A stretch of 64,000 nucleotides of DNA from Vogesella sp. XCS3 (GTDB taxonomy: Bacteria; Pseudomonadota; Gammaproteobacteria; Burkholderiales; Chromobacteriaceae). The stretch is taken from NCBI RefSeq assembly GCF_020616155.1, contig NZ_CP085530.1:3492501-3556500 (forward strand), read 5' to 3'. A program made the position numbers and the translations under genes. The notes under the pieces were generated by a model. It was not told the DNA's origin. It ran no database searches and saw only the letters and a list, made by a program, of their open reading frames with translations. Below are positions 1 to 64,000 of the stretch, piece after piece (position 1 is the first letter of the stretch; every line of letters starts with the position of its first letter).

Positions 1-1989
<1,989 letters not shown>

Positions 1990-2093
1990 TATCATTTGAG
2001 TTGCTTTGTTGATGATGAAGCGCTGGTTGATACAAGAAAATTCTACCGGCTGGAAGGTTTCCAGCCTGGCTTCTTCAAGTTTGTGACAGTTTA

Positions 2094-2211
2094 TGTCTGG
2101 TGGCCATAGCGAGGTGGTCCCACGCCTTCCCATTCCGAACAGGACCGTGAAACGCCTCAGCGCCGATGATAGTGCAGATTCCTGTGTGAAAGTAGGACAC
2201 CGCCAGACGCC
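2094..2211 (+). rRNA. rrf: 5S ribosomal RNA
   Basis: The gene lies about 104 bases after the 23S end. The terminal helix is visible as GTCTGGTGG at the 5' end pairing with CCGCCAGAC at the 3' end. The conserved interior includes GGTGGTCCCAC, CCGAAC and GTGAAACGC. Length is about 118 nt, normal for bacteria. It ends the rRNA operon; no tRNA follows. Confidence 0.96.
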
Positions 2212-2219
2212 CCATACCG

Positions 2220-2247
2220 AAGCCCAGCTCATACGAGCTGGGCTTTT
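2220..2247 (+). terminator. Intrinsic terminator of the rRNA operon
   Basis: AAGCCCAGCTC, loop ATAC, then GAGCTGGGCTTTT. An 11-bp GC-rich stem with a T tract sits directly after the 5S gene. Confidence 0.85.
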
Positions 2248-2280
2248 GCTTTGGTGCCGCGAAAACACCGCATGCACCCC

Positions 2281-2299
2281 GCGGCCAACCTTGGCCGCA
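2281..2299. repeat. Inverted pair of the GTTGGCCGCA-type word
   Basis: GCGGCCAA and TTGGCCGC face each other across two bases, forming a near-perfect palindrome between the rRNA terminator and the next hairpin. Neither arm carries the full ten-base word, but both carry its core. See the window-wide repeat entry. Confidence 0.6.
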
Positions 2300-2308
2300 G
2301 CCTGCCCA

Positions 2309-2346
2309 CCCAACATAAAGCCCGCTTTCGCGGGCTTTATGTTGGG
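2309..2346. terminator. Strong bidirectional hairpin terminator
   Basis: A 17-bp perfect stem (2309-2325 with 2330-2346) and a TTTC loop lie between the rRNA operon and the leftward gene that ends at 2349. The lower stem is AT-rich, so it could stop transcription from both sides. Confidence 0.8.
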
Positions 2347-2348
2347 GG

Positions 2349-3137
2349 TCAGAAACAGCCAGTGTCTTTGCTTTCTGCATAAATGTTGACCCACTTTTTT
2401 AGCAATGCCGTTGAGGCGCCGTTATCGGCCATTTTTCTCAAGGCCTTGTCTATTTCTTTGATCACCTCGTCAGGTACGTGCTTACCGAAACCGATGTGAA
2501 TCTTACTGACCGAAACCGGTTGAGGTAGATCCACAATAATGTTGGCGAGTTGCCGTTGCTTGAGATAAGCGACACCGACATACCTGCCGGTGATGAAGTA
2601 GTCGATACGGCCTAGTTCGAGTTTCCTGAAATTGCTCGCCATATCTTGTGCACTTTCTACCGTAAGGTTGGCCGCCAGATACTGGTCAAAGCCATCGCCA
2701 AAAATGTCACCCAAGCTGATGCCGCCACGATAGGGTTTAAGGCTATGCCAGCCCTGATAGGGTATGTTTTGACCTTTACGGACAAAAATGGCAATAGGGT
2801 TTTCGAAAGCGGGATTTTGGCTGAAGCGTAGATAGCGGGCGCGCTCGGCATTGATGCGCAAAGGCAGGACAATGTCTATTTGGCCATTTTCGGCACGTTG
2901 CAACACCCGCTTCCATGGGTAAAGTTGAGGGCGTAGTTTGACCTTTGCAGGCAAGATCAGTTGAAGCTGTTCTACGCTGGCACCGGTCAGGCCCTGATTG
3001 TCGCGGCACCAGTGATAGGGAGGGTAGTCGGGATTGCCGGAGTAGCTCAGTACTATAGCGTCTGCCGCACTTGCCACCCAAGCAGAGCATGCCAGGGTGG
3101 ACAGTACGATGGCACGACTCACCAAGTTAACACCCAT
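2349..3137 (-). CDS. Periplasmic amino-acid-type solute-binding protein (SBP_bac_3 family)
   Basis: A 262-residue protein resembling family 3 extracellular solute-binding proteins. It begins with a signal peptide (hydrophobic stretch about residues 6-22, AWVASAADA cleavage region), followed by the typical YPPYHW ligand-pocket start and a WKRVLQRAENGQIDIVLPL-like segment. The start at 3137 is chosen because GAAGGAGG sits just upstream, although the frame stays open to 3194. No permease or ATPase gene adjoins, so it may be an orphan binding protein or a sensor-like periplasmic protein. The ligand cannot be told. A possible -10 (TATAAT, minus strand) lies at 3227-3232. Confidence 0.85.
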   Translation of the reverse strand: MGVNLVSRAIVLSTLACSAWVASAADAIVLSYSGNPDYPPYHWCRDNQGLTGASVEQLQLILPAKVKLRPQLYPWKRVLQRAENGQIDIVLPLRINAERARYLRFSQNPAFENPIAIFVRKGQNIPYQGWHSLKPYRGGISLGDIFGDGFDQYLAANLTVESAQDMASNFRKLELGRIDYFITGRYVGVAYLKQRQLANIIVDLPQPVSVSKIHIGFGKHVPDEVIKEIDKALRKMADNGASTALLKKWVNIYAESKDTGCF

Positions 3138-3641
3138 CAAGCCTCCTTCGGTTTCTCCTGGCGAGGGCTGGTCGTTATACGCCAGACCATGCAAAGAGCT
3201 GATGCTATTTCAGCATGCCTCGGCTGATTATAGTGAACACTTGCCGATATTGGCTGCGGGGATGCTGATTGGTTAGGCGGGTGTGGAAAGGCTTTGGAGG
3301 TGTGGTGGACGTCGAAGCGGGCGTATACGGTAGGCAAGATGCGGCACTACTGGCGATGCGCTATCCGTACCTTGTCGTGTTGGGCGCAGTGGCCAATGTT
3401 GGCTTAACGGCAGACTACGTGACCGTCTGCCTTCTGTTGCATGAGGCGACCAGCTAAATGCTTGTCAACGCAAGCAAACTGGCTGTGAGTGTGTCAAGCA
3501 CAGGCATGGATCAGCTGCGTGCTCGCCATCAATAAGGCCCCCGTTTGCATGGCAAACGAGGGGGCGCTGTAAACGGTAAGGTTTTTTCCTCCGACCTGTA
3601 GACTGCCCTTTTTGGCGCAGGCTACAGGCTCGGTGGCGTGT
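3138..3641. other. Gene-free stretch between the binding protein and metE
   Basis: About 500 bases with no convincing gene. A small rightward frame (3269-3457) lacks a ribosome binding site and recognisable similarity. Two hairpins are visible: GGCAGAC/GTCTGCC near 3411-3433, and an imperfect GCCCCCGTTTGC/GCAAACGAGGGGGC at about 3537-3566, the latter probably ending metE. Confidence 0.5.
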
Positions 3642-5921
3642 CTATACGGTAGTGGCCAGTTTGCTGCGCAGGCGCTGTGTGACGGTCACCATGCGTTGCA
3701 GTGCTGCTTCGGCTTCGGGCCAGCCGCGGGTTTTCAGGCCGCAGTCCGGGTTGACCCACAGCCGTTGCGCGGGGATTACATCCAGTGCCTTGTTGAGCAG
3801 TTTCTCCAGTTCGTGTTCGGCTGGAATGCGCGGGCTGTGGATGTCGTACACGCCGGGGCCGATTTCGTTGGGGTAGGCAAAGCTGGCAAAATCACGCAGC
3901 AGTTCCATGTCCGAGCGCGAGGTTTCTATGGTAATCACGTCGGCGTCCAGTGCGGCGATGGCCGGCAGGATGTCGCCAAACTCCGAGTAGCACATATGGG
4001 TGTGAATCTGCGTGCTGTCATCGACGCGGGCGCACGACAGGCGGAACGCTTCGCCAGCCCAGGCCAGGTAGGCATCCCAGTCGGCACGCTTTAGCGGCAG
4101 GCCTTCGCGCACGGCTGGCTCGTCGATCTGGATCACTTTGATGCCGGCGTTTTCCAGGTCCAGTACTTCGTCGTTGATGGCGAGCGCAATCTGGCGGCAC
4201 ACCTCGCTGCGCGGCAGGTCATCGCGGACAAAGCTCCACTGCAGGATGGTTACCGGGCCGGTGAGCATACCTTTCACCGGGCGCGGGGTCAGGCTTTGGG
4301 CGTACACAGACCAGGCCACGGTCATGGCTTGCGGGCGGGCGACGTCGCCAAAAATCAGCGGCGGTTTCACGCAGCGGCTGCCATAGCTTTGCACCCAGCC
4401 GTATTCGGTAAAGGCAAAGCCTGCCAGCTGTTCGCCAAAGTACTCCACCATGTCGTTACGCTCGGCTTCGCCGTGCACTAGCACATCGATATCCAGTGCC
4501 TCCTGCTTGCGGATCACCAGCTCGATTTCGGCTTTCATGGCTTGTTGGTAAGCGGCGGCATCGAGCTCGCCGCGTTTGAAGGCGGCACGTGCGCTGCGGA
4601 TCTCGGCGGTCTGCGGGAACGAGCCAATGGTGGTGGTAGGTAGCAGCGGCAGCTTCAGCCAGGCGGCCTGGGCAGCGGCGCGTACCGGGTAAGGGCTGTG
4701 GCGGCGGTCGCTGTTTGCCGGCAAGCTGGCCACGCGTTCGGCGACATCGGCACGGTGGATACGCGGGTGCTGGCGGCGTTGCTGGCTGGCAAAGTCGCTG
4801 GCGGCCAGCTCGTTGCTGATGCTGTCTTGCCCTTGCTGCAGGCCGCGTTTGAGCAGTTTGAGTTCGTTGAGCTTTTGTACTGAAAACGCCAGCCAGCTCT
4901 TCAGGTCTACATCCAGCTGCACTTCCTGCGCCAGATCTACCGGGGTATGCAGCAGGCTGCAGCTTGGGGCCAGCCATAGCTGATCGCCCAGCAGTTCGCG
5001 CAGCTTGGCGGCACTTGCCAGCGTGGCGGACAGGTTATTGCGCCAGATATTGCGGCCATCAATCAGGCCTGCCGACAGCACGCGGCCTTGCGGCCAACCT
5101 TGCAGCAGGGTGGCCAGCTGTTCCGGTGCACGCACCAAGTCCAGATGCACGCCGGCTAGTGGCAGGCTGTGCAGCAGGTCGGCATGCTCGGCCACGCTGC
5201 CGAAGTAGGTGGCCAGTAGCAGCTTGAGCGGCGTCGCCGCCAGCGTTTGATAGGTGATGTGGAAGGCGGCGAGCCATTCGGCCGGTAGGTCCAGCGCCAG
5301 GATGGGTTCGTCCAGCTGCACCCAGTCCACTTTCGCGTCGTTCAGCGCGCCCAGCAGCGCCTGGTAGCTGCGCAGCAGGGCCGGCAGCAGGCTGAGGCGA
5401 TCGAAGTCGGCGCCTTTGCACTTGCCCAGCCACAGCAGGGTAAGCGGGCCGACCAGCACCGGCTTGGCTTTCAGGCCCAGCGCCTGCGCTTCGGCTACTT
5501 GTGCCAGCAACGGGGCGGGGTTGGCCGCAAAGGGGGTATTGGCGTGCCACTCCGGTACCAGGTAGTGGTAGTTGGTATCGAACCACTTGGTCATTTCCAG
5601 CGCATGCTGGCTGGCATTACCGCGTGCTAGCTCAAAGTACTGTGCCTGGCTGAGGTTGGCCGCATCGAAGCCGAAGCGCGGCGGGATAGCGCCAACCAGA
5701 ATTTGCGCATCCAGTACGTGGTCGTACAAGGAGAAGTCGCCTACCGGGCTCAGGTCGACGCCGGCGCCTTTTTGCAGCAGCCAGTGGCGCTGGCGCAATT
5801 CGCGTGCGCCTTGCTGTAGCGCTTGCTCGCTGACGTCGCCACGCCAGTATTGCTCCAGCAGGAATTTCAGTTCGCGCTTGGCGCCGATGCGGGGAAAACC
5901 TAAAAGATGAACTTGGCTCAT
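3642..5921 (-). CDS. metE: Cobalamin-independent methionine synthase MetE
   Basis: 5-methyltetrahydropteroyltriglutamate-homocysteine methyltransferase catalyses the last step of methionine synthesis without B12. It is 759 residues, matching the usual ~755. It starts [13 protein letters not shown], the classic N-terminus. The C-terminal catalytic half shows [54 protein letters not shown] (zinc ligands) and [12 protein letters not shown] (zinc Cys). The start at 5921 is set by homology and an AAAGG site; the frame extends to 6008 but that part is not MetE-like. It is divergent from metR. It carries three copies of the GTTGGCCGCA word (5089, 5520, 5655). Confidence 0.97.
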
Positions 5922-5976
5922 GTGGAATGCCTTTCGTGATGAATGTTGTGCATTCAGCATGCGGCAACTACAATCA

Positions 5977-5989
5977 TGAAGCAATTTCA
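5977..5989. promoter_or_regulatory. MetR-type operator between metE and metR
   Basis: TGAAGCAATTTCA fits the MetR consensus TGAAN5TTCA exactly. It lies in the 101-base gap between the divergent metE and metR starts. A second dyad, GAATG-N5-CATTC, spans about 5941-5955. MetR activates metE with homocysteine as coeffector; its use here is inferred from the match and the arrangement. Confidence 0.75.
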
Positions 5990-6022
5990 TTATTTTAACG
6001 TTGATCATTAAGGTGGTTCATA

Positions 6023-6946
6023 ATGCAAAGCCAGCTGGAACTCCGCCATCTAAAAACCCTGCTGGCGCTGGCCGAGTGCGGCAGCGTGTCGCAGGCGGCC
6101 AAGCGCGTATTCCTGACGCAGTCGGCGCTATCGCACCAGCTCAAAGCGCTGGAAGAGGCTTATGGCCTGGCCTTGTTCGAGCGCAAAACGCAGCCGCTGC
6201 GCTTTACCCCGGCTGGCGAGCGCTTGCTGGCGCTGGCGCGCGACGTGGCCGCGCGCGTGACGCAGGCCGAGCGCGACCTGGCACGGCTGCGTGAAGGCGA
6301 GGCGGGGGAGCTGCGCATTGCAGTGGAGTGCCATACCTGTTTTGACTGGCTGATGCCGGCGATGGACGCCTTTCGCCAGCACTGGCCGGCGGTGGAGCTG
6401 GATATCGTGTCCGGCTTTCACGCCGACCCGGTGGGTTTGCTGCTGACGCGGCGTGCCGACCTGGCCATTTGTTCGGAGGCGGAGCAGCAGGATGGTGTGG
6501 TCTACCAGCCCTTGTTTGCCTACGAGATGGTGCTGATCATGGCGAAAGATCATCCGCTGGCCGCCAAGCCGGTGTGGCAGGCCGGGGATTTTGCCGACGA
6601 AACGCTGATCCACTACCCGGTGCCGGATGTGATGCTGGACCTGGTGCGCAAGGTGCTGAAGCCGGCAGGGGTGAACCCTGCACGGCGCACCTCGGAGCTG
6701 ACGGTGGCCATTATCCAGCTGGTGGCCAGCCGCCGCGGCGTGGCGGCCATGCCGTTCTGGGCGGTGAAACCGTATCTGGACCGCGGCTATATTGCCAGTG
6801 CGCGCATTGGTGATGCAGGTTTGCAAAGCGAGCTGTACGCGGCATTACGCCAGGATGATGCGGGGCTGGCGTATATGCATGATTTTCTGCATACCGTGCG
6901 CGAGCAGAGTTTTGCCACGCTGCCCGGCTTGAGCGTGCTGGCCTGA
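6023..6946 (+). CDS. metR: LysR-type regulator MetR
   Basis: A 307-residue LysR-family activator. The N-terminal winged helix-turn-helix (about residues 5-65, LKTLLALAECGSVSQAAKR) is typical, followed by the substrate-binding-like effector domain. The divergent metE and the TGAAN5TTCA box identify it as MetR. A hairpin at 6966-7001 closes the gene. Confidence 0.93.
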   Translation: MQSQLELRHLKTLLALAECGSVSQAAKRVFLTQSALSHQLKALEEAYGLALFERKTQPLRFTPAGERLLALARDVAARVTQAERDLARLREGEAGELRIAVECHTCFDWLMPAMDAFRQHWPAVELDIVSGFHADPVGLLLTRRADLAICSEAEQQDGVVYQPLFAYEMVLIMAKDHPLAAKPVWQAGDFADETLIHYPVPDVMLDLVRKVLKPAGVNPARRTSELTVAIIQLVASRRGVAAMPFWAVKPYLDRGYIASARIGDAGLQSELYAALRQDDAGLAYMHDFLHTVREQSFATLPGLSVLA

Positions 6947-6965
6947 GGCTAGCCTGCCACCAGTA

Positions 6966-7001
6966 AAAACGGCACGTCCGCAAGCTGCGGCGTGCCGTTT
7001 G
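6966..7001. terminator. Bidirectional terminator between metR and the acetyltransferase gene
   Basis: AAACGGCACG pairs with CGTGCCGTTT, with an inner CCGCAAGCTGCGG hairpin. It separates two convergent genes. Confidence 0.75.
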
Positions 7002-7019
7002 CGTGTTGGCTGCCAATGG

Positions 7020-7538
7020 CTACTGGGCACCTAGCAGCTTGTAGAAATAGCGGGTGGTATGCAGGCTGCCATCCGGGCTGGCGGCGTAGGCCGGAATGTC
7101 ACCGGCGTGTACCCAGCCCAGCTTGGGGTAGAGGCTGGCCGCTACCGATGTGCTATCGGTATCCAGCACCAGCGTGCTGCAGCCGGCAGCCCAGGCTGCG
7201 TGTTCCGCCTGCTGCATCAGCTGGCGCGCTATACCCTGGCCGCGTGCCGTGCTGTGTACCATCAGTTTCTGGATTTCGCCACGGTGGCGGCCGTTGGCCT
7301 TACCGCATAGCGCCAGCTGGATGGTGCCGATAACCCGGCCTTGATCTTCTGCCACCCAGCAATGCAGCAGCGGGCCCAGCGCAGCTGCGACAGCTTGCCA
7401 GTAGTGTTGTGCTTCTTCGTGCGCTAGCGGTGCCAGAAAGCCCACCGAGGCGCCACCGTGTACGCTGTCTTGCAGTAGCGATACCAGTGCGGCCAACTGT
7501 GGCTCAGCGATGCTGTACAAAGGGCGGATGGTGATCAT
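7020..7538 (-). CDS. GNAT-family N-acetyltransferase
   Basis: A 172-residue GNAT fold protein. The acetyl-CoA pyrophosphate loop is visible as VHSTARGQGIARQLM (consensus RGxGIG), followed by LVLDTDSTSVAASLYPKLGW, the usual motif B region. Its start codon overlaps the ntrC stop (ATGA), so it is probably co-transcribed with ntrBC. The substrate is unknown; similar small acetyltransferases act on amino acids or antibiotics. Confidence 0.85.
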   Translation of the reverse strand: MITIRPLYSIAEPQLAALVSLLQDSVHGGASVGFLAPLAHEEAQHYWQAVAAALGPLLHCWVAEDQGRVIGTIQLALCGKANGRHRGEIQKLMVHSTARGQGIARQLMQQAEHAAWAAGCSTLVLDTDSTSVAASLYPKLGWVHAGDIPAYAASPDGSLHTTRYFYKLLGAQ

Positions 7539-8998
7539 TCGTGCTCCAGCCCCAGCTCCTGGATTTTGCGCGTAAGCGTGTTGCGGCCCCAGCCCAGCAG
7601 CTGTGCAGCTTCGACTTTACGCCCGCCGGTGTGTGCCAGGCCGCTCTTGATGCAGGTGCTCTCGAAGCGAGCGGTCAGGTCGTCGATGATGCCGGTTTCC
7701 CCTGCGGCCAACCTTTGGCTGACCTCGCGTGCCAGCAGCTGCAGCCAGTCGCCCTCTGCCTGTGCGGCTGCAGCAGGCAAGGGCGTGGCGGGCTGGGCGC
7801 TGGCCTCGGCGTCATGGCTATGGCTTGACGGCACAACCTCGACAGGCAGGCGGAACTCTAGCGGCAGGTCGGCGCTTTCCACGGTCTGGCCCGGCGCCAT
7901 CACGGTAATCCACTGGCACAGGTTTTCCAGCTGGCGCACGTTACCGGGGAAGGCGTACTGGCGCACAAAAGCCATGGCGCTATCGGACAGGCGCTTGGGC
8001 TCCACACCCAGGTTGGCCGCACTGCGCGACAGAAAGTGGCGTACCAGCAGCGGGATATCTTCGCTGCGTTCGCGCAGCGGCGGCAGGCGCAGGCGGATCA
8101 CGTTCAGGCGGTGGAACAAGTCCTCGCGGAACTGGCCTTGCTTGACGCGCTCCTCCAGGTGCTGGTGGGTCGCGGCGATGACGCGCACATTGGCCTTGAT
8201 CGGCGTATGGCCGCCTACGCGGTAAAAGTGGCCATCGGACAGCACGCGCAGCAGGCGGGTTTGCAGCTCGGTGGGCATGTCGCCGATTTCATCCAGAAAC
8301 AGCGTGCCACCTTCGGCCTCTTCAAAGCGGCCGCGGCGGCTGCCTACGGCGCCGGTAAAAGCACCTTTTTCGTGGCCGAACAGCTCGGATTCCAGCAGGT
8401 CTTTCGGAATCGCCGCGGTGTTCAGCGCGATAAACGGTTTGCTGGCGCGTACCGAGTGGCGGTGCAGCGCCTCGGCTACGCGTTCTTTACCGGTGCCGGA
8501 TTCGCCGGTAATCAGCACCGTCACGCTAGACTGCGACAGGCGGCCAATGGCGCGGAAAACGTCCTGCATGGCCGGCGCCTGGCCCAGCAGGGCCGGCATG
8601 GCTTCCGGGCTTTCGCCGACAGCGTCGCCGCTGCGGCTTTCGGCTAGCGCGCGTTCGATCAGCGCCACCGCCTGGTCTACGTCGAACGGCTTGGGCAGGT
8701 ACTCGAACGCCCCACCCTGAAAGGCCGAGACAGCCGAGTCCAGGTCGGAATGCGCCGTCATGATGATGACCGGTAGCGCGGGGTAGTCGGCTTTGACTTT
8801 GCCCAGAAATTTCAGGCCATCGGTGCCCGGCATGCGTACATCACTGATGATGACGCTGGGGATGGTGTCGTACAGGGCGTTCAGCGCATCGTCGGCGCTG
8901 GCAAAGCTCTGGTAGGCGATATTGCTGCGCGAGAGCGACTTTTCCAGCACCCAGCGGATGGCTTTGTCGTCGTCGATGATCCAGACCGTTTGCGTCAT
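7535..8998 (-). CDS. ntrC: Nitrogen regulation response regulator NtrC (GlnG)
   Basis: A 487-residue sigma-54 activator. The receiver domain has phospho-acceptor Asp53 (IISDVRMPGTDG). The AAA+ domain carries Walker A GESGTGKE and the sigma-54 contact loop GAFTGA. A C-terminal Fis-type helix-turn-helix follows (GRKVEAAQLLGWGRNTLTRK). NtrB, encoded 18 bases upstream, would phosphorylate it under nitrogen limitation. Its probable target, glnA, lies 1.9 kb further on with a sigma-54 promoter. Confidence 0.97.
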   Translation of the reverse strand: MTQTVWIIDDDKAIRWVLEKSLSRSNIAYQSFASADDALNALYDTIPSVIISDVRMPGTDGLKFLGKVKADYPALPVIIMTAHSDLDSAVSAFQGGAFEYLPKPFDVDQAVALIERALAESRSGDAVGESPEAMPALLGQAPAMQDVFRAIGRLSQSSVTVLITGESGTGKERVAEALHRHSVRASKPFIALNTAAIPKDLLESELFGHEKGAFTGAVGSRRGRFEEAEGGTLFLDEIGDMPTELQTRLLRVLSDGHFYRVGGHTPIKANVRVIAATHQHLEERVKQGQFREDLFHRLNVIRLRLPPLRERSEDIPLLVRHFLSRSAANLGVEPKRLSDSAMAFVRQYAFPGNVRQLENLCQWITVMAPGQTVESADLPLEFRLPVEVVPSSHSHDAEASAQPATPLPAAAAQAEGDWLQLLAREVSQRLAAGETGIIDDLTARFESTCIKSGLAHTGGRKVEAAQLLGWGRNTLTRKIQELGLEHE

Positions 8999-9016
8999 GT
9001 TGGCTCGCCTTGTGGT

Positions 9017-10069
9017 TTATTGATCGGGGCCGAACGGCATCAGTACCGTGAAGCAGGTGTAGCCCGGCCGCGATTCGAATTCGATGGTACCGCCATGCTG
9101 GTGCACAAAAGTTTGCGCCAGCGTCAGTCCCAGCCCGGTGCCCTCTGCCCGGCCTGTGACCAGCGGGTAGAACACATGGTTGCGGATTTCTTCCGGAATG
9201 CCGGGGCCGTTATCGATGATCTGCAATTTTAGTGCCAGGTTGTGACGCTTTCGCGCCAACGTGACCTGGCGTGCCACGCGGGTGCGAAAAACCAGCTCGC
9301 CGTTGCCTTGCATGGCTTGTACCGCGTTCTTGCCGATATTCAGTACCACCTGGATGAGCTGCTCTTTATCTGCGGCCAACATGGGCAGGCTGATGTCGTA
9401 GTCGCGCTTTACCAGCAAGCCTTGCGGGTATTCGGCCAGGATGATGCTGCGCACGCGCTCTAGTACTTCGTGAATATTCACGTCGTTGGCAATGTGGCGA
9501 CGGTGCGGTGCCAGCAGCCGGTCTACCAGCGACTGCAAGCGCAGGGCTTCTTCGCGAATCACGCCTGTGTACTCCAGCAGCTCGGGGCGATCGGCGATTT
9601 CGTGTTCCAGTAACTGGGCGGCACCACGGATGCCACCCAGCGGGTTCTTGATTTCATGCGCCAGGTTGCGGATCAGCTCGCGGTTGGCTTGCTGCTGCAG
9701 TAGCAGGCGCTCTTCGTTGACGATGCGCAGCTGTTGCTCGATAGGCCGCATTTCTACCAGCGCCAGGCGTACCGGCCCGTCGATCGGTGTCACGGTGAGG
9801 CCGATATGCAGCGGGTGGTCGCCTTCCGGCGAGATTTCCAGGTCGTGCTCGATGAAGCTGCCAGCGTGATCCAGCGCCATTTGCACGGCGTTTTTCAAGG
9901 CACGCGGGTGGTGGAAGTGCTCGTATAGCGTGTGTTTTTTCAGCCCTTTGTGGCTGATGCCCAGCAGGTTTTCACTGGCCGGGTTGGCATAGTGAAGCTG
10001 GCCGTTGCGCTCGACAATCATCACCGGCGTATCGAGCAGGTCGAGTCCGGCATACGGGTGTAGGGGCAT
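9017..10069 (-). CDS. ntrB: Nitrogen sensor histidine kinase NtrB (GlnL)
   Basis: A 350-residue cytosolic two-component kinase. It has an N-terminal PAS domain (about 10-110), a dimerisation/phospho-acceptor H box NLAHEIKNPLGG with His138, and an ATPase domain with N box NIGKNAVQAM, G1 DNGPGIPEE and G2 GTGLGL. There are no membrane segments, as expected for NtrB, which is switched to phosphatase by PII protein. It is followed by ntrC in the same transcript. Confidence 0.97.
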   Translation of the reverse strand: MPLHPYAGLDLLDTPVMIVERNGQLHYANPASENLLGISHKGLKKHTLYEHFHHPRALKNAVQMALDHAGSFIEHDLEISPEGDHPLHIGLTVTPIDGPVRLALVEMRPIEQQLRIVNEERLLLQQQANRELIRNLAHEIKNPLGGIRGAAQLLEHEIADRPELLEYTGVIREEALRLQSLVDRLLAPHRRHIANDVNIHEVLERVRSIILAEYPQGLLVKRDYDISLPMLAADKEQLIQVVLNIGKNAVQAMQGNGELVFRTRVARQVTLARKRHNLALKLQIIDNGPGIPEEIRNHVFYPLVTGRAEGTGLGLTLAQTFVHQHGGTIEFESRPGYTCFTVLMPFGPDQ

Positions 10070-10254
10070 GGTGTTGGTCCGGTTTGCCTGTAGGGCTACC
10101 TGCGCCAGGGTGGCGCGGGTATGACTGTTGCCTTAGCAAAAGCCGCGCCCGTGAGCCGGGCGGGTTGTTGCCGGTGCGGACACGCTATGTGCTACAAAAC
10201 GGCGCACAAACAGAAGTGTTCGGGTGGGGGCATCGTTCTGGTGAGTTTACTGCA

Positions 10255-10725
10255 CTACTTTGGTGCGGTGCTATTGCCTAGTTCTTTATTCAGCGCATCG
10301 ATATTGCGTTCGCGGTCGGTGACCGCGTCTTGCAGGCGTTGTAGCTGCGCTGCGGCGGTGCCTGGTTTGCGGCGGGCTTCGCTCAAAGCGGTGCGCGCGT
10401 CGCTCAGGGCTTTTTGTTCGTTCTCCAGCTCGGTTTGCAGGATACGGCGGCGCCCCTCGTCGCGGTTGCGTTGCGTGCCGGCGTCTACCGACGGTACGGC
10501 TACGTTGGCCGCAGGCGCGCGTTGGCGTACCGAGCCGTTGCGTGGCGTGATGCTGCCACGCGTACCTCCATCCGTGTTGGCCGGTGTAATCGAGATGGCC
10601 TGGGCCCCTGGCTGCGGCATATTGGTAAACGTAACGTGCCCGTCTTTATCAACATAGCGATAAATGGTGCTGGCCTGAGCTTGGGGTAGGCTGCAAAGGA
10701 GCAAGATGAACAGAGTACGACGCAT
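10255..10725 (-). CDS. DUF4124-domain exported protein with coiled coil
   Basis: A 156-residue protein with a signal peptide (MRRTLFILLLCSLPQAQA) and a DUF4124 motif (STIYRYVDKDGHVTFTNMP). The C-terminal half is charged and helical (about 85-150), likely coiled coil. Start 10725 is chosen for the signal peptide; an upstream in-frame ATG at 10746 is possible. It sits between glnA and ntrB on the same strand, an order seen in many betaproteobacteria. Function unknown; a periplasmic location is inferred. One GTTGGCCGCA copy lies at 10504. Confidence 0.8.
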   Translation of the reverse strand: MRRTLFILLLCSLPQAQASTIYRYVDKDGHVTFTNMPQPGAQAISITPANTDGGTRGSITPRNGSVRQRAPAANVAVPSVDAGTQRNRDEGRRRILQTELENEQKALSDARTALSEARRKPGTAAAQLQRLQDAVTDRERNIDALNKELGNSTAPK

Positions 10726-10846
10726 GGGGAAATAGGCGATAGTCATTGCAAACGCATGATAATTCAATCTCTTGCCGCTTGGCAGTGCCAATGCAAAAAA
10801 GCCGGAGCTGGCTGCGTGCTGCGGTTTGCCAGGCCTTGAGTAAATG

Positions 10847-10876
10847 AAAACCCCGCACCGTTGCCGGTGCGGGGTT
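10847..10876 (-). terminator. glnA terminator
   Basis: Read leftward: AACCCCGCACCGG, loop CAA, CGGTGCGGGGTTTT. It lies 24 bases past the glnA stop and separates glnA from the DUF4124 gene. Confidence 0.85.
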
Positions 10877-10899
10877 GCAGCGTACGCGGGTCGAATCGC

Positions 10900-12318
10900 T
10901 TACAGGCTGTAGTACATCGCAAATTCTACCGGGTGGGTAGTCATGCGGGTCAGGTTCACTTCCTTCATCTTCAGGTCGATGTAGGCGTCGATCCATTCGT
11001 TCGAGAACACACCGCCACGGGTCAGGAACTCGCGGTCGGCGTCCAGTGCGGCCAGGGCTTCATCCAGCGAGGCGCACACGGTCGGGATCAGTTTGTCTTC
11101 TTCCGGCGGCAGATCGTACAGGTTCTTGTCTGCGGCATCGCCTGGGTGGATCTTGTTCTGGATACCATCCAGACCAGCCATCAGCAGGGCGGAGAAGCAC
11201 AGGTACGGGTTAGCCAGCGGGTCCGGGAAGCGTGCCTCGATACGGCGGCCTTTCGGGCTTGCTACGTGCGGGATACGGATGGAAGCGGAACGGTTCTTGG
11301 CGGAGTAGGCCAGTTTTACCGGTGCTTCGTAGTGCGGTACCAGACGCTTGTAGGAGTTGGTGCCCGGGTTGGTGATGGCGTTCAGTGCCTTGGCGTGCTT
11401 GATGATACCGCCGATGTAGTACAGGGCGATGTCGGACAGGCCTGCGTAGCCGTCACCGGCAAACAGGTTTTTGCCATCTTTCCAGATGGACTGGTGCACG
11501 TGCATGCCGGAACCGTTGTCGCCAACGATAGGCTTAGGCATGAAGGTGGCGGTTTTGCCGTAGCTGTGGGCGACGTTGTGTACCACGTACTTCAGGATCT
11601 GGGTCCAGTCAGCGCGCTGGGTCAGGGTGCTGAACTTGGTACCGATTTCGTTCTGGCCGGCAGTCGCCACTTCGTGGTGGTGTACTTCTACCGGTACGCC
11701 CAGCTCTTCCAGCAGTAGCACCATGGCCGAGCGGATGTCTTGCGAGGAGTCTACCGGTGGTACCGGGAAGTAGCCGCCTTTCACGCCAGGGCGGTGGCCG
11801 GTGTTGCCGCCTTCGAATTCTTCAGCGGAAGCCCAGGCAGCTTCTTCTGCCTTGATCTTCACGAAGCAGCCGGACATGTCGGTGCCCCAGGTGATGCTGT
11901 CGAAGATGAAGAATTCCGGCTCCGGGCCAAAGAAGGCGGTGTCGCCAATGCCGGAAGCTTTCAGGTAGGCTTCGGCGCGTTTGGCAACCGAGCGCGGGCA
12001 GCGGTCGTAACCCTTGCCGTCGGCCGGGTCGATCACGTCGCAGCTCATGAATACGGTCGGCTCGTCGAAGAACGGGTCGATTTTGGCGGTAGCGGGGTCG
12101 GCCATCAGCAGCATGTCGGAGGCCTGGATGCCTTTCCAGCCGGCTATGGAGGAGCCGTCAAACGCGTGGCCGCGCTCGAACCACTCGTCAGCGTCTTCCA
12201 GCAGAACGTGTGCCGGAATGGTTACGTGCTGCTCTTTACCCATTGTGTCGGTAAAGCGCAAGTCGACAAATTTTACGTCGTTTTCGGTAATGAGCTTGAC
12301 TACGTCTGCAACCGCCAT
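10900..12318 (-). CDS. glnA: Type I glutamine synthetase GlnA
   Basis: A 472-residue GSI-beta enzyme that makes glutamine from glutamate, ammonia and ATP. Visible signatures are [12 protein letters not shown], the ATP-binding [16 protein letters not shown] segment and the adenylylation site NLYDLPPEE with Tyr401, so adenylylation by GlnE is expected. A good sigma-54 promoter at 12388-12402 and an NtrC-like box at 12483-12497 lie upstream. It is followed by its own terminator, so glnA and ntrBC are separate units here. Confidence 0.98.
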
Positions 12319-12387
12319 GGATATCTCCTAGAGAAAAGCTAAGTGCATCAAACGAGATGGCACAAATACAGGTGTGCCGGACTAAAA

Positions 12388-12402
12388 GCATGAACCGTGC
12401 CA
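12388..12402 (-). promoter_or_regulatory. Sigma-54 promoter of glnA
   Basis: The minus strand reads TGGCACGGTTCATGC. The -24 GG and -12 GC are at exact spacing, and only one base differs from TGGCACGN4TTGC. The start of transcription would fall near 12376, leaving a leader of about 58 bases to the glnA ATG. Confidence 0.8.
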
Positions 12403-12482
12403 GCCATCAGGCGCGGTTTAGGGTACTGCATTCACCCGCCTGGCGTGCCAGTCTAGGCTATTTGCGAGCTATTTTGGTGCGT

Positions 12483-12497
12483 GCGCTAATTTGGTGC
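12483..12497. promoter_or_regulatory. NtrC-like enhancer upstream of glnA
   Basis: GCGCTAATTTGGTGC differs by one base from the NtrC consensus GCACYN5GGTGC. It lies about 110 bases upstream of the sigma-54 promoter. Two further TTTGGTGC half-sites at 12473-12480 and 12503-12510 flank it. The 12319-12643 gap holds nothing else that I recognise. Confidence 0.6.
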
Positions 12498-12643
12498 GCG
12501 TTTTTGGTGCATGGCAACGCTTGCCTGCCTGCTTGCCACGCTGCATGATGGCCAACATTATTATGCAAATCGTGCCGTGATGTCGTGATGACAATCAATA
12601 GACAGCCGTGGCCCTGACCCCATCCCTATTGAAGGAGAGCAAA

Positions 12644-13093
12644 ATGACTGTCGAAACCATTCTGTCCACCGCCCGTAACCGTGGTGGCGAGCTGGGCCTG
12701 GCTTATAGCGGTGCGGTATTGCCCGCCGAGGCCTGGGCGCTGCGCCAGGGCTTGCCTGGTGTGGTGATGGTGGACGTGCGTAGTGCTGCAGAGTGGCAGT
12801 TTGTCGGTGTGGTTCCCGACGCGGTGCGTATCGAGCTGCGCAGCTACCCCGGCATGGTGCCCAATGCCGCCTTTGTCAGCCAGCTGCAGCAGCAAGTGGA
12901 CAAGGCCGCGACGGTGCTGTTTATCTGCCGCAGCGGCGCCCGCTCGGACGAGGCAGCCAGGTTGGCGGTAGAGGCTGGCTATGCGGAGGTTTATAACGTG
13001 CTGGAAGGTTTTGAAGGCGATCGTGATGCACAACAGCACCGCGGCCAGCTCAATGGCTGGAAGGCCGCCGGCTTGCCATGGATTCAGGGCTGA
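12644..13093 (+). CDS. Rhodanese-like domain protein
   Basis: A 149-residue single rhodanese domain. The active-site loop CRSGARS has the catalytic Cys95, and VMVDVRSAAEW is the usual CH2A-like start. A transfer role for sulfane sulfur is the family's general function; the true acceptor is unknown. Start 12644 is chosen for the AAGGAGAGC ribosome site; the frame is open upstream to 12608. Confidence 0.88.
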   Translation: MTVETILSTARNRGGELGLAYSGAVLPAEAWALRQGLPGVVMVDVRSAAEWQFVGVVPDAVRIELRSYPGMVPNAAFVSQLQQQVDKAATVLFICRSGARSDEAARLAVEAGYAEVYNVLEGFEGDRDAQQHRGQLNGWKAAGLPWIQG

Positions 13094-13193
13094 CAGCGCG
13101 GGTTGCAGTTTCCTGTCCGACAAGGCAAAGTGTGCTTTCGGCCAAGCGGCTGCCACCGGCTTGCCTGACTTACCCTATATAGAGAAGTGAATC

Positions 13194-14015
13194 ATGACTG
13201 ATCGTTACGCTGTAATTGGCAACCCTATTTCGCATAGCCAATCGCCTTTCATCCATAACGAATTTGCCAGCGCCACCGGCCAGGCTCTGCAGTACGAAAA
13301 ACTGTTTGCCGATATCGGCAAATTCGACGAAGTGGTATCTGCGTTTGTCGCTGCGGGTGGCCGCGGCCTGAACGTGACGCTGCCGTTCAAGGGCGATGCT
13401 TTCCGTTTTGCCCAGGAAGTCAGCGAGTGCGCCCGCCTGTCCGAGGCGGTCAATACCCTGAGTTTCCGTGATGGCAAGATTTACGGTGACAACACCGATG
13501 GCGTGGGCCTGGTACGTGACATCGTCGACAACCTGGACGTCGCCATTGCCGGCAAGCGCGTACTGCTGCTGGGGGCGGGTGGCGCGGTGCGCGGCGTACT
13601 GCCGACGCTACTGGCAGAAAAGCCGGCTACCCTGACCATTGCCAACCGTACCGTGGCCAAGGCCGAAGCGTTGGCCGCACAGTTTGCCAGCCTGGGCCAG
13701 ATCGAGGCGGCAGGCTATGAGGCGCTGGCTGGCCGCCAGTTCGATATCGTCATCAATGGCACGTCCACCAGCCTGCAGGGCGAGTTGCCACCTATGCCTG
13801 CCGGCATTTTTGCAGCGGGCGCGCTGGCTTACGACATGGTGTACAGCCGTGGTCTGACGCCATTCCTGCGCCGCGCCCAGAGCGAGCAGGCCGGTATGCT
13901 GGCCGATGGCCTGGGCATGCTGGTGGAGCAGGCGGCCGAGTCGTTCCGCATCTGGCGTGACGTGCAGCCGGAAACGCGCAAGGTGACCAATATGCTGCGC
14001 GAGGTACTGGCCTAA
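13194..14015 (+). CDS. aroE: Shikimate dehydrogenase AroE
   Basis: A 273-residue NADPH-dependent enzyme that reduces 3-dehydroshikimate to shikimate in aromatic amino acid synthesis. It has the shikimate-binding NPISHSQSPFIHN, catalytic Lys66 in NVTLPFKGDAF and Asp in YGDNTDGVGL. The NADP loop is GAGGAVRG, followed by the NRT of the adenosine-phosphate pocket. mtgA begins immediately after its stop codon. Confidence 0.97.
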   Translation: MTDRYAVIGNPISHSQSPFIHNEFASATGQALQYEKLFADIGKFDEVVSAFVAAGGRGLNVTLPFKGDAFRFAQEVSECARLSEAVNTLSFRDGKIYGDNTDGVGLVRDIVDNLDVAIAGKRVLLLGAGGAVRGVLPTLLAEKPATLTIANRTVAKAEALAAQFASLGQIEAAGYEALAGRQFDIVINGTSTSLQGELPPMPAGIFAAGALAYDMVYSRGLTPFLRRAQSEQAGMLADGLGMLVEQAAESFRIWRDVQPETRKVTNMLREVLA

Positions 14016-14702
14016 GTGTTGCGCTGGACCTTACGCATCGGGGCGGCCCTGTTGGCCGCCCTTTTTCTGTACAACCTGTGGATCTTCGGCCACATCGTGT
14101 ACTGGCGCAGTTTTAACCCGTCGGCCAGCGCGTTCATGACCGAGCAACTGGCGCGGCTGCAGGAAGACGACCCCGAGGCCGAGCTGCGCCACAAATGGGT
14201 ACCGTACGAGCGCATTTCGCCCAACCTCAAGCGCGCGCTGATCGCCTCTGAGGACGCCAAGTTTGTCGACCACGAAGGTTTTGACTGGGATGGTATCGAG
14301 GCGGCGTTCGAGAAGAACATGAAACAAGGGCGCATCGTGGCCGGTGGCTCGACCATTAGCCAGCAGCTGGCCAAGAACCTGTTCTTGTCCGGCCGCAAAA
14401 CCCCGTGGCGCAAGCTGGAAGAGGCCATGATCACGGTGATGCTGGAGGCGGTGATGGACAAGCGACGCATCTTCGAGATCTACCTGAACGTGATCGAGTG
14501 GGGCAATGGCGTGTTTGGTGCCGAAGCTGCAGCGCGTTACTACTACCGCACGCCCGCATCGCGCTTATCTGCCGGCCAGGCCGCCAAGTTGGCCGCCATG
14601 GTGCCTAACCCGCGTTATTACGATGAGCACCGTAATGCACCGGGCCTGGCGCGCAAGACCCGCATTATTTTGCGGCGCATGCCGATGGCGGATACGCCGT
14701 AG
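14016..14702 (+). CDS. mtgA: Monofunctional peptidoglycan glycosyltransferase MtgA
   Basis: A 228-residue GT51 enzyme that polymerises lipid II into glycan strands. A single N-terminal membrane segment (about 5-27) is followed by the donor-site motif EDAKFVDHEGFDW and GGSTISQQLAKNLFLS, both hallmarks of the family. No transpeptidase domain follows, so it is the monofunctional type. The start is non-ATG: GTG at 14016, directly abutting the aroE stop, or TTG at 14019. The aroE-mtgA order is common in proteobacteria. Confidence 0.95.
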   Translation: MLRWTLRIGAALLAALFLYNLWIFGHIVYWRSFNPSASAFMTEQLARLQEDDPEAELRHKWVPYERISPNLKRALIASEDAKFVDHEGFDWDGIEAAFEKNMKQGRIVAGGSTISQQLAKNLFLSGRKTPWRKLEEAMITVMLEAVMDKRRIFEIYLNVIEWGNGVFGAEAAARYYYRTPASRLSAGQAAKLAAMVPNPRYYDEHRNAPGLARKTRIILRRMPMADTP

Positions 14703-14728
14703 CTTTATGCAGCCTTATGGTATGTGGA

Positions 14729-14752
14729 CTGGCCTCGCTTGCGGGGCCAGTT
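14729..14752 (+). terminator. Terminator after aroE-mtgA
   Basis: ACTGGCC...GGGCCAGT stem followed by TTTGCTTTT. It lies 27 bases past the mtgA stop. Confidence 0.7.
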
Positions 14753-14946
14753 TGCTTTTGGCCGTTGCAGCAGGCCTGGCGACCATGCCGCTATCGGTGT
14801 CGTACCACCGCCTGGCTATGAGGGCGTGTATGGCAAGCTTTTGCCTGCTGCCCGATACGTACAAGGCAAGCATTTTTCTTATTGAAGCCACCTTGCCGGA
14901 TGGCTGGTTTTCGCCCCCGCCTGCGCTGGTTGCCCGCAGCATCGCA

Positions 14947-14955
14947 TGCTACAAT
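14947..14955 (+). promoter_or_regulatory. Probable extended -10 promoter of mgtE
   Basis: TGCTACAAT is an extended -10 element (TGN plus TACAAT). No clear -35 is visible. It would give a leader of roughly 145 bases before the mgtE start. The 14753-14946 stretch shows no supported gene. Confidence 0.45.
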
Positions 14956-14998
14956 TCCGCCTCTTTCGTGATAGCTGCGCAGGAGCGCGGTGTAACTC

Positions 14999-15052
14999 AT
15001 GGACTTACCCAGTTATTACTCATCTGATTTAGCCATTCAGGCTCACAACTAG
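14999..15052 (+). CDS. Possible short leader peptide upstream of mgtE (17 codons)
   Basis: An ATG-to-TAG frame encodes MDLPSYYSSDLAIQAHN inside the probable mgtE leader. A GGAG lies about 14 bases before its ATG, which is rather far. Leader peptides that sense magnesium or proline are known upstream of other magnesium transporter genes (mgtL, corL), so the context is suggestive. Nothing proves translation, and a chance ORF is quite possible. Confidence 0.25.
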   Translation: MDLPSYYSSDLAIQAHN

Positions 15053-15108
15053 CCTCGCCTTTTTGCCGGATGCAGCGTCATTCCCGCCAAAGGCGGAAGG
15101 AGACGTGC

Positions 15109-16551
15109 ATGACGGTTGTCGACAAGAAACAACCCACCGATCGTCTGCAGGACAGCCTCACCCAGGTGCAGCGCCTTATCGAGCGCCATCGTCTGGTGGA
15201 GGACCTTGTGCATCGCCAGGATATGCCGCGCCATGACCTGGTGGAGTCGCTCGTTCACAAACAAAACCTGGCCGAGCTGGAGCACAAGCTCGAAGCCTTG
15301 CACCCGGCGGATATCGCCTACATTCTGGAAGCCCTGCCACTGGAAGACCGCCTGCTGGTGTGGAATCTGGTGCATAGCGACGACGAAGGCGACATCCTGC
15401 TGGAGGTGTCTGACGCTGTCCGCGAATCGCTGATCGAGTCGATGGAGCAGCACGAGCTGGTGGCCGCTGCCGAGCAGCTGGACGCCGACGAGCTGGCCGA
15501 CCTGGCCGCCGACTTGCCGCGCCAGGTGGTGTACGAGGTGATGGGTGGCCTGGACGAAGAAGAGCGCCAGCAGCTGCAGTCGGTACTGTCGTACGAAGAG
15601 CACCAGGTCGGTGCCCTGATGGACTTCGAGCTGGTGAAGATCCGCGCCGATGTTAGCTGCGAGGTAGTGTTGCGCTATCTGCGCCGCTTTGACGAGCTAC
15701 CCAGCCAGACCGACAAGATTTTTGTGACCGACGAAGACGGCGTGCTCAAGGGCGTGCTGCCGGTGCGCAAACTGCTGGTGTCCGACACCGACGCGCTGGT
15801 GGCTGACGTTATGGCCACCGAGGTGGTGAGTTTCCGCCCGGAAGAAGACGCCGCCGACGCCGCGCTGGCCTTTGAACGCTATGACTTGGTAACGGCGCCG
15901 GTGCTGGACGAGCACGGCGTGCTGATTGGCCGCCTGACGGTAGACGAGATGGTGGATCTGATTCGTGAAGAATCGGAAACCGAAGCGCTGAACCTGGCCG
16001 GTCTGAAAGAAGAGGAAGACCTGTTTGCCCCGGTGATCGACTCGGTTAAAAACCGCTGGGCCTGGCTGGCCATTAATCTGTGTACCGCCTTTGTCGCCAG
16101 CCGTGTGATTGGTGCCTTTGAGGGCAGTATCGAAAAGCTGGTCGCCTTGGCCGCACTGATGCCGATTGTGGCGGGGATTGGCGGTAACTCCGGTAACCAG
16201 ACCATCACCATGATCGTGCGCGCCCTGGCTATGGGCCAGCTGCAGCCGGGGCAGGCCAACCGCCTGTGGCGCAAAGAGCTGGGTGTATCGGTGATTAACG
16301 GTGTGGTCTGGGGCGGAGCGCTGGGCGTGCTGGCCTGGATGCTGTACGGCAATTTCTCGCTGGGCTTGGTCATGTTGGCCGCTACCACGCTGAACCTGAT
16401 GCTGGCGGCGTCCATGGGGGTGCTGATTCCCACCATGATGGAGCGTTTCGGCAAAGACCCCGCGGTGGGCAGCAGCGTGCTGATTACCGCGTGTACCGAC
16501 TCGGGCGGCTTTTTCATTTTCCTCGGCCTCGCCAGCCTGTTCTTGCTGTAA
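15109..16551 (+). CDS. mgtE: Magnesium transporter MgtE
   Basis: A 480-residue Mg2+ channel/transporter. It has an N-terminal acidic MgtE_N helical domain (about 40-145), a pair of CBS domains (about 150-280) that sense Mg2+, and a C-terminal five-helix membrane domain (about 300-480) with the pore-region signature PIVAGIGGNSGNQT. Start 15109 follows GGAAGGAGACGTGC, a strong ribosome site, rather than the upstream ATG at 15070. Confidence 0.96.
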   Translation: MTVVDKKQPTDRLQDSLTQVQRLIERHRLVEDLVHRQDMPRHDLVESLVHKQNLAELEHKLEALHPADIAYILEALPLEDRLLVWNLVHSDDEGDILLEVSDAVRESLIESMEQHELVAAAEQLDADELADLAADLPRQVVYEVMGGLDEEERQQLQSVLSYEEHQVGALMDFELVKIRADVSCEVVLRYLRRFDELPSQTDKIFVTDEDGVLKGVLPVRKLLVSDTDALVADVMATEVVSFRPEEDAADAALAFERYDLVTAPVLDEHGVLIGRLTVDEMVDLIREESETEALNLAGLKEEEDLFAPVIDSVKNRWAWLAINLCTAFVASRVIGAFEGSIEKLVALAALMPIVAGIGGNSGNQTITMIVRALAMGQLQPGQANRLWRKELGVSVINGVVWGGALGVLAWMLYGNFSLGLVMLAATTLNLMLAASMGVLIPTMMERFGKDPAVGSSVLITACTDSGGFFIFLGLASLFLL

Positions 16552-16554
16552 ACC

Positions 16555-17370
16555 ATGCCTACGCTAAACGAAGTATTACGCCATTTTGACCTGCCACGGC
16601 TGGAAGCGCGGCTCTTGCTGGCGCGCGTCAGCGGGCTGAGCCACAGCGCCATGGTGTCGGCAGGCCCCGAGCTGCTGCCGGATGCGCAGTGGCAAGCGTT
16701 TAGCCAGCTCGCCCTGCGCCGCCTGGCGGGTGAGCCGGTGGCCTATTTGCTAGGCGAGCGCGAATTCTATGGCCGCTGCTTTGCGGTATCGCCGGCGGTG
16801 CTGATTCCTCGCCCCGAAACCGAGCATCTGGTAGAGGCTGCGCTGGACAAGGTTGGCCGCAAGGCGGCTGCCCGTGTGGTAGATCTGGGCACCGGTAGCG
16901 GCGCCATCGCGGTAACGTTGGCGCTGGAAGCCCCTGGCTGGCAGGTGGCAGCGGTCGACCTGTCGTCCGACGCATTGGCCATGGCGCGCCGTAATGCCGG
17001 GGCGCTGGGTGCGCGCGTGGCATTTCACCACGGTAGCTGGTTTGCCCCGTTGCCTGTGGATGCGCAGTACGAGCTGATTGTCAGCAACCCGCCGTATATC
17101 GACGCCGCCGATCACCATCTGGGTGAAGGCGACGTGCGTTTCGAGCCGCGCATGGCGCTGACCGACGGTAACGATGGCCTGGACTGCCTGCGCGCCATCG
17201 CCGCTGGGGCACCCGCCAGGTTGGCCGCAGGCGGCTGGCTGATGGTGGAGCACGGTTACGACCAAGGCCCGGCGTGCCGCGAGCTGTTCGAGCAAGCCGG
17301 CCTGCTGCAGGTACACACGCTGCAGGATCTGGCCGGTCTGGATCGTGTCACGCTGGGTTGCAAGCCATGA
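16555..17370 (+). CDS. prmC: Peptide chain release factor N5-glutamine methyltransferase PrmC
   Basis: A 271-residue SAM-dependent enzyme that methylates the GGQ glutamine of RF1/RF2. It has an N-terminal helical domain, the SAM loop VVDLGTGSGAIAV (about 108-120) and the diagnostic NPPY at 178-181. It starts three bases after mgtE and overlaps the next gene. It is not next to prfA as in many genomes. It holds two exact AGGTTGGCCGCA copies (16850, 17218). Confidence 0.95.
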   Translation: MPTLNEVLRHFDLPRLEARLLLARVSGLSHSAMVSAGPELLPDAQWQAFSQLALRRLAGEPVAYLLGEREFYGRCFAVSPAVLIPRPETEHLVEAALDKVGRKAAARVVDLGTGSGAIAVTLALEAPGWQVAAVDLSSDALAMARRNAGALGARVAFHHGSWFAPLPVDAQYELIVSNPPYIDAADHHLGEGDVRFEPRMALTDGNDGLDCLRAIAAGAPARLAAGGWLMVEHGYDQGPACRELFEQAGLLQVHTLQDLAGLDRVTLGCKP

Positions 17371-18092
17371 GCAGGGGCATGGCCGTGGTGTTTGGGGCAT
17401 TGGCGCTGCTGGTGTGGCTGACCGGCGTGAACCAGCCATTATTCATTACCCTGCATCATGCTCTTGCCGTCGTACCGGGCATCGTATGGCGGTTGCTGAG
17501 CATGGCCGGCGAGTGGACGCTGGTGATTGGCGTATTGCTACTGTTGGCCGCCAGGCAGCCTGCCTTGTTGCCGCGCATGCTGGCGTTGGGCTCGGCGGGT
17601 ATTTTGGCCAGTATCGCCTTGAAAGCAGGTTTTGATGTGCTTCGCCCGCCGCTGGTCTTGCCTGCGGGTACGGTGCATCTGCTGGATGTGTTGCCGGGTA
17701 ACCGCTCGTTCCCTTCCGGGCACGCTGTTGCCGTGGGGGTGTTGGCAGGTGCGCTGATGCCACGTTGCTCGCTCCCTGCGCAGCTGTGCTTGGCTTTGCT
17801 GGCGGTGTTGGTCTGCCTGTCGCGGCTGGCGATAGGGGTGCACTGGCCGCTGGATGTGCTGGCCGGTGCCGCTTGCGGCTTTGCCTTGGCTCATCTTGCC
17901 GGGCGGGTGCGCAAAAGTAGCTGGCCAGATGCCTTGTTGTTACAGGCAATAAAAGCGCTGGCACTGGTGCTGCTGGTCGTTACGGTGTGGAAACTGGGGC
18001 AGGCGAGGCCGAACGAGGCTTATGTACTTTATAACCTGATCACGCTGGCACTGTGCGCGGTGGTGTTGCGCGGGAAAATGCCCGCTGTTTGA
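17367..18092 (+). CDS. PAP2-family membrane phosphatase
   Basis: A 241-residue integral membrane protein with about six hydrophobic segments. The three phosphatase motifs are present: K86...R93P94 (KAGFDVLRP), PSGH at 116-119, and SRLAIGVHWPLD with Arg153, His159 and Asp163. Likely substrates are lipid phosphates such as undecaprenyl or phosphatidylglycerol phosphate; which one cannot be told. The ATG at 17367 overlaps the prmC stop, so the two are translationally coupled. Confidence 0.9.
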   Translation: MSRGMAVVFGALALLVWLTGVNQPLFITLHHALAVVPGIVWRLLSMAGEWTLVIGVLLLLAARQPALLPRMLALGSAGILASIALKAGFDVLRPPLVLPAGTVHLLDVLPGNRSFPSGHAVAVGVLAGALMPRCSLPAQLCLALLAVLVCLSRLAIGVHWPLDVLAGAACGFALAHLAGRVRKSSWPDALLLQAIKALALVLLVVTVWKLGQARPNEAYVLYNLITLALCAVVLRGKMPAV

Positions 18093-18107
18093 AAAAGGCG
18101 GGGCGCA

Positions 18108-18135
18108 AAAAAAAACGGGGCGTGCGCCCCGTTTT
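18108..18135. terminator. Terminator between the PAP2 gene and slyD
   Basis: AAAAAAACGGGGCG, TGCG region, CGCCCCGTTTT. It serves the convergent genes on both sides. Confidence 0.85.
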
Positions 18136-18161
18136 GTCATCTGCCTGCCATGTGCAATGGC

Positions 18162-18641
18162 TTAGTGATGGTGACCGTGCTCGCCGTGGGCGTGGCCGTG
18201 GGTGATTTCGTCCGGGGTGGCCTGGCGAACTTCTGCCACGGTAGCCTGGAAACGGATGGTCAGGCCGGCCAGTGGGTGGTTGCCGTCCAGAACGGCTTTG
18301 CCGTCGGCTACGTCAGTCACGCGGAACAGGATAACATCGCCGGTTTCCGGGTCGTCTGCTTCGAACATCATGCCGACTTCAACTTCTTCCGGCAGAACGT
18401 CCAGCGGCTCTACGCGCACCAGCTCTTCTTCCGGCTCGCCAAAGGCATCGTCCGGGGTCAGGGTGACGGTGATGGATTCACCCACGGCTTTGCCGTGCAG
18501 TGCTTCTTCCACCAGCGGGAAAATGCCGTCGTAGCCGCCATGCAGGTAAGCAATTGGCTCTTCAGTTTTGTCGAGCAGGGTGTTGTCGGCGTCGTACATT
18601 TCGTAGTGAATGGTTACGACCGAGTTTTTAACGATTTGCAT
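18162..18641 (-). CDS. slyD: FKBP-type peptidyl-prolyl isomerase SlyD
   Basis: A 159-residue isomerase and chaperone. The FKBP core is split by the insert-in-flap domain, as in SlyD (PDDAFGEPEEELV and NHPLAGLTIRF signatures). It ends in a histidine-rich tail (HGHAHGEHGHHH) that binds nickel in family members. Start 18641 (MQIVKNSVVTIHYEM) follows homology; the frame is open upstream to 18791 without similarity. Confidence 0.95.
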   Translation of the reverse strand: MQIVKNSVVTIHYEMYDADNTLLDKTEEPIAYLHGGYDGIFPLVEEALHGKAVGESITVTLTPDDAFGEPEEELVRVEPLDVLPEEVEVGMMFEADDPETGDVILFRVTDVADGKAVLDGNHPLAGLTIRFQATVAEVRQATPDEITHGHAHGEHGHHH

Positions 18642-18781
18642 GAGGCGGTACCGTCGTAGAGAAAAGAAAGGGAATCTTGATGCATCGCAGGCCGGCAAGC
18701 CTTGGGCTGCAGCAAAATCCGGCGCGAAACAGATATCCCCGTATTGTAAACCATTGCCTGAATGCGTAACGAGAATCTGCC

Positions 18782-19903
18782 ATGAAACCAATCGAACTTC
18801 TGGGCGGCATGACCGCCGAGACCTTTTTAAAAGAGTACTGGCACAAAAAGCCTTTGCTCATCCGCGGTGCGTTGAAAGATGTCGGCGAGCATGTGGATTA
18901 CGCCTGGCTGGCCAAGCTGGCTGCCGATGAGGACGTGGAATCGCGCCTGATAGAGTACAAGCAGGGCAAGTGGCACCTGGAGCGGGGCCCTTTTCGTGCC
19001 GGCCGCTTGCGCCGCCTGCCGGAAACCGACTGGACCATCCTGGTGCAGAACGTCAACCACCACCTGCCGCATATTGCCGACATTTTGTGGCGTTTCGATT
19101 TCATGCCGTACGCGCGGCTGGATGACCTGATGATCAGCTACGCGCCGCCTGGCGGTACGGTTGGCCCGCACTTCGATTCTTATGATGTGTTCCTGCTACA
19201 GGTGGGTGGGCGCAAGCGCTGGCAGATTTCGTCGCAAAAGGACGAGTCTTTTATTGAAGATGCACCGATCAAAGTATTGAAAGACTTCCAGGTTGAAGAG
19301 GAATTCATCCTAGAGCACGGCGACATGCTGTACCTGCCGCCCAAATGCGCACATTACGGCGTGGCGCTGGAGCCGGGCATGACGTACTCCATCGGTTTCC
19401 GTGCGCCATCAGCGCAGGAAATTGCCACCGAGTTCCTGGTGTACCTGCAAGACCGCATTTGTGTGCAAGGCCGTTATGCCGACCCGGACCTGCAGCAACA
19501 GGCAGCGCCGGCACAGATCAGCGATGCCATGGTAGAGCAGGTCAGCCAGATGCTGCAGCAGATCAGCTGGGATAAAAAAGTGGTGGCCGACTTCCTGGGG
19601 CATTACCTCACTGAACCCAAGCCGCACGTGTTTTATGAGGGGGCCGAGGACGAGCTGGATGAAGACGACTTTGCCGAACAGGCCAGAGCAAATGGCATTG
19701 TTCTGGATTTGAAAAGCCAGATTCTTTATGTTAATGACATGCTGTACTGCAACGGACAGCTGTTGGAATGCGAACCCGCGCAGTTGGCCGCATGGCAGAA
19801 ACTGGCGAATACCCGCCAGCTAGATCCTGCCGGATTGTCAGACAGTATGATGCCTTTGTTGTTCGAGGGTTATCTGTCGGGTTGGTGGCATATCGCGGCC
19901 TAG
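18782..19903 (+). CDS. roxA: Ribosomal protein uL16 arginine hydroxylase (YcfD/RoxA family)
   Basis: A 373-residue Fe(II)/2-oxoglutarate JmjC-type oxygenase that in E. coli hydroxylates an arginine of ribosomal protein L16. The iron triad is visible: His130 and Asp132 in GPHFDSYDVF, and His191 in PPKCAHYGV. The N-terminal cupin is followed by a winged-helix C-terminal region. One GTTGGCCGCA copy lies at 19783. Confidence 0.92.
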   Translation: MKPIELLGGMTAETFLKEYWHKKPLLIRGALKDVGEHVDYAWLAKLAADEDVESRLIEYKQGKWHLERGPFRAGRLRRLPETDWTILVQNVNHHLPHIADILWRFDFMPYARLDDLMISYAPPGGTVGPHFDSYDVFLLQVGGRKRWQISSQKDESFIEDAPIKVLKDFQVEEEFILEHGDMLYLPPKCAHYGVALEPGMTYSIGFRAPSAQEIATEFLVYLQDRICVQGRYADPDLQQQAAPAQISDAMVEQVSQMLQQISWDKKVVADFLGHYLTEPKPHVFYEGAEDELDEDDFAEQARANGIVLDLKSQILYVNDMLYCNGQLLECEPAQLAAWQKLANTRQLDPAGLSDSMMPLLFEGYLSGWWHIAA

Positions 19904-20183
19904 TGTCATCCTGCTGTCGCATGAATGAGGCAAGGTAAGTGATCGTAAACGAAGATTTTTTATCGAAAACACGGGGTTTTGCCTTGGTGAAATGTTGCGA
20001 TGCAGCATCGCCGATGCAAATATCCGCAATAAATTAGCGTTTACCCCCTTCCCAACAATTTTATTCGTGCTAGAATTTGCGCACTGACAGTATCTACACT
20101 GCTTTCTCTGTCTGGAATTTTTTTGAGAGAGAGTAGTGAACCAGACGTCTTGTTCAACACTTACTTTCAAAGGTAATACACAA

Positions 20184-20381
20184 ATGAAACAGTCGCTCAT
20201 CGTTGCTGCCCTGCTGGCCGTTGCTCTGTCCGCTTGCGGTAAAAAAGAAGAAGCTCCAGTTGAAGCTTCCGCTCCTGCTGTTGAAGCCTCCGCTCCTGCT
20301 GTTGAAGCTTCCGCTCCTGCTGCTGACGCTTCCGCTCCGGCTGCTGACGCTTCCGCTCCGGCTGCTTCCGCTGCTCAGTAA
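20184..20381 (+). CDS. Small Ala/Pro-rich lipoprotein with seven-residue repeats
   Basis: A 65-residue protein. The signal sequence ends in lipobox LSAC with lipidation Cys18, then KKEEAPV and five tandem copies of [E/D]ASAPA[V/A] (residues 27-61). It starts at 20184, not at the upstream codon at 20136. A strong extended -10 (TGCTAGAAT, about 20068-20076) precedes it and a clean terminator follows, so it is a single-gene unit with signs of high expression. No function is known to me; it resembles short surface-spacer lipoproteins. Confidence 0.8.
   Translation: MKQSLIVAALLAVALSACGKKEEAPVEASAPAVEASAPAVEASAPAADASAPAADASAPAASAAQ
20262..20366 (+). repeat. Five 21-bp tandem repeats in the lipoprotein gene
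   Basis: Units of GAAGCTTCCGCTCCTGCTGTT type, with small base differences, encode the ASAPA heptads. The unit length is a multiple of three, so copy-number change would lengthen the protein without a frameshift. Confidence 0.85.
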
Positions 20382-20690
20382 TCACGTTTTTTACGTGCTT
20401 ACATGAAAACCGGCCTTCGGGCCGGTTTTTTCTTGCCTGTCGTTTCTGTCTTGTTTCTTTCCGCGTTTCTTGCGTTGTCTTTGGCAAAGACAGCTTGTGT
20501 CGCCGCTGCTCTGTCGTAAAATATTTTCATACAAAATGGATTTTGCCCGTCCGGGCCCGTTTCGGCTGTGCCTCGATCTTGGTGGCAGGCCGCTTGCTGG
20601 GGCTGTGATATGATGGCTGCCGTTTTGAACCGCTGCGCCGGGGGCCGGTCGAAGTGGCTCACTTAATCTTTTCCAGCACCTCAGGCAGAC
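20382..20690. other. Gap between the lipoprotein gene and the DedA gene
   Basis: A terminator occupies 20406-20431. A TATGAT element at 20609-20614, preceded by TG, could be the -10 of the DedA gene. Nothing else is recognised. Confidence 0.4.
20406..20431 (+). terminator. Terminator of the lipoprotein gene
   Basis: AAAACCGGCC, TTCG tetraloop, GGCCGGTTTTTT. A textbook intrinsic terminator. Confidence 0.92.
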
Positions 20691-21311
20691 ATGGATATCC
20701 TGCAACTCCTTCTCGACTTCTTTACCGGGTATGGCTACTTCGCCGTATTCATCGTGTTGTTGGTCTGTGGTTTTGGCGTCCCCATACCTGAGGACATTAC
20801 GCTAGTCGCCGGTGGCATCATTTCCGGCCTGGGCTATACCAATGTGCACTGGATGTTTGCGGTGGGTATGGCGGGTGTACTGGCCGGCGATGGCATCATG
20901 TTTGCAGCGGGCCGTTTGTACGGCGAGCGCGTGCTGCGTTTCCGCCCTGTGGCCAAGATCATGACCCCCGAGCGTTTTGCCGCTACCCAGGAAAAGTTTG
21001 CCCGCTACGGTAACTGGGTGCTGTTTGTTGCCCGTTTTCTGCCTGGTCTGCGCTCGCCCATCTTCCTTACTGCCGGCCTGACGCGGCGTATCCCTTACTG
21101 GCGTTTTCTGATGATGGACGGTTTTGCCGCGCTGATCTCGGTGCCGGTGTGGGTGTATCTGGGGTATTTCGGCGCGCGTAACCGCGATTGGCTGATGCAC
21201 ATGGTGCACCGTGGCCAGGCCGGTATCCTGATTGCCTTGGCGCTGGCCGGGGTGGTGCTGGGTGTACTGTACTGGCGCAAGAAGCGCCTGGCAGTAAAGG
21301 CGGATGCCTGA
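20691..21311 (+). CDS. DedA-family membrane protein
   Basis: A 206-residue SNARE-associated/DedA (VTT domain) protein with several membrane segments. The family motifs are visible: GFGVPIPEDITLVAGG near residues 27-42, a GDGIMFAAGRLYG stretch, and the conserved basic region FVARFLPGLRSPIFLTAG. DedA proteins act in undecaprenyl phosphate or phospholipid flipping and membrane potential; the role of this member is inferred. The GTTGGCCGCA word lies directly after the stop codon. Confidence 0.9.
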   Translation: MDILQLLLDFFTGYGYFAVFIVLLVCGFGVPIPEDITLVAGGIISGLGYTNVHWMFAVGMAGVLAGDGIMFAAGRLYGERVLRFRPVAKIMTPERFAATQEKFARYGNWVLFVARFLPGLRSPIFLTAGLTRRIPYWRFLMMDGFAALISVPVWVYLGYFGARNRDWLMHMVHRGQAGILIALALAGVVLGVLYWRKKRLAVKADA

Positions 21312-21321
21312 GTTGGCCGCA
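21312..21321 (+). repeat. GTTGGCCGCA word after the DedA gene
   Basis: One exact copy between the DedA stop codon and its terminator. It is intergenic, so it is not there for protein coding. Confidence 0.8.
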
Positions 21322-21327
21322 TGCATG

Positions 21328-21362
21328 AAAAACGCCCCGGGCTAAAGCGGCGGGGCGTTTTT
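21328..21362. terminator. Bidirectional terminator between DedA and FKBP genes
   Basis: AAAAACGCCCCG and CGGGGCGTTTTT flank a short loop. Convergent genes lie on both sides. Confidence 0.85.
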
Positions 21363-21376
21363 CATGGCAGGCCGGC

Positions 21377-21703
21377 TTAGCCTACCTGTAGCAGTTCCAC
21401 TTCGAATACCAGGGTGGCATTCGGCGGGATAACGCCGCCAGCGCCGCGTGCGCCATAACCTAGCTCGGATGGAATGGTCAGTTTGCGTTTGCCACCTACT
21501 TTCATGCCCAGTACACCCTGATCCCAGCCCTTGATCACGTAGCCTTCGCCCAGCGGGAAGCTGAACGGCTGGAAACGGTCTTTGCTGGAGTCGAATTTGG
21601 TGCCGTCAGTCAGCCAGCCGGTGTAGTGCACGGTGACTTCTTCGCCTGCGACTGCTTCTTTACCTTCGCCTGTCACCAGATCTTCGATGATCAGTTCTGC
21701 CAT
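21377..21703 (-). CDS. FKBP-type peptidyl-prolyl cis-trans isomerase
   Basis: A 108-residue single-domain FKBP12-like isomerase. It has [18 protein letters not shown], the active-site [20 protein letters not shown] and the C-terminal [14 protein letters not shown]. No signal peptide, so cytosolic. Start 21703 (MAELIIEDL) matches the family; extra codons up to 21754 do not. Confidence 0.95.
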
Positions 21704-21845
21704 TGTGATGCCCTTCGTTACCGCATTGATCAGGGTGCGTATTCTATCAGCCATGGTGCGGGCTGTGGGTGACTGCTTTTGTATATGCCAATCAGTATCT
21801 TATAAAAAAGTATTGGCTAACTGACAGAAGCACTAAAGGGGTGGA

Positions 21846-22625
21846 ATGATGACGCTACTTTGTCTGGCGACGCGGCAGCATATTGTGGTGCAGCGCCAGG
21901 GTTTGGCCGCTCCTTTGCGCTGGCTGAAACTGGGGTGGCGTGATTTGCAGCGCACGCCTGCCGATGCCTTGTTATACGGTGCAATGTACGTGTTGATGGC
22001 CTATGGCCTGGCGTACCTGCTGCAGTATTTTCCGGAAATGGCCCTGGCTTTGGGGTGTGCCTGCTGGCTAGTGGGGCCGTTTCTGGCTGCCGGGCTTTAC
22101 GATATCGCCAGGCAGCAGCAGGCTTTTAATGGTGGCCGCGTGATGCTGCTGCATAGCGTGCTGGCCTGGCGTGCCAACCCGGGGGCGTTGGCGCTGTATG
22201 GCTGTGCGATGGCGCTGTTGTCGTGTGCCTGGGGCGCCAGCTCGATGCTGCTGTTTGCCTTGTTTGACCAGGGCCGGCTACCCCGGCTGGATGCCCTGCT
22301 GCCGGGCTTGCTGCAGGGCGATAACCTGGCGCTGTTATTGAGCTGGGGCGCCATATCGCTGCTGTTTGTACTGTTCGTGCTGGCGCTGAGTATTTGCACC
22401 TGCGCCATGTTGCTGGACAAGGAAATAGACGTGGTCACGGCCATGCAAGCCAGCCTGCAAGTCGTTGGCCGCAACGGGGTGACGATGGTGGTATGGGCCG
22501 CTATGATCGTGGCACTTGTTGCGATAGGCTTGGCCAGCCAGTTTGTCGGGCTGCTGCTGGTGGCCCCGCTATTGGGCTTGTCCAGCTGGCATGCCTATCG
22601 CGCCCTTATTTCCTACGAATGCTGA
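21846..22625 (+). CDS. DUF2189 membrane protein
   Basis: A 259-residue protein with about six hydrophobic segments and a DUF2189-like pattern (WLKLGWRDLQRTPADALLYGAMYVLM). It has ATG codons at 21846 and 21849. The next gene begins 7 bases after its stop, suggesting co-transcription. Function unknown. One GTTGGCCGCA copy lies at 22464. Confidence 0.82.
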   Translation: MMTLLCLATRQHIVVQRQGLAAPLRWLKLGWRDLQRTPADALLYGAMYVLMAYGLAYLLQYFPEMALALGCACWLVGPFLAAGLYDIARQQQAFNGGRVMLLHSVLAWRANPGALALYGCAMALLSCAWGASSMLLFALFDQGRLPRLDALLPGLLQGDNLALLLSWGAISLLFVLFVLALSICTCAMLLDKEIDVVTAMQASLQVVGRNGVTMVVWAAMIVALVAIGLASQFVGLLLVAPLLGLSSWHAYRALISYEC

Positions 22626-22632
22626 ACCCGCC

Positions 22633-23586
22633 ATGACCCCTTTGCGTATTGTGTTTCTGGATCGTGACAGCCTGCCTGTGCCGCTGCCGGCTTTCCCGTT
22701 TGCTCATCATTGTGTCGAGTATGCGGCCAGTGGTCGTGACGATATCGTCGCCCGTTGCGCCGATGCCGATGTGGTCATCACCAATAAAGTGCCGTTCGAC
22801 GCGGCTACCCTGGCAGCGCTGCCGCAGCTGAAAATGCTGGCGATTGCGGCTACCGGCTACAACCACATCGATATCGACGCCTGCCGTCGCCAAGGCGTGG
22901 CGGTAGCCAATATCCGGCATTACGGTGACGACACGGTCGCCGAGCACGCTTTCATGCTGATGATGGCGCTGATGCGCAATCTGCCGGCCTACCAGCGCGA
23001 TGTGGCGGCTGGAGTCTGGCAGAACGCGCCGCAGTTCTGCCACTTTGGCGCACCTATCCGCGATTTGCAGGGCGCGACGCTGGGTATCTTCGGTAGTGGC
23101 GGCATTGGCCAGGCCATGGCCAGCCGCGCGCGGGCTTTTGGCATGCAGGTACAGTTTGGCGAACGCAAGGGCGCGGGCGTAGTGCGTGATGGCTATGTGT
23201 CGTTCGATACCTTGCTGGCGACCTCCGACGTGATTTCGCTGCATTGCCCGCTGAATGACAGCACGCGCAACCTGATCGCCCAGCCCGAGCTGATGGCGAT
23301 GAAGCCGGGTGTCATCCTGGTGAATACAGCCCGCGGCGGCCTGGTGGACGAAGACGCGCTGGTGGCTGCCTTGAAATACGGCCAGATCGGTGGCGCCGGT
23401 TTCGATGTGCTGTCGGTAGAGCCACCGCGCGAGGGCAACCCTTTGTTAAAAGCGCGTCTGCCGCATCTGATTGTTACACCGCACGTGGGCTGGGCCAGCC
23501 GTGAAGCCATGGGCAGGTTGGCCGCACAGCTGGTGGCCAATATCGCAGCCTGGCAGCAAGGCCAGCACCAGAACAGGCTGGATTAA
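22633..23586 (+). CDS. D-2-hydroxyacid dehydrogenase (glycerate/hydroxypyruvate type)
   Basis: A 317-residue NAD-dependent D-isomer 2-hydroxyacid dehydrogenase. The Rossmann loop is GIFGSGGIGQAMASRA. The catalytic triad is Arg in NTARGGLVDE, Glu in DVLSVEPP and His in TPHVGWAS. It is most like glycerate dehydrogenase (HprA), but the substrate cannot be fixed. Start 22633 follows homology. An AGGTTGGCCGCA copy (23515) encodes Arg-Leu-Ala-Ala. Confidence 0.9.
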   Translation: MTPLRIVFLDRDSLPVPLPAFPFAHHCVEYAASGRDDIVARCADADVVITNKVPFDAATLAALPQLKMLAIAATGYNHIDIDACRRQGVAVANIRHYGDDTVAEHAFMLMMALMRNLPAYQRDVAAGVWQNAPQFCHFGAPIRDLQGATLGIFGSGGIGQAMASRARAFGMQVQFGERKGAGVVRDGYVSFDTLLATSDVISLHCPLNDSTRNLIAQPELMAMKPGVILVNTARGGLVDEDALVAALKYGQIGGAGFDVLSVEPPREGNPLLKARLPHLIVTPHVGWASREAMGRLAAQLVANIAAWQQGQHQNRLD

Positions 23587-23615
23587 GCAACAAACTCTGT
23601 AGACCCGGTAGCGAC

Positions 23616-23641
23616 AAAAAACCCGCAAAGCGGGTTTTTTT
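23616..23641 (+). terminator. Terminator after the hydroxyacid dehydrogenase gene
   Basis: AAAAACCCGC, AAAG loop, GCGGGTTTTTTT. It insulates the following lipid operon from upstream transcription. Confidence 0.9.
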
Positions 23642-23642
23642 A

Positions 23643-23671
23643 TTGAACTAATCTATTTTGTACAGTACAAA
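23643..23671 (+). promoter_or_regulatory. Promoter of the lipid-modification operon
   Basis: TTGAAC (23643-23648) and TACAAA (23666-23671) stand 17 bases apart. The spacer and -10 contain a perfect palindrome (next entry). Transcription would start about 60 bases before the first gene. Confidence 0.55.
23658..23670. promoter_or_regulatory. Palindromic operator candidate TTGTACAGTACAA
   Basis: A perfect 6+1+6 inverted repeat overlapping the putative -10. It contains TGTACA, a core reported for LitR/CarH-type MerR regulators. A GTACAA half-site recurs at 30515-30520, nine bases in front of the regulator gene at the operon end. Binding by that regulator is inference. Confidence 0.55.
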
Positions 23672-23735
23672 GCATAAACAAAACCACAATTATCCGGTGT
23701 TGCCTGTCGGTAGCACCAGACACAAGGAAGTCAGC

Positions 23736-25046
23736 ATGCACATTGCAGTAGCGGGAGCGGGCATCGCAGGCCTGTCGGCAGCTTGGTTACTGGCCCGTAG
23801 CGGCCATGAAGTTACCCTGTTTGAGGCGGGTAGCTATGCCGGTGGCCATAGCAATACGGTGGACGTCACGTTGGATGGCGTGACTGCCCCGGTGGATACC
23901 GGCTTTCTGGTGCACAACGACCGCACCTATCCCAACCTGATTCGTCTGTTCGCCCTGCTGGGGGTGCCGGTGTATCACACCGAAATGACGTTTTCGGTAG
24001 CGCTGGACCAGGAAAAGCTGGAATGGGCCGGCAGCGACCTGTTTACCCTGTTTGCCCAGAAGCGCAACCTGCTGCGCCCGGCGTTCTGGCATATGCTGCG
24101 CGACATTCTGCGCCTGCACCGTCAGGCCCCGGCCTTGCGTGACGAGGCGCGCGCCACTGGCGACACGCTGGGCCAGCTGCTGAACCGTCACGGCTACGGC
24201 CAAGCGCTGCGCGACTGGTACCTGCTGCCTATGGGCGCGGCCATCTGGTCCAGCTCCACCCGCGATATGGCGGCCTTTCCAGCCGCGACTTTCTTTGATT
24301 TCTGTCTGAACCACGGCCTGATGCAGGTGCTGGACCGCCCGCAGTGGAAAACCGTGCGAGGCGGCTCGCGTGTCTACGTACAGCGCATGCTGCAAGACTT
24401 GCCCGGCCTGCGGCTGGATAGCCCGGTGCAGCGTGTACAGCGCGATGCCCACGGCGTGACCGTGCATAGCCGCCACGGCGAGGAGCGCTTCGACCACCTG
24501 GTGCTGGCCTGCCACAGCGACCAGGCGCTGGCTCTGCTTGCCGACGCCAGCCCGGCGGAAACCGACGTACTGTCACGGCTGCGCTATCAGCCCAACCGCG
24601 CCGTGTTGCACACCGACGCCAGCTTCCTGCCCCAGCGCCAGCAAGCCTGGGCGGCGTGGAATTACCGCGTTGGCAGGGCAGGGGAGAGCGATACGCCGGT
24701 AATGGTGAGCTATCTGCTTAACACGCTGCAGCAGTTGCCGTTCCAGCAGCCCGTTATCGTTACGCTGAACCCCTACCGCCAGCCGCAGGGCGTGCTGGCC
24801 GAGTTCGACTACGCCCACCCGGTATTCGACCGTGATGCCATTGCCGCACAGCAGGCGCTGGCGCAGATCCAGGGCCGCCAGCGCACCTGGTTTGCCGGTG
24901 CGTGGGCCGGCTACGGTTTTCATGAAGACGGCCTCAAGGCCGGCATGGCCGTGGCCCAGGGGTTGGGAGCTACCGTGCCGTGGGACATCAGCCAGCCGGT
25001 GGCCGCGCATGCGCCGCTGCCGCAGCTGGCCGGTGCCGCAACATGA
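23736..25046 (+). CDS. FAD-dependent amine-oxidase-like protein (COG2907; UfaD-like candidate)
   Basis: A 436-residue flavoprotein. The N-terminal dinucleotide loop is GAGIAGLSAAWLLARSGHEV, followed by FEAGSYAGGHSNTV. The C-terminal FAD contact is FAGAWAGYGFHEDGLKAG. This COG2907 family is typically encoded beside DUF1365 and CFA-synthase-like genes. In Rhodobacter sphaeroides a relative is implicated in furan fatty acid formation as a desaturase. Start 23736 follows AAGGAAGTCAGC. It is the first gene of a tightly overlapping eight-gene operon. Confidence 0.85.
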   Translation: MHIAVAGAGIAGLSAAWLLARSGHEVTLFEAGSYAGGHSNTVDVTLDGVTAPVDTGFLVHNDRTYPNLIRLFALLGVPVYHTEMTFSVALDQEKLEWAGSDLFTLFAQKRNLLRPAFWHMLRDILRLHRQAPALRDEARATGDTLGQLLNRHGYGQALRDWYLLPMGAAIWSSSTRDMAAFPAATFFDFCLNHGLMQVLDRPQWKTVRGGSRVYVQRMLQDLPGLRLDSPVQRVQRDAHGVTVHSRHGEERFDHLVLACHSDQALALLADASPAETDVLSRLRYQPNRAVLHTDASFLPQRQQAWAAWNYRVGRAGESDTPVMVSYLLNTLQQLPFQQPVIVTLNPYRQPQGVLAEFDYAHPVFDRDAIAAQQALAQIQGRQRTWFAGAWAGYGFHEDGLKAGMAVAQGLGATVPWDISQPVAAHAPLPQLAGAAT

Positions 25047-25801
25047 GCGTGCAGCTGTACGCCGGGCAGGTATGGCACGGCCGCCGCCGCCCGGCGCAAC
25101 ACCAGTTTGCCTACCGCCACAGCTGGGTTGCGGTGAGCCTGCCCGAGGGGGACGTAGCGCAACACCGCCTGGCACCCGGCGTGCGCTGGCTACGCCGCCG
25201 CCACGGCCCGCGTGATGGTAGCGCCCTGTGGCCGTGGCTCACGCAAAGGTTGGCCGCAGCCGGCTTTCACGATGCCAGCCGCATCGAGCTGCACACCCTG
25301 CCCGGCGTGCTGGGCTACGCCTTCAACCCGGTGAGCTTTTACCTGGTATTCGACCGCACCGCCGCGCTGCGGGCGGTATGGGTGGAAGTCAGCAATACCT
25401 TTGGCCAGCATCATGACTACTGCGTACACCACCCGGACTGGCGCCCGCTACAGGCGCGCGACAGCTTTACCGCGCCCAAAGCGCTGCATGTGTCGCCGTT
25501 TTTCCAGGTGGAAGGCAGCTACCGCTTTCGCTTTGCCCGCCAGGCTGACGGCTGCTTCAGTGTACGCATTGCCTATAGCCGCGATGATGCCAACACCGAC
25601 TTTGTCGCCACCCAGCAAGGTTGGCCGCAGCCGCCGGGTGCCGCCAGGGTATGGCAGCTGGTGCTGGGCTGCGCCACGCTGACCTTTGCCGTGTGGGCGC
25701 GCATCCACTGGCAGGCGCTGCAGCTATGGCGCAAACGTGTTCCCTTTTTTGGCAAACAAGGCGTGCCCGCCACGCCGCCCACCGATTCCCGGAGTGTGTG
25801 A
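25043..25801 (+). CDS. DUF1365 protein
   Basis: A 252-residue protein of the DUF1365 family (COG3496), recognised by the N-terminal YAGQVWHGRRRPAQHQFAYR pattern and by LGYAFNPVSFYLVFD and FTAPKALHVSPFF. Its ATG overlaps the previous stop by four bases. The biochemical role is unknown, but it almost always accompanies COG2907 and a CFA-type enzyme, implying a part in fatty acyl chain modification. It holds two exact AGGTTGGCCGCA copies in different reading frames (25247 as RLAA, 25618 as GWPQ). Confidence 0.9.
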   Translation: MSVQLYAGQVWHGRRRPAQHQFAYRHSWVAVSLPEGDVAQHRLAPGVRWLRRRHGPRDGSALWPWLTQRLAAAGFHDASRIELHTLPGVLGYAFNPVSFYLVFDRTAALRAVWVEVSNTFGQHHDYCVHHPDWRPLQARDSFTAPKALHVSPFFQVEGSYRFRFARQADGCFSVRIAYSRDDANTDFVATQQGWPQPPGAARVWQLVLGCATLTFAVWARIHWQALQLWRKRVPFFGKQGVPATPPTDSRSV

Positions 25802-27021
25802 TGACGACCCTGAGCCCTTCCCTGAACCCGCAGGCGCTGCGCGCGCCATGGTACGCCCGCCCGCTACTGGCTGGCCTGAGCCGGCTGCTGTACGGCCAGC
25901 TATTGCTGGTGGGCCCGGATGGCAGCCAGCAGCGGTACAGTGGCCGCCACGCAGGCCTGGATGCCGCCCTGCACATTCACGACTGGCGCGCCCTGCGCCG
26001 CATTGCCCTGGCTGGTGACATTGGCCTGGCCGAAGCCTGGCGCGATGGCCAGGTCAGCTCGCCCGACTGGGTAGCGCTGATGCGCCTGGCGCTACAGAAT
26101 GAGGCGGCGGTCGAGCAGGCCATCCACGGCAGCTGGCTGGGCAAGGTAGGCTACCTGCTGCGCCACCTGACCCGCGCCAATACGCGCAAGGGCAGCCGGC
26201 GCAATATCCACGCCCATTACGACCTGGGTAACGAGTTTTACAAGCTGTGGCTGGACCCCAGCATGAGCTACTCCTCGGCGGTATTTGACGGTAACTACCG
26301 CCAGAGCCTGGAATCGGCGCAGTGGGCCAAGTACGAGCGCATCCTGCAGCGGCTGGATGCCCAGCCCGGGGAGCGTATTCTGGAAATCGGCTGTGGCTGG
26401 GGCGGCTTTGCCGAGTACGCCATCCGCACCCGTGGTGTACACCTTACCGGGGTGACGCTGTCTACCGAGCAGCTAGCCTGGGCGCAGCAAAGGTTGGCCG
26501 CAGCGGGTATGGCACAGCAGGCAGACCTGCGCCTGCAGGACTACCGCGATATTGACGGCGAGTTCGACCATATCGTGTCCATCGAAATGCTGGAGGCGGT
26601 AGGCGAGCGCTGGTGGCCGTCCTACTTCGCCACCCTGCGCGCGCGGCTCAAGCCCGGCGGCAAGGCGGTGGTACAGGTGATTACCATTGGCGACGAGTAC
26701 TTTGCGCGCTATCGCAGCAGCACCGACTTCATCCAGCAGTTCATCTTTCCTGGCGGCATGCTGCCCTCGCCCGGCCAGCTGGACCAGCATATTGCCAATG
26801 CCGGCCTGCGCCTGAGCGACCGCTACACCTTTGGTGCCGATTACGCCGAAACGCTGCGCCGCTGGCTGGCAGACTTCGACGCCGTGCAGCTGCGCGTGCG
26901 CGCCCAGGGATTTGACGAGGCTTTTGTGCGGCTGTGGCAGTTTTACTTCTACTACTGCATTGCCGGCTTTGACGCCGGGCGCACCGATGTGTGCCAGCTG
27001 GAGATGACACGTCATGTCTAG
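25801..27021 (+). CDS. cfa: Cyclopropane-fatty-acid-synthase-like phospholipid methyltransferase
   Basis: A 406-residue SAM-dependent enzyme acting on double bonds of membrane acyl chains. It has HYDLGNEFYKLWLD, MSYSSAVF, SAM loop LEIGCGWGGFAE, and SIEMLEAVGERWW. The active-site segment is YRSSTDFIQQFIFPGG. The true start is ATG 25801 (TGATG overlap with DUF1365); the open frame to 25621 is a shadow. Context with COG2907 allows a UfaM-like role (11-methyl/furan fatty acids) instead of simple cyclopropanation. Confidence 0.92.
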   Translation: MTTLSPSLNPQALRAPWYARPLLAGLSRLLYGQLLLVGPDGSQQRYSGRHAGLDAALHIHDWRALRRIALAGDIGLAEAWRDGQVSSPDWVALMRLALQNEAAVEQAIHGSWLGKVGYLLRHLTRANTRKGSRRNIHAHYDLGNEFYKLWLDPSMSYSSAVFDGNYRQSLESAQWAKYERILQRLDAQPGERILEIGCGWGGFAEYAIRTRGVHLTGVTLSTEQLAWAQQRLAAAGMAQQADLRLQDYRDIDGEFDHIVSIEMLEAVGERWWPSYFATLRARLKPGGKAVVQVITIGDEYFARYRSSTDFIQQFIFPGGMLPSPGQLDQHIANAGLRLSDRYTFGADYAETLRRWLADFDAVQLRVRAQGFDEAFVRLWQFYFYYCIAGFDAGRTDVCQLEMTRHV

Positions 27022-27526
27022 ATGGGTGGCTACCGGCGCCTTGCTCGCCGGCTTGATGGTAACGGAGGTCGTCATGGCCCTGCCTGCAGAGCTCGCTAAC
27101 CTGCGCCCGCTGGGGCAGGGCAATTTGCGTTGGTTCGGTTTCAAGCTGTACGACGCCACGCTGTATACCCAGCAGGGCCAGGCGTTTGACTGGGCGCGGC
27201 CGTTTGCCCTGTCGCTGCGCTACGCCCGCGATATCCCGTCGGCCAAGATCGTGCAGGTCAGCCTGGAAGAAATGCAGCGCTACGGCCTGCCGGAAAACCG
27301 CCGCGCCAGCTGGCGCGATACCTTGGCCGCCGCTATTCCCGATGTGCAGCAGGGCGACGAAATTGTCGGCGCATTCGATGGCAACAGCCTGCGCTTCTGG
27401 CACAACGGCCGCCACACACGCACGGTGGACGACCCGCTGCTGGCGCGCACCTTCTTCCGCATCTGGCTAGACCCGGCCTCGCGCGCCCCCGCGTTGCGCG
27501 AGCAGCTGCTGAACGGCCGCGGATGA
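27014..27526 (+). CDS. Chalcone-isomerase-like exported protein
   Basis: A 170-residue protein with a signal peptide (about 1-22, ending MALPAE) and a chalcone_isomerase-like domain (PF16036 type): RWFGFKLYDATLYT, ALSLRYARDIPSAKIVQVS. Bacterial members are not flavonoid enzymes; fatty-acid-binding folds are related. It overlaps the cfa gene by eight bases and the next gene by four. A periplasmic role in lipid handling is an inference. Confidence 0.82.
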   Translation: MSRWVATGALLAGLMVTEVVMALPAELANLRPLGQGNLRWFGFKLYDATLYTQQGQAFDWARPFALSLRYARDIPSAKIVQVSLEEMQRYGLPENRRASWRDTLAAAIPDVQQGDEIVGAFDGNSLRFWHNGRHTRTVDDPLLARTFFRIWLDPASRAPALREQLLNGRG

Positions 27527-28755
27527 CGCCCCTGCAGCTGGCGCTGGCGGGTGTGGCCGCCATGCCGCTCGCCATGCTGGCTTTGCCGGTGTACTTGCAT
27601 TTGCCCGCGCTGTACGCCCGCGACTTTGGTATGGCGCTATCCAGCCTGGGCTTGCTGTTGTTTGTGACGCGGCTGCTGGACACCGTGCTGGACCCGCTGC
27701 TGGGGCAGTGGCAAGACCGCCTGGGGCGTGGCGCGCTGCGTCTGGCGGCAGGGTTGGCCGCCATCGCCGCCGTAGCGGGCTTTGCCTGGCTGTTGTGGCC
27801 GCAGCCTGGCTGGCCGCTGTGGCTGCAGCTGTCTGGTGCGCTGCTGCTGGTGTACCTGGCGCACGGCTGGCTCACCATCGCCCTGCTGCGCTACGGTGCC
27901 GCGCTGTGGCCCACGCCTGCCGGCCGGGCGCGTGTGGCCGCCTGGCGCGAGGGCTGGGGGCTGGCGGGTGTGCTGCTGGCGGCAGCACTGCCCGCGTGGT
28001 GGGCCGGCAGTATGGGCGAGCTGGCGGCCATGCAGCGCTTTGTCTGGGTGCTGCTGGCCTTGGTACTGCTGGCAGGGTTGGCCGCAGCCTGGGCGCCACG
28101 GCTACCGGTGCAGGCCGTACCCGAGGTGGCCGGGCAAGCCGAGCCTCCCTGGTGGCGTGATGGCGCACTGCGCGCAGCGGGTGTCGTGCTACTACTGAAT
28201 GCGGTGGCCATGGCCATACCGGCGACCTTGCTGAATTTTTACGTGGCCGATGTGTTACAGGCCAGCGCGCAGGCCGGCGTATTTTTGCTGGCCTACTTTG
28301 TGGCGGCGGGCGCGTCGCTACCCGCCTGGGTGTGGCTGGCCGACCGCATCGGCAAGGTGCGCGCCTGGCGAGCCGGTATGGCGCTGGCCCTGCTGGGTTT
28401 CATGCCGGTGCCGTTGTTGGCCGCGGGGGATAGTGCCGGCTTTACGCTGGTGTGTGTGCTGACCGGCGTGGCGCTGGGGGCAGATCTGGCCTTTGCCAGC
28501 GCGCTGGTGGCCGACGCATTGGGTGCCCGCGTACAGCAGACGGGCGGTGTGGTATTCGGCGCCGTGTCCATGCTCAACAAGCTGGCGCTGGCCGTGGCTG
28601 CCGGGGTGGCGCTGCCGCTGGCGCAGTGGGCGGGCTATGTGCCCGGCCAGGTGGCCGGAGGCCTGATGTGGGTGTACGCGGCCTTGCCGGCACTTTTCAA
28701 ATTGATGGCGTGGGGGGGCTTGCGATACCGGCCGCCCATGCAAGGAGCAGCATGA
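27523..28755 (+). CDS. MFS transporter (sugar:cation symporter-like, MFS_2)
   Basis: A 410-residue membrane protein with about 12 hydrophobic segments. It shows the MFS_2 early motif (VTRLLDTVLDPLLGQWQDR) and a central WLADRIGK loop resembling motif A. Relatives accompany COG2907/CFA clusters in other bacteria, so it may move a lipid or its precursor. The substrate is unknown. It overlaps both neighbours by four bases. Confidence 0.85.
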   Translation: MTPLQLALAGVAAMPLAMLALPVYLHLPALYARDFGMALSSLGLLLFVTRLLDTVLDPLLGQWQDRLGRGALRLAAGLAAIAAVAGFAWLLWPQPGWPLWLQLSGALLLVYLAHGWLTIALLRYGAALWPTPAGRARVAAWREGWGLAGVLLAAALPAWWAGSMGELAAMQRFVWVLLALVLLAGLAAAWAPRLPVQAVPEVAGQAEPPWWRDGALRAAGVVLLLNAVAMAIPATLLNFYVADVLQASAQAGVFLLAYFVAAGASLPAWVWLADRIGKVRAWRAGMALALLGFMPVPLLAAGDSAGFTLVCVLTGVALGADLAFASALVADALGARVQQTGGVVFGAVSMLNKLALAVAAGVALPLAQWAGYVPGQVAGGLMWVYAALPALFKLMAWGGLRYRPPMQGAA

Positions 28756-29297
28756 TGTGGAAACGATGGGCTTGGCTGGTGGCCGCGATGGCGGCATTGG
28801 CACTGGGTGGCTGCAGCACCGCCAGTATCGACGACTACCGCGGTACGCGGCCAACGTTTGACCTGAAAAGCTACTTTGACGGCCCGGTAACGGCGCAAGG
28901 CACCTTTCAGGACCGCAGCGGCAAAGTCATCCGCCGCTTTACCGTGCAAATGAACGCCAGCTGGCAGGGCGATACCGGCGTGCTGGACGAGCACTTTAGC
29001 TACGACGACGGCGAAAAGCAGCGCCGGGTGTGGGCGCTGAAAAAGCTGCCAGACGGCCGCTACACCGGCACGGCGGATGATGTAGTCGGCCAGGCCAGCG
29101 GCCGCACCGAAGGCTTTGCCCTGTTCTGGGATTACACCCTGCGCCTGCCGGTAGACGGCACCGTGTACGAGGTGCGCTTCGACGACTGGATGTACCAGCT
29201 GGACGAGCGCACGGTGCTGAACCGCTCGGTGATGAGCAAATGGGGCATCAAGCTGGGCGAGGTCACGCTGTTCTTTCGCAAAGGGGCACAGCCGTGA
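28752..29297 (+). CDS. DUF3833 lipoprotein
   Basis: A 181-residue protein with a lipoprotein signal (lipobox LGGC, Cys20 if the first of two adjacent ATG codons is used). The DUF3833 body follows: FDLKSYFDGPVTAQGTFQDRSG and FSYDDGEKQRRVW. AAGGAGCAGC is the ribosome site for ATG 28752. Probably envelope-anchored; biochemical function unknown. It belongs to the gene set that follows COG2907/cfa in gammaproteobacteria as well. Confidence 0.88.
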   Translation: MMWKRWAWLVAAMAALALGGCSTASIDDYRGTRPTFDLKSYFDGPVTAQGTFQDRSGKVIRRFTVQMNASWQGDTGVLDEHFSYDDGEKQRRVWALKKLPDGRYTGTADDVVGQASGRTEGFALFWDYTLRLPVDGTVYEVRFDDWMYQLDERTVLNRSVMSKWGIKLGEVTLFFRKGAQP

Positions 29298-30067
29298 GCC
29301 TGAACCCCAAGCTGCGTGATTGGCACGGCCAGCGCGTGTGGCTGGTGGGCGCCGGCCATGGCATAGGTGCGGCGCTGGCGCAGGCGCTGCAGCAGCAGGG
29401 CGCACACGTGGCGCTGTCCGGCCGTACCGAAGCCGCGCTGCACGCCGTAGCGGCCGGGCAAGAGCGCATGCAGGTACACGTGATGGACGCCACCGTGCCG
29501 GACGACTGGCAGCGCGTACGCGACGCCTTGCTCGCCAGCTGGGGGCGCATCGACCTGGTGGTGATGCTGGCGGGTGATTACACCCCGCTGCGCGCCTGGG
29601 AGCTGACACCGGAAGCCGCGCAGCGCATGGTGAACGTCAACCTGCTGGCCAGCCTGTACGGTGTGGCGGCCAACGTGCCGCAGCTGATGGCGCAGCAGGG
29701 CGGCGGGCTGGTGCTGGTAGCCAGCGTGGCCGGCTGGGCCGGCATGAGCAATGGCCTGGTATACGGTGCTACCAAAGCGGCGGTAAACCACCTGGCGCAA
29801 ACGCTGTACCTGGACCTGCACCCGCACGGCGTGGGCGTGTACGTGGTAAACCCCGGTTTTGTCACTACGCGGCTTACCGCACAAAACGACTTTGCCATGC
29901 CCGCGCTGATCAGCCCGCAGCAAGCCGCCGACGCCATATTGCGCGGCCTGGCGCGTGGCGAGTTCGATATCCATTTTCCCAAGCGTTTCACGCGTGCGCT
30001 GAAGTTGGCCGCACACCTGCCATACCGCCTGTATTTCTGGCTTGCACACAAGGTAACCGGACTATGA
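29294..30067 (+). CDS. Short-chain dehydrogenase/reductase
   Basis: A 257-residue SDR. The cofactor loop is GAGHGIGAALAQAL; the catalytic Ser lies in LVASVAG and the YGATK motif supplies Tyr and Lys. Start GTG 29294 overlaps the DUF3833 stop (GTGA). The usual NNAG is replaced by MLAGD, a mild divergence. The C-terminal basic and hydrophobic tail (RFTRALKLAAHLPYRLYFWL) suggests membrane association. Substrate unknown; the operon suggests a lipid. Confidence 0.85.
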   Translation: MSLNPKLRDWHGQRVWLVGAGHGIGAALAQALQQQGAHVALSGRTEAALHAVAAGQERMQVHVMDATVPDDWQRVRDALLASWGRIDLVVMLAGDYTPLRAWELTPEAAQRMVNVNLLASLYGVAANVPQLMAQQGGGLVLVASVAGWAGMSNGLVYGATKAAVNHLAQTLYLDLHPHGVGVYVVNPGFVTTRLTAQNDFAMPALISPQQAADAILRGLARGEFDIHFPKRFTRALKLAAHLPYRLYFWLAHKVTGL

Positions 30068-30477
30068 ATCCTGCACTTGCCCGCCACCTGGACTGGTTTG
30101 CAACCCTTTCCCCCGCCACGCTGGACGAAATCGACGCGGTATACGCCGACGGTGCCAGCTTTCGTGACCCCTTTAACGCCATCAAAGGCCGGTCGCAGAT
30201 CAAGGCCTTGTACGCAAGCATGTTCCGCAGCCTGGCCGAGCCACGCTTTGTGATTGGCGAGGTTATCGGTCAGGGTGACAAGGCCTTTGTTACCTGGGAT
30301 TTCACCTTTGCCATGCTAGGCAAGCCGCAGTGCATCCACGGCGGCACCTTGTTTGTACTGGGCAGCGATGGCCGCATCGTGGACCACCGTGACTACTGGG
30401 ACGCCGCCGAGGGCTTGTACGAAAAGCTGCCATTACTGGGCGGCCTGCTGCGCTGTCTGAAACGGCGCGTGGCATAA
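30064..30477 (+). CDS. NTF2-like/SnoaL-type protein
   Basis: A 137-residue nuclear-transport-factor-2-like fold protein: YADGASFRDPFNAIKGR near the N-terminus and DHRDYWDAAEGLYEKLPLLGGLL near the end, as in the family found beside these SDRs. It may be an isomerase, hydrolase or binding subunit. It overlaps the SDR by four bases and is the last of the eight coupled genes. Confidence 0.82.
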   Translation: MNPALARHLDWFATLSPATLDEIDAVYADGASFRDPFNAIKGRSQIKALYASMFRSLAEPRFVIGEVIGQGDKAFVTWDFTFAMLGKPQCIHGGTLFVLGSDGRIVDHRDYWDAAEGLYEKLPLLGGLLRCLKRRVA

Positions 30478-30523
30478 TGCCCGCCTTTGTTAATGTCTTG
30501 TCGCTTGCGGCCCTGTACAAATC

Positions 30524-31435
30524 ATGAACGAACTGCCCGAAAACGACGCCACCGGCCTGCCCATTGCCGCCATCGAGCGAGAGACCGGCATCCCCAAAGA
30601 CCTGCTGCGCATGTGGGAGCGCCGCTACGGTTTCCCGCAGCCCGCGCGCGACGCCGCCGGCGACCGCCTGTACTCGCAGGCCGATCTGGTGCGGCTGAAA
30701 CTGATTCGCCGCCTGCTCGACCTGGGGTTTCGCCCCGGCAAGCTGATGGCCATGAGCGACGCCCAGCTGCAAGCCCTCACCACCGAGCACACGCCGCAGC
30801 GCCAGGTATCCGACGTATGCCAGGGCTTGCTGGGCGCGCTGCAAAGCCACGATGCGCAAGCAACGCGGGCCTACTTGCGCCACCGCATGCTGGAGCTGGG
30901 GCTGCGCCGCTTTGCCTGCGACTTTTTGCCCGAGGCCAACCAGCTGGTAGGCGATGCGTGGATGCGCGGCGAGTTGCAGATTGCCGAAGAACATTTGTAC
31001 TCCGAGGCGGTAAGCCGGGTGATGCGGGAAACCCTGGCGGCCATTCCGGCCGGTGCCATGTCGCCCCGCGTGATGCTGACCACGCCACCGGGCGAGTTGC
31101 ATGTGCTGGGCCTGCTGATGGTGGAGGCGCTGCTACGCCTGGCCGGTTGCGACGCCATCGCCTTCGGCGCGCAGATGCCGCTGCAGGACGTGGCATTTGC
31201 CGCAGAAAAGCACCAGGTGGATATCGTGGTGCTGTCGTTCTCCGGTGCGTACGAGGGCAGTGTGCAGGCTGTGGCCGAACAGCTGCGTGCACTATTGCCT
31301 GCCGCGACGCAGCTGTGGCTGGGGGGCAAGGGCTGCCGCGGGCTGCGCCAGCTGCCGCAGGGTGTTACCCATCTGCAGGAACCCGGCCAGCTGGACGAGC
31401 TGGTAGCGCAGTGGCGCGCCCGACCTGCCGGCTAG
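30524..31435 (+). CDS. litR: MerR-type regulator with cobalamin-binding domain (LitR/CarH-like photoreceptor)
   Basis: A 303-residue regulator. A MerR helix-turn-helix (about 11-80: IAAIERETGIPKDLLRMWERRYGFPQP) is followed by a B12-binding helical cap and Rossmann domain. Both signatures of adenosylcobalamin light sensors are present: Wx9EH (Trp146, Glu156-His157) and ExHxxG (Glu191, His193, Gly196). In CarH/LitR, dark tetramers repress and light breaks the Co-C bond to release DNA. It lies 46 bases after the lipid operon with a TGTACA motif at 30514-30519. That it controls the operon is inferred. The symbol is assigned by family. Confidence 0.88.
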   Translation: MNELPENDATGLPIAAIERETGIPKDLLRMWERRYGFPQPARDAAGDRLYSQADLVRLKLIRRLLDLGFRPGKLMAMSDAQLQALTTEHTPQRQVSDVCQGLLGALQSHDAQATRAYLRHRMLELGLRRFACDFLPEANQLVGDAWMRGELQIAEEHLYSEAVSRVMRETLAAIPAGAMSPRVMLTTPPGELHVLGLLMVEALLRLAGCDAIAFGAQMPLQDVAFAAEKHQVDIVVLSFSGAYEGSVQAVAEQLRALLPAATQLWLGGKGCRGLRQLPQGVTHLQEPGQLDELVAQWRARPAG

Positions 31436-31463
31436 GTTTGCAAAACCGTAGCGGCTTGACCAT

Positions 31464-31494
31464 AACAAAGGGACCGGCGTGCGGTCCCTTTGTT
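31464..31494. terminator. Bidirectional terminator after the MerR regulator
   Basis: AACAAAGGGACC, seven-base loop, GGTCCCTTTGTT, between convergent genes. Confidence 0.88.
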
Positions 31495-31513
31495 GTATGC
31501 CAGACAGTCTGGC

Positions 31514-31990
31514 TTAGTCGTCCATGTCTTTCAGGTTCAGGCGGCGTTCGTCTTCCGGGTCTTGGCCCAGTTTGCCGCGAATACAGGACAGGTACACGTT
31601 GACATCCGGCCCGCCGCCGTAGCGCTGCGCCTGCCAGATCATTTCGCCCAGGCAGTCGATCACCTCGTGCTGCGCGTCGTGTTCGCTGCCGGTTTTGGCG
31701 AGCAGTTGCTGGTACAGGGCACGAATGCCGAAAGGCTGGTCGATGGACAGCTGTTCTTCTACCGCCAGGTGCATGCTCATGTGCATGAAGGGGTTGGTTT
31801 CACCTTGCTCCGGCAGCCATTCGCGCTCGCCGTACTGCTCGGGGCGGCTAAGGATGGTGTGGTACTCGGGGTGGGCGGCGATCACGCTGGCGAGCAGCTT
31901 TTCCAGGTCGCTGAGCGGGTGGCCGGCTTGCTGTTTTTGCCAGGTATCAAAAAAGAAACGGCGGGCATCCTGCCGGCTGGGTGCAAACAT
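31514..31990 (-). CDS. DUF1841 protein
   Basis: A 158-residue soluble protein of the DUF1841 family, seen mainly in beta/gammaproteobacteria: MFAPSRQDARRFFFDTW at the start, NPFMHMSMHLAVEEQLSIDQP in the middle and GLMHDAQHEVIDCLGE-like helices. Start 31990 follows homology. The conserved histidines could bind metal, but no function is established. Confidence 0.88.
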   Translation of the reverse strand: MFAPSRQDARRFFFDTWQKQQAGHPLSDLEKLLASVIAAHPEYHTILSRPEQYGEREWLPEQGETNPFMHMSMHLAVEEQLSIDQPFGIRALYQQLLAKTGSEHDAQHEVIDCLGEMIWQAQRYGGGPDVNVYLSCIRGKLGQDPEDERRLNLKDMDD

Positions 31991-32043
31991 GATTGTTGAC
32001 TGATTTGTTCGGGAAATCAGCATTATACGGAGACACACGCACC

Positions 32044-32523
32044 ATGACCACGCTTGCCAGTTTTGCGGCCAACCTGGCCGATGGCCGCCCGCAGCCCCTG
32101 GCCGATTACCTGGGCCAGGTGGTGCTGGTGGTGAATACCGCCAGCGAATGCGGCTATACCCGCCAGTACCAGGGCCTGCAAGAGCTGCAGGCCGCCCTGG
32201 GGGCGCGCGGCTTTACCGTACTGGCTTTCCCGTGCAACCAGTTTGGCGGCCAGGAGCCGGGCAGCGCCGACGACATCGCTACCTTTTGCCAGACACGCTT
32301 TGGCGTGAGCTTCCCGCTATTTGCCAAAGGGGACGTCAACGGCCCGGCCGCCAGCCTGCTGTGGCAATGGCTCAGCGGTGTGGAAAGCGGCCACCCGCAC
32401 CCGGTAAAGTGGAACTTCACCAAGTTCCTGATCGATCGCAAAGGCCGGCTGGTCAAACGCTACGAGCCAGCGGCCGAGCCGCACGAGCTGCTGCCGGATA
32501 TCGAGGCGCTGCTGGGCGGCTAG
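32044..32523 (+). CDS. gpx: Glutathione-peroxidase-family peroxidase (Cys type)
   Basis: A 159-residue thioredoxin-fold peroxidase. The peroxidatic Cys36 is in NTASECGYTRQYQGL (selenocysteine is not used), and FPCNQFGGQEPG contains Cys64 and the catalytic Gln70. The WNFTKFLID signature is present. Bacterial Cys-Gpx enzymes usually take electrons from thioredoxin. Start 32044; the frame is open upstream to 31993. Confidence 0.93.
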   Translation: MTTLASFAANLADGRPQPLADYLGQVVLVVNTASECGYTRQYQGLQELQAALGARGFTVLAFPCNQFGGQEPGSADDIATFCQTRFGVSFPLFAKGDVNGPAASLLWQWLSGVESGHPHPVKWNFTKFLIDRKGRLVKRYEPAAEPHELLPDIEALLGG

Positions 32524-32542
32524 CCCCCGCACGGCATGCAAT

Positions 32543-32579
32543 AAAAATGGCCAGCCTATTGCCAGGCTGGCCATTTTTT
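32543..32579. terminator. Bidirectional terminator between gpx and trmB
   Basis: AAAAATGGCCAGCCT, short loop, AGGCTGGCCATTTTTT. A perfect stem with A and T tracts. Confidence 0.93.
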
Positions 32580-32594
32580 CATGCGTACCCAGGC

Positions 32595-33275
32595 TTACTT
32601 GCGGGTAAAGATGATGTCCCACACGCCGTGGCCCAGGCGGATGCCGCGGGCTTCGAACTTGGTCAGCGGGCGGTAGTCCGGGCGCGGCGCGTACGCTTCG
32701 GCAGTGTTTTGCAGGTCGGCGTTGCCGTTGAAGACTTCCAGAATCTGGATGGCGTAGTCTTCCCAGTCGGTGGCGGCGTGCAGGTAGCCGCCCGGCTTCA
32801 GCTTTTTTACCAGCTTTTCTACCAGCGGGGCCTGGATCAGGCGGCGCTTGTTATGGCGCTTTTTGTGCCACGGGTCGGGGAAGAAAATATGCACGCCGTC
32901 CAGGCTGCCGTCGGCCAGCATATTGTCCAGCACTTCTACCGCGTCGTGGCGCAGCAGGCGCAGGTTGGTGAGCTGCTTTTCTTCGATCAGCTTGAACAGG
33001 TTGCCTACGCCCGGGCTGTGGACTTCTACGCCCAGGTAGTCGTTATGCGGCATGTTGGCCGCAATCTCGGCGGTAGCGCCGCCCATGCCAAAGCCGATTT
33101 CCAGAATCTTGGGCGCGTCGCGGCCAAAGGCCTGGGCCAGGTCCAGTTGCTCGGGGCGGTATTCGATACCCCAGCGCGGCATGCCTTCATCGATGGCGCG
33201 TTGCTGGGAAGCGGAGAGGTGGCCCTGACGCAGTACAAAGCTGCGGATGGCGCGCTTGAAGCCTGGATTTTCCAT
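32595..33275 (-). CDS. trmB: tRNA (guanine-N7-)-methyltransferase TrmB
   Basis: A 226-residue enzyme that makes m7G46 in tRNA. The SAM site is [16 protein letters not shown], with VEVHSPGVG after it. The hallmark [15 protein letters not shown] is complete, and TDWEDYA follows. Length is normal. A GTTGGCCGCA copy lies at 33054. Confidence 0.96.
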
Positions 33276-33357
33276 GGTGCGAACTCAAAAACTGCAAAAA
33301 GATCGCGATGTTACCGAATCTTGCGCCTGCCGGATAGCACGGGTTGCTTTGCCGCCA

Positions 33358-34230
33358 CTATGGCGCCAGTGTGCGCAGCAGGTGGCTAACGGTGGGGTAG
33401 TGCAGGCAGCCGGGCAGCTCGCGCAGCACACGGGCGTTGCTCAGGCGGCGCGACTCGGCCATGAAAGACCACAAGCCGGGCGAAACCTGCTGCTGCACCT
33501 GGGCGCGTGGCAGGCGCGGCGCGCGTGGCAGGCCCAGGGTGTTGGCCAGCTGGTCGTACCATTCGCCTACCGGCAGGGGCTGGCTATCGCAGGCGTTGTA
33601 CACGCGAATGCCGCTGCGGCGGCGCTGCAGGGCGGCGGCGCACAGACGCGCCAGGTCGCTGGCGTGAATGTGGTTGCTGATGCTGTCTTCGCTGGCGTTG
33701 ATCAGCGGGGTGCCGTTTTGCAGGCGGGCCAGCGGCAGGCGCTCGGCGGCGTAGATGCCGGGGGCGCGCAGAATGGTGAGTGCGGTGCCGTGCTCTACGG
33801 CAAAGGCGCGCAGGCAGCGTTCGGCGTCCACGCGGCGCTGGGCGCGCGGGGAGCTTGGCCGCAGCGGGGCGGTCTCGCTCAGCCACTTGCCATCGGCATT
33901 GCCGTACACGCCGCTGGTGCTGATATAGACGATTTGCTGTGGTAGACTCCCCGTTTTTGCCAGCTGCGACAAGACCTTGCGCATTCTGGGGTCTATCCTG
34001 CCCTGTTCTGGCGGCGGTGCGGTGTACAGCACGGCGTCGGCCAGCCCGGCAATGCGCGACAGGCTGTTTTTGTCGTCCAGGTCGGCCAGCAAGGGGCGGG
34101 CTCCAAGCGCGCGCCAGGCGGCGGCCGCTTCCGGGCGGCGTATCAGTGCAATGACTCGCCAGTGTGGCGTCAGCAGGGGGAGGGCGCGCAAGGCGACATC
34201 GCCGCTGCCCAGTATCAACAAGGTTCGCAT
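33358..34230 (-). CDS. NAD(P)-binding epimerase-like protein (extended SDR)
   Basis: A 290-residue protein. The Rossmann loop near the start is LLILGSGDVALRALP, and YISTSGVYGNADG carries the SDR Ser/Tyr region. It resembles the YeeZ/NAD-dependent epimerase group. The ATG at 34230 (or 34239, MAGMRTLL) is chosen; the frame stays open far upstream only as a shadow of the opposite gene. It is divergent from the reductase at 34264 with a gap of only about 33 bases, so the promoters must overlap. Confidence 0.8.
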   Translation of the reverse strand: MRTLLILGSGDVALRALPLLTPHWRVIALIRRPEAAAAWRALGARPLLADLDDKNSLSRIAGLADAVLYTAPPPEQGRIDPRMRKVLSQLAKTGSLPQQIVYISTSGVYGNADGKWLSETAPLRPSSPRAQRRVDAERCLRAFAVEHGTALTILRAPGIYAAERLPLARLQNGTPLINASEDSISNHIHASDLARLCAAALQRRRSGIRVYNACDSQPLPVGEWYDQLANTLGLPRAPRLPRAQVQQQVSPGLWSFMAESRRLSNARVLRELPGCLHYPTVSHLLRTLAP

Positions 34231-34263
34231 GCCGGCCATTTTAGCGAAGTTTAAGGGAAGAAG

Positions 34264-35295
34264 ATGACGTGTCAGGTAAAGGTGCTTCCAAGCGGCCATT
34301 CTTTTGGCGTAGAAGCGCATGAAACCATTCTGGAAGCGGCATTGCGCCAGTCTGTCGGCCTGCCGTACGGCTGCCGCGATGGTGCCTGCGGCGCTTGCAA
34401 GGGCAAGGTTGTAGAGGGTGAGGTAGAACACGGCGGTGCGCAGGACAAGGCGCTGTCGGCCGCTGATCGTGCCCAGGGCATGGCGCTGTTCTGCTGTGCC
34501 AAACCCAAGGGCGACCTGACCATCGAGGCGCGCGAAGTAGCGGGTGTCGGTGATATCCAGATCAAGACCCTGCCGTGCCGCGTGGAAAAAATCGACAAGA
34601 TCCACGACGTGGCCGTGCTGAAGCTGAAGCTGCCGGTGTCCGAACGCCTGCAATTCAAGGCTGGCCAGTACATCGATATCCTGATGAAAGACGGCAAGAA
34701 GCGCAGCTTCTCCATTGCTAACGCACCGCACGACGACGCGTTCATCGAGCTGCATATCCGCCACCAGCCTGGCGGCTCGTTCTCCGACTACGTGTTCAAC
34801 ACCATGAAAGAGAAAGAGATTATGCGCTTCAAGGGCCCGCTGGGCTCGTTCTTCCTGCGCGAAGATTCCGATAAGCCCATCATCATGGTGGCCAGCGGTA
34901 CCGGCTTTGCCCCGATCAAGGGCATTATCGAGCACGCCATTCACCAGGGCATTAACCGCCCCATCGTGTTCTACTGGGGCGCCCGCACCCCGGCCGACCT
35001 GTACCTGGCCGAGATGGCAGGCCAGTGGCAGGCACAGCACGCCAACATCACCTTTATCCCGGTGGTGTCGGACGCGCTGCCCGAGCACAACTGGCTGGGC
35101 CGCACCGGCTTCGTGCACCAGGCGGTGCTGGACGACTTCGATAGCCTGGCCGGTTATCAGGTGTACGCCTGCGGCGCGCCGGTGATGGTAGAGGCCGCGC
35201 ATACTGCCTTTATCGGCGAGCGCAGCTTGCCGGCAGACGAGTTCTTCTCGGATGCTTTCTTCCTGTCCAAGGACATGGGTAGCGCCAGCAAGTAA
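34264..35295 (+). CDS. CDP-6-deoxy-glucoseen-reductase-type ferredoxin-NAD reductase
   Basis: A 343-residue fusion of a plant-type [2Fe-2S] ferredoxin (YGCRDGACGACKGKV with Cys37, 42, 45, and Cys77/78 in LFCCAK) and an FNR-type FAD/NAD module (RSFSIANAP, GTGFAPIKGIIEHA, CGAPVMVEAA). Homologues are annotated as CDP-6-deoxy-delta-3,4-glucoseen reductase, but outside sugar clusters they are general electron-transfer reductases, and no deoxysugar genes are near. Partner unknown. Confidence 0.9.
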   Translation: MTCQVKVLPSGHSFGVEAHETILEAALRQSVGLPYGCRDGACGACKGKVVEGEVEHGGAQDKALSAADRAQGMALFCCAKPKGDLTIEAREVAGVGDIQIKTLPCRVEKIDKIHDVAVLKLKLPVSERLQFKAGQYIDILMKDGKKRSFSIANAPHDDAFIELHIRHQPGGSFSDYVFNTMKEKEIMRFKGPLGSFFLREDSDKPIIMVASGTGFAPIKGIIEHAIHQGINRPIVFYWGARTPADLYLAEMAGQWQAQHANITFIPVVSDALPEHNWLGRTGFVHQAVLDDFDSLAGYQVYACGAPVMVEAAHTAFIGERSLPADEFFSDAFFLSKDMGSASK

Positions 35296-35318
35296 GCAGC
35301 TTGCCGTGCGTATGCAGC

Positions 35319-35351
35319 AGCCCCGGTCGGCCCCGTGCCCACCGGGGCTTT
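35319..35351 (+). terminator. Terminator of the ferredoxin reductase gene
   Basis: AGCCCCGGT ... ACCGGGGCTTTG stem, 24 bases after the stop. Confidence 0.7.
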
Positions 35352-35430
35352 GTCATGGAAACGATATTTCGCTGGGCGACTGTCTAAAAGTTTGCTTTAT
35401 TGAATAGTTGCGGAAAATCGGGCGAATGAC

Positions 35431-36723
35431 ATGCATCGCGAGTCAGATTCACTGTTGACGCTGGAAAGTGTCAACCAGCATTTCCTGGCCAACCTGCAGT
35501 CAGCAGACAAGCAGGTCGCCGTGCATGCCAGCCAGGATATCCTGGCGGCCAACGGTACCAAGCTGCTGGCGCGTGGTGCCCGTATCGATAGCCGCAGCAG
35601 CGAGCTGCTGGCCAATCACCGCTTGCGCCAGCCGCTGGAAACCCAGCTGCAGGTCGATACCTCCAGCTTGCTGGCGCACCTGCGCGAGGGGATGCAGCAG
35701 TTGCTGGCCGACGACCCGCTGCTGGCCGCCTGGCTGGAGCAGGGCCAGCGCGCGCTGCAACGCGAGCTGGTGGTGCTGTCCTTGCCCCCCTTGGCTGCAC
35801 AGGCTCTGCAGCTGATCGCCAACCGCTTTCCCGACGTGTTCCGCCACAGCCTGCGCGTGGCCGCACTCGCGTGGAGCCTGGCGCCGTCGCCACGCGATGC
35901 CCAGCTGCTGCTGGTGGCCGGCTTGCTGCACGATGTGGGCTATTTGTATCTGGACCCCGCTATCTGGCAGCAGGGCGGGCCGCTGTCGGCCGACGCCTGG
36001 CGCCAGTTCGATGCCCATCCGCTCATCGGTTATGTGTGGGCCAGCGAGCTACGCGCCGTGCCGCCGGAGGTGGCCAACCTGATCTTGCAGCACCACGAGC
36101 GGGTGGACGGCAGCGGCTACCCGCGGCAATTGCGTGGCGAGGCGGTGGGCCACAACGCCGAGGTACTGGCGCTGGCCGAGATGGCGGCCGGTATCTTCGA
36201 GCACGCCCGCCAGCCGGTGGGGCAGCTGCAAGTGGCGTTGAAATTGTTGCCCGGCCAGTTTTCGGCGGCGGTGCGGGTGCCTGCCCAGCTACGGGCAGCG
36301 CGCTTGCCGCGCGAAAGCGGCTTGTTACAGCCGGTAGACGCGCTGCAGTCGTCGCTGCACCAGCTGCTGCTGCGTTTTGCACGGGTGCACGAAGTGATGC
36401 AGCACATCGAGTCGCAGACAATGGGCGAAGCCGGTTGGCAGCTTTTTGGCCACCTGGCGATGCGGCTCAACAGCATCCAGCGCGCGTTCAATAGTGTTGG
36501 GCTGGACATGCTGACCAAGCACGCGCCCGAAGGCGAGGGCCACGAGCCGCTGTGGCAGGAGCTGGCGTGGGTGATCAACGAAACCAACTGGCTGTCGCGC
36601 CACCTGTCGCGCGACCTGACCCGGCAGCGCCTGAAGTTGGCCGCAGCCGAATCCGAGCTGTTCGAGCCGCTGGTCGTGCTGTTTCTTGGCCTGACCAGCA
36701 AAACGGTAACGGCCGGCTTATAG
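35431..36723 (+). CDS. HD-GYP domain protein, probable cyclic-di-GMP phosphodiesterase
   Basis: A 430-residue cytosolic protein. The catalytic set is intact: His139, His167-Asp168 (LLHDVG), His196, HHERVDGSGYP with His221-His222, Asp226 and the GYP triad (229-231). The N-terminal 120 residues and C-terminal helical region (about 300-420) are not recognised; no receiver or membrane domain is seen. It may degrade c-di-GMP in response to a partner. It ends overlapping the convergent gene by six bases. A GTTGGCCGCA copy lies at 36636. Confidence 0.85.
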   Translation: MHRESDSLLTLESVNQHFLANLQSADKQVAVHASQDILAANGTKLLARGARIDSRSSELLANHRLRQPLETQLQVDTSSLLAHLREGMQQLLADDPLLAAWLEQGQRALQRELVVLSLPPLAAQALQLIANRFPDVFRHSLRVAALAWSLAPSPRDAQLLLVAGLLHDVGYLYLDPAIWQQGGPLSADAWRQFDAHPLIGYVWASELRAVPPEVANLILQHHERVDGSGYPRQLRGEAVGHNAEVLALAEMAAGIFEHARQPVGQLQVALKLLPGQFSAAVRVPAQLRAARLPRESGLLQPVDALQSSLHQLLLRFARVHEVMQHIESQTMGEAGWQLFGHLAMRLNSIQRAFNSVGLDMLTKHAPEGEGHEPLWQELAWVINETNWLSRHLSRDLTRQRLKLAAAESELFEPLVVLFLGLTSKTVTAGL

Positions 36724-36936
36724 CCAGCCTGGCTGCCACTGTGCCGTGTCGCCCAGCTCGCGCCAGGGCAGGGTGAAGTGGCGGCGCGATAGCACCGCCT
36801 CCAGCGTGACGCGCAGCGGTTTCTGCGCGTCGTCGGCGTCGTATTCCACCTTCACCACCAGAAAGTGTTTTTCGCGCTCGCGCGGGGTGACAGCAGTCCA
36901 TTTGCTGCCTTGCAGTTTTTTATGGTTCACCGGCAT
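36718..36936 (-). CDS. Small Trp-containing conserved protein (TIGR02450/DUF2389)
   Basis: A 72-residue protein with the family pattern LQGSKWTAVTPREREKHFLV and a second Trp-rich end (LPWRELGDTAQWQPGW). AAGGAGGCCCC before ATG 36936 is a very strong ribosome site. Function unknown. Its last codons overlap the end of the HD-GYP gene on the other strand. Confidence 0.88.
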   Translation of the reverse strand: MPVNHKKLQGSKWTAVTPREREKHFLVVKVEYDADDAQKPLRVTLEAVLSRRHFTLPWRELGDTAQWQPGWL

Positions 36937-36990
36937 GGGGCCTCCTTGCTGGTTTCGATAAGGCGAAGTCCGGGTGGTTCCCGTAACGAC

Positions 36991-37023
36991 AACGCCCCCG
37001 GCTGCAGGCAGCGCGGGGGCGTT
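36991..37023. terminator. Terminator downstream of suhB
   Basis: AACGCCCCCG and CGGGGGCGTT around a short GC-rich loop, 17 bases past the suhB stop. Confidence 0.8.
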
Positions 37024-37039
37024 TACGGATAAGGGCGAC

Positions 37040-37834
37040 TTAGGCGCTCTTCACGTGCGGGGCAATCAGCGGCAGCAGCTGGCCCAGTACTTTTGGCGGG
37101 GCAGCCACGATGTCGCCGCTTTCGAACCAGCCGTCTTCACCGTGCATATTGGTGACGATGCCGCCAGCCTCTTGCACGATCAGGCTACCCGCAGCGATGT
37201 CCCATGGCTTCAGGTTGAATTCGAAGAAACCATCCACGCGGCCGCAGGCCACGTTGCACAGGTCCAGTGCGGCAGAGCCTTCACGACGGGCGCCGGCGGT
37301 TTTGCCGATCACGTCTTTCAGGATGGCCAGATGGGTGTCCAGCATGCTCTGGTCTACTACCGGGAAACCGGTGGCGATCAGGCATTCGTTCATGTTGATG
37401 CGTTTGGAGACGCGGATACGACGGTCGTTCAGGAACGCGCCCACGCCACGGCTGGCGGTGAACATATCGTTGCGGTTCGGGTCGTAAACCACAGCCTGCT
37501 GGATCTGGCCGCGGTGTGCCAGCGCGATGGAAATGCAGTATTGCGGATGGCCGTGGATGAAGTTGGTGGTGCCATCGATCGGGTCGATGATCCACTCGTA
37601 CTCGGAGGTGCCCAGACCGCGGCCGCCGGACTCTTCTGCTAGAATCGCATGCTTCGGATAGGCATCCAGAATGACATCAATGATGGCTTGTTCGGCAGCT
37701 TGATCAACTTCGGACACGAAGTCGTTGTGTTTTTTCTTTTCAACACGCACGGTATCCAGGTTCAGCGATGCACGCTGGATAACGTTGGCTGCACGGCGAG
37801 CGGCTTTTACCGCGACATTGAGCATTGGATGCAT
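37040..37834 (-). CDS. suhB: Inositol-1-monophosphatase SuhB
   Basis: A 264-residue Mg2+-dependent phosphatase. Metal-binding motifs: EESGG, WIIDPIDGTTNFIHG and KPWDIAAGSLIV. In E. coli SuhB is also part of the rRNA antitermination complex. Divergent from trmJ; the reverse order (suhB-trmJ side by side) is common in proteobacteria. Confidence 0.96.
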   Translation of the reverse strand: MHPMLNVAVKAARRAANVIQRASLNLDTVRVEKKKHNDFVSEVDQAAEQAIIDVILDAYPKHAILAEESGGRGLGTSEYEWIIDPIDGTTNFIHGHPQYCISIALAHRGQIQQAVVYDPNRNDMFTASRGVGAFLNDRRIRVSKRINMNECLIATGFPVVDQSMLDTHLAILKDVIGKTAGARREGSAALDLCNVACGRVDGFFEFNLKPWDIAAGSLIVQEAGGIVTNMHGEDGWFESGDIVAAPPKVLGQLLPLIAPHVKSA

Positions 37835-37860
37835 TGACGGCCTCTAAAATCATACAAAAC

Positions 37861-37946
37861 AAGCGCAGCCCCTTCGTGGGGTGCGCGCTTGTCGTAAACT
37901 GTCTGGGTTAAGGAACGATAAACACCGCTTTCGCAGCGGTGTTTTT
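37861..37946. terminator. Two hairpins between suhB and trmJ
   Basis: AAGCGCA-GCCCC, TTCG, GGGGT-GCGCGCTT at 37861-37890, and AACACCGCTTTCGCAGCGGTGTTTTT at 37921-37946. The second looks like a real terminator, odd between two divergent genes; the first could be a leader element of suhB. Confidence 0.6.
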
Positions 37947-37978
37947 GAATAGCCCGCGATTCTACTCAAAATTACCCG

Positions 37979-38752
37979 ATGAATAAACCCCAAGTACCTG
38001 ATTTTTTAAAGAACATTCGCGTCGTGCTGGCGCGCCCCAGCCACCCGGGCAATATCGGCTCGGCGGCACGGGCCATGAAAACCATGGGTCTGACCCGCTT
38101 GTATCTGGTTGAACCGAAAGTGTTTCCCAGCGAAGAGGCCAATGTACTGGCCTCGGGTGCGGTAGACGTACTCGAGCACGCTACCGTCGTGAGTAGCCTC
38201 ACCGAAGCGCTGTCGGATGTGACAGTGGCCTGCGCGCTGACCAGCCGCCGCCGCGAGCTCACCACCCCGCTGTCCACCCCGCGCGAGACCGCGCCGGAGC
38301 TGATCGCGCGGGCACGCGACGGCGAGCAGGTGGCGCTGGTGTTCGGCAACGAAACCTTCGGCCTGTCGATCGAAGAGGTGGAAATGTGTAACCGCCTGGT
38401 GACCGTGCCGGGCAACCCGGACTACTTCTCGCTGAACCTGGCCATGGCGGTGCAGGTGATGACCTACGAGCTGTTCAGCCACACCGGCGTGGACGTGAAC
38501 TACCTGAAAGCGGAAGGCGAGGCCGCCAGCATGGCCGAGGTAGAAAGCATGTGCGGCCACCTGGACAACACGCTGGAAGCCATCGGCTACTACGAGCGGC
38601 GCAACAGCGAGCGTCTGATGCGCCGCATGCGCGCGCTGTTCAACCGCGCAGGCGTATTGCGCGAGGAAATCGACATTCTGCGCGGCTTTTTCAAGCAGGT
38701 GCAGCGTGTCGCCGATGGCAGCCTGCCACCGCGCGACAAGCAGGGCGAATAA
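37979..38752 (+). CDS. trmJ: tRNA (cytidine/uridine-2'-O-)-methyltransferase TrmJ
   Basis: A 257-residue SPOUT methyltransferase that modifies position 32 of tRNA. It has NIRVVLARPSHPGNIGSAARAMK, the SAM-knot motifs FGNETFGLS and NPDYFSLNLAMAVQ, and a helical C-terminal extension. Length and domains are normal. Confidence 0.95.
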   Translation: MNKPQVPDFLKNIRVVLARPSHPGNIGSAARAMKTMGLTRLYLVEPKVFPSEEANVLASGAVDVLEHATVVSSLTEALSDVTVACALTSRRRELTTPLSTPRETAPELIARARDGEQVALVFGNETFGLSIEEVEMCNRLVTVPGNPDYFSLNLAMAVQVMTYELFSHTGVDVNYLKAEGEAASMAEVESMCGHLDNTLEAIGYYERRNSERLMRRMRALFNRAGVLREEIDILRGFFKQVQRVADGSLPPRDKQGE

Positions 38753-38777
38753 ACCATGCTGCCCGGCTTGCTGCAAT

Positions 38778-39659
38778 GTGCGCAGTTGCGCAGCCTGCGC
38801 GGTGCGCGACCTGGCCTACCTGCTGACCGCGCCGCCGCCCTGGCTCAGCGGGGTGGAAATCAGCCGCCAGCGCCTGCTAGGGCCGCAAGGTTGGCCGCAG
38901 CTGCTGGCGCTGGATGCTGACCCCACCCCGCTGCTGGCGTGGCTGGCAGCCCGCCCTACGCGCCGCCTGGGGCTATACGCCGAAGCACTGCTGGGGTACT
39001 GGTTCAGCCAGGCGCCACACATCGAGCTGGTCGCGGCCAACCTGCCGGTACGCGATGGCACGTTAACGGTAGGCGAATTCGACTTTCTGCTGCGCATTGA
39101 TGGCGAGCCTTGCCACCTGGAAGCCGCCAGCAAATTCTACCTGCAGCTCGATAGCGCCCCGCACGCGCTGGTGGGGCCGGGCCTGCGTGATGCCTGGTGG
39201 CTGAAATACCGCAAGCTGGCCAGCCAGCTCACCTTGGCGCAGCACCCCGCAGCCAGGTTGCCGGATGGTTTCGCGCAGCTTACTGCCAGCAGCCGCCTGA
39301 GCGGCTGGCTGTTCTTCCCCGCCGATACGGCACCCACGCATCCTGCTATCAATACTGCCGCTTGCCGCGGCTGGTGGTGCCGGCGGCAGGATAGTTGGCC
39401 GCAGCAGCACCCGCATAGCCGCTGGCTGGCGCTGCCGCGCTTGCAATGGCTGAGCCCGGCGCAAGCAGATGAAGCGGCAACGCAGAGCCTGGCTGCCATG
39501 CGTGCGCAACTGGCGCAGGCGGAAGGACCCTGGCTGTTGGCCGAGTTGTTGCCGGATGATCATGGGGTGTGGCAGGAGGTGGCGCGTGGCTTTGTGGTGC
39601 CAGACAGCTGGCCAGCGCCAGAGCTGCTGGGCACCTTGCTGCCAAGGTTGGCCGCATGA
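38778..39659 (+). CDS. DUF1853 protein (start uncertain, possible frameshift)
   Basis: A DUF1853 protein of about 293 residues if it begins at GTG 38778: AVRDLAYLLTAPPPWLSG, EFDFLLRIDGEPCHLEAASKFYL, and GWLFFPAD. No good start exists in this frame. An ATG at 38756, three bases after trmJ, reads MLPGLLQCAQLRSLRG in the adjacent frame, which looks like a plausible N-terminus. A frameshift near 38785-38805 is therefore possible. Function unknown; homologues are often near tRNA-modification genes. Three GTTGGCCGCA copies, one spanning the stop. Confidence 0.75.
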   Translation: MRSCAACAVRDLAYLLTAPPPWLSGVEISRQRLLGPQGWPQLLALDADPTPLLAWLAARPTRRLGLYAEALLGYWFSQAPHIELVAANLPVRDGTLTVGEFDFLLRIDGEPCHLEAASKFYLQLDSAPHALVGPGLRDAWWLKYRKLASQLTLAQHPAARLPDGFAQLTASSRLSGWLFFPADTAPTHPAINTAACRGWWCRRQDSWPQQHPHSRWLALPRLQWLSPAQADEAATQSLAAMRAQLAQAEGPWLLAELLPDDHGVWQEVARGFVVPDSWPAPELLGTLLPRLAA

Positions 39660-40111
39660 AGACACTCCTGGTGCTGTGGAGCAGCCAAACCGGCAATACT
39701 TTGCAGCTGGCCAAGGCGGCAGCCGCGGTGGCGATGCAGGAAAGTAGCGTGACGGTGCGCGTCATGCCCGCCCTGCAAGCCGGCATGGACGAATTGCTGG
39801 GCTGCGATGCGCTATTGCTGGCCACGCCGGAGAACTTTGGCTACATGGCCGGCGCACTGAAAGATTTCTTCGACCGCACCTATTACCCGGCGCAGGGCAA
39901 GGTGGCCGGCCTGCCGTACGCTATCCTGATCAGCGCCGGCAACGATGGCCTGGGTGCACAGCAGGCCATAGAGCGCATTGCCCGTGGCTACGGCTGGCGG
40001 CAGGCCTATCCGCCGCTGCTGGTACGCGGGGTGCCACAGGCTGCTGACCTGGCCGCTGCGGCCGAGCTGGGCGCCACCCTGGCGGCCGCGCTGTCTATCG
40101 GCATGCTGTAG
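39656..40111 (+). CDS. Flavodoxin-like / NAD(P)H-dependent FMN reductase protein
   Basis: A 151-residue flavodoxin-fold protein. The FMN phosphate loop SSQTGNT near residue 9 and LLATPENFGYMAGALKDFFDRTY are clear. It may act as a small electron carrier or quinone reductase. The start ATG 39656 overlaps the previous stop (ATGA) and lies on the last base of an AGGTTGGCCGCA copy, so the repeat sits in the place of its ribosome binding site. Confidence 0.85.
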   Translation: MKTLLVLWSSQTGNTLQLAKAAAAVAMQESSVTVRVMPALQAGMDELLGCDALLLATPENFGYMAGALKDFFDRTYYPAQGKVAGLPYAILISAGNDGLGAQQAIERIARGYGWRQAYPPLLVRGVPQAADLAAAAELGATLAAALSIGML

Positions 40112-40120
40112 CCACAAACA

Positions 40121-40142
40121 AAACGCCCCGTGACGGGGCGTT
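40121..40142. terminator. Terminator between the flavodoxin gene and fnr
   Basis: AAACGCCCCG, TGA, CGGGGCGTT. A short perfect hairpin between convergent genes. Confidence 0.8.
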
Positions 40143-40164
40143 GGGCATTCAGTGCGTGGGCGGC

Positions 40165-40905
40165 TTAGTGCTGGGCTTGCGAACAGCCTGCTACCAGCTG
40201 CTTCAGTTCTTCCGGCTTCACCAGCTGGATATGTTTATGGTCTACCACCAGCCAGCCTTGTTGCTGGAATTTGGACAGGGTACGGCTGACCGTTTCCAGT
40301 TTCAGCCCCAGGAAGCTGCCGATTTCTTCGCGGCTCATGCGCAGGATGAAATCGTTGGCCGCAAAGCCACGGGCTGATAGGCGTTGTGACAAGTTCAGCA
40401 GAAATGCTGCCAGGCGTTCTTCAGCCTTCATGTTGCCAAGCAGCAACATGACAGATTGATCACGCACGATCTCACGGCTCATCAGGCGGAAAAAGTGGTG
40501 CTGCAGGCTGGGGATGTCACGGCCGAGGGTTTCCATGCGGTTGAACGGCAGCTCGCATACTTCGCTGTCTTCCAGTGCAATGGCGTCGCAGCCGTGCAGG
40601 TTGGACGAAATGCCGTCCAGGCCCATCAGCTCGCCCGACATGTGAAAGCCGGTAACCTGTTCGCGGCCGTCCTGGCTCGAAACACAGGTTTTGAAGTAGC
40701 CGGTACGCACGGCGTACAGCGAGCGGAAACCTTCGCCAGAGCGGAACAGGTACTCGCCACGTTTCAAGCGTCGGCTTTGACGGATCACGGCGTCCAGTTG
40801 CGCCATCTCATCGCGGTTCAAGCCCAGTGGGAGGCACAGTTCTCGCAGGCTGCAGTTGGAGCACGACACTTTTAGTGCGTGCAAAGAGTGTGTGTGGTCA
40901 GTCAT
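40165..40905 (-). CDS. fnr: FNR-type oxygen-responsive regulator
   Basis: A 246-residue Crp/Fnr activator. Cluster cysteines are Cys15, Cys18, Cys24 (SCSNCSLRELC) and Cys106 (HGCDAI), which hold an oxygen-labile [4Fe-4S] cluster in FNR. The cyclic-nucleotide-like beta-roll is followed by helix-turn-helix MSREEIGSFLGLKLETVSRTLS, whose Glu and Ser-Arg match FNR specificity. Start 40905 (MTDHTHS) is chosen over 40923. It is divergent from hemN with an FNR box between them. Confidence 0.95.
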   Translation of the reverse strand: MTDHTHSLHALKVSCSNCSLRELCLPLGLNRDEMAQLDAVIRQSRRLKRGEYLFRSGEGFRSLYAVRTGYFKTCVSSQDGREQVTGFHMSGELMGLDGISSNLHGCDAIALEDSEVCELPFNRMETLGRDIPSLQHHFFRLMSREIVRDQSVMLLLGNMKAEERLAAFLLNLSQRLSARGFAANDFILRMSREEIGSFLGLKLETVSRTLSKFQQQGWLVVDHKHIQLVKPEELKQLVAGCSQAQH

Positions 40906-40937
40906 AGAGTAGGTTTTCGCCAAGCAAGCGGGCTTGC

Positions 40938-40951
40938 TTGATACGCGTCAA
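40938..40951. promoter_or_regulatory. FNR box between fnr and hemN
   Basis: TTGATACGCGTCAA matches TTGATN4ATCAA with one change. It lies 33 bases upstream of the fnr start and 65 upstream of hemN, consistent with autoregulation and anaerobic hemN activation. Confidence 0.75.
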
Positions 40952-41015
40952 AGCAGAAAAAGTGGCAATTGCGCAAATTTACCAGCCCACCACCGGTTTT
41001 CCAACCAGATTAATT

Positions 41016-42422
41016 ATGACACCCACTATAAATTTCACGCCGACGCAGTGTGTATTCGATAGAGAACTCATCGAAAGGCTGGAAGGTTCAGGCCCGCGCT
41101 ACACCTCCTACCCGACTGCCGACCGCTTTCATGCCGGCTTCGGGGTGAGTGATTACGAGCAATGGCTGGCCCATCGTGCGATTGGCGCCAACCATCGGCC
41201 CATCTCGCTGTACGTGCATGTCCCTTTTTGCAACACCATTTGCTACTACTGCGGCTGCAACAAGATCATTACCAAAGACAAGACCCGCGCCGACGCTTAT
41301 CTGGATTACCTGGAGAAGGAAATCCGTCTGGTGGCCGAAAAGCTGGGCAGCCGTGAAAAAGTGATCCAGCTGCATTTTGGTGGCGGTACGCCCACCTTCC
41401 TGTCCGACGAGCAGCTTGACCGCGTGATGGGCATTATCCGCCAGCACTTCGAGCTGTTGCCGGAAGGCGAGTTTTCTATCGAAATCGACCCGCGCAAGGT
41501 TGGCCGCGACACGGTCCTGCACCTGGCACGGCTGGGTTTCAACCGCATGAGTATCGGTATCCAGGATTTTGACCCTGTGGTGCAGGAAGCGGTGAACCGC
41601 ATCCAGAGCGAGGAAGAAACCCGTGTGGTGATGGATGCCGCGCGTGAAGCCGGCTTCAAGTCGATTAGCGTAGACCTGATTTACGGTCTGCCCAAGCAGA
41701 CGGCGCATTCGCTGGAAAACACGGTGAGCCGCGTGATTGCCATGTCGCCAGACCGCATCGCGCTGTACAACTACGCGCATCTGCCCACGGTATTCATGCC
41801 ACAGCGCCGCATCAACGAGGCGGATTTGCCCTCGTCGGCTACCAAGCTGGACATCCTGCAGAACTCGGTACAGCAGCTGGCTGAGGCCGGTTACGTGTTT
41901 ATCGGCATGGACCACTTTGCCAAGCCGGACGACGAGCTCACCCGTGCCTTGCAGCAGGGCCGCCTGCAACGCAATTTCCAGGGCTACTCTACCCACGCGG
42001 ACTGCGACATGATCGGCCTGGGCGTGTCGTCCATTGGCAAGGTTGGCCCCTGTTATACGCAGAACGAAAAAGAGCTGGATGCGTATTACGCCGCGCTGGA
42101 CGCCGGCCACCTGCCAGTGCTGCGCGGCATGACGCTGACGCAGGATGACATCTTGCGCCGTAGCGTGATCCAGGCGCTGATGTGCCGCTTCTCTTTGTCG
42201 ATAGAGGCGATAGAACAGACTTTTGCTATCAATTTTGCCGATTATTTTGCCGTCGAGCTGCCGCAGATCCGTGCTTTCCAGAGCGAAGGTTTGCTGACCT
42301 TTGATGGTGACTTCCTGATGGTGGCACCCAAGGGGCGCTTCCTGATTCGCAATATCGCGATGATTTTCGACCGTCATCTGCGCGAGCGTGAAACCAAGGC
42401 GCGCTATTCCAAAACCATCTGA
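41016..42422 (+). CDS. hemN: Oxygen-independent coproporphyrinogen III oxidase HemN
   Basis: A 468-residue radical-SAM enzyme for anaerobic haem synthesis. The cluster motif is HVPFCNTICYYCGC (CxxxCxxC plus the extra Cys of HemN), followed by LHFGGGTPTFL and SIEIDPRKVG. The C-terminal HemN_C domain is present. Start 41016 (MTPTINFTP) is chosen; the frame extends back to 40938. It is likely FNR-controlled. Confidence 0.96.
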   Translation: MTPTINFTPTQCVFDRELIERLEGSGPRYTSYPTADRFHAGFGVSDYEQWLAHRAIGANHRPISLYVHVPFCNTICYYCGCNKIITKDKTRADAYLDYLEKEIRLVAEKLGSREKVIQLHFGGGTPTFLSDEQLDRVMGIIRQHFELLPEGEFSIEIDPRKVGRDTVLHLARLGFNRMSIGIQDFDPVVQEAVNRIQSEEETRVVMDAAREAGFKSISVDLIYGLPKQTAHSLENTVSRVIAMSPDRIALYNYAHLPTVFMPQRRINEADLPSSATKLDILQNSVQQLAEAGYVFIGMDHFAKPDDELTRALQQGRLQRNFQGYSTHADCDMIGLGVSSIGKVGPCYTQNEKELDAYYAALDAGHLPVLRGMTLTQDDILRRSVIQALMCRFSLSIEAIEQTFAINFADYFAVELPQIRAFQSEGLLTFDGDFLMVAPKGRFLIRNIAMIFDRHLRERETKARYSKTI

Positions 42423-42439
42423 GCCAGCCCTGGCAAGAT

Positions 42440-42478
42440 AAAAGCCGACAGCCCCGGATGGGGCTGTCGGCTTTTTTA
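42440..42478. terminator. hemN terminator
   Basis: AAAAGCCGACAGCCCC, GGAT, GGGGCTGTCGGCTTTTTT. A strong perfect stem. Confidence 0.92.
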
Positions 42479-42537
42479 TGGGCCAGCACAATGAAAAGCC
42501 CGCCACAGAGGGCGGGCTGGCAGGCGGGGTATACGGC

Positions 42538-43662
42538 TTATTTCAGCTCGTTAACCATCTGCTGCAGCAGGGCTTCCAGGCCCTTGTCGGTGACTACGGC
42601 ATTGTCGGCAGTGCGCAGCTCTACACGTACTTGCTGTTCGCCTTGGCGGGTCAGCTGTACGCGCAGGTTTGGCACGCTGGCCTGGTCACCCGGCTTGCTG
42701 TCTTTCCAGAAAGCCAGCTTGGAGAACAGGCCACCGCTGCTTTGCGCGTTGGCTTTTTGCACGTCATCGCTGCCTGGCTTCACGAAGTAGGCACCCAGCG
42801 TGCGGTCACGGTCGGTAATGGCCAGGCCGTTGTGTTCCAGCACCAGGCCGACACGGCGCCATGCGCGGTCGTAGCTGTCGTCCAGCTCGATGCCGCCTTT
42901 TACCAGGCGTGCGCGTGCTGTGGTGGCAGCTTGTTCCTGGCGTACGGTTTTGGCCGCGGTAGCTTCATCCATGCCCAGGCGCACCAGGAAGCGGCTCAGG
43001 AATACGGCTTCGATTTCCGGGTCGGTCGGGCGAGGCTGCCAGCGGGTTTCTTCCTTGGCCTCGTTGATGTAGATCTCGTACATGCCGCGGTGGCTGAAGA
43101 AGACATCGGTACCGTTGGCCGTTTTCTCGATGCGGATACGGAATTTGTCGCGCTCCGGTGTAGAGAACACGCTACCCAGGCCCACTGTTTCCAGCAGGCC
43201 GCGTACAGTGGTAGCGCCGAGCTTGGCGCGGTTTTCCGCCCAGTCGGTTTCCATGTAGCCGATATCGGCTTCTTCGTTCTGGATGACGAAACCGTTATCC
43301 AGCCAGAAAGCTTTCAGCAGTGGCCATACTTCGGCCGGGCTCTTGCCCGGAATGCTGACCCAGCGCTGGGTGCCGGCACGCTCAACAGCAGCGTTCTTGG
43401 CCACAGGAGCCTGGGCGGCAGGTGTCGCAGCAGTATTTGCCGCTGTGGCCTGGCTGCTGCTGCCCGTATTTACCTGGGGAATAGGGTAGCGGTCTTGCTG
43501 GGCAGGCGCGCTCAGGTCGGGCGGCACTTCCAGCGTGGATTTGGGTTTCGGGCTATCCGACTTGAATTCGTATCTCAGGTCGGGGTTGCTGCTGGCGCAT
43601 GCGCTCAGCAAGCCTGCGCACAGCAGGCCGGAGATCAGTGTCTTGTTCATTGCTGGCTTCAT
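42538..43662 (-). CDS. bamC: Outer membrane assembly lipoprotein BamC
   Basis: A 374-residue lipoprotein of the BAM complex. Signal peptide with lipobox LLSAC, an unstructured segment (DLRYEFKSDSPKPKSTLEVPPDLS) that contacts BamD in E. coli, and two helix-grip domains (AEVWPLLKAFWLDNGFVI; WRRVGLVLEHNGLAITDRDR). ATG 43662 or 43650 could be the start. It follows dapA by three bases, the usual dapA-bamC order. Confidence 0.93.
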   Translation of the reverse strand: MKPAMNKTLISGLLCAGLLSACASSNPDLRYEFKSDSPKPKSTLEVPPDLSAPAQQDRYPIPQVNTGSSSQATAANTAATPAAQAPVAKNAAVERAGTQRWVSIPGKSPAEVWPLLKAFWLDNGFVIQNEEADIGYMETDWAENRAKLGATTVRGLLETVGLGSVFSTPERDKFRIRIEKTANGTDVFFSHRGMYEIYINEAKEETRWQPRPTDPEIEAVFLSRFLVRLGMDEATAAKTVRQEQAATTARARLVKGGIELDDSYDRAWRRVGLVLEHNGLAITDRDRTLGAYFVKPGSDDVQKANAQSSGGLFSKLAFWKDSKPGDQASVPNLRVQLTRQGEQQVRVELRTADNAVVTDKGLEALLQQMVNELK

Positions 43663-43665
43663 GGT

Positions 43666-44541
43666 TTACAGGACATTGGCCTGTTTCATGGCGGCTTCGA
43701 CGGTGGCGACGGCACCCTGGCTCAGCGGAGTCAGCGGCAGGCGCAGGCCAGCCGGCATCAGGCCGAGGCGATGTAGCGCCCACTTGGCGGGGATAGGGTT
43801 AGGCTCGCAGAACAGCTGCTTGTGCAGGCCTTGCAGCTGGTCGTTGATGGCGCGGGCTGCGATGGTGTCACCGGCTCGGGATGCCTTGCATAGCTGGCTC
43901 ATCAGTTTGGGCGCTACGTTGGCGGTAACCGAAATCACACCGTGGCCGCCGCACAGCATGAAAGCCATGCCGGTGGCGTCGTCGCCGGAGTACAGCGCCA
44001 GGTTGGCCGGGGCACGCAACACCAGGTCGCAGGCACGGCCGATGTCGCCAGTGGCGTCTTTCAAGCCGACGATGTTGTCGATTTGCGCCAGACGCAGTGC
44101 GGTGTCGTTACTCATGTCTGCCACGGTACGGCCTGGCACGTTGTACATGATTAGCGGCAGGTCTACCGCCTCGGCAATGGTGCGGTAGTGCTGGTAGATA
44201 CCTTCTTGGGTGGGCTTATTGTAGTAAGGCACCACGGACAGGCTGTGGCTGGCGCCAGCCTGTTTGGCCAGCTGGGCCAGTTCGATGGCTTCGGCGGTGG
44301 AGTTGGCGCCGGTGCCGGCAACCACGGTCACGCGGCCGGCGGCATGCTGGGCTACAGCCGCAACCACCTTGATGTGTTCTTCCACGCCCAGCGTGGCGGA
44401 TTCGCCGGTTGTGCCCACGGCCACAATGCCGTCGGTACCGTTATCGATGTGAAAGTCTACGAGACGTTTGAGCGATTCGAAATCGACCTGGCCGTCCTCG
44501 AACATCGGGGTGACCAGAGCAACAAGGCTGCCGGTAAGCAT
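43666..44541 (-). CDS. dapA: 4-hydroxy-tetrahydrodipicolinate synthase DapA
   Basis: A 291-residue TIM-barrel lyase condensing pyruvate with aspartate semialdehyde in lysine/DAP synthesis. It has GTTGESATL, the catalytic Tyr in IMYNVPGRT and the Schiff-base Lys in GLKDATGD. The C-terminus is normal. It is upstream of bamC in one unit. Confidence 0.97.
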
Positions 44542-44620
44542 AGCTTCTGCCTATATGTAATGGATTAAGTAAGGTGTTTGATTGTAGCGGAATTCCGCTA
44601 TTGCGGCGCAAGCAATGCAC

Positions 44621-44630
44621 GTTGGCCGCA
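44621..44630 (+). repeat. GTTGGCCGCA word between dapA and the ABC-F gene
   Basis: One exact intergenic copy, between divergent promoters; it is not in a hairpin. Confidence 0.75.
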
Positions 44631-44711
44631 ACACGCTGATTGCAAGGGTTTTTGTGCTAAAATACACGGTTTTCCGGTACACATTCAGAGACTGGCAGAG
44701 GAATTATCCGC

Positions 44712-46343
44712 GTGATTACGACAAGCAACATTACCATGCAGTTCGGCGCCAAGCCGCTTTTCGACAAAGTTTCGGTCAAGTTTGGCGAGGGCAACCGCTA
44801 TGGCCTGATCGGTGCCAACGGCTCCGGTAAATCGACCTTCATGAAAATTCTGGGTGGCGACCTGGAGCAGACCAGTGGCGAAGTGGCCATTGAAAACGGC
44901 CTGCGTCTGGGTAAGCTGCGTCAGGACCAGTTTGCTTACGAAGATCAGCGTGTAATCGATGTGGTGCTGCAAGGTCATACCGAAATGTGGGCGGCCATGA
45001 GCGAGCGTGATGCCATCTACGCCAACCTGGAAGCCACCGAAGACGACTACATGCACGCGGCCGAGCTGGAAGCCAAGTTCGCCGAGTACGACGGCTATAC
45101 CGCCGAAGCGCGCGCCGGCGAGCTGCTGATGGGTGTGGGTATTCCGGTAGAGCAGCACTTCGGCCCGATGAGCGAAGTGGCCCCAGGCTGGAAGCTGCGC
45201 GTGCTGCTGGCTCAGGCGCTGTTCTCCAACCCGGATATCCTGCTGCTGGACGAACCGACCAACAACCTGGACATCAACACCATCCGCTGGCTGGAGCACG
45301 TGCTGAACGAGCGCAACGCTACCATGATCATCATTTCGCACGACCGACACTTCCTGAACTCGGTGTGCACCCACATGGCCGATCTGGACTACAACACCAT
45401 CCGCATCTACCCGGGTAACTACGACGACTACATGATCGCGTCCACCCAGGCCCGCGAGCGCCAGCTGGCTTCCAACAGCAAGGCCAAAGAGCGTATCCAG
45501 GAATTGCACGAGTTTGTGGCGCGTTTCTCGGCCAACAAGTCCAAGGCCCGTCAGGCCACCAGCCGCCTGAAACAGGCCGATAAGCTGAAGGCAGATATGG
45601 TGGAGGTGAAACCATCCAGCCGTCAGAGCCCGTTCATCCGCTTTGAAATGGACGACAAGTTCAAGCTGCACCGCCAGGCCGTAGAAGTCGACAGCCTGAA
45701 CAAGGCCTACGACAAGAAGGTCTTGCTGAAAGACCTGAGCTTTATCCTGGAAGCCGGCGCACGCCTGGCCATCATCGGCCCGAACGGTGCCGGTAAATCC
45801 ACGCTGGTGAAACTGCTGGCTGGTGCATTCGAGCCGTCGCTGGCTGAAGGCATTACTGCCGATTACGGCCAGATCAAGTGGGCTGAAAAAGCGCAAGTGG
45901 GCTACTTTGCCCAGGATCACGAAGCCGAGTTCGCCAGCGATAGCACGCTGACCGACTGGATGCGCGAATGGGGCCAGGAAGGTGACGACGAGCAGATCAT
46001 TCGCGGTACGCTGGGCCGCCTGCTCTTTGGCAGCAACGACGTGGACAAGCCGGTACGTGTGCTGTCTGGTGGTGAAAAAGGGCGCATGCTGTACGGCAAG
46101 CTGATCCTGCAAAAGCCGAACGTGATGATCATGGATGAACCGACCAACCATATGGATATGGAGTCGATCGAAGCCTTGAACATGGCGCTGGAAAAGTACA
46201 AAGGCACCCTGATTTTCGTCTCGCACGACCGTCAGTTCGTGAGCTCGCTGGCCGACCACATTCTGGAGCTGGATGGCAAAGGCGGTTTTGACTACTACAC
46301 CGGCAACTACGAAGACTACCTGGCCAGCAAAGGCCTGGAGTAA
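44712..46343 (+). CDS. ybiT: ABC-F family ATPase, YbiT type
   Basis: A 543-residue protein with two ABC ATPase domains and no membrane part; ABC-F factors act on ribosomes. Walker A motifs are GANGSGKS and GPNGAGKS, Walker [12 protein letters not shown] and [11 protein letters not shown]. The first signature is the degenerate [10 protein letters not shown] typical of YbiT, the second [12 protein letters not shown] at 44712 is the start. An extended -10 (TGCTAAAAT, 44655-44663) lies upstream. Confidence 0.93.
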
Positions 46344-46365
46344 GCCGGCACGGCCTGATGCAAAC

Positions 46366-46392
46366 AAAAAGGCAGCCACGGCTGCCTTTTTT
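46366..46392 (+). terminator. Terminator of the ABC-F gene
   Basis: AAAAAGGCAGCC, AC, GGCTGCCTTTTTT. Confidence 0.92.
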
Positions 46393-46740
46393 CATGCACA
46401 CAGGGTGTGTTTGTTGCTAAGCCTGGCTTGTGCGCGGGTGTGGTGTTCGTGGCCTCTGGCGACAAGTGGCTGTTTTTTAGGTGGTTTTTTTTGCATTGCG
46501 ATAATCGCGCCACAGCCGTGCCAGCCCTGATGACAGTCTATAGAGCGTTTGCTTTACCGCCGGCGAGCGCTTGCGTTATATTGCAGCGCAAGATGGTTGT
46601 GCGCTGCAAAATGCGGCAGCACAACCGGCATAACAAGACAAGACAGACAATAAAAACAGGGACTCGGCCTTGAGGGTCGGTGGTGGAGCAATATCCGGTC
46701 GACAATCGGGTCGCCTGCAACTGAATGCAAAGGAAGAATT
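46393..46740. other. Leader/promoter region of the FabG-like gene, with dyads
   Basis: No gene seen. TTGCAGCGCAA (46581-46591) is a small palindrome, and GGTTGTGC (46595-46602) pairs with GCACAACC (46619-46626). TGC-rich dyads of this sort precede PHA genes controlled by PhaR in other proteobacteria, but that link is only a guess. AAAGGAAGAA before ATG 46741 is the ribosome site. Confidence 0.4.
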
Positions 46741-47481
46741 ATGCGCTTGAAAGGGAAAGTCTCCATCATTACCGGTGGTGCCAGCGGTATCGGTAAAGCT
46801 ACTGCCGAAAAATTCATCAAAGAAGGCGCGATCGTTGCCGTGTGCGACATCAACCTGGATGCCGTTAATGCGGTGGTAGAAGAACTGAAGGCCGCCGGTG
46901 GTGAAGCGGTAGGTTACAAAGTGGACGTGACCGACCGTGCCCAGATTGCCGACATGGTTGGCGCGCTGAAAACCCAGTTTGGCCGTATCGATGTACTGGT
47001 GAACAACGCCGGTATCGTGATGGATGCCCAGCTGATCAAGATGACCGAAGACCAGTTCGACAAGGTTATCGATATCAACCTGAAGGGCGTTTACAACTGC
47101 ACCAAGGCCGTGGTGGATACCATGATCGAACAAGGTGCCGGTGTGATCCTGAACGCGTCGTCGGTAGTGGGTGTGTATGGCAACTTTGGCCAGACCAACT
47201 ACGCTGCCTCCAAGTTTGGCGTAATCGGTTTCGTGAAAACCTGGGCTAAAGAGCTGGGCAAAAAAGGCATTCGAGCCAACGCCGTATGCCCTGGCTTTGT
47301 GGCCACGCCTATCCTGAAATCCATGCCGGAAAAAGTGATCCAGGCGATGGAAGACAAGGTGCCGATGAAGCGTATGGCCCAGCCGGAAGAGATCGCCAAC
47401 GTGTACGCCTGGCTGGCCTCCGACGAAGCCAGCTACATCAACGGTGCTGCCATCGAAGTAACCGGTGGCCTGACACTGTAA
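46741..47481 (+). CDS. 3-oxoacyl-ACP / acetoacetyl-CoA reductase (FabG/PhaB-like SDR)
   Basis: A 246-residue classical SDR. It has [17 protein letters not shown], catalytic Ser in NASSVVG, YAASK and PGFVATPI. Codon use favours a highly expressed gene, and it has a solitary promoter and terminator. It could be FabG in fatty acid synthesis or the NADPH-dependent reductase of polyhydroxyalkanoate synthesis; the sequence alone does not decide. The AGGTTGGCCGCA word begins on the last base of its stop codon. Confidence 0.9.
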
Positions 47482-47492
47482 GGTTGGCCGCA
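47481..47492 (+). repeat. AGGTTGGCCGCA word after the FabG-like gene
   Basis: An exact 12-base copy starting on the stop codon's last base and followed 11 bases later by a terminator. Confidence 0.8.
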
Positions 47493-47503
47493 AGGCTAGC
47501 AAT

Positions 47504-47532
47504 AAAAAACCCGCCAGGTTGGCGGGTTTTTT
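47504..47532. terminator. Terminator between the FabG-like gene and cysB
   Basis: AAAAAACCCGCC, AGGTT, GGCGGGTTTTTT, between convergent genes. Confidence 0.92.
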
Positions 47533-47568
47533 CATGGTGGCTGGCCAGCTGTTGGCTGCGCGAGGGAC

Positions 47569-48507
47569 TTATGCCTCGTCATCACCGTGGTGCAGCGCGC
47601 TGTCTACCTCTTTGCGGTGCAGGTGCGGTGCAAACAGCTCGACAAAGGTGTAGGCGTAGCCGCGCAAGTAGGCGTCCTTGCGGATGCCGATTTTGGTGGT
47701 GGACGGCTCAAACAGGTGACTGGCGTCCAGCGCTTGCAAGCCGGTATCGCGCTCGGGTTCGAACGCCATGCTGGCGATAATGCCGATACCCAGGCCCAGT
47801 TTGACGTAGGTTTTGATTACGTCGGTATCGATGGCGGTGAGTACCACATTCGGTGTTTTGCCGGCATCGGTAAACGCCTGGTTGATACGGGAGCGCCCGG
47901 CAAAGGCAAAATCGTAGGTAATGATGGGGAAACTGGCGATGTCATCCAGCGTGAGCGGCCGGCCCAACGACAGCAAGGGGTGGCCTTCTGGCGCCACGAT
48001 ACTGCGGTTCCATTCGTAGCAGGGCAACATGGCCAGCTCTTTATAGAGCGAAATGCCTTCTGTGGCGATGGCCAGGTCGGCCTCGCCAGAGACCACCATA
48101 TCGCAAATCTGTGTCGGGCTGCCTTGCTTGATCGACAGGCGTACCTTGGGGTAGCGGCGCACAAATTCGGCAATCACGCCAGGCAGGGCGTAGCGTGCCT
48201 GGGTGTGGGTGGTGGCGATGGTGAGCGCACCTTCGGCTTCTTTGGAGAACTCGTCGCCCACGCGTTTCAGGTTTTGTGCCTCGCGCAGGATGCGTTCGGA
48301 GATACGCAATACCTCTTTGCCCGGCTCGGACACGGCCACCACGCGCTTGCCGTTACGGATGAATACCTGAATACCCAGCTCGTCTTCCAGCAGGCGAATC
48401 TGTTTGGAAATACCGGGCTGCGAGGTGTGCAGTTTTTCTGCCGCCTCGGAAACGTTCAGCCCCTGTTTGGCCACTTCCACCAGATAGCGCAATTGCTGGA
48501 GTTTCAT
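47569..48507 (-). CDS. cysB: LysR-type sulfur regulator CysB
   Basis: A 312-residue LysR activator. The N-terminal MKLQQLRYLVEVAKQGLNVS and SQPGISKQIRLLEDELG are typical CysB. The effector domain has TTHTQARYALP, which in CysB binds sulfate or N-acetylserine. It is divergent from cysH with a 111-base AT-rich gap (48508-48618), where CysB would be expected to bind. Confidence 0.95.
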   Translation of the reverse strand: MKLQQLRYLVEVAKQGLNVSEAAEKLHTSQPGISKQIRLLEDELGIQVFIRNGKRVVAVSEPGKEVLRISERILREAQNLKRVGDEFSKEAEGALTIATTHTQARYALPGVIAEFVRRYPKVRLSIKQGSPTQICDMVVSGEADLAIATEGISLYKELAMLPCYEWNRSIVAPEGHPLLSLGRPLTLDDIASFPIITYDFAFAGRSRINQAFTDAGKTPNVVLTAIDTDVIKTYVKLGLGIGIIASMAFEPERDTGLQALDASHLFEPSTTKIGIRKDAYLRGYAYTFVELFAPHLHRKEVDSALHHGDDEA

Positions 48508-48618
48508 GTCTTGATCTCTTAAAACTGAAAGTAATTAAATACTAACACAATATTCTTTTCCGATTTAAAGCCTTTGGCTAACATGGCATCCTCTGTCCGT
48601 ATGCCCAGGAGGCACCCG

Positions 48619-49323
48619 ATGAGCCTTGCCGACAAGCTAGCCCAGACCGAAGCCCTGCTGCAGGAAATTGCCCGCACGCATGGCAAGGTGGCTTTGGCCA
48701 ACAGCTTTGGCGCCGAAGATATGGTGCTGACGCATCTGATCGCCAAACTGTCACTCCCCATTGCCATTTTCAGCCTGGATACCGGCCGCCTGCCGCTGGA
48801 AACCTATGACCTGATGCAGAAAGTGGGCGAGGCCTACCCGGCTTACCCTATCCGTGTGTACTACCCGGACGCCGCCGCGCTGGAAGCTTACGTTAACGAG
48901 AACGGCATCAATGCCTTCTATAACAGCGTAGAGCAGCGTAAATCCTGTTGCCACATCCGCAAGATCGCCCCGCTCAAGCGCGCCTTGTCCGGCCTGGACG
49001 CCTGGATTACCGGCCTGCGCCGCCAGCAATCGCCGACCCGGCAAGACCTGGGCGACCGCGAGCACGACGCGGACAACGGCCTGATGAAGTACAACCCGCT
49101 GATCGAGTGGACAGAAAAAGACATCTGGGCCTACATCCGCGAGCACGGCGTGCCTTATAACGCCCTGCACGACAAACATGTGCCCTCCATCGGCTGTGCC
49201 CCCTGTACGCGCCCCATCGCCATGGGCGAGGATATCCGCGCCGGCCGCTGGTGGTGGGAAAACCCCGAATCCAAAGAGTGTGGCCTGCACGTGAAAGCCA
49301 GCCCGCTGAAACGCCCCGACTAA
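48619..49323 (+). CDS. cysH: Assimilatory adenylyl-sulfate (APS) reductase, [4Fe-4S] type
   Basis: A 234-residue thioredoxin-dependent reductase making sulfite. The cluster cysteines are Cys110-Cys111 (KSCCHIRK) and Cys193/Cys196 (IGCAPCTRP), the pattern of APS rather than PAPS reductases. The catalytic Cys221 is in SKECGLHVK. LANSFGAEDMVL is the nucleotide site. Start 48619 follows AGGAGGCACCCG. The cysH-cysI-DUF934 order suggests one unit under CysB. Confidence 0.95.
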   Translation: MSLADKLAQTEALLQEIARTHGKVALANSFGAEDMVLTHLIAKLSLPIAIFSLDTGRLPLETYDLMQKVGEAYPAYPIRVYYPDAAALEAYVNENGINAFYNSVEQRKSCCHIRKIAPLKRALSGLDAWITGLRRQQSPTRQDLGDREHDADNGLMKYNPLIEWTEKDIWAYIREHGVPYNALHDKHVPSIGCAPCTRPIAMGEDIRAGRWWWENPESKECGLHVKASPLKRPD

Positions 49324-49332
49324 TACGGAGAC

Positions 49333-49357
49333 GTTGGCCGCAGTATGCGGCCAACCT
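49333..49357. repeat. Perfect inverted pair of the GTTGGCCGCA word
   Basis: GTTGGCCGCA, GTA, TGCGGCCAAC (arms 49333-49342 and 49346-49355) form a 10-bp hairpin with a three-base loop between cysH and cysI. No T tract follows, so it might attenuate or stabilise mRNA rather than end it. Confidence 0.9.
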
Positions 49358-49375
49358 TGATCAAGAGAGCACGGC

Positions 49376-51031
49376 ATGTACAAGTACGATGAAGTCGATT
49401 TCCGTCTGGTGCGCGAGCGGGTAGAGCAGTTCCGCAGCCAGACACAGCGCTATCTGGCCGGCGAGCTATCGGAAGAAGAGTTCCGCCCGCTGCGCCTGAT
49501 GAATGGCCTGTATATCCAGCGCCACGCGCCCATGCTGCGTGTGGCCATTCCCTATGGCCATTTCTCCAGCCTGCAAATGCGCAAGCTGGCGCACATCGCG
49601 CGCACCTACGACCGTGGCTATGGCCACTTCACCACGCGCCAGAACATCCAGTTCAACTGGCCGGAACTGGCGCGCGTGCCGGATATCCTTGCCGAGCTGG
49701 CCGACGTGGAAATGCACGCCATCCAGACATCCGGCAACTGCGTGCGTAATACCACCACCGATGCCTTTGCCGGTGTCGCCGCTGACGAGCTGATCGATGG
49801 CCGCGCCTACTGTGAAATCATCCGCCAGTGGAGCACGCTGCACCCCGAGTTCGCCTACCTGCCGCGCAAGTTCAAGATTGCCGTATCCGGTAGCCAAGAC
49901 GACCGCGCCGCCACACAGGTGCACGATATCGGCCTGCACGTGGTGCGCAACGACGCCGGCGAAGTTGGCTTCCGCGTGCTGGTAGGCGGTGGTCTGGGCC
50001 GTACTCCGATTGTTGGCAAGGTAGTGCGCGAGTTCCTGCCGCCGCAGCATCTGCTCACTTATCTGGACGCGGTACTGCGTGTGTACAACCGCTATGGCCG
50101 CCGCGACAACAAGTACAAAGCCCGCATCAAGATTCTGGTACAGGCCATGACCGTGGAGGCGTTTGCCGCCAAGGTAGAAGATGAGTGGCTACACCTGAAG
50201 GACGGCCCGTCCACGCTGACCGATGCCGATGTGGCGTACTACGCTGGCTTCTTTACCGACCCTGCGTACGAAACGCTGGCGGCCAACCCGGCCGAGTTCA
50301 CCGACAAGCTGGCCGAGCCTGCCTTTGCCCGCTGGATAGAACGCAACACCCGCACCCACAAACGCGCCGGCTATCGTTCGGTAGTATTGTCGCTGAAGAA
50401 AACCGGCGTACCGCCGGGCGACATTACCGCTGACCAGATGGATGCAGTAGCGGATATGGCCGATCGCTTCGGTTTTGGCGAGATTCGTTCCGCGCACGAA
50501 CAGAACCTGATTCTGCCGGATGTGAAAGAAAGCGATCTGTACACCGTGTGGCAGCTGGCGCGCGAGCACGGCTTTGCCACGCCGAACATCGGCTTGCTGA
50601 CCGACATTATCTGCTGCCCGGGTGGTGATTTCTGCGACTTGGCCAATGCGCGTTCCATCCCGGTGGCGGAGGCCATCCAGCGCAAGTTCGATGACCTCGA
50701 CTACCTGTTTGACCTAGGCGATATCGACTGCAACTTCTCCGGCTGCATGAACGCCTGTGGCCACCACCACATTGGCAATATCGGCATTCTGGGGGTCGAT
50801 AAAAACGGCCAGGAGTGGTACCAGATCACACTGGGCGGTAGCCAGGGCAATTACACCGCCATCGGCAAAGTGATCGGACCTTCTTTTGCGCAAGCCGACG
50901 TGCCTGCTGCATTTGAAAAAATCATGACCTTGTATGTAGAGCAGCGCCAGGACGGCGAGCACTTCATCGAAACTGTTCGCCGTATCGGTCTGGACCCGTT
51001 CAAGGAGCGTGTGTATGCAAAATCTCATTAA
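49376..51031 (+). CDS. cysI: Sulfite reductase hemoprotein (nitrite/sulfite reductase family)
   Basis: A 551-residue ferredoxin-like reductase with two NIR_SIR half-domains (RGYGHFTTRQNIQFNWPEL and GFGEIRSAHEQNLILPDV). The siroheme/[4Fe-4S] cysteines are in ICCPGGDFC and NFSGCMNACGHHH. It reduces sulfite to sulfide after CysH. No flavoprotein CysJ is nearby, so the electron donor is probably ferredoxin or another reductase. It overlaps the DUF934 gene. Confidence 0.94.
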   Translation: MYKYDEVDFRLVRERVEQFRSQTQRYLAGELSEEEFRPLRLMNGLYIQRHAPMLRVAIPYGHFSSLQMRKLAHIARTYDRGYGHFTTRQNIQFNWPELARVPDILAELADVEMHAIQTSGNCVRNTTTDAFAGVAADELIDGRAYCEIIRQWSTLHPEFAYLPRKFKIAVSGSQDDRAATQVHDIGLHVVRNDAGEVGFRVLVGGGLGRTPIVGKVVREFLPPQHLLTYLDAVLRVYNRYGRRDNKYKARIKILVQAMTVEAFAAKVEDEWLHLKDGPSTLTDADVAYYAGFFTDPAYETLAANPAEFTDKLAEPAFARWIERNTRTHKRAGYRSVVLSLKKTGVPPGDITADQMDAVADMADRFGFGEIRSAHEQNLILPDVKESDLYTVWQLAREHGFATPNIGLLTDIICCPGGDFCDLANARSIPVAEAIQRKFDDLDYLFDLGDIDCNFSGCMNACGHHHIGNIGILGVDKNGQEWYQITLGGSQGNYTAIGKVIGPSFAQADVPAAFEKIMTLYVEQRQDGEHFIETVRRIGLDPFKERVYAKSH

Positions 51032-51518
51032 GAATCGTGCAGTGGTGGATAGCGACAGTTGGCGCTTGGTACGCAGTGCAGACGAAGAATTTTCGATAAA
51101 AGAAGATGTCATTTTGCCGCTGGCTGTCTATCTTGAGCGTAAAGACACAGCACATGAAGGCCGGATGGCGGTATGGCTGGCGCCCGAGCAAGATGTGGCA
51201 GAGCTACAGCCCCATTTGTCTGCGCTACCCCTGATTGCCATCGACTTCCCGGCGTTTTCTGATGGGCGTGGTTACAGTCATGCCCGTTTGTTGCGTGAAC
51301 GCCATGGCTATCAGGGCGAGTTGCGCGCTATCGGCGATGTGCTGCGCGACCAACTGTCGTATATGGCCCAGGTCGGCTTTGATGTATTCGCGATCCGCGC
51401 CGATCGCGATGCCGCTGCAGCCTTGGCCGGGCTGGATGATTTCAGCGAGCAGTATCAAGCAACGGTTTTGCAACCGGTACCACTGTTGAGGCGGCGTGTG
51501 TCGTTAATTGTTGCTTGA
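51015..51518 (+). CDS. DUF934 protein (CysX-like partner of sulfite reductase)
   Basis: A 167-residue DUF934 protein: LPLAVYLERK, IAIDFPAFSDGRGYSHARLLRERHG-type core and DVLRDQLSYMAQVGFD. It almost always follows this kind of cysI in beta/gammaproteobacteria; an oxidoreductase-helper role is assumed but not shown. ATG 51015 is preceded by AAGGAGCG and overlaps cysI by 17 bases. Confidence 0.9.
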   Translation: MQNLIKNRAVVDSDSWRLVRSADEEFSIKEDVILPLAVYLERKDTAHEGRMAVWLAPEQDVAELQPHLSALPLIAIDFPAFSDGRGYSHARLLRERHGYQGELRAIGDVLRDQLSYMAQVGFDVFAIRADRDAAAALAGLDDFSEQYQATVLQPVPLLRRRVSLIVA

Positions 51519-51597
51519 GTGCAACTTCGACTTATTTGTTTCGATAAGATTTGCCTGAAAGGTGTTGTGTTTTTGCGTGAACTTTGGGTACTTGGCG

Positions 51598-51627
51598 TTG
51601 ACATAGTCTAAGCTGCTTACCTATAGT
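51598..51627 (+). promoter_or_regulatory. Sigma-70 promoter of the rmpM-like gene
   Basis: TTGACA (51598-51603) and TATAGT (51622-51627) with an 18-base spacer. It lies about 120 bases before the ATG, giving a long leader, usual for abundant outer membrane proteins. Confidence 0.7.
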
Positions 51628-51750
51628 CACAGAAAATGTCTTACCAATTGTGCTGATTTTTCGACATTCGTTCTGTGGTGCCACGCTTAATCAGGTTGTC
51701 ACGGCCTGTTTAAACAATGGCGGAACGCGTTTCAACAAAGAGGAAGTAAA

Positions 51751-52425
51751 ATGAAAAAATCGATCAAGCTGAGCGCTCTGCTGGCTACCCTGCTGCTGAC
51801 CGGCAATGCTTTTGCAGCTAACGAAGGCTACGCCAACAACCAGTCCGGCTCCCCGGTAGTGAAAAACGGTTACGGCGAATGCTGGCGCTTGCCGACCACT
51901 TACGACAAAGCGCGTGATGGTCTGGTTGAGTGCGGCGATCGTGAAGCAGCCAAGCCGGCCCCGGCCCCGGCTCCTGCTCCAAAACCAGCTCCGGCCCCAG
52001 TTGTCGTAGCACCTAAGCCACAAATCGTTATCAAAACCGTTAGTCTGTCCGCAGAAGGCCTGTTCGGTTTCAACAGCGCACAAATCGTTGCCGGTAACCA
52101 GCAACTGGAAGCGCTGGTTTCCAGCCTGAAAGCTGACAAACTGCTGAAATCCGTAGCAGTTGAAGGCCACACCGACTACCTGGGTTCCGACAAGTACAAC
52201 CAGGCACTGTCCCAGAAACGTGCTGACGCTGTTAAAGACTACTTCGTTGCTGCTGGTGTACCGGCCGACAAAGTAACTGCAGTAGGCAAAGGCGAGTCCG
52301 AAGCCAAACTGACTGCAGAATGCACTGCCAAGAAGTTCAAGAAGCGTGCAGACCTGATCGCTTGCCTGGCTAGCGACCGTCGCTTTGACGTGACTGTAGA
52401 AACCGCCAAGGAAGTTCAGCAGTAA
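51751..52425 (+). CDS. rmpM: RmpM-like OmpA-family protein without a beta-barrel
   Basis: A 224-residue protein. Signal peptide (1-22, GNAFA), then a short segment with NGYGECWR and a pair of cysteines (GLVECGD) that resembles Neisseria class 4 protein RmpM, an Ala-Pro linker (about 70-90) and a C-terminal OmpA peptidoglycan-binding domain (GHTDYLGSDKYNQALSQKRA). There is no barrel, as in RmpM, which anchors porins to the cell wall. Codon use is that of a highly expressed gene. Assignment by similarity; a single gene with its own promoter and terminator. Confidence 0.88.
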   Translation: MKKSIKLSALLATLLLTGNAFAANEGYANNQSGSPVVKNGYGECWRLPTTYDKARDGLVECGDREAAKPAPAPAPAPKPAPAPVVVAPKPQIVIKTVSLSAEGLFGFNSAQIVAGNQQLEALVSSLKADKLLKSVAVEGHTDYLGSDKYNQALSQKRADAVKDYFVAAGVPADKVTAVGKGESEAKLTAECTAKKFKKRADLIACLASDRRFDVTVETAKEVQQ

Positions 52426-52442
52426 TCTGCTGATCTTGCTGC

Positions 52443-52471
52443 AAAAGCCCCGGCTAGCCCGGGGCTTTTTT
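52443..52471 (+). terminator. Terminator of the rmpM-like gene
   Basis: AAAAGCCCCGG, CTAG region, CCGGGGCTTTTTT. Confidence 0.92.
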
Positions 52472-52545
52472 GTTTTTCGCTATGGCTGGCAATGTTGGGG
52501 TTGGCTGGTTAAAATCGGATGTTTTGATCTGTTATCGAGCCGCCC

Positions 52546-53481
52546 ATGCGTGCGTTTTTGGGGAACCCCCGCCGTTTTGCGTTACCCCCTTGTGCCCTGA
52601 CTATCGGCAATTTTGACGGTGTCCATCTGGGGCATCAGCGTATGCTGGCCCGTTTGCGGGAGGAGGCGGCCGCGCGTGGCCTGCCTTCTGCCTTGTTGAC
52701 ATTCGAGCCGCACCCGCGCGAATTTTTTGCACGCCAGCAACCACCGGCACGCTTGGCTGTGCTGCGGGACAAGCTGCAGTTCCTGGCGCAACAGGCGCAG
52801 CTTGACTATGTATTTATCTACCGTTTTAACCATGCGTTCTCCCGCATGCCTGCCGGGCAGTTTGTCCAGCAGGTTTTGCTGGACGAGCTGCAGACCCGCT
52901 ATTTGTTGATCGGTGATGATTTCCAGTTTGGCGCGGATCGCAAAGGTGACTTTGCCCTGCTGCAGCAGCACCCCGGTTTTGTGACCGAGGCCATGCCCTC
53001 AGTGCTAGTGGCTGGTGAGCGTGCTTCCAGTACGCTGGTGCGCGACAGGTTGGCCGCAGGTGATCTGGATAGCGCGGGTCGGCTATTGGGCCGCCCGTAT
53101 CAGATCAGCGGCAAAGTCATGCATGGGCAAAAGCTGGGCCGTACTATCGGCTTCCCGACGGCAAATGTGCACCTGCCGCACCGTAAGCCCGCCCTGGAAG
53201 GCATTTTTGTGGTGCAAGTGGATACCCCGCATGGCCGTCTGGGCGGGGTGGCAAGCCTGGGTAAAAACCCGACGGTGACCACGACTCAGAACTACAAGCT
53301 GGAAGTGCATCTGTTTGATTTTCATGGCGACTTGTATGGCCAGCGAATTTCGGTGCACTTCCTGAAAAAACTGCGCGATGAAGCGCGCTACGATGATTTT
53401 AACGAGCTGGTGGCACAAATCGAACGCGATGCCGCCAGCGCCAAAACCTATTTGACCAGTTTGCAACGAGATCAGGCATGA
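52546..53481 (+). CDS. ribF: Bifunctional riboflavin kinase / FAD synthetase RibF
   Basis: A 311-residue enzyme converting riboflavin to FMN and FAD. N-terminal nucleotidyltransferase ([15 protein letters not shown], then [10 protein letters not shown]) and C-terminal flavokinase ([14 protein letters not shown]). ATG 52546. It overlaps ileS by four bases, giving the common order ribF-ileS-lspA-ispH. Confidence 0.96.
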
Positions 53482-56258
53482 GCATCGACTACCGTAAAAC
53501 CGTCAACCTGCTGGATACACCGTTCCCTATGCGCGGTGATCTGGCCAAACGTGAACCCGCCTGGCTGAAGCGCTGGACCGAGCAGCAGCGTTACCAGAAG
53601 CTGCGCAAAATGGCGGCTGGCCGACCCAAGTTCATCCTGCATGATGGCCCACCGTACGCCAACGGCGACATTCACATCGGCCATGCGGTTAACAAGATCC
53701 TGAAGGACATCATCGTTCGTTCCAAAACGCTGTCCGGTTTTGACGCGCCTTATGTACCCGGCTGGGATTGCCACGGCCTGCCTATCGAGCTGATGGTAGA
53801 AAAGCTGCACGGCAAGGATATCCCTGCGGCCAAGTTCCGCGAGCTGTGCCGCGAATACGCGCACGAGCAGATTGCCCGCCAGAAGAAAGACTTCATCCGT
53901 CTGGGCGTACTGGGCGACTGGGACAACCCGTACCTGACGATGGACTTCAAGACTGAAGCCGACATCGTGCGCACCCTGGGCAAGATTTTTGAAAACGGCT
54001 ACCTGATGAAGGGTGAAAAGCCGGTGCACTGGTGTATCGAGTGCGGCTCTGCCCTGGCCGAAGCAGAAGTGGAATACGAAGACAAAACCTCCCCGGCTAT
54101 CGACGTCGGCTTCCGCGTGGTGGATACCGACAAGTTGGCCGCAGCCTTTGCCGCGGCCAACGTAGAAGGTGCCATGGCCGTGATCTGGACCACCACGCCG
54201 TGGACCCTGCCGGCCAACCAGGCGGTATCGGTCAGCGCCAAGCTGGTTTACCAGTTGGTGGAGTGCGCCAAGGGCAAGCTGATCCTGGCCAAGGACCTGG
54301 TGGAAGCCACCATGAAACGCTACGGTGTGGAAAGCTACACCGTGCTGGGCGAAACCACCGGCGACAAGCTGGAACTGCTGCGCCTGGCGCACCCGTTCTA
54401 CGCCCGTGAAGTACCGGTGATCTGCGGTGACCACGTAACTACCGATGCCGGTACCGGCCTGGTACATACCGCCCCGGCGCACGGCCTGGAAGACTTCCAG
54501 GTGGGTCAGGTCTACGGCATTCCCGTGGACAACCCGGTAGCCGACAACGGCCGCTACAAGTCCACCACCGAGCTGTTTGCCGGCCTGTCGGTATGGGAAG
54601 CCAATCCGAAAGTGATCGAAGTGCTGCAAGAGCGCGCTGCACTGGTACATCAGGACAAGCTGTTCCATAGCTACCCGCACTGCTGGCGCCACAAAACCCC
54701 GATCATCTTCCGCGCTACGCCGCAGTGGTTCATCGGCATGGACAAGGCCGGTAACGACGGCCAGGTACTGCGCCAGCGTGCCAAGCAGGCGGTGGATAGC
54801 ACCGAGTTTTTCCCGGCCTGGGGCCGTGCCCGACTGGAAGCCATGATCGGCAACCGCCCGGACTGGTGCGTATCGCGCCAGCGTAACTGGGGCGTGCCGA
54901 TGACTTTCTTTATCCACAAGGAAAGCGGCGAGCTGCACCCGCGTTCGGCCGAGCTGCTGGAGCAGGTAGCGCTGCGTATCGAGAAGCAGGGCATCGAAGC
55001 CTGGTTCAGCCTGGATGCTGCCGAGCTGCTGGGTGACGAGGCGGCCAACTACCGCAAACTTACCGACACGCTGGACGTGTGGTTTGATTCCGGCTCCACC
55101 CACTTTGCCGTGCTCAAGCAGCGCGCCGAGCTGGCGTGGCCGGCCGACCTGTATCTGGAAGGCTCCGACCAGCACCGCGGCTGGTTCCAGTCCTCGCTGC
55201 TGACCGGTTGCGCCACCATCGGCCGCGCGCCTTACCAGCAGCTGCTGACCCACGGTTTTGTGGTAGACGGCAAGGGCTTGAAGATGTCCAAGTCCAAAGG
55301 CAACGTGGTGGCACCGCAAAAGGTGAACGACAGCCTGGGCGCCGACATCCTGCGCCTGTGGGTCGCGTCGACCGATTACTCCGGCGAGCTGGCGATCTCG
55401 GACGAGATCCTCAAACGTGTCACCGAAAGCTACCGTCGTCTGCGCAATACCCTGCGCTTCTTGCTGGCCAACCTGTCGGACTTCAACCCGATGGAACACG
55501 CTGTGCCGTACGAGCGCCTGAGCGAGATCGACCGCTACGCGCTGATGATGGCCAAGGAAATGCAGGAGAAAATTACCGGCGAACTGTACCCGCGTTATGC
55601 CTTCCACCACTCGGTGCAAGACATCGTGAACTACTGCTCGGAAGACCTGGGCGCGTTCTATCTGGATATCCTGAAAGATCGCCTGTACACCACGGCCGCC
55701 GATAGTGCCGCACGCCGTAGCGCCCAGACCGCGCTGTACCACATCACGCGCAGCCTGTTGCTGTTGCTGTCGCCTATCCTGTGCTTTACCGCTGACGAGG
55801 CGTGGGAAGTGCTGCTGGGTAGCGATGAGGAAACCCCGCTGTTCCACGTATGGCACGAGTTCCCGAACCCGACCGTGGGTGCCGAAGAAGCGCTGGTTGC
55901 CAAATGGCAAGCCATCCGTGCCTTCCGTGCCCAAGTGAACAAGGAAATCGAAGCACTGCGTAGCGCCGACCAGTTGGGCTCTTCGCTGCAGGCCGAGCTG
56001 GCTGTCACCGCCGGTGGCGAGCTGTACCAGCACCTGGCCAGCCTGGGCGATGAGCTCAAGTTTGTGCTGATGGTGTCGCAGGTGAGCCTGACCGAAGCGG
56101 CCGAGACTGGCATCAGCGTGACGCCGTCCAGCCACGAGAAGTGCGATCGTTGCTGGCACTACCGTGCCGACGTGGGTACCCACGCTGGCCACGGCCATGT
56201 GTGCGGCCGCTGCGTAGACAATATCGACGGCGCAGGCGAGGCTCGTCTGCATGCTTGA
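53478..56258 (+). CDS. ileS: Isoleucyl-tRNA synthetase
   Basis: A 926-residue class Ia synthetase. HIGH motif [12 protein letters not shown] motif LKMSKSKGN, editing domain with [10 protein letters not shown], and C-terminal zinc finger CDRCWHY ... CGRCVDN. Length typical for bacterial IleRS type 1. It overlaps ribF and lspA at its ends. Confidence 0.98.
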
Positions 56259-56775
56259 GCAAGGCAAAATGGCCGGGGCGGCAGCCCCGGCGGCTGAACA
56301 GGCAGCCAGTGTGGCCAAGTGGTTCGTGCTGGCGGCTGCCATCATCGTGCTGGATCAGCTGACCAAGGTGTACTTCAACGGCAGCTACCAGTACGGCGAG
56401 CAGCGCGAGGTGATTCCGTCGCTGTTGAACTTCACCCTGCTGTATAACCCTGGTGCCGCGTTCAGTTTTCTGGCCGACGCCGGTGGCTGGCAGAAGTTCT
56501 TCTTTAGCGGCCTGGCGTTTGCCGTATCCGGCTGGCTAGGCTGGCAGATACTGCAGCGCCAGTTCGGCAGCCTGATGAACGTGGCCGCCGCCTTCATCAT
56601 GGGTGGGGCGCTGGGTAATGTGATAGACCGCCTGCTTCACGGCCACGTGATTGATTTTATCCAGGTGCACTGGCAGCAAAGCTGGTACTACCCGGCGTTC
56701 AATATTGCTGACAGCTTCATCTGCGTGGGTGCCGTGCTAATGGTGCTGGACAGCTTCAGGCAAACCAAACGCTGA
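56251..56775 (+). CDS. lspA: Lipoprotein signal peptidase LspA
   Basis: A 174-residue integral membrane aspartic protease with four membrane segments. Catalytic Asp126 ([10 protein letters not shown]) and Asp154 (FNIADSFI). The N-terminus carries about 20 extra Ala-rich residues before the first helix, longer than E. coli LspA; ATG 56251 overlaps ileS. A later start is possible but no ATG is well placed. Confidence 0.95.
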
Positions 56776-56782
56776 GCCAGCC

Positions 56783-56801
56783 TGGCCGCATGCGGCCAAC
56801 C
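56783..56801. repeat. Inverted pair of the GTTGGCCGCA word after lspA
   Basis: TGGCCGCA meets TGCGGCCA with no spacer, so the arms make a palindrome; the full ten-base word is TGCGGCCAAC at 56791-56800. It lies 8 bases past the lspA stop. A second small hairpin (GGCCGCCACAGGCGGCC, about 56812-56828) follows and is better placed as a terminator. Confidence 0.75.
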
Positions 56802-56850
56802 CTGGCTAACAGGCCGCCACAGGCGGCCTCTTTCATGAAAAGGATTACCG

Positions 56851-57795
56851 ATGACGAAGACCATCATGCTGGCTAACCCGCGCGGCTTCTGTGCCGGGGT
56901 GGACCGCGCCATCGCCATCGTCGAGCGCGCGCTGGAAAAATACGGTGCGCCGATTTATGTGCGCCACGAAGTCGTGCATAACCGTTTCGTTGTGGACAAC
57001 CTGCGTGCCAAAGGGGCGATCTTCATCGAAGAGCTGAAAGACGTGCCGGCCGGCAGCACGCTGATCTACTCGGCCCATGGTGTGCCGCTGTCGGTACGCG
57101 AGGAGGCCGAAGCGCTGGGCCTGACCGTGTACGACGCCACTTGCCCGCTGGTGACCAAGGTGCATGTCGAGGTAAAACGCATGCACCAGGCCGAGATGGA
57201 GATCATCATGATCGGCCATAAAGGCCACCCCGAGGTGGAAGGCACCATGGGGCAGGTGCATAGCCGCATGTATCTGGTGGAGTCGGTAGACGATGTGGCC
57301 ACGCTGCAGGTAGCCAACCCCGCAGCGCTGTCCTACGTGAGCCAGACCACGCTGTCGGTGGACGAAACGCGCGATATCATCGCCGCGCTGAAGGCTCGCT
57401 TCCCGGCTATCCACAGCCCGAAGAAAGACGACATCTGCTACGCCACGCAAAACCGCCAGGATGCGGTAAAAGTACTGGCTGACGAGTGCGATATCGTGGT
57501 GGTGGTGGGCTCGCCCAATAGCTCCAACTCCAACCGCCTGCGCGAAGTGGCGGCGTTGAAAGGCGTGGATGCCTATATGGTAGACAACGCCAGCCTGCTG
57601 CAAGCCGCGTGGTTTGACGGCAAGCAGCGCGTAGGGGTAACTGCCGGTGCCAGCGCCCCGGAGGTGCTGGTTCAGGCGGTCATCGAGCAGATCAAGGCCT
57701 TTGGTGCCGACACGGTGAGCGAGCTGGATGGCGTGGAAGAGCACATTACCTTCGCGCTGCCGCCGGGCCTGCGCGACGCCAAGCCCGCAGCCTGA
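56851..57795 (+). CDS. ispH: 4-hydroxy-3-methylbut-2-enyl diphosphate reductase IspH
   Basis: A 314-residue Fe-S enzyme, last step of the MEP isoprenoid pathway. Cluster cysteines Cys14 ([12 protein letters not shown]), Cys98 (YDATCPLV) and Cys196 ([11 protein letters not shown]). The HGV and SAHGVP segments and SSNSNRL are typical. Likely expressed from its own start after lspA. Confidence 0.97.
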
Positions 57796-57814
57796 TATAG
57801 CGCTAGCAGGATGA

Positions 57815-57849
57815 AAAAGCGGCCAACCCGTTAAAGGTTGGCCGCTTTT
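57815..57849. terminator. Terminator built from two facing GGTTGGCCGC words
   Basis: AAAAGCGGCCAACC, CGTTAAA, GGTTGGCCGCTTTT. A 14-bp perfect stem whose core is the repeated word (last base T instead of A), with A and T tracts; it separates convergent ispH and the EamA gene. Confidence 0.93.
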
Positions 57850-57877
57850 CTTATGCTGCCGTGGCGCAGGCCAGGGT

Positions 57878-58777
57878 TCAAGCGCGTGCCGTGCGCAGGC
57901 CAGGGATAGGTAGCTTTTGCAGTAGCAGCCCGCCCAGAATCAAGCCCAGGCCGGTGAGGGTGCTGGGCAGGATGGGCTCGCCCAGCAGCGTGCTGATCAG
58001 CATCAGCGACAGGATGGGCGACAGGAAGATCAGGTTGGCAATGCGCGCGGTACTGCTGGTGAGCTTCATGGCCGAGAGCCACAGCACAAAGGTAAAGCCC
58101 ATTTCCAGCGCGCCAACATAGGCGGCGCCCGCGATGCCTTGCCACGCTACCGGGGTCAGCTCGCCAGTGGCGGCGCACCATAGCAGGGTTAGCGGTAGCG
58201 ATAACAGGAAGTTCAGCGTGAGGCCCATTACCGGCTCGCGCTCGTCTTTGGCGTTGAACAGCCAGTAGCCCGCCCATAGCAGGGTGGACAGCAAGGCAAA
58301 GCCGACGCCGGCCAGGTTGCTGAAATTCAGCGCCAGCGGCGCGCCGCGCGTGGCGATGGTCAGCACGCCGCTATAGCACACCAATGCTGCCAGGCTGTCC
58401 TGCAGCTTGAGTTTTTGCCCCAGCACCGGTACGGCCAGCAGGGTCATGGTCAGCGCCCAGGTGTAGTTGATGGCCTGGGCTTCTTGCGCCGGTAGCAGGT
58501 CGTAAGCCTGGAACAGGATCAGGTAGTAGGCGAACGGGTTCACCGCGCCCAGTATGGCGCTGCGGCGCCAGTGCTGGCGCAGGGCGGCGGGAAGGGTGGC
58601 TAGCCGGCCCTGCCAGCCCAGTATGGCCAGCAGCGACAGCAGCGAGAACACGCTGGCGTACAGCACCAGCTGCGCCGGGCTGAGGTGCGCCAGGCTGAGC
58701 TTGAAGGCGCTGGCCACGGTGGACCAGGCCAGTACGGCGGATAAACCAAAAACGTAAGCTTTGTGTTGCGAAGTCAA
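57878..58777 (-). CDS. EamA/DMT-family transporter
   Basis: A 299-residue drug/metabolite-type exporter with about ten hydrophobic segments in two EamA repeats (WSTVASAFKLSLAHLSPAQLVLY and ALEMGFTFVLWLSAMKLTSS). The substrate is unknown. It overlaps the start of the nnr stop region by four bases (58774-58777), suggesting co-transcription. Confidence 0.88.
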   Translation of the reverse strand: MTSQHKAYVFGLSAVLAWSTVASAFKLSLAHLSPAQLVLYASVFSLLSLLAILGWQGRLATLPAALRQHWRRSAILGAVNPFAYYLILFQAYDLLPAQEAQAINYTWALTMTLLAVPVLGQKLKLQDSLAALVCYSGVLTIATRGAPLALNFSNLAGVGFALLSTLLWAGYWLFNAKDEREPVMGLTLNFLLSLPLTLLWCAATGELTPVAWQGIAGAAYVGALEMGFTFVLWLSAMKLTSSTARIANLIFLSPILSLMLISTLLGEPILPSTLTGLGLILGGLLLQKLPIPGLRTARA

Positions 58778-60252
58778 AATGCGGGGGCTCCTGCCTGTTT
58801 CAGGCGCTGGTTCAGTTCGTGGCTCATTAGTTGCAAGGTGGTGCTGGCACTCAGGCCGATGGGGCCACCTTGCGCGGCTTCGTACTGTTCGCCCGCGCAG
58901 GCGTGCAGGTCGGCCGCCAGATGGGCAGCATCAAGTAGGGACATGCCTTGTGCCAGCAGGGCGCAAATGGCGCCACCCAGCAAGTCGCCCTGGCCGGCTA
59001 CGGCTAGTGCCGGGCTGCCGTGTACCAGCAGGCGGTAAGGTTGGCCGCTACTGGCCAGCAGCGTGCCGCTGCCTTTGAGCAGAACGTTGCAGGCAAACTG
59101 CCGCGCAAGCTGCTGGGCGGCGGCGATGCGGTCGGCCTGGATCTGCTCGGTGCTGCAGTCCAGCAGGCGCGCGGCTTCGCTGGGGTGCGGCGTGAGCAGC
59201 GTAGGGTAGCTGCGCTGGCGCAGGCGTGCCTGTAGCTGGCTGTCGGCAGCCAGCAGGTTCAGCGCATCGGCGTCCAGTACCAGGGTGTTGTCGTGCAGCA
59301 GCAGCGCGTCCAGTGCCTGGTGCGCTTGGTCGCTTAGCCCCAGGCCGGGGCCGATCAGCATCACGTTGGCCGCAGGCACATTCATGCCGTCTTGCCAGGG
59401 GCGCAGCATCAGCTCGGGGGTGGCCGGGTCCAGTAGCAGTGCGTCTTGCGTATGCACAAATACTTTGCCTGCCCCCAGGGCCAAAGCAGCACGGCCAGCC
59501 AGAATGGCGGCGCCACTCATGCCGCGGGCACCGCCAATCACACTGACGCTGCCGTAGCTGCCTTTGTGGCTGCTGTGGCGGCGCTTTAGCGCTAGCGCCG
59601 AGGGCACGGCAATGCTGCCGCTGGCTTCCGGGTAGTGGGCAGGCGGGCAATCCAGCAGGGCAATACTGGTGTGGCCGCAGTAGTCGCGCCCTTGGCCGGT
59701 ATACAGGCCAGGCTTGGGGCAAAGCAGGCTCAGGGTATGGCTGGCGCGTAGCGCGATGCCACGAGGCTGGCCTGTCCAGGCGTCCAGGCCACTGGGGATG
59801 TCGATCGCCAGCTTGGGGCAGGGCAGGCTGTTTAGTCGGCGAATCAGATGCAACCACGCGCCGCCGAGTGGCCGGCTCAGCCCGACGCCAAACAGGCCGT
59901 CCAGCAGCCAGGCGGGTGTGGTATCGCCCAGGGTTGGCCGCACATTGCCGCCCAACGTTTGCCAGCGTTGCAAGGCGGCTGCGACGGCAGCGTTTACCCG
60001 CGGCTCGGGTAGCAGGACTTCTACTGCGTAGCCGGCTTGTTTCAGCAAGCAGGCCGCCAGGATGGCGTCGCCACCGTTATTGCCGGGGCCTGCCGCCACC
60101 AGAATGGCCGCAGCGGGCTGGATATGCGCCTGGCACCATTGGGCAATGGCTTGGGCGGCGCGTTGCATTAACTGCAGGCCTGAGGCCTCTGCGTTTTGCT
60201 CCAGCTGCCGTAGTGCCTGCAAGGACAGCAGGCTGTGTGCTGGTGTGATCAT
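58774..60252 (-). CDS. nnr: Bifunctional NAD(P)HX epimerase / ADP-dependent dehydratase
   Basis: A 492-residue metabolite-repair fusion. The N-terminal YjeF_N epimerase half (LQALRQLEQNAEASGLQLMQRAAQ, VAAGPGNNGGDA) and C-terminal carbohydrate-kinase-like dehydratase half (LIGPGLGLSDQA, DADALNLLAADSQL, TPHPSEAARLL, AGQGDLLGGAI). Start 60252 (MITPAHSLL) overlaps the ubiX stop. The open frame to 60390 is not similar. Two GTTGGCCGCA copies. Confidence 0.94.
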   Translation of the reverse strand: MITPAHSLLSLQALRQLEQNAEASGLQLMQRAAQAIAQWCQAHIQPAAAILVAAGPGNNGGDAILAACLLKQAGYAVEVLLPEPRVNAAVAAALQRWQTLGGNVRPTLGDTTPAWLLDGLFGVGLSRPLGGAWLHLIRRLNSLPCPKLAIDIPSGLDAWTGQPRGIALRASHTLSLLCPKPGLYTGQGRDYCGHTSIALLDCPPAHYPEASGSIAVPSALALKRRHSSHKGSYGSVSVIGGARGMSGAAILAGRAALALGAGKVFVHTQDALLLDPATPELMLRPWQDGMNVPAANVMLIGPGLGLSDQAHQALDALLLHDNTLVLDADALNLLAADSQLQARLRQRSYPTLLTPHPSEAARLLDCSTEQIQADRIAAAQQLARQFACNVLLKGSGTLLASSGQPYRLLVHGSPALAVAGQGDLLGGAICALLAQGMSLLDAAHLAADLHACAGEQYEAAQGGPIGLSASTTLQLMSHELNQRLKQAGAPAF

Positions 60253-60863
60253 GCGCGGTCTTCTCCCCAGCGTGGCAGCAGGGTATGCGCGACGCCGACT
60301 TGGTCCATGATGCGTGCCACGACAAAGTCCACCATGTCCTGCACGCTTTGCGGGTGGGTATAAAAGCCGGGGCTGGGCGGCAGGATGCACACGCCCAGCC
60401 GTGCCAGCTTCAGCATGTTTTCCAGATGAATGGCCGAGAGTGGCGCCTCGCGCGGTACCAGTACCAGCTTGCGCTGTTCCTTGATGCTGACATCGGCGGC
60501 ACGCTCGATCAGGTTGTCGCTGCTACCGGCTGCGATGGCAGCCAGCGTACCCATCGAGCAGGGGCAGACCACCATGGCATCTGCCGGGTTGGAGCCCGAT
60601 GCGGGTGGCGCAAACCATTCTTCACGCCCGTAGACGCGCAGCAGGCCTTCGGCTGGCTGGTATTGTGCTTCCAGCCAACTCTGAAAGGCGGCCGGGCGTG
60701 ACGGCAGGGTCAGGTTCATTTCCTGCTGTGCCACTACCTGGGCTGCCTGGGAATACAGTACCCATACGCGCACGCCGGCTGCGAGCAGGCACTCTATCAG
60801 GCGCAGGCCATAGGGCAGCCCGGAGGCGCCGGTCAGGGCGACGGTAATGGTTTGGCTTGGCAT
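60249..60863 (-). CDS. ubiX: Flavin prenyltransferase UbiX
   Basis: A 204-residue flavoprotein that prenylates FMN to make the UbiD cofactor for ubiquinone synthesis. ALTGASGLPYGLRL at the N-terminus, VVCPCSMGTLAAIAAGSSDNL, and KLVLVPREAPLSAIHLENML are diagnostic. No UbiD gene is in the window. Confidence 0.95.
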   Translation of the reverse strand: MPSQTITVALTGASGLPYGLRLIECLLAAGVRVWVLYSQAAQVVAQQEMNLTLPSRPAAFQSWLEAQYQPAEGLLRVYGREEWFAPPASGSNPADAMVVCPCSMGTLAAIAAGSSDNLIERAADVSIKEQRKLVLVPREAPLSAIHLENMLKLARLGVCILPPSPGFYTHPQSVQDMVDFVVARIMDQVGVAHTLLPRWGEDRA

Positions 60864-61384
60864 GGGGTGAGTTGCTCCAGCAGTTTCAGGGCCAGCAAGC
60901 CGGTGGCCATACTGGCCAGCAGGCTGCTAAGCATTAAAGGGGGTAGCAGCTGCCAGACCGCATCGTTGGGGATGAGCCATAGCCGCGCTAGCAGTAATTG
61001 TCCTGCAAGATGGGCCATGCCGGCCAGCATACTGTGGCTCAGCACACTGAAATAGCGTGCCGGCAGATGGCTGGCCAGTCCCAGCATCAGCACGCTGCTT
61101 GCGCCGCCCGCCAAGCTTAGCCAAAAACCGGGGGTAAACAGGCTGCCCAGCATCAGTCCGGCGGCCACGATGCGCAGCAGGCTCACCCATACGGCGGCAC
61201 GCCAGCCTAGCTGGTACAGGGCAATCAGGGTAACGATATTGGCCAGGCCGGGTTTGATGCCGGGCAAGGGCGAGGGGATCGCCACCTCCAGTAGCGACAG
61301 AGCCAGGCCGACTGCGGCCAACCTGGCCAGCTGCAGGTCGTAGGCGCTGGGCTGTAGCGCGGTGTCAGTATGCCAGCGAGTCAT
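60833..61384 (-). CDS. Gx-transporter-family membrane protein
   Basis: A 183-residue protein with about five hydrophobic segments, of the Gx/heptaprenyl-diphosphate-synthase-component-I family (PF07456-like): LLEVAIPSPLPGIKPGLANIVTLIAL. It overlaps ubiX by 31 bases and is preceded by a NusG_II gene overlapping by 20. This pair is seen together in several lineages and has been linked to quinone or flavin-based extracellular electron transfer; here only the pairing is observed. Confidence 0.8.
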   Translation of the reverse strand: MTRWHTDTALQPSAYDLQLARLAAVGLALSLLEVAIPSPLPGIKPGLANIVTLIALYQLGWRAAVWVSLLRIVAAGLMLGSLFTPGFWLSLAGGASSVLMLGLASHLPARYFSVLSHSMLAGMAHLAGQLLLARLWLIPNDAVWQLLPPLMLSSLLASMATGLLALKLLEQLTPCQAKPLPSP

Positions 61385-61736
61385 GGCCGCTATCGCCTTC
61401 CAGGGTAATGGCCGTGCGGTTGGGCAGGCAGAGTGCGGTACTGCCCGGGCCGCTTAGCCAGCCTTGCTGTACGCAATACTGGCGTGGGCTGGGGTCGGCA
61501 GCGATGCGCGCCCGCCCCTGGCGTATTTCGACAATGGTTGGCCCCAGCGGGCCTTGCAAGGTAAACCGGCTATCGAGCCGCAGCGGCCAACGTTGTACCA
61601 ACTGGCCATTCTGGTACAGCAGCACGTGGCTGGCGCGGCCGCTGTGGTACCACAGAAAATAAAAGCTGCCGAAGCAGCTTAGGGCCAGTATGGCCGCAAC
61701 CAGCACGTCACCTGCCTTGAACAGGGCCAGATGCAC
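61365..61736 (-). CDS. NusG domain II-like membrane protein
   Basis: A 123-residue protein with an N-terminal membrane anchor (about 8-28) and an external NusG_II-like beta domain: LLYQNGQLVQRWPLRLDSRF, IVEIRQGRARIAADPSPRQYCVQQGWLSGPGST. Two cysteines flank the core. It begins 3 bases after rapZ. Function unknown. Confidence 0.8.
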   Translation of the reverse strand: MHLALFKAGDVLVAAILALSCFGSFYFLWYHSGRASHVLLYQNGQLVQRWPLRLDSRFTLQGPLGPTIVEIRQGRARIAADPSPRQYCVQQGWLSGPGSTALCLPNRTAITLEGDSGHDSLAY

Positions 61737-61738
61737 GG

Positions 61739-62590
61739 CTAGTGGTCGCCGCTGCGGCCACCTAGCTGGCGGTGACGGATCAGCACCTGCTCGTCAGCAA
61801 AGCTGGCAGCCAGCCGTTCGGTAAGATAAACCGAGCGGTGCTGGCCACCGGTACAGCCGATGGCGATAGTGACGTAGCTGCGGTTGTCCTGTTTGAAGCG
61901 TGGCAGCCAGGTGGCCAGGAAAGTGCGGATATCGTCTTCCATGGCTTGTACTTCCGGCTCGCCGGCAAAGAAGTCGCAGATGGCTTGGTCGCGGCCGGTA
62001 AGCGGCCGCAGAGCCTCTTCGTAGTAGGGGTTAGGCAGGCAGCGCACGTCGAACACGAAGTCGGCATCCAGCGGGATGCCGTGCTTGAAGCCGAAAGATT
62101 CGAACACCACCGTCATGCGGCTGCCGTCGGCGCCGGCCAGCAGCTTCACATAGCCCCGTAGTGCATTGGCTGACAAGTGGCTGGTGTCGATACGGTGGCC
62201 AAGCTCGCCGACATGTTCGAGCATCTCGCGCTCCAGGCGGATGCATTCTTCTACGGTCAGGTGGCCATTGGACAGCGGGTGGCGGCGCCGTGTCTCGGAA
62301 AAGCGCTTGACCAAGATATCGGTACTGGCTTCCAGGTAGAGCAGGCGGACGTCGATATCCAGTGCCCGCAGCGCCTTGATGGCATTAGGCAGGGCGGCCA
62401 GGGTTGGTGCCGATCGCGTGTCTACGCTGATGGCTATCTGGCTGTGGCCGTGTTCGTGGTACAGCGCAATGGCGTCGGCCAGCATGGTGGGCGGCAAGTT
62501 GTCCACACAGTAGTAGCCACTGTCTTCCAGTACGCGCAGTGCAACAGATTTGCCGGAGCCGGATAGGCCACTAATCAGAATCAGCTGCAT
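61739..62590 (-). CDS. rapZ: RNase adapter protein RapZ
   Basis: A 283-residue P-loop protein. Walker A GLSGSGKS at 8-15, DTRSA, and the C-terminal RNA-binding [16 protein letters not shown]. In enterics RapZ steers glmZ sRNA decay and glucosamine-6-phosphate control; in this genome it is placed after hprK, the betaproteobacterial order. Confidence 0.95.
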
Positions 62591-63527
62591 GTTCCTGGTC
62601 CCGTAGCAGATTGGTATGGCGGTCGATGAACTCGCGCGTGCTGTCTATGCCGCGCAACTGCAAAATGTAATTGCGTACGGCGGCTTCTACCAGTACGGCT
62701 AGGTTACGGCCGGCTGCGACGGGCAGCACAACCTTGCGTACCGTCACGCCCAGAATGTCCTGGGTCTCGGACTGGATGTTCAAGCGGTCCAGCGCTTGCA
62801 TGGCCTGGTCGTTGGCTTTCATCAGGTGGATGATCAGCTTGAGTACTTTCTTGGGCCGCACGGCGGTTTCGCCAAAGATGGTACGAATGTTCAGGATGCC
62901 CAGGCCGCGCACTTCCAGAAAGTCGCGCAGCAGCGGTGGGCAGCGGCCTTCCAGCGTTTCCGGGCCAATGCGGTAAAGCTCTACCGCATCATCGGCTACC
63001 AGGCCGTGGCCGCGCGAGATCAGCTCCAGTGCCAGCTCGCTCTTACCCATGGCCGAGTCGCCCATGATCAGCACGCCGATTTCCAGCACATCCAGAAACA
63101 CGCCATGCATCACCGTGGATACCGCCAGCGCGCGTGCCAGATAAATGCGCAGCACGTCCATCAGGTAAGGGCTTTCCAGCGGCGTGCTCATCAGTGGCAC
63201 ATTGTGCGTCTGGCAGTAGTCGTGCAGCAGTTTGGGTACGGCTTGGCCGTTGGCGACAATCACCACAGCCATGGTCTTGTGGAACAGCTGGTCCAGCGCG
63301 GTGCGGGCTGCTGCTTGTTCCAGCTTGTTCAGGTACTCCACCTCGGCCAGACCCAGCACTTGCACCCGGTTGGGGTGGATAAAGTTCAGGTGGCCGACCA
63401 GAGCCTGGGTTGGCCGCTGTTCTTCGTTAGAGATCAGGTTGTCAGAGCCGGCGCGGCTGGCGACCCAGCTCAGGCTCAGCTTGTGCTGATTGTCCTGGTA
63501 CAGGCGGCGCACACTGATATTAGGCAT
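62571..63527 (-). CDS. hprK: HPr kinase/phosphorylase HprK
   Basis: A 318-residue enzyme phosphorylating the Ser of HPr. Walker A GDSAMGKS (the usual GDSGIGKS with two changes), followed by [32 protein letters not shown] and a C-terminal helix. It overlaps rapZ by 20 bases and ptsN by eight. Its role is in the nitrogen PTS rather than sugar uptake, since no sugar PTS genes are seen. Confidence 0.94.
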
Positions 63528-63978
63528 GGGTGGCGTTTCCGGTGAGCAACTCGTGCAGGGTTAGCGCGTCGCAGCTGGCCATTTTTTCGCGCAGGCTACG
63601 GCTGGAAAACAGCTGCGCCAGCTCGGACAGCACCTGCAGGTGCAGGTCGGTAGCCTGCTCGGGTACTAGCAGGACAAACAGCAGGTTGACCGGCTTGCCG
63701 TCTGGCGAGTCGAACGGAATAGGGCTGGCCAGGCGTATAAACACGCCGGTGGCCTCTTTCAGGCCTTTTACCCGGCCATGCGGGATGGCTACACCCTGGC
63801 CCAGCCCGGTAGAGCCCAGCTTTTCGCGGGCAAACAGACTGTCGAAGATGTCGCTACGGGCGATGCCATGGCTGTTTTCAACCATCAGGCCTACCTGTTC
63901 GAAAAGGCGTTTCTTGCTGGATACATCTACATCCGCCAGCACGTTCTGCTGCGGAAGAATCTTGCCAATCAAGCTCAT
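63520..63978 (-). CDS. ptsN: PTS IIA-like nitrogen regulatory protein PtsN
   Basis: A 152-residue EIIA-Ntr. The phospho-His67 lies in [13 protein letters not shown]. Length and N-terminus ([19 protein letters not shown]) match the family. It is the first of a leftward run (ptsN-hprK-rapZ); the upstream hpf expected here would lie beyond the window. Confidence 0.95.
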
Positions 63979-64000
63979 GATTTACATTTGCCGGAAAAAA

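Follow-up and report, generated by a model that had tools for sequence, protein, structure and literature searches.

The closest described counterparts of the word considered here are the DNA uptake sequences (DUS) of the Neisseriaceae, of which eight dialects are described in the accessible portions of work up to 2025, all with a CTG core. According to the available part of PMC3630211, every dialect has CTG at +6 to +8 and an A at +10. In the accessible excerpts of this literature, base 11 of the 12-mer DUS is dispensable in the meningococcus, and the published view dates the DUS system after the split from Chromobacterium violaceum. The DUS receptor of Neisseria, ComP, is presented there as the minor pilin whose sequence specificity has been established by experiment. 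Its two disulfides are described as essential in the available part of PMC12616744, where DNA binding by Legionella FimT is also discussed and PpdA is proposed for the Pasteurellaceae. Further sources for the DUS comparison, likewise available in part, were PMC3868556, PMC12061091, PMC10715097 and PMC11316581. No such word as the present one is mentioned in the accessible portions of PMC3630211, PMC10715097 and PMC11316581. Table S1D of PMC3630211, which according to the accessible text covers over-represented 10-mers of five genomes without obvious DUS, lies outside those portions and may contain a related word. In the literature searched, with subscription journals and supplements outside it, no joint treatment of Vogesella and "uptake sequence" was found. 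The 12-mer AGGTTGGCCGCA appeared in none of the best-ranked literature matches listed, which is not proof of absence.

The stretch of DNA analysed, a 64-kb window, comes from a genome of the genus Vogesella, family Chromobacteriaceae. The ten-base word GTTGGCCGCA has 37 exact copies in it, 29 on the plus and 8 on the minus strand, spanning 5089-61322, and the 12-mer has 17. The initial annotation had reported the same counts and positions, together with a GC content of about 62%, for which 60.8% was measured. Its expectation of less than one ten-base copy by chance agrees with dinucleotide shuffles of the window (n=100), in which the mean was 0.60 and the maximum 3; the shuffle mean for the 12-mer was 0.02. 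Copies had been placed in at least 20 genes and in intergenic gaps, and with our own simple gene caller 31 were located inside 23 called genes and 6 outside. Two results had been named as speaking against the proposal, enrichment in this window only or a level set by codon usage, and neither was obtained. The whole genome (3.89 Mb) holds 2,279 copies (1,173 + 1,106 by strand), which rejects an enrichment confined to the window, and the reversed word, used as a control, has 11 (8 + 3). Coding copies number 31 in the window as compared to 1.06 after synonymous shuffling, and 202 as compared to 6.81 (approximately 30-fold) in a 464 kb sample that includes the window. The canonical DUS GCCGTCTGAA, of which none had been noticed, is absent from both strands of this sample, with 1.2 copies expected.

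As exact matches to the ten-base word or the 12-mer, with gene bounds from our own caller, the copies in the window begin in the gene 3642-5921 (-), which has cobalamin-independent methionine synthase domains and holds 5089-5098 (-; 12-mer 5089-5100), 5520-5529 (+) and 5655-5664 (+; 12-mer 5653-5664). One copy, 7488-7497 (-), is inside gene 7020-7538 (-), and the sigma-54 response regulator gene 7535-8998 (-) contains 7703-7712 (-; 12-mer 7703-7714) and 8012-8021 (+; 12-mer 8010-8021). Single copies follow at 9371-9380 (-) in gene 9017-10069 (-), at 10504-10513 (+) in the called gene 10255-10746 (-) and at 13670-13679 (+) in gene 13194-14015 (+). The gene 16555-17370 (+) carries 16852-16861 (+; 12-mer 16850-16861) and 17220-17229 (+; 12-mer 17218-17229), and 19783-19792 (+) is found in gene 18782-19903 (+). 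Directly after gene 20691-21311 (+), and outside the called genes, lies 21312-21321 (+). Genes 21846-22625 (+) and 22633-23586 (+) contain 22464-22473 (+) and 23517-23526 (+; 12-mer 23515-23526), respectively; 25249-25258 (+; 12-mer 25247-25258) and 25620-25629 (+; 12-mer 25618-25629) share gene 25043-25801 (+), and 26493-26502 (+; 12-mer 26491-26502) belongs to gene 25801-27021 (+). Further copies are situated at 28077-28086 (+) in gene 27523-28755 (+), 30004-30013 (+) in gene 29294-30067 (+), 32064-32073 (-; 12-mer 32064-32075) in the called gene 32044-32523 (+), 33054-33063 (+) in gene 32595-33275 (-) and 36636-36645 (+) in gene 35431-36723 (+), which has an HD domain. Within gene 38802-39659 (+) are 38890-38899 (+; 12-mer 38888-38899), 39394-39403 (+) and, at its end, 39647-39656 (+; 12-mer 39645-39656). 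The copy 40354-40363 (+) is inside gene 40165-40821 (-), 44621-44630 (+) is outside the called genes, and 47483-47492 (+; 12-mer 47481-47492) stands just after gene 46741-47481 (+).

An inverted word pair at 49333-49355 (49333-49342 on the plus and 49346-49355 on the minus strand) forms a hairpin 9 nt past gene 48619-49323 (+), a terminator-like position. Gene 52546-53481 (+) contains 53049-53058 (+; 12-mer 53047-53058), and gene 53478-56258 (+) contains 54134-54143 (+), whose opposite-strand 9-base partner ends at 54161. Outside the called genes, after gene 56251-56775 (+), lies 56791-56800 (-). At 57819-57845, in the intergenic space between 56851-57795 (+) and 57878-58717 (-), two copies of the 9-base core GTTGGCCGC (outward order) make up an inverted pair that is followed by TTTT. 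The last copies are 59365-59374 (+) and 59933-59942 (+), both in gene 58774-60252 (-), and 61313-61322 (-; 12-mer 61313-61324) in gene 60833-61384 (-).

Beyond this genome, the word occurs in 1,871-2,895 copies in each of the 13 Vogesella genomes, and in 8-58 copies each in 48 Chromobacteriaceae relatives from nine genera. A sister word, GTTGGCCGAA or GTTGGCCGAG, is present in 10 of these 48. All forms consist of AGGTTGGCCG followed by CA, AA or AG. The CA form is that of all 13 Vogesella genomes and the AG form that of both genomes of g5. The AA form was found in 8 genomes, comprising 1 of 10 in g2, 2 of 2 in g6 (G036 being mixed), 1 of 1 in g7, 1 of 1 in g9 and 3 of 3 in g10 (G047 being weak). 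It can be seen that at least three sister words exist in the Chromobacteriaceae, the Vogesella word being one of them, and that across the 61 family genomes the forms follow genus or clade, as DUS dialects do. The words are not a property of the whole family or order: none of the three was found in 38 of the 61 family genomes, and enrichment of the shared core was absent in all 386 sampled genomes of 50 other families in an order-wide sample. In seven genomes lacking the dialect (G002, G003, G017, G022, G032, G039 and G042; 60-100 kb each), a de novo word search gave a best 10-mer z of at most 10.8, compared to 126 in Vogesella; since these samples are small, a rarer word is possible in those seven genomes. 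The de novo samples of G036 and G046 were 20 kb each.

A search for a ComP-like pilin and competence genes, which the initial annotation had suggested, was productive. A profile search located a ComP-like minor pilin near aroB-pilQ in all 13 Vogesella genomes; the profile (A1) has 11 rows, all taken from these 13 pilins, and only those of G050 and G059 were recovered without contributing to it. All 13 genomes also have DprA; ComEC was found in 11 of them and not in the other two, one of which is 98% complete. In the genome under study (G000) the pilin has 138 aa (C1:3106142-3106558), and its gene adjoins a FimT-like gene, a small ORF and aroB, with pilQ-M nearby. The prepilin motif PF07963 and the ComP_DUS domain PF16732 score above cut-off (PF16732 32.4 vs 27.3 bits). 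Since PF16732 matches all 61 family genomes, word carriers and non-carriers alike, it is not diagnostic and was no longer used to identify DUS receptors. A ComP-like gene scoring 92.3 bits occurs in the non-carrier G020, close to the 92.1 bits of the one in the carrier G045. By sequence, the pilin is closer to the solved Neisseria ComP proteins than to other pilins, and the best match of the two Vogesella pilins examined, by sequence or fold, is Neisseria ComP. In the fold alignment the top match is a ComP, the other two ComP entries, at 8.7 and 7.9, being no better than other pilins. The pilin and Neisseria ComP have the stretch AxFxExxYxxxGxxKxTxxxWPxLP in common. Two cysteines are found in the globular part of 12 of the 13 Vogesella pilins and three in that of G059. 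The fimT cluster also encodes a PilE-like pilin (112281, G000), which was discarded as a receptor candidate: among solved structures it matches PilE (4noa) best, and its 22 matches at E <= 0.01 include no ComP.

A short word that is frequent throughout the genome could also serve chromosome maintenance, in the manner of Chi or KOPS, as the recognition site of a protein for recombination or segregation. Chi and KOPS are strongly polar along the replication arms. When the 464 kb sample was divided by the sign of GC skew, a slight excess of leading-like copies was observed (156 to 115, p 0.015), and the 29 to 8 imbalance in the window has the same tendency. However, the strand totals of the whole genome are near-symmetrical (p 0.17), and part of the small bias can be accounted for by genic copies, of which 120 in the sample are sense and 82 antisense. 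The word also differs between related genera and is constant within Vogesella, and both the inverted pairs outside genes and the scarcity of copies in the prophage stretch and replicon C2 of this genome suit uptake better, making a maintenance motif improbable. The inverted pairs themselves, 65-125 per genome in all 13 Vogesella and 77 in the genome under study with 14.8 expected, would fit a terminator or RNA hairpin element that spread for its own sake and had no uptake role, as would the position of sampled pairs, 12 of 15 being outside called genes and 6 matches being followed by TTTT. Yet, despite an intergenic excess, the majority of copies in the sample (202 of 272) are genic and far above the shuffled level, and a terminator does not depend on one particular sequence, still less on one with a genus-specific end; such an origin is very improbable.

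The palindrome GGCC inside the word can be imagined as the methylation site of a restriction-modification system or epigenetic mark, but the word is 10-12 bases long, non-palindromic and rigid at single bases outside GGCC. Codon or peptide bias is rejected by the synonymous shuffles and by the use of all six frames, and neither origin deserves appreciable credence. A different question is whether the word, though indeed an uptake sequence, is recognised by another pilin, such as the adjacent FimT-like protein. In all 13 Vogesella genomes the FimT-like gene accompanies the ComP-like gene, and it changes equally fast (34-51% identity in distant species, as compared to 73-86% for AroB); the statements on Legionella FimT and Pasteurellaceae PpdA cited above lend this some plausibility. 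However, it is the ComP-like protein that best matches the pilin of established specificity, and a receptor other than the ComP-like protein is rather unlikely; the two proteins may also act together.

The genome-wide enrichment, genus specificity, sister words and placement of the word were all observed, as were the genes for a receptor candidate and for the uptake machinery. On these grounds the genus Vogesella very probably uses AGGTTGGCCGCA as its DNA uptake sequence, a local form of the AGGTTGGCCG words with CA, AA or AG that occur in part of the Chromobacteriaceae, with a candidate ComP-type receptor. In such a system, the ComP-type minor pilin on the competence pilus would bind double-stranded DNA carrying the word, pilus retraction would bring this DNA through PilQ, and ComEC would pass a single strand to the cytoplasm for recombination by DprA and RecA. 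Word-bearing fragments would be taken up and recombined more often and, being favoured, the word would accumulate wherever the protein sequence tolerates it; word pairs may have been re-used as transcription terminators. To judge from the sequence, the word, repeated approximately 2,300 times in the genome of this water bacterium, looks like a "self" label for the uptake of own-kind DNA. It would offer an inexpensive way to spot DNA acquired recently by these genomes and, as a practical hint, adding it to donor DNA may aid transformation of these bacteria. Environmental bacteria would become test organisms for sequence-tagged uptake. Words of a second kind in a different family, accompanied by ComP-like pilins, departing from the core rule and apparently gained or lost (in g2 a single genome of 10 has one), can be contrasted with the CTG branch to study how pilins recognise DNA sequence and how words evolve jointly with their receptors.

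For the comparison with known dialects, the Vogesella and AA forms were set against eight DUS 12-mers, AG-DUS AGGCCGTCTGAA among them. The 12-mers used for muc, king, king3 and wad DUS agree with published descriptions; those of AT, AG, eik and sim DUS are as printed in the literature. The nearest dialects share 8 of 12 letters in register with the Vogesella form and 9 of 12 with the AA form, a modestly unusual similarity (chance approximately 0.03 and 0.005, respectively, in register, and approximately 0.01 with shifts). The words resemble the Neisseriaceae DUS (AG-DUS, AG-mucDUS, AG-simDUS) in their length of 10-12 bases, approximately 2,000 copies per genome on both strands, the A(G) prefix, genus-following forms, inverted pairs and rigid inner bases. 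In contrast, the inner CCGTCTG of AG-DUS is TTGGCCG here and the CTG at +6 to +8 is CCG; the A at +10 is kept in the CA and AA forms, not in the AG form, and, unlike in DUS, the variation among the Chromobacteriaceae forms falls on the final two bases. Base 11, dispensable in the meningococcus, is rigid in Vogesella. The Pasteurellaceae uptake sequence (USS), according to the accessible part of PMC12616744, has the same proposed role of a genome-wide self mark for uptake, but an unrelated sequence (GCGG core) and PpdA/ComN as receptor candidate.

The candidate receptor resembles Neisseria ComP (PDB 5hz7, 2m3k, 2nba; PF16732) in prepilin motif, domain and top sequence matches and, less clearly, in its fold matches; it differs in gene context, beside the FimT-like gene, small ORF and aroB near pilQ-M, and in having one cysteine pair where Neisseria ComP has two disulfides, one of them holding a long C-terminal loop. 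There is about an even chance that tagged uptake in the Neisseriales predates the split of Neisseriaceae and Chromobacteriaceae. It would then comprise two branches, the known CTG one and an undescribed TTGGCCG one (CCG; at least three forms) read by a one-disulfide ComP, so that both the CTG core and the second disulfide would be dispensable; Chromobacterium (g3) and most Aquitalea (g2), both inferred names, would have lost the word and kept the ComP-like gene. The initial proposal was an undescribed uptake dialect of a Chromobacteriaceae-like lineage. That lineage has been narrowed to Vogesella, with the word genome-wide in all 13 genomes, and the term dialect gives way. Since the CTG core of all eight dialects is missing, the Vogesella word is best read, from sequence comparison, as a DUS branch apart, served by a putative ComP-type receptor of its own, and not as a further dialect of the known set.

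The ten-base word GTTGGCCGCA occurs 37 times in the window (29 copies on the forward strand and 8 on the reverse), compared with a shuffle mean of 0.60, and the twelve-base form AGGTTGGCCGCA occurs 17 times, compared with an expectation of 0.02; both recounts agree with the initial annotation. According to a simple codon-score gene caller, 31 of the 37 copies lie within 23 called genes and 6 lie outside. The window itself starts with the end of an rRNA operon (1-2208; 23S from model position 950, then 5S). Across the whole source genome (3,889,382 bases in two contigs, the window being C1:3492501-3556500), 1,173 and 1,106 copies were counted on the two strands, which excludes an enrichment confined to the window; the reversed word appeared only 8 and 3 times. 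The genome-wide strand balance is even (p 0.17), and a small leading-like strand excess (156 to 115, p 0.015) was seen in a 464-kb sample composed of 20 regions of 20 kb and the window.

In this sample, 202 of 272 copies are genic and 70 lie outside called genes, as assigned by our own codon-score gene caller, on which both counts depend. When synonymous codons were reshuffled among the same genes, a mean of 6.81 and a maximum of 15 copies were obtained in 100 shuffles, compared with the 202 observed. The enrichment of GTTGGCCGCA is thus no coding artefact, and codon usage is excluded as its origin. Genic copies are spread over all six reading frames (LAA 76, AAN 72, VGR 36, and the remaining three together 18). 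Sequence outside called genes, which holds 70 copies, makes up just 12.1% of the sample (binomial p 6e-10), and the full 12-mer accounts for 36 of these 70, compared with 56 of the 202 genic copies.

When named genomes were searched for the receptor candidate, the ComP-like minor pilin, ten loci matched: the closest, at 95% identity, belongs to 'Beta proteobacterium L13', seven are from named Vogesella species, and two are from Neisseriaceae MAGs. Because the loci were mainly those of named Vogesella, the genus of the source (g1) appears to be Vogesella, family Chromobacteriaceae, in line with the Chromobacteriaceae-like lineage proposed initially. All 13 genomes of g1 carry 1,871-2,895 copies of GTTGGCCGCA, and the other 48 of the 61 family genomes compared (genera g1 to g10) have 8-58, with 3-26 of the reversed word. 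When 10-mers were counted de novo in 100 kb from one genome of each of eight other genera, five genomes (G034, G037, G038, G045, and G048) yielded this core with different ends, and nothing comparable emerged in G002, G017, and G039; the core was also recovered de novo from a smaller sample (60 kb) of G010. In whole-genome counts, GTTGGCCGAG (AG form) reached 1,940 and 1,590 in both genomes of g5, and GTTGGCCGAA (AA form) reached 2,168 and 579 in g6, 1,245 in g7, 1,851 in g9, 1,104, 893, and 183 in g10, and 1,368 in G010, one of ten g2 genomes. Its nine sister genomes hold GTTGGCCGAA at background, a clean loss or gain of the word inside one genus. Far fewer GTTGGCCGAA copies than in their genus sisters were found in G047 (183) and G036 (579), the latter with mixed ends (165 of the AG form); decay or a dialect switch is possibly under way.

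Overall, one of the three words is carried by 23 of the 61 family genomes and none by 38 (g3 19/19, g2 9/10, g8 6/6, and g4 4/4), with slightly raised counts in the g8 non-carriers G040 and G043. G034 is apparently Crenobacter cavernae, G036 Crenobacter sp. SG2303, and G003 an Aquitalea, and our guess for g3 is Chromobacterium. Of 399 genomes sampled across the order, 13 are of the same family and 386 come from 50 other families; GTTGGCCGMR had at most 223 copies in the 386, compared with at least 1,304 in each of the eight carriers in the sample.

Bases 2-9 of the 10-mer are rigid, with 0-7 copies of each single-base variant versus 272 exact copies in the 464-kb sample, whereas the two end bases are more tolerant: C also occurs at base 1 (23), and C, G, and T all occur at base 10 (50, 53, and 23). 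In flank profiles, A at -2 is enriched in all profiled carriers (the source, the named Vogesella loci, G034, G037, G038, G045, and G048). The signal for G at -1 is distinct in G038 and G034 and weaker in the source and G045, and it barely exceeds background in G037, G048, and the named Vogesella loci. Inverted pairs GTTGGCCGC-N(2-20)-GCGGCCAAC number 77 in the source, compared with 14.8 expected at random, and 65-125 per genome in all 13 Vogesella. Twelve of the 15 pairs in the 464-kb sample lie outside called genes, and TTTT follows 6 matches; the pair in the window (49333-49355) lies 9 nt past a stop codon.

Compared with a mean of 11.7 words per 20 kb, one word was found in each of two 20-kb regions, a stretch of prophage genes (tail sheath, portal, and terminase) and part of replicon C2 (L116), and three in a 20-kb BREX/TerB stretch, a description rather than a blind test since only these three low-count regions among the 20 were annotated. 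C2 (164,538 bases, GC 53%), a second replicon or contig, carries DndB, UvrD-like, and DnaB genes. The BREX/TerB stretch (L101, C1:700001-720000, 55% GC), with BREX-type BrxC/D, TerB, and helicase genes, is likely an acquired defence island. Other frequent words were also observed. The palindromes CGATATCG (76 vs 25.5 expected) and GGATATCC (30 vs 9.3) are over-represented in the 464-kb sample, tallied on both strands so that every site counts twice. CGATATCG is also a top word in the relatives G003, G010, G022, and G032 (L157-L164, L169-L174). G045 (g9, L152-L156) has a second, palindromic high-copy word alongside the uptake word, with GCTTAAGC at 36 vs 2.4 and TGCTTAAGCA at 16 vs 0.14 in 100 kb, summed over the two strands.

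DprA is present in all 13 Vogesella genomes and ComEC in 11; ComEC was not found in G057 (330 contigs, 98% complete) and G058 (88% complete). Judging by titles and opening lines of abstracts, the papers that mention Vogesella together with natural competence do not deal with competence in this genus. The FimT-like pilin beside the ComP-like pilin could form part or all of the receptor.

Excerpts of Frye et al. (PMC3630211) describe eight DUS dialects, in which positions +6 to +8 always read CTG and position +10 is always A, and five genomes without obvious DUS, including Chromobacterium and Pseudogulbenkiania. They place the DUS origin later than the split from C. violaceum and state that a BLAST search of an outgroup genome did not recover ComP. 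Excerpts of papers from 2024 and 2025 (PMC11316581, PMC12061091, PMC12616744) still give eight dialects with the CTG core, and one of them seven possible further dialects, also with CTG. AG-mucDUS and AG-simDUS share 9 of 12 letters with AGGTTGGCCGAA and 8 of 12 with the Vogesella form, in the same register; the chance of 9/12 against the best of eight dialects is about 0.005 (about 0.01 with shifts allowed), and that of 8/12 about 0.03. In the meningococcal 12-mer, bases 4-10 are critical and 3, 11, and 12 dispensable, according to PMC3868556. Bases 4-10 of the Chromobacteriaceae words are the common TTGGCCG, and the forms diverge at 11-12, positions dispensable in meningococcus; however, within Vogesella base 11 varies as little as the inner bases do. 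This likeness in register and critical bases points to a common origin without proving it. Judged from sequence, the word probably works like a DUS with a candidate ComP-type receptor. Because the word lacks the CTG core and the pilin lacks a second disulfide, both of them published DUS/ComP features, the system is filed as a new branch of this kind rather than a ninth dialect of the described set.
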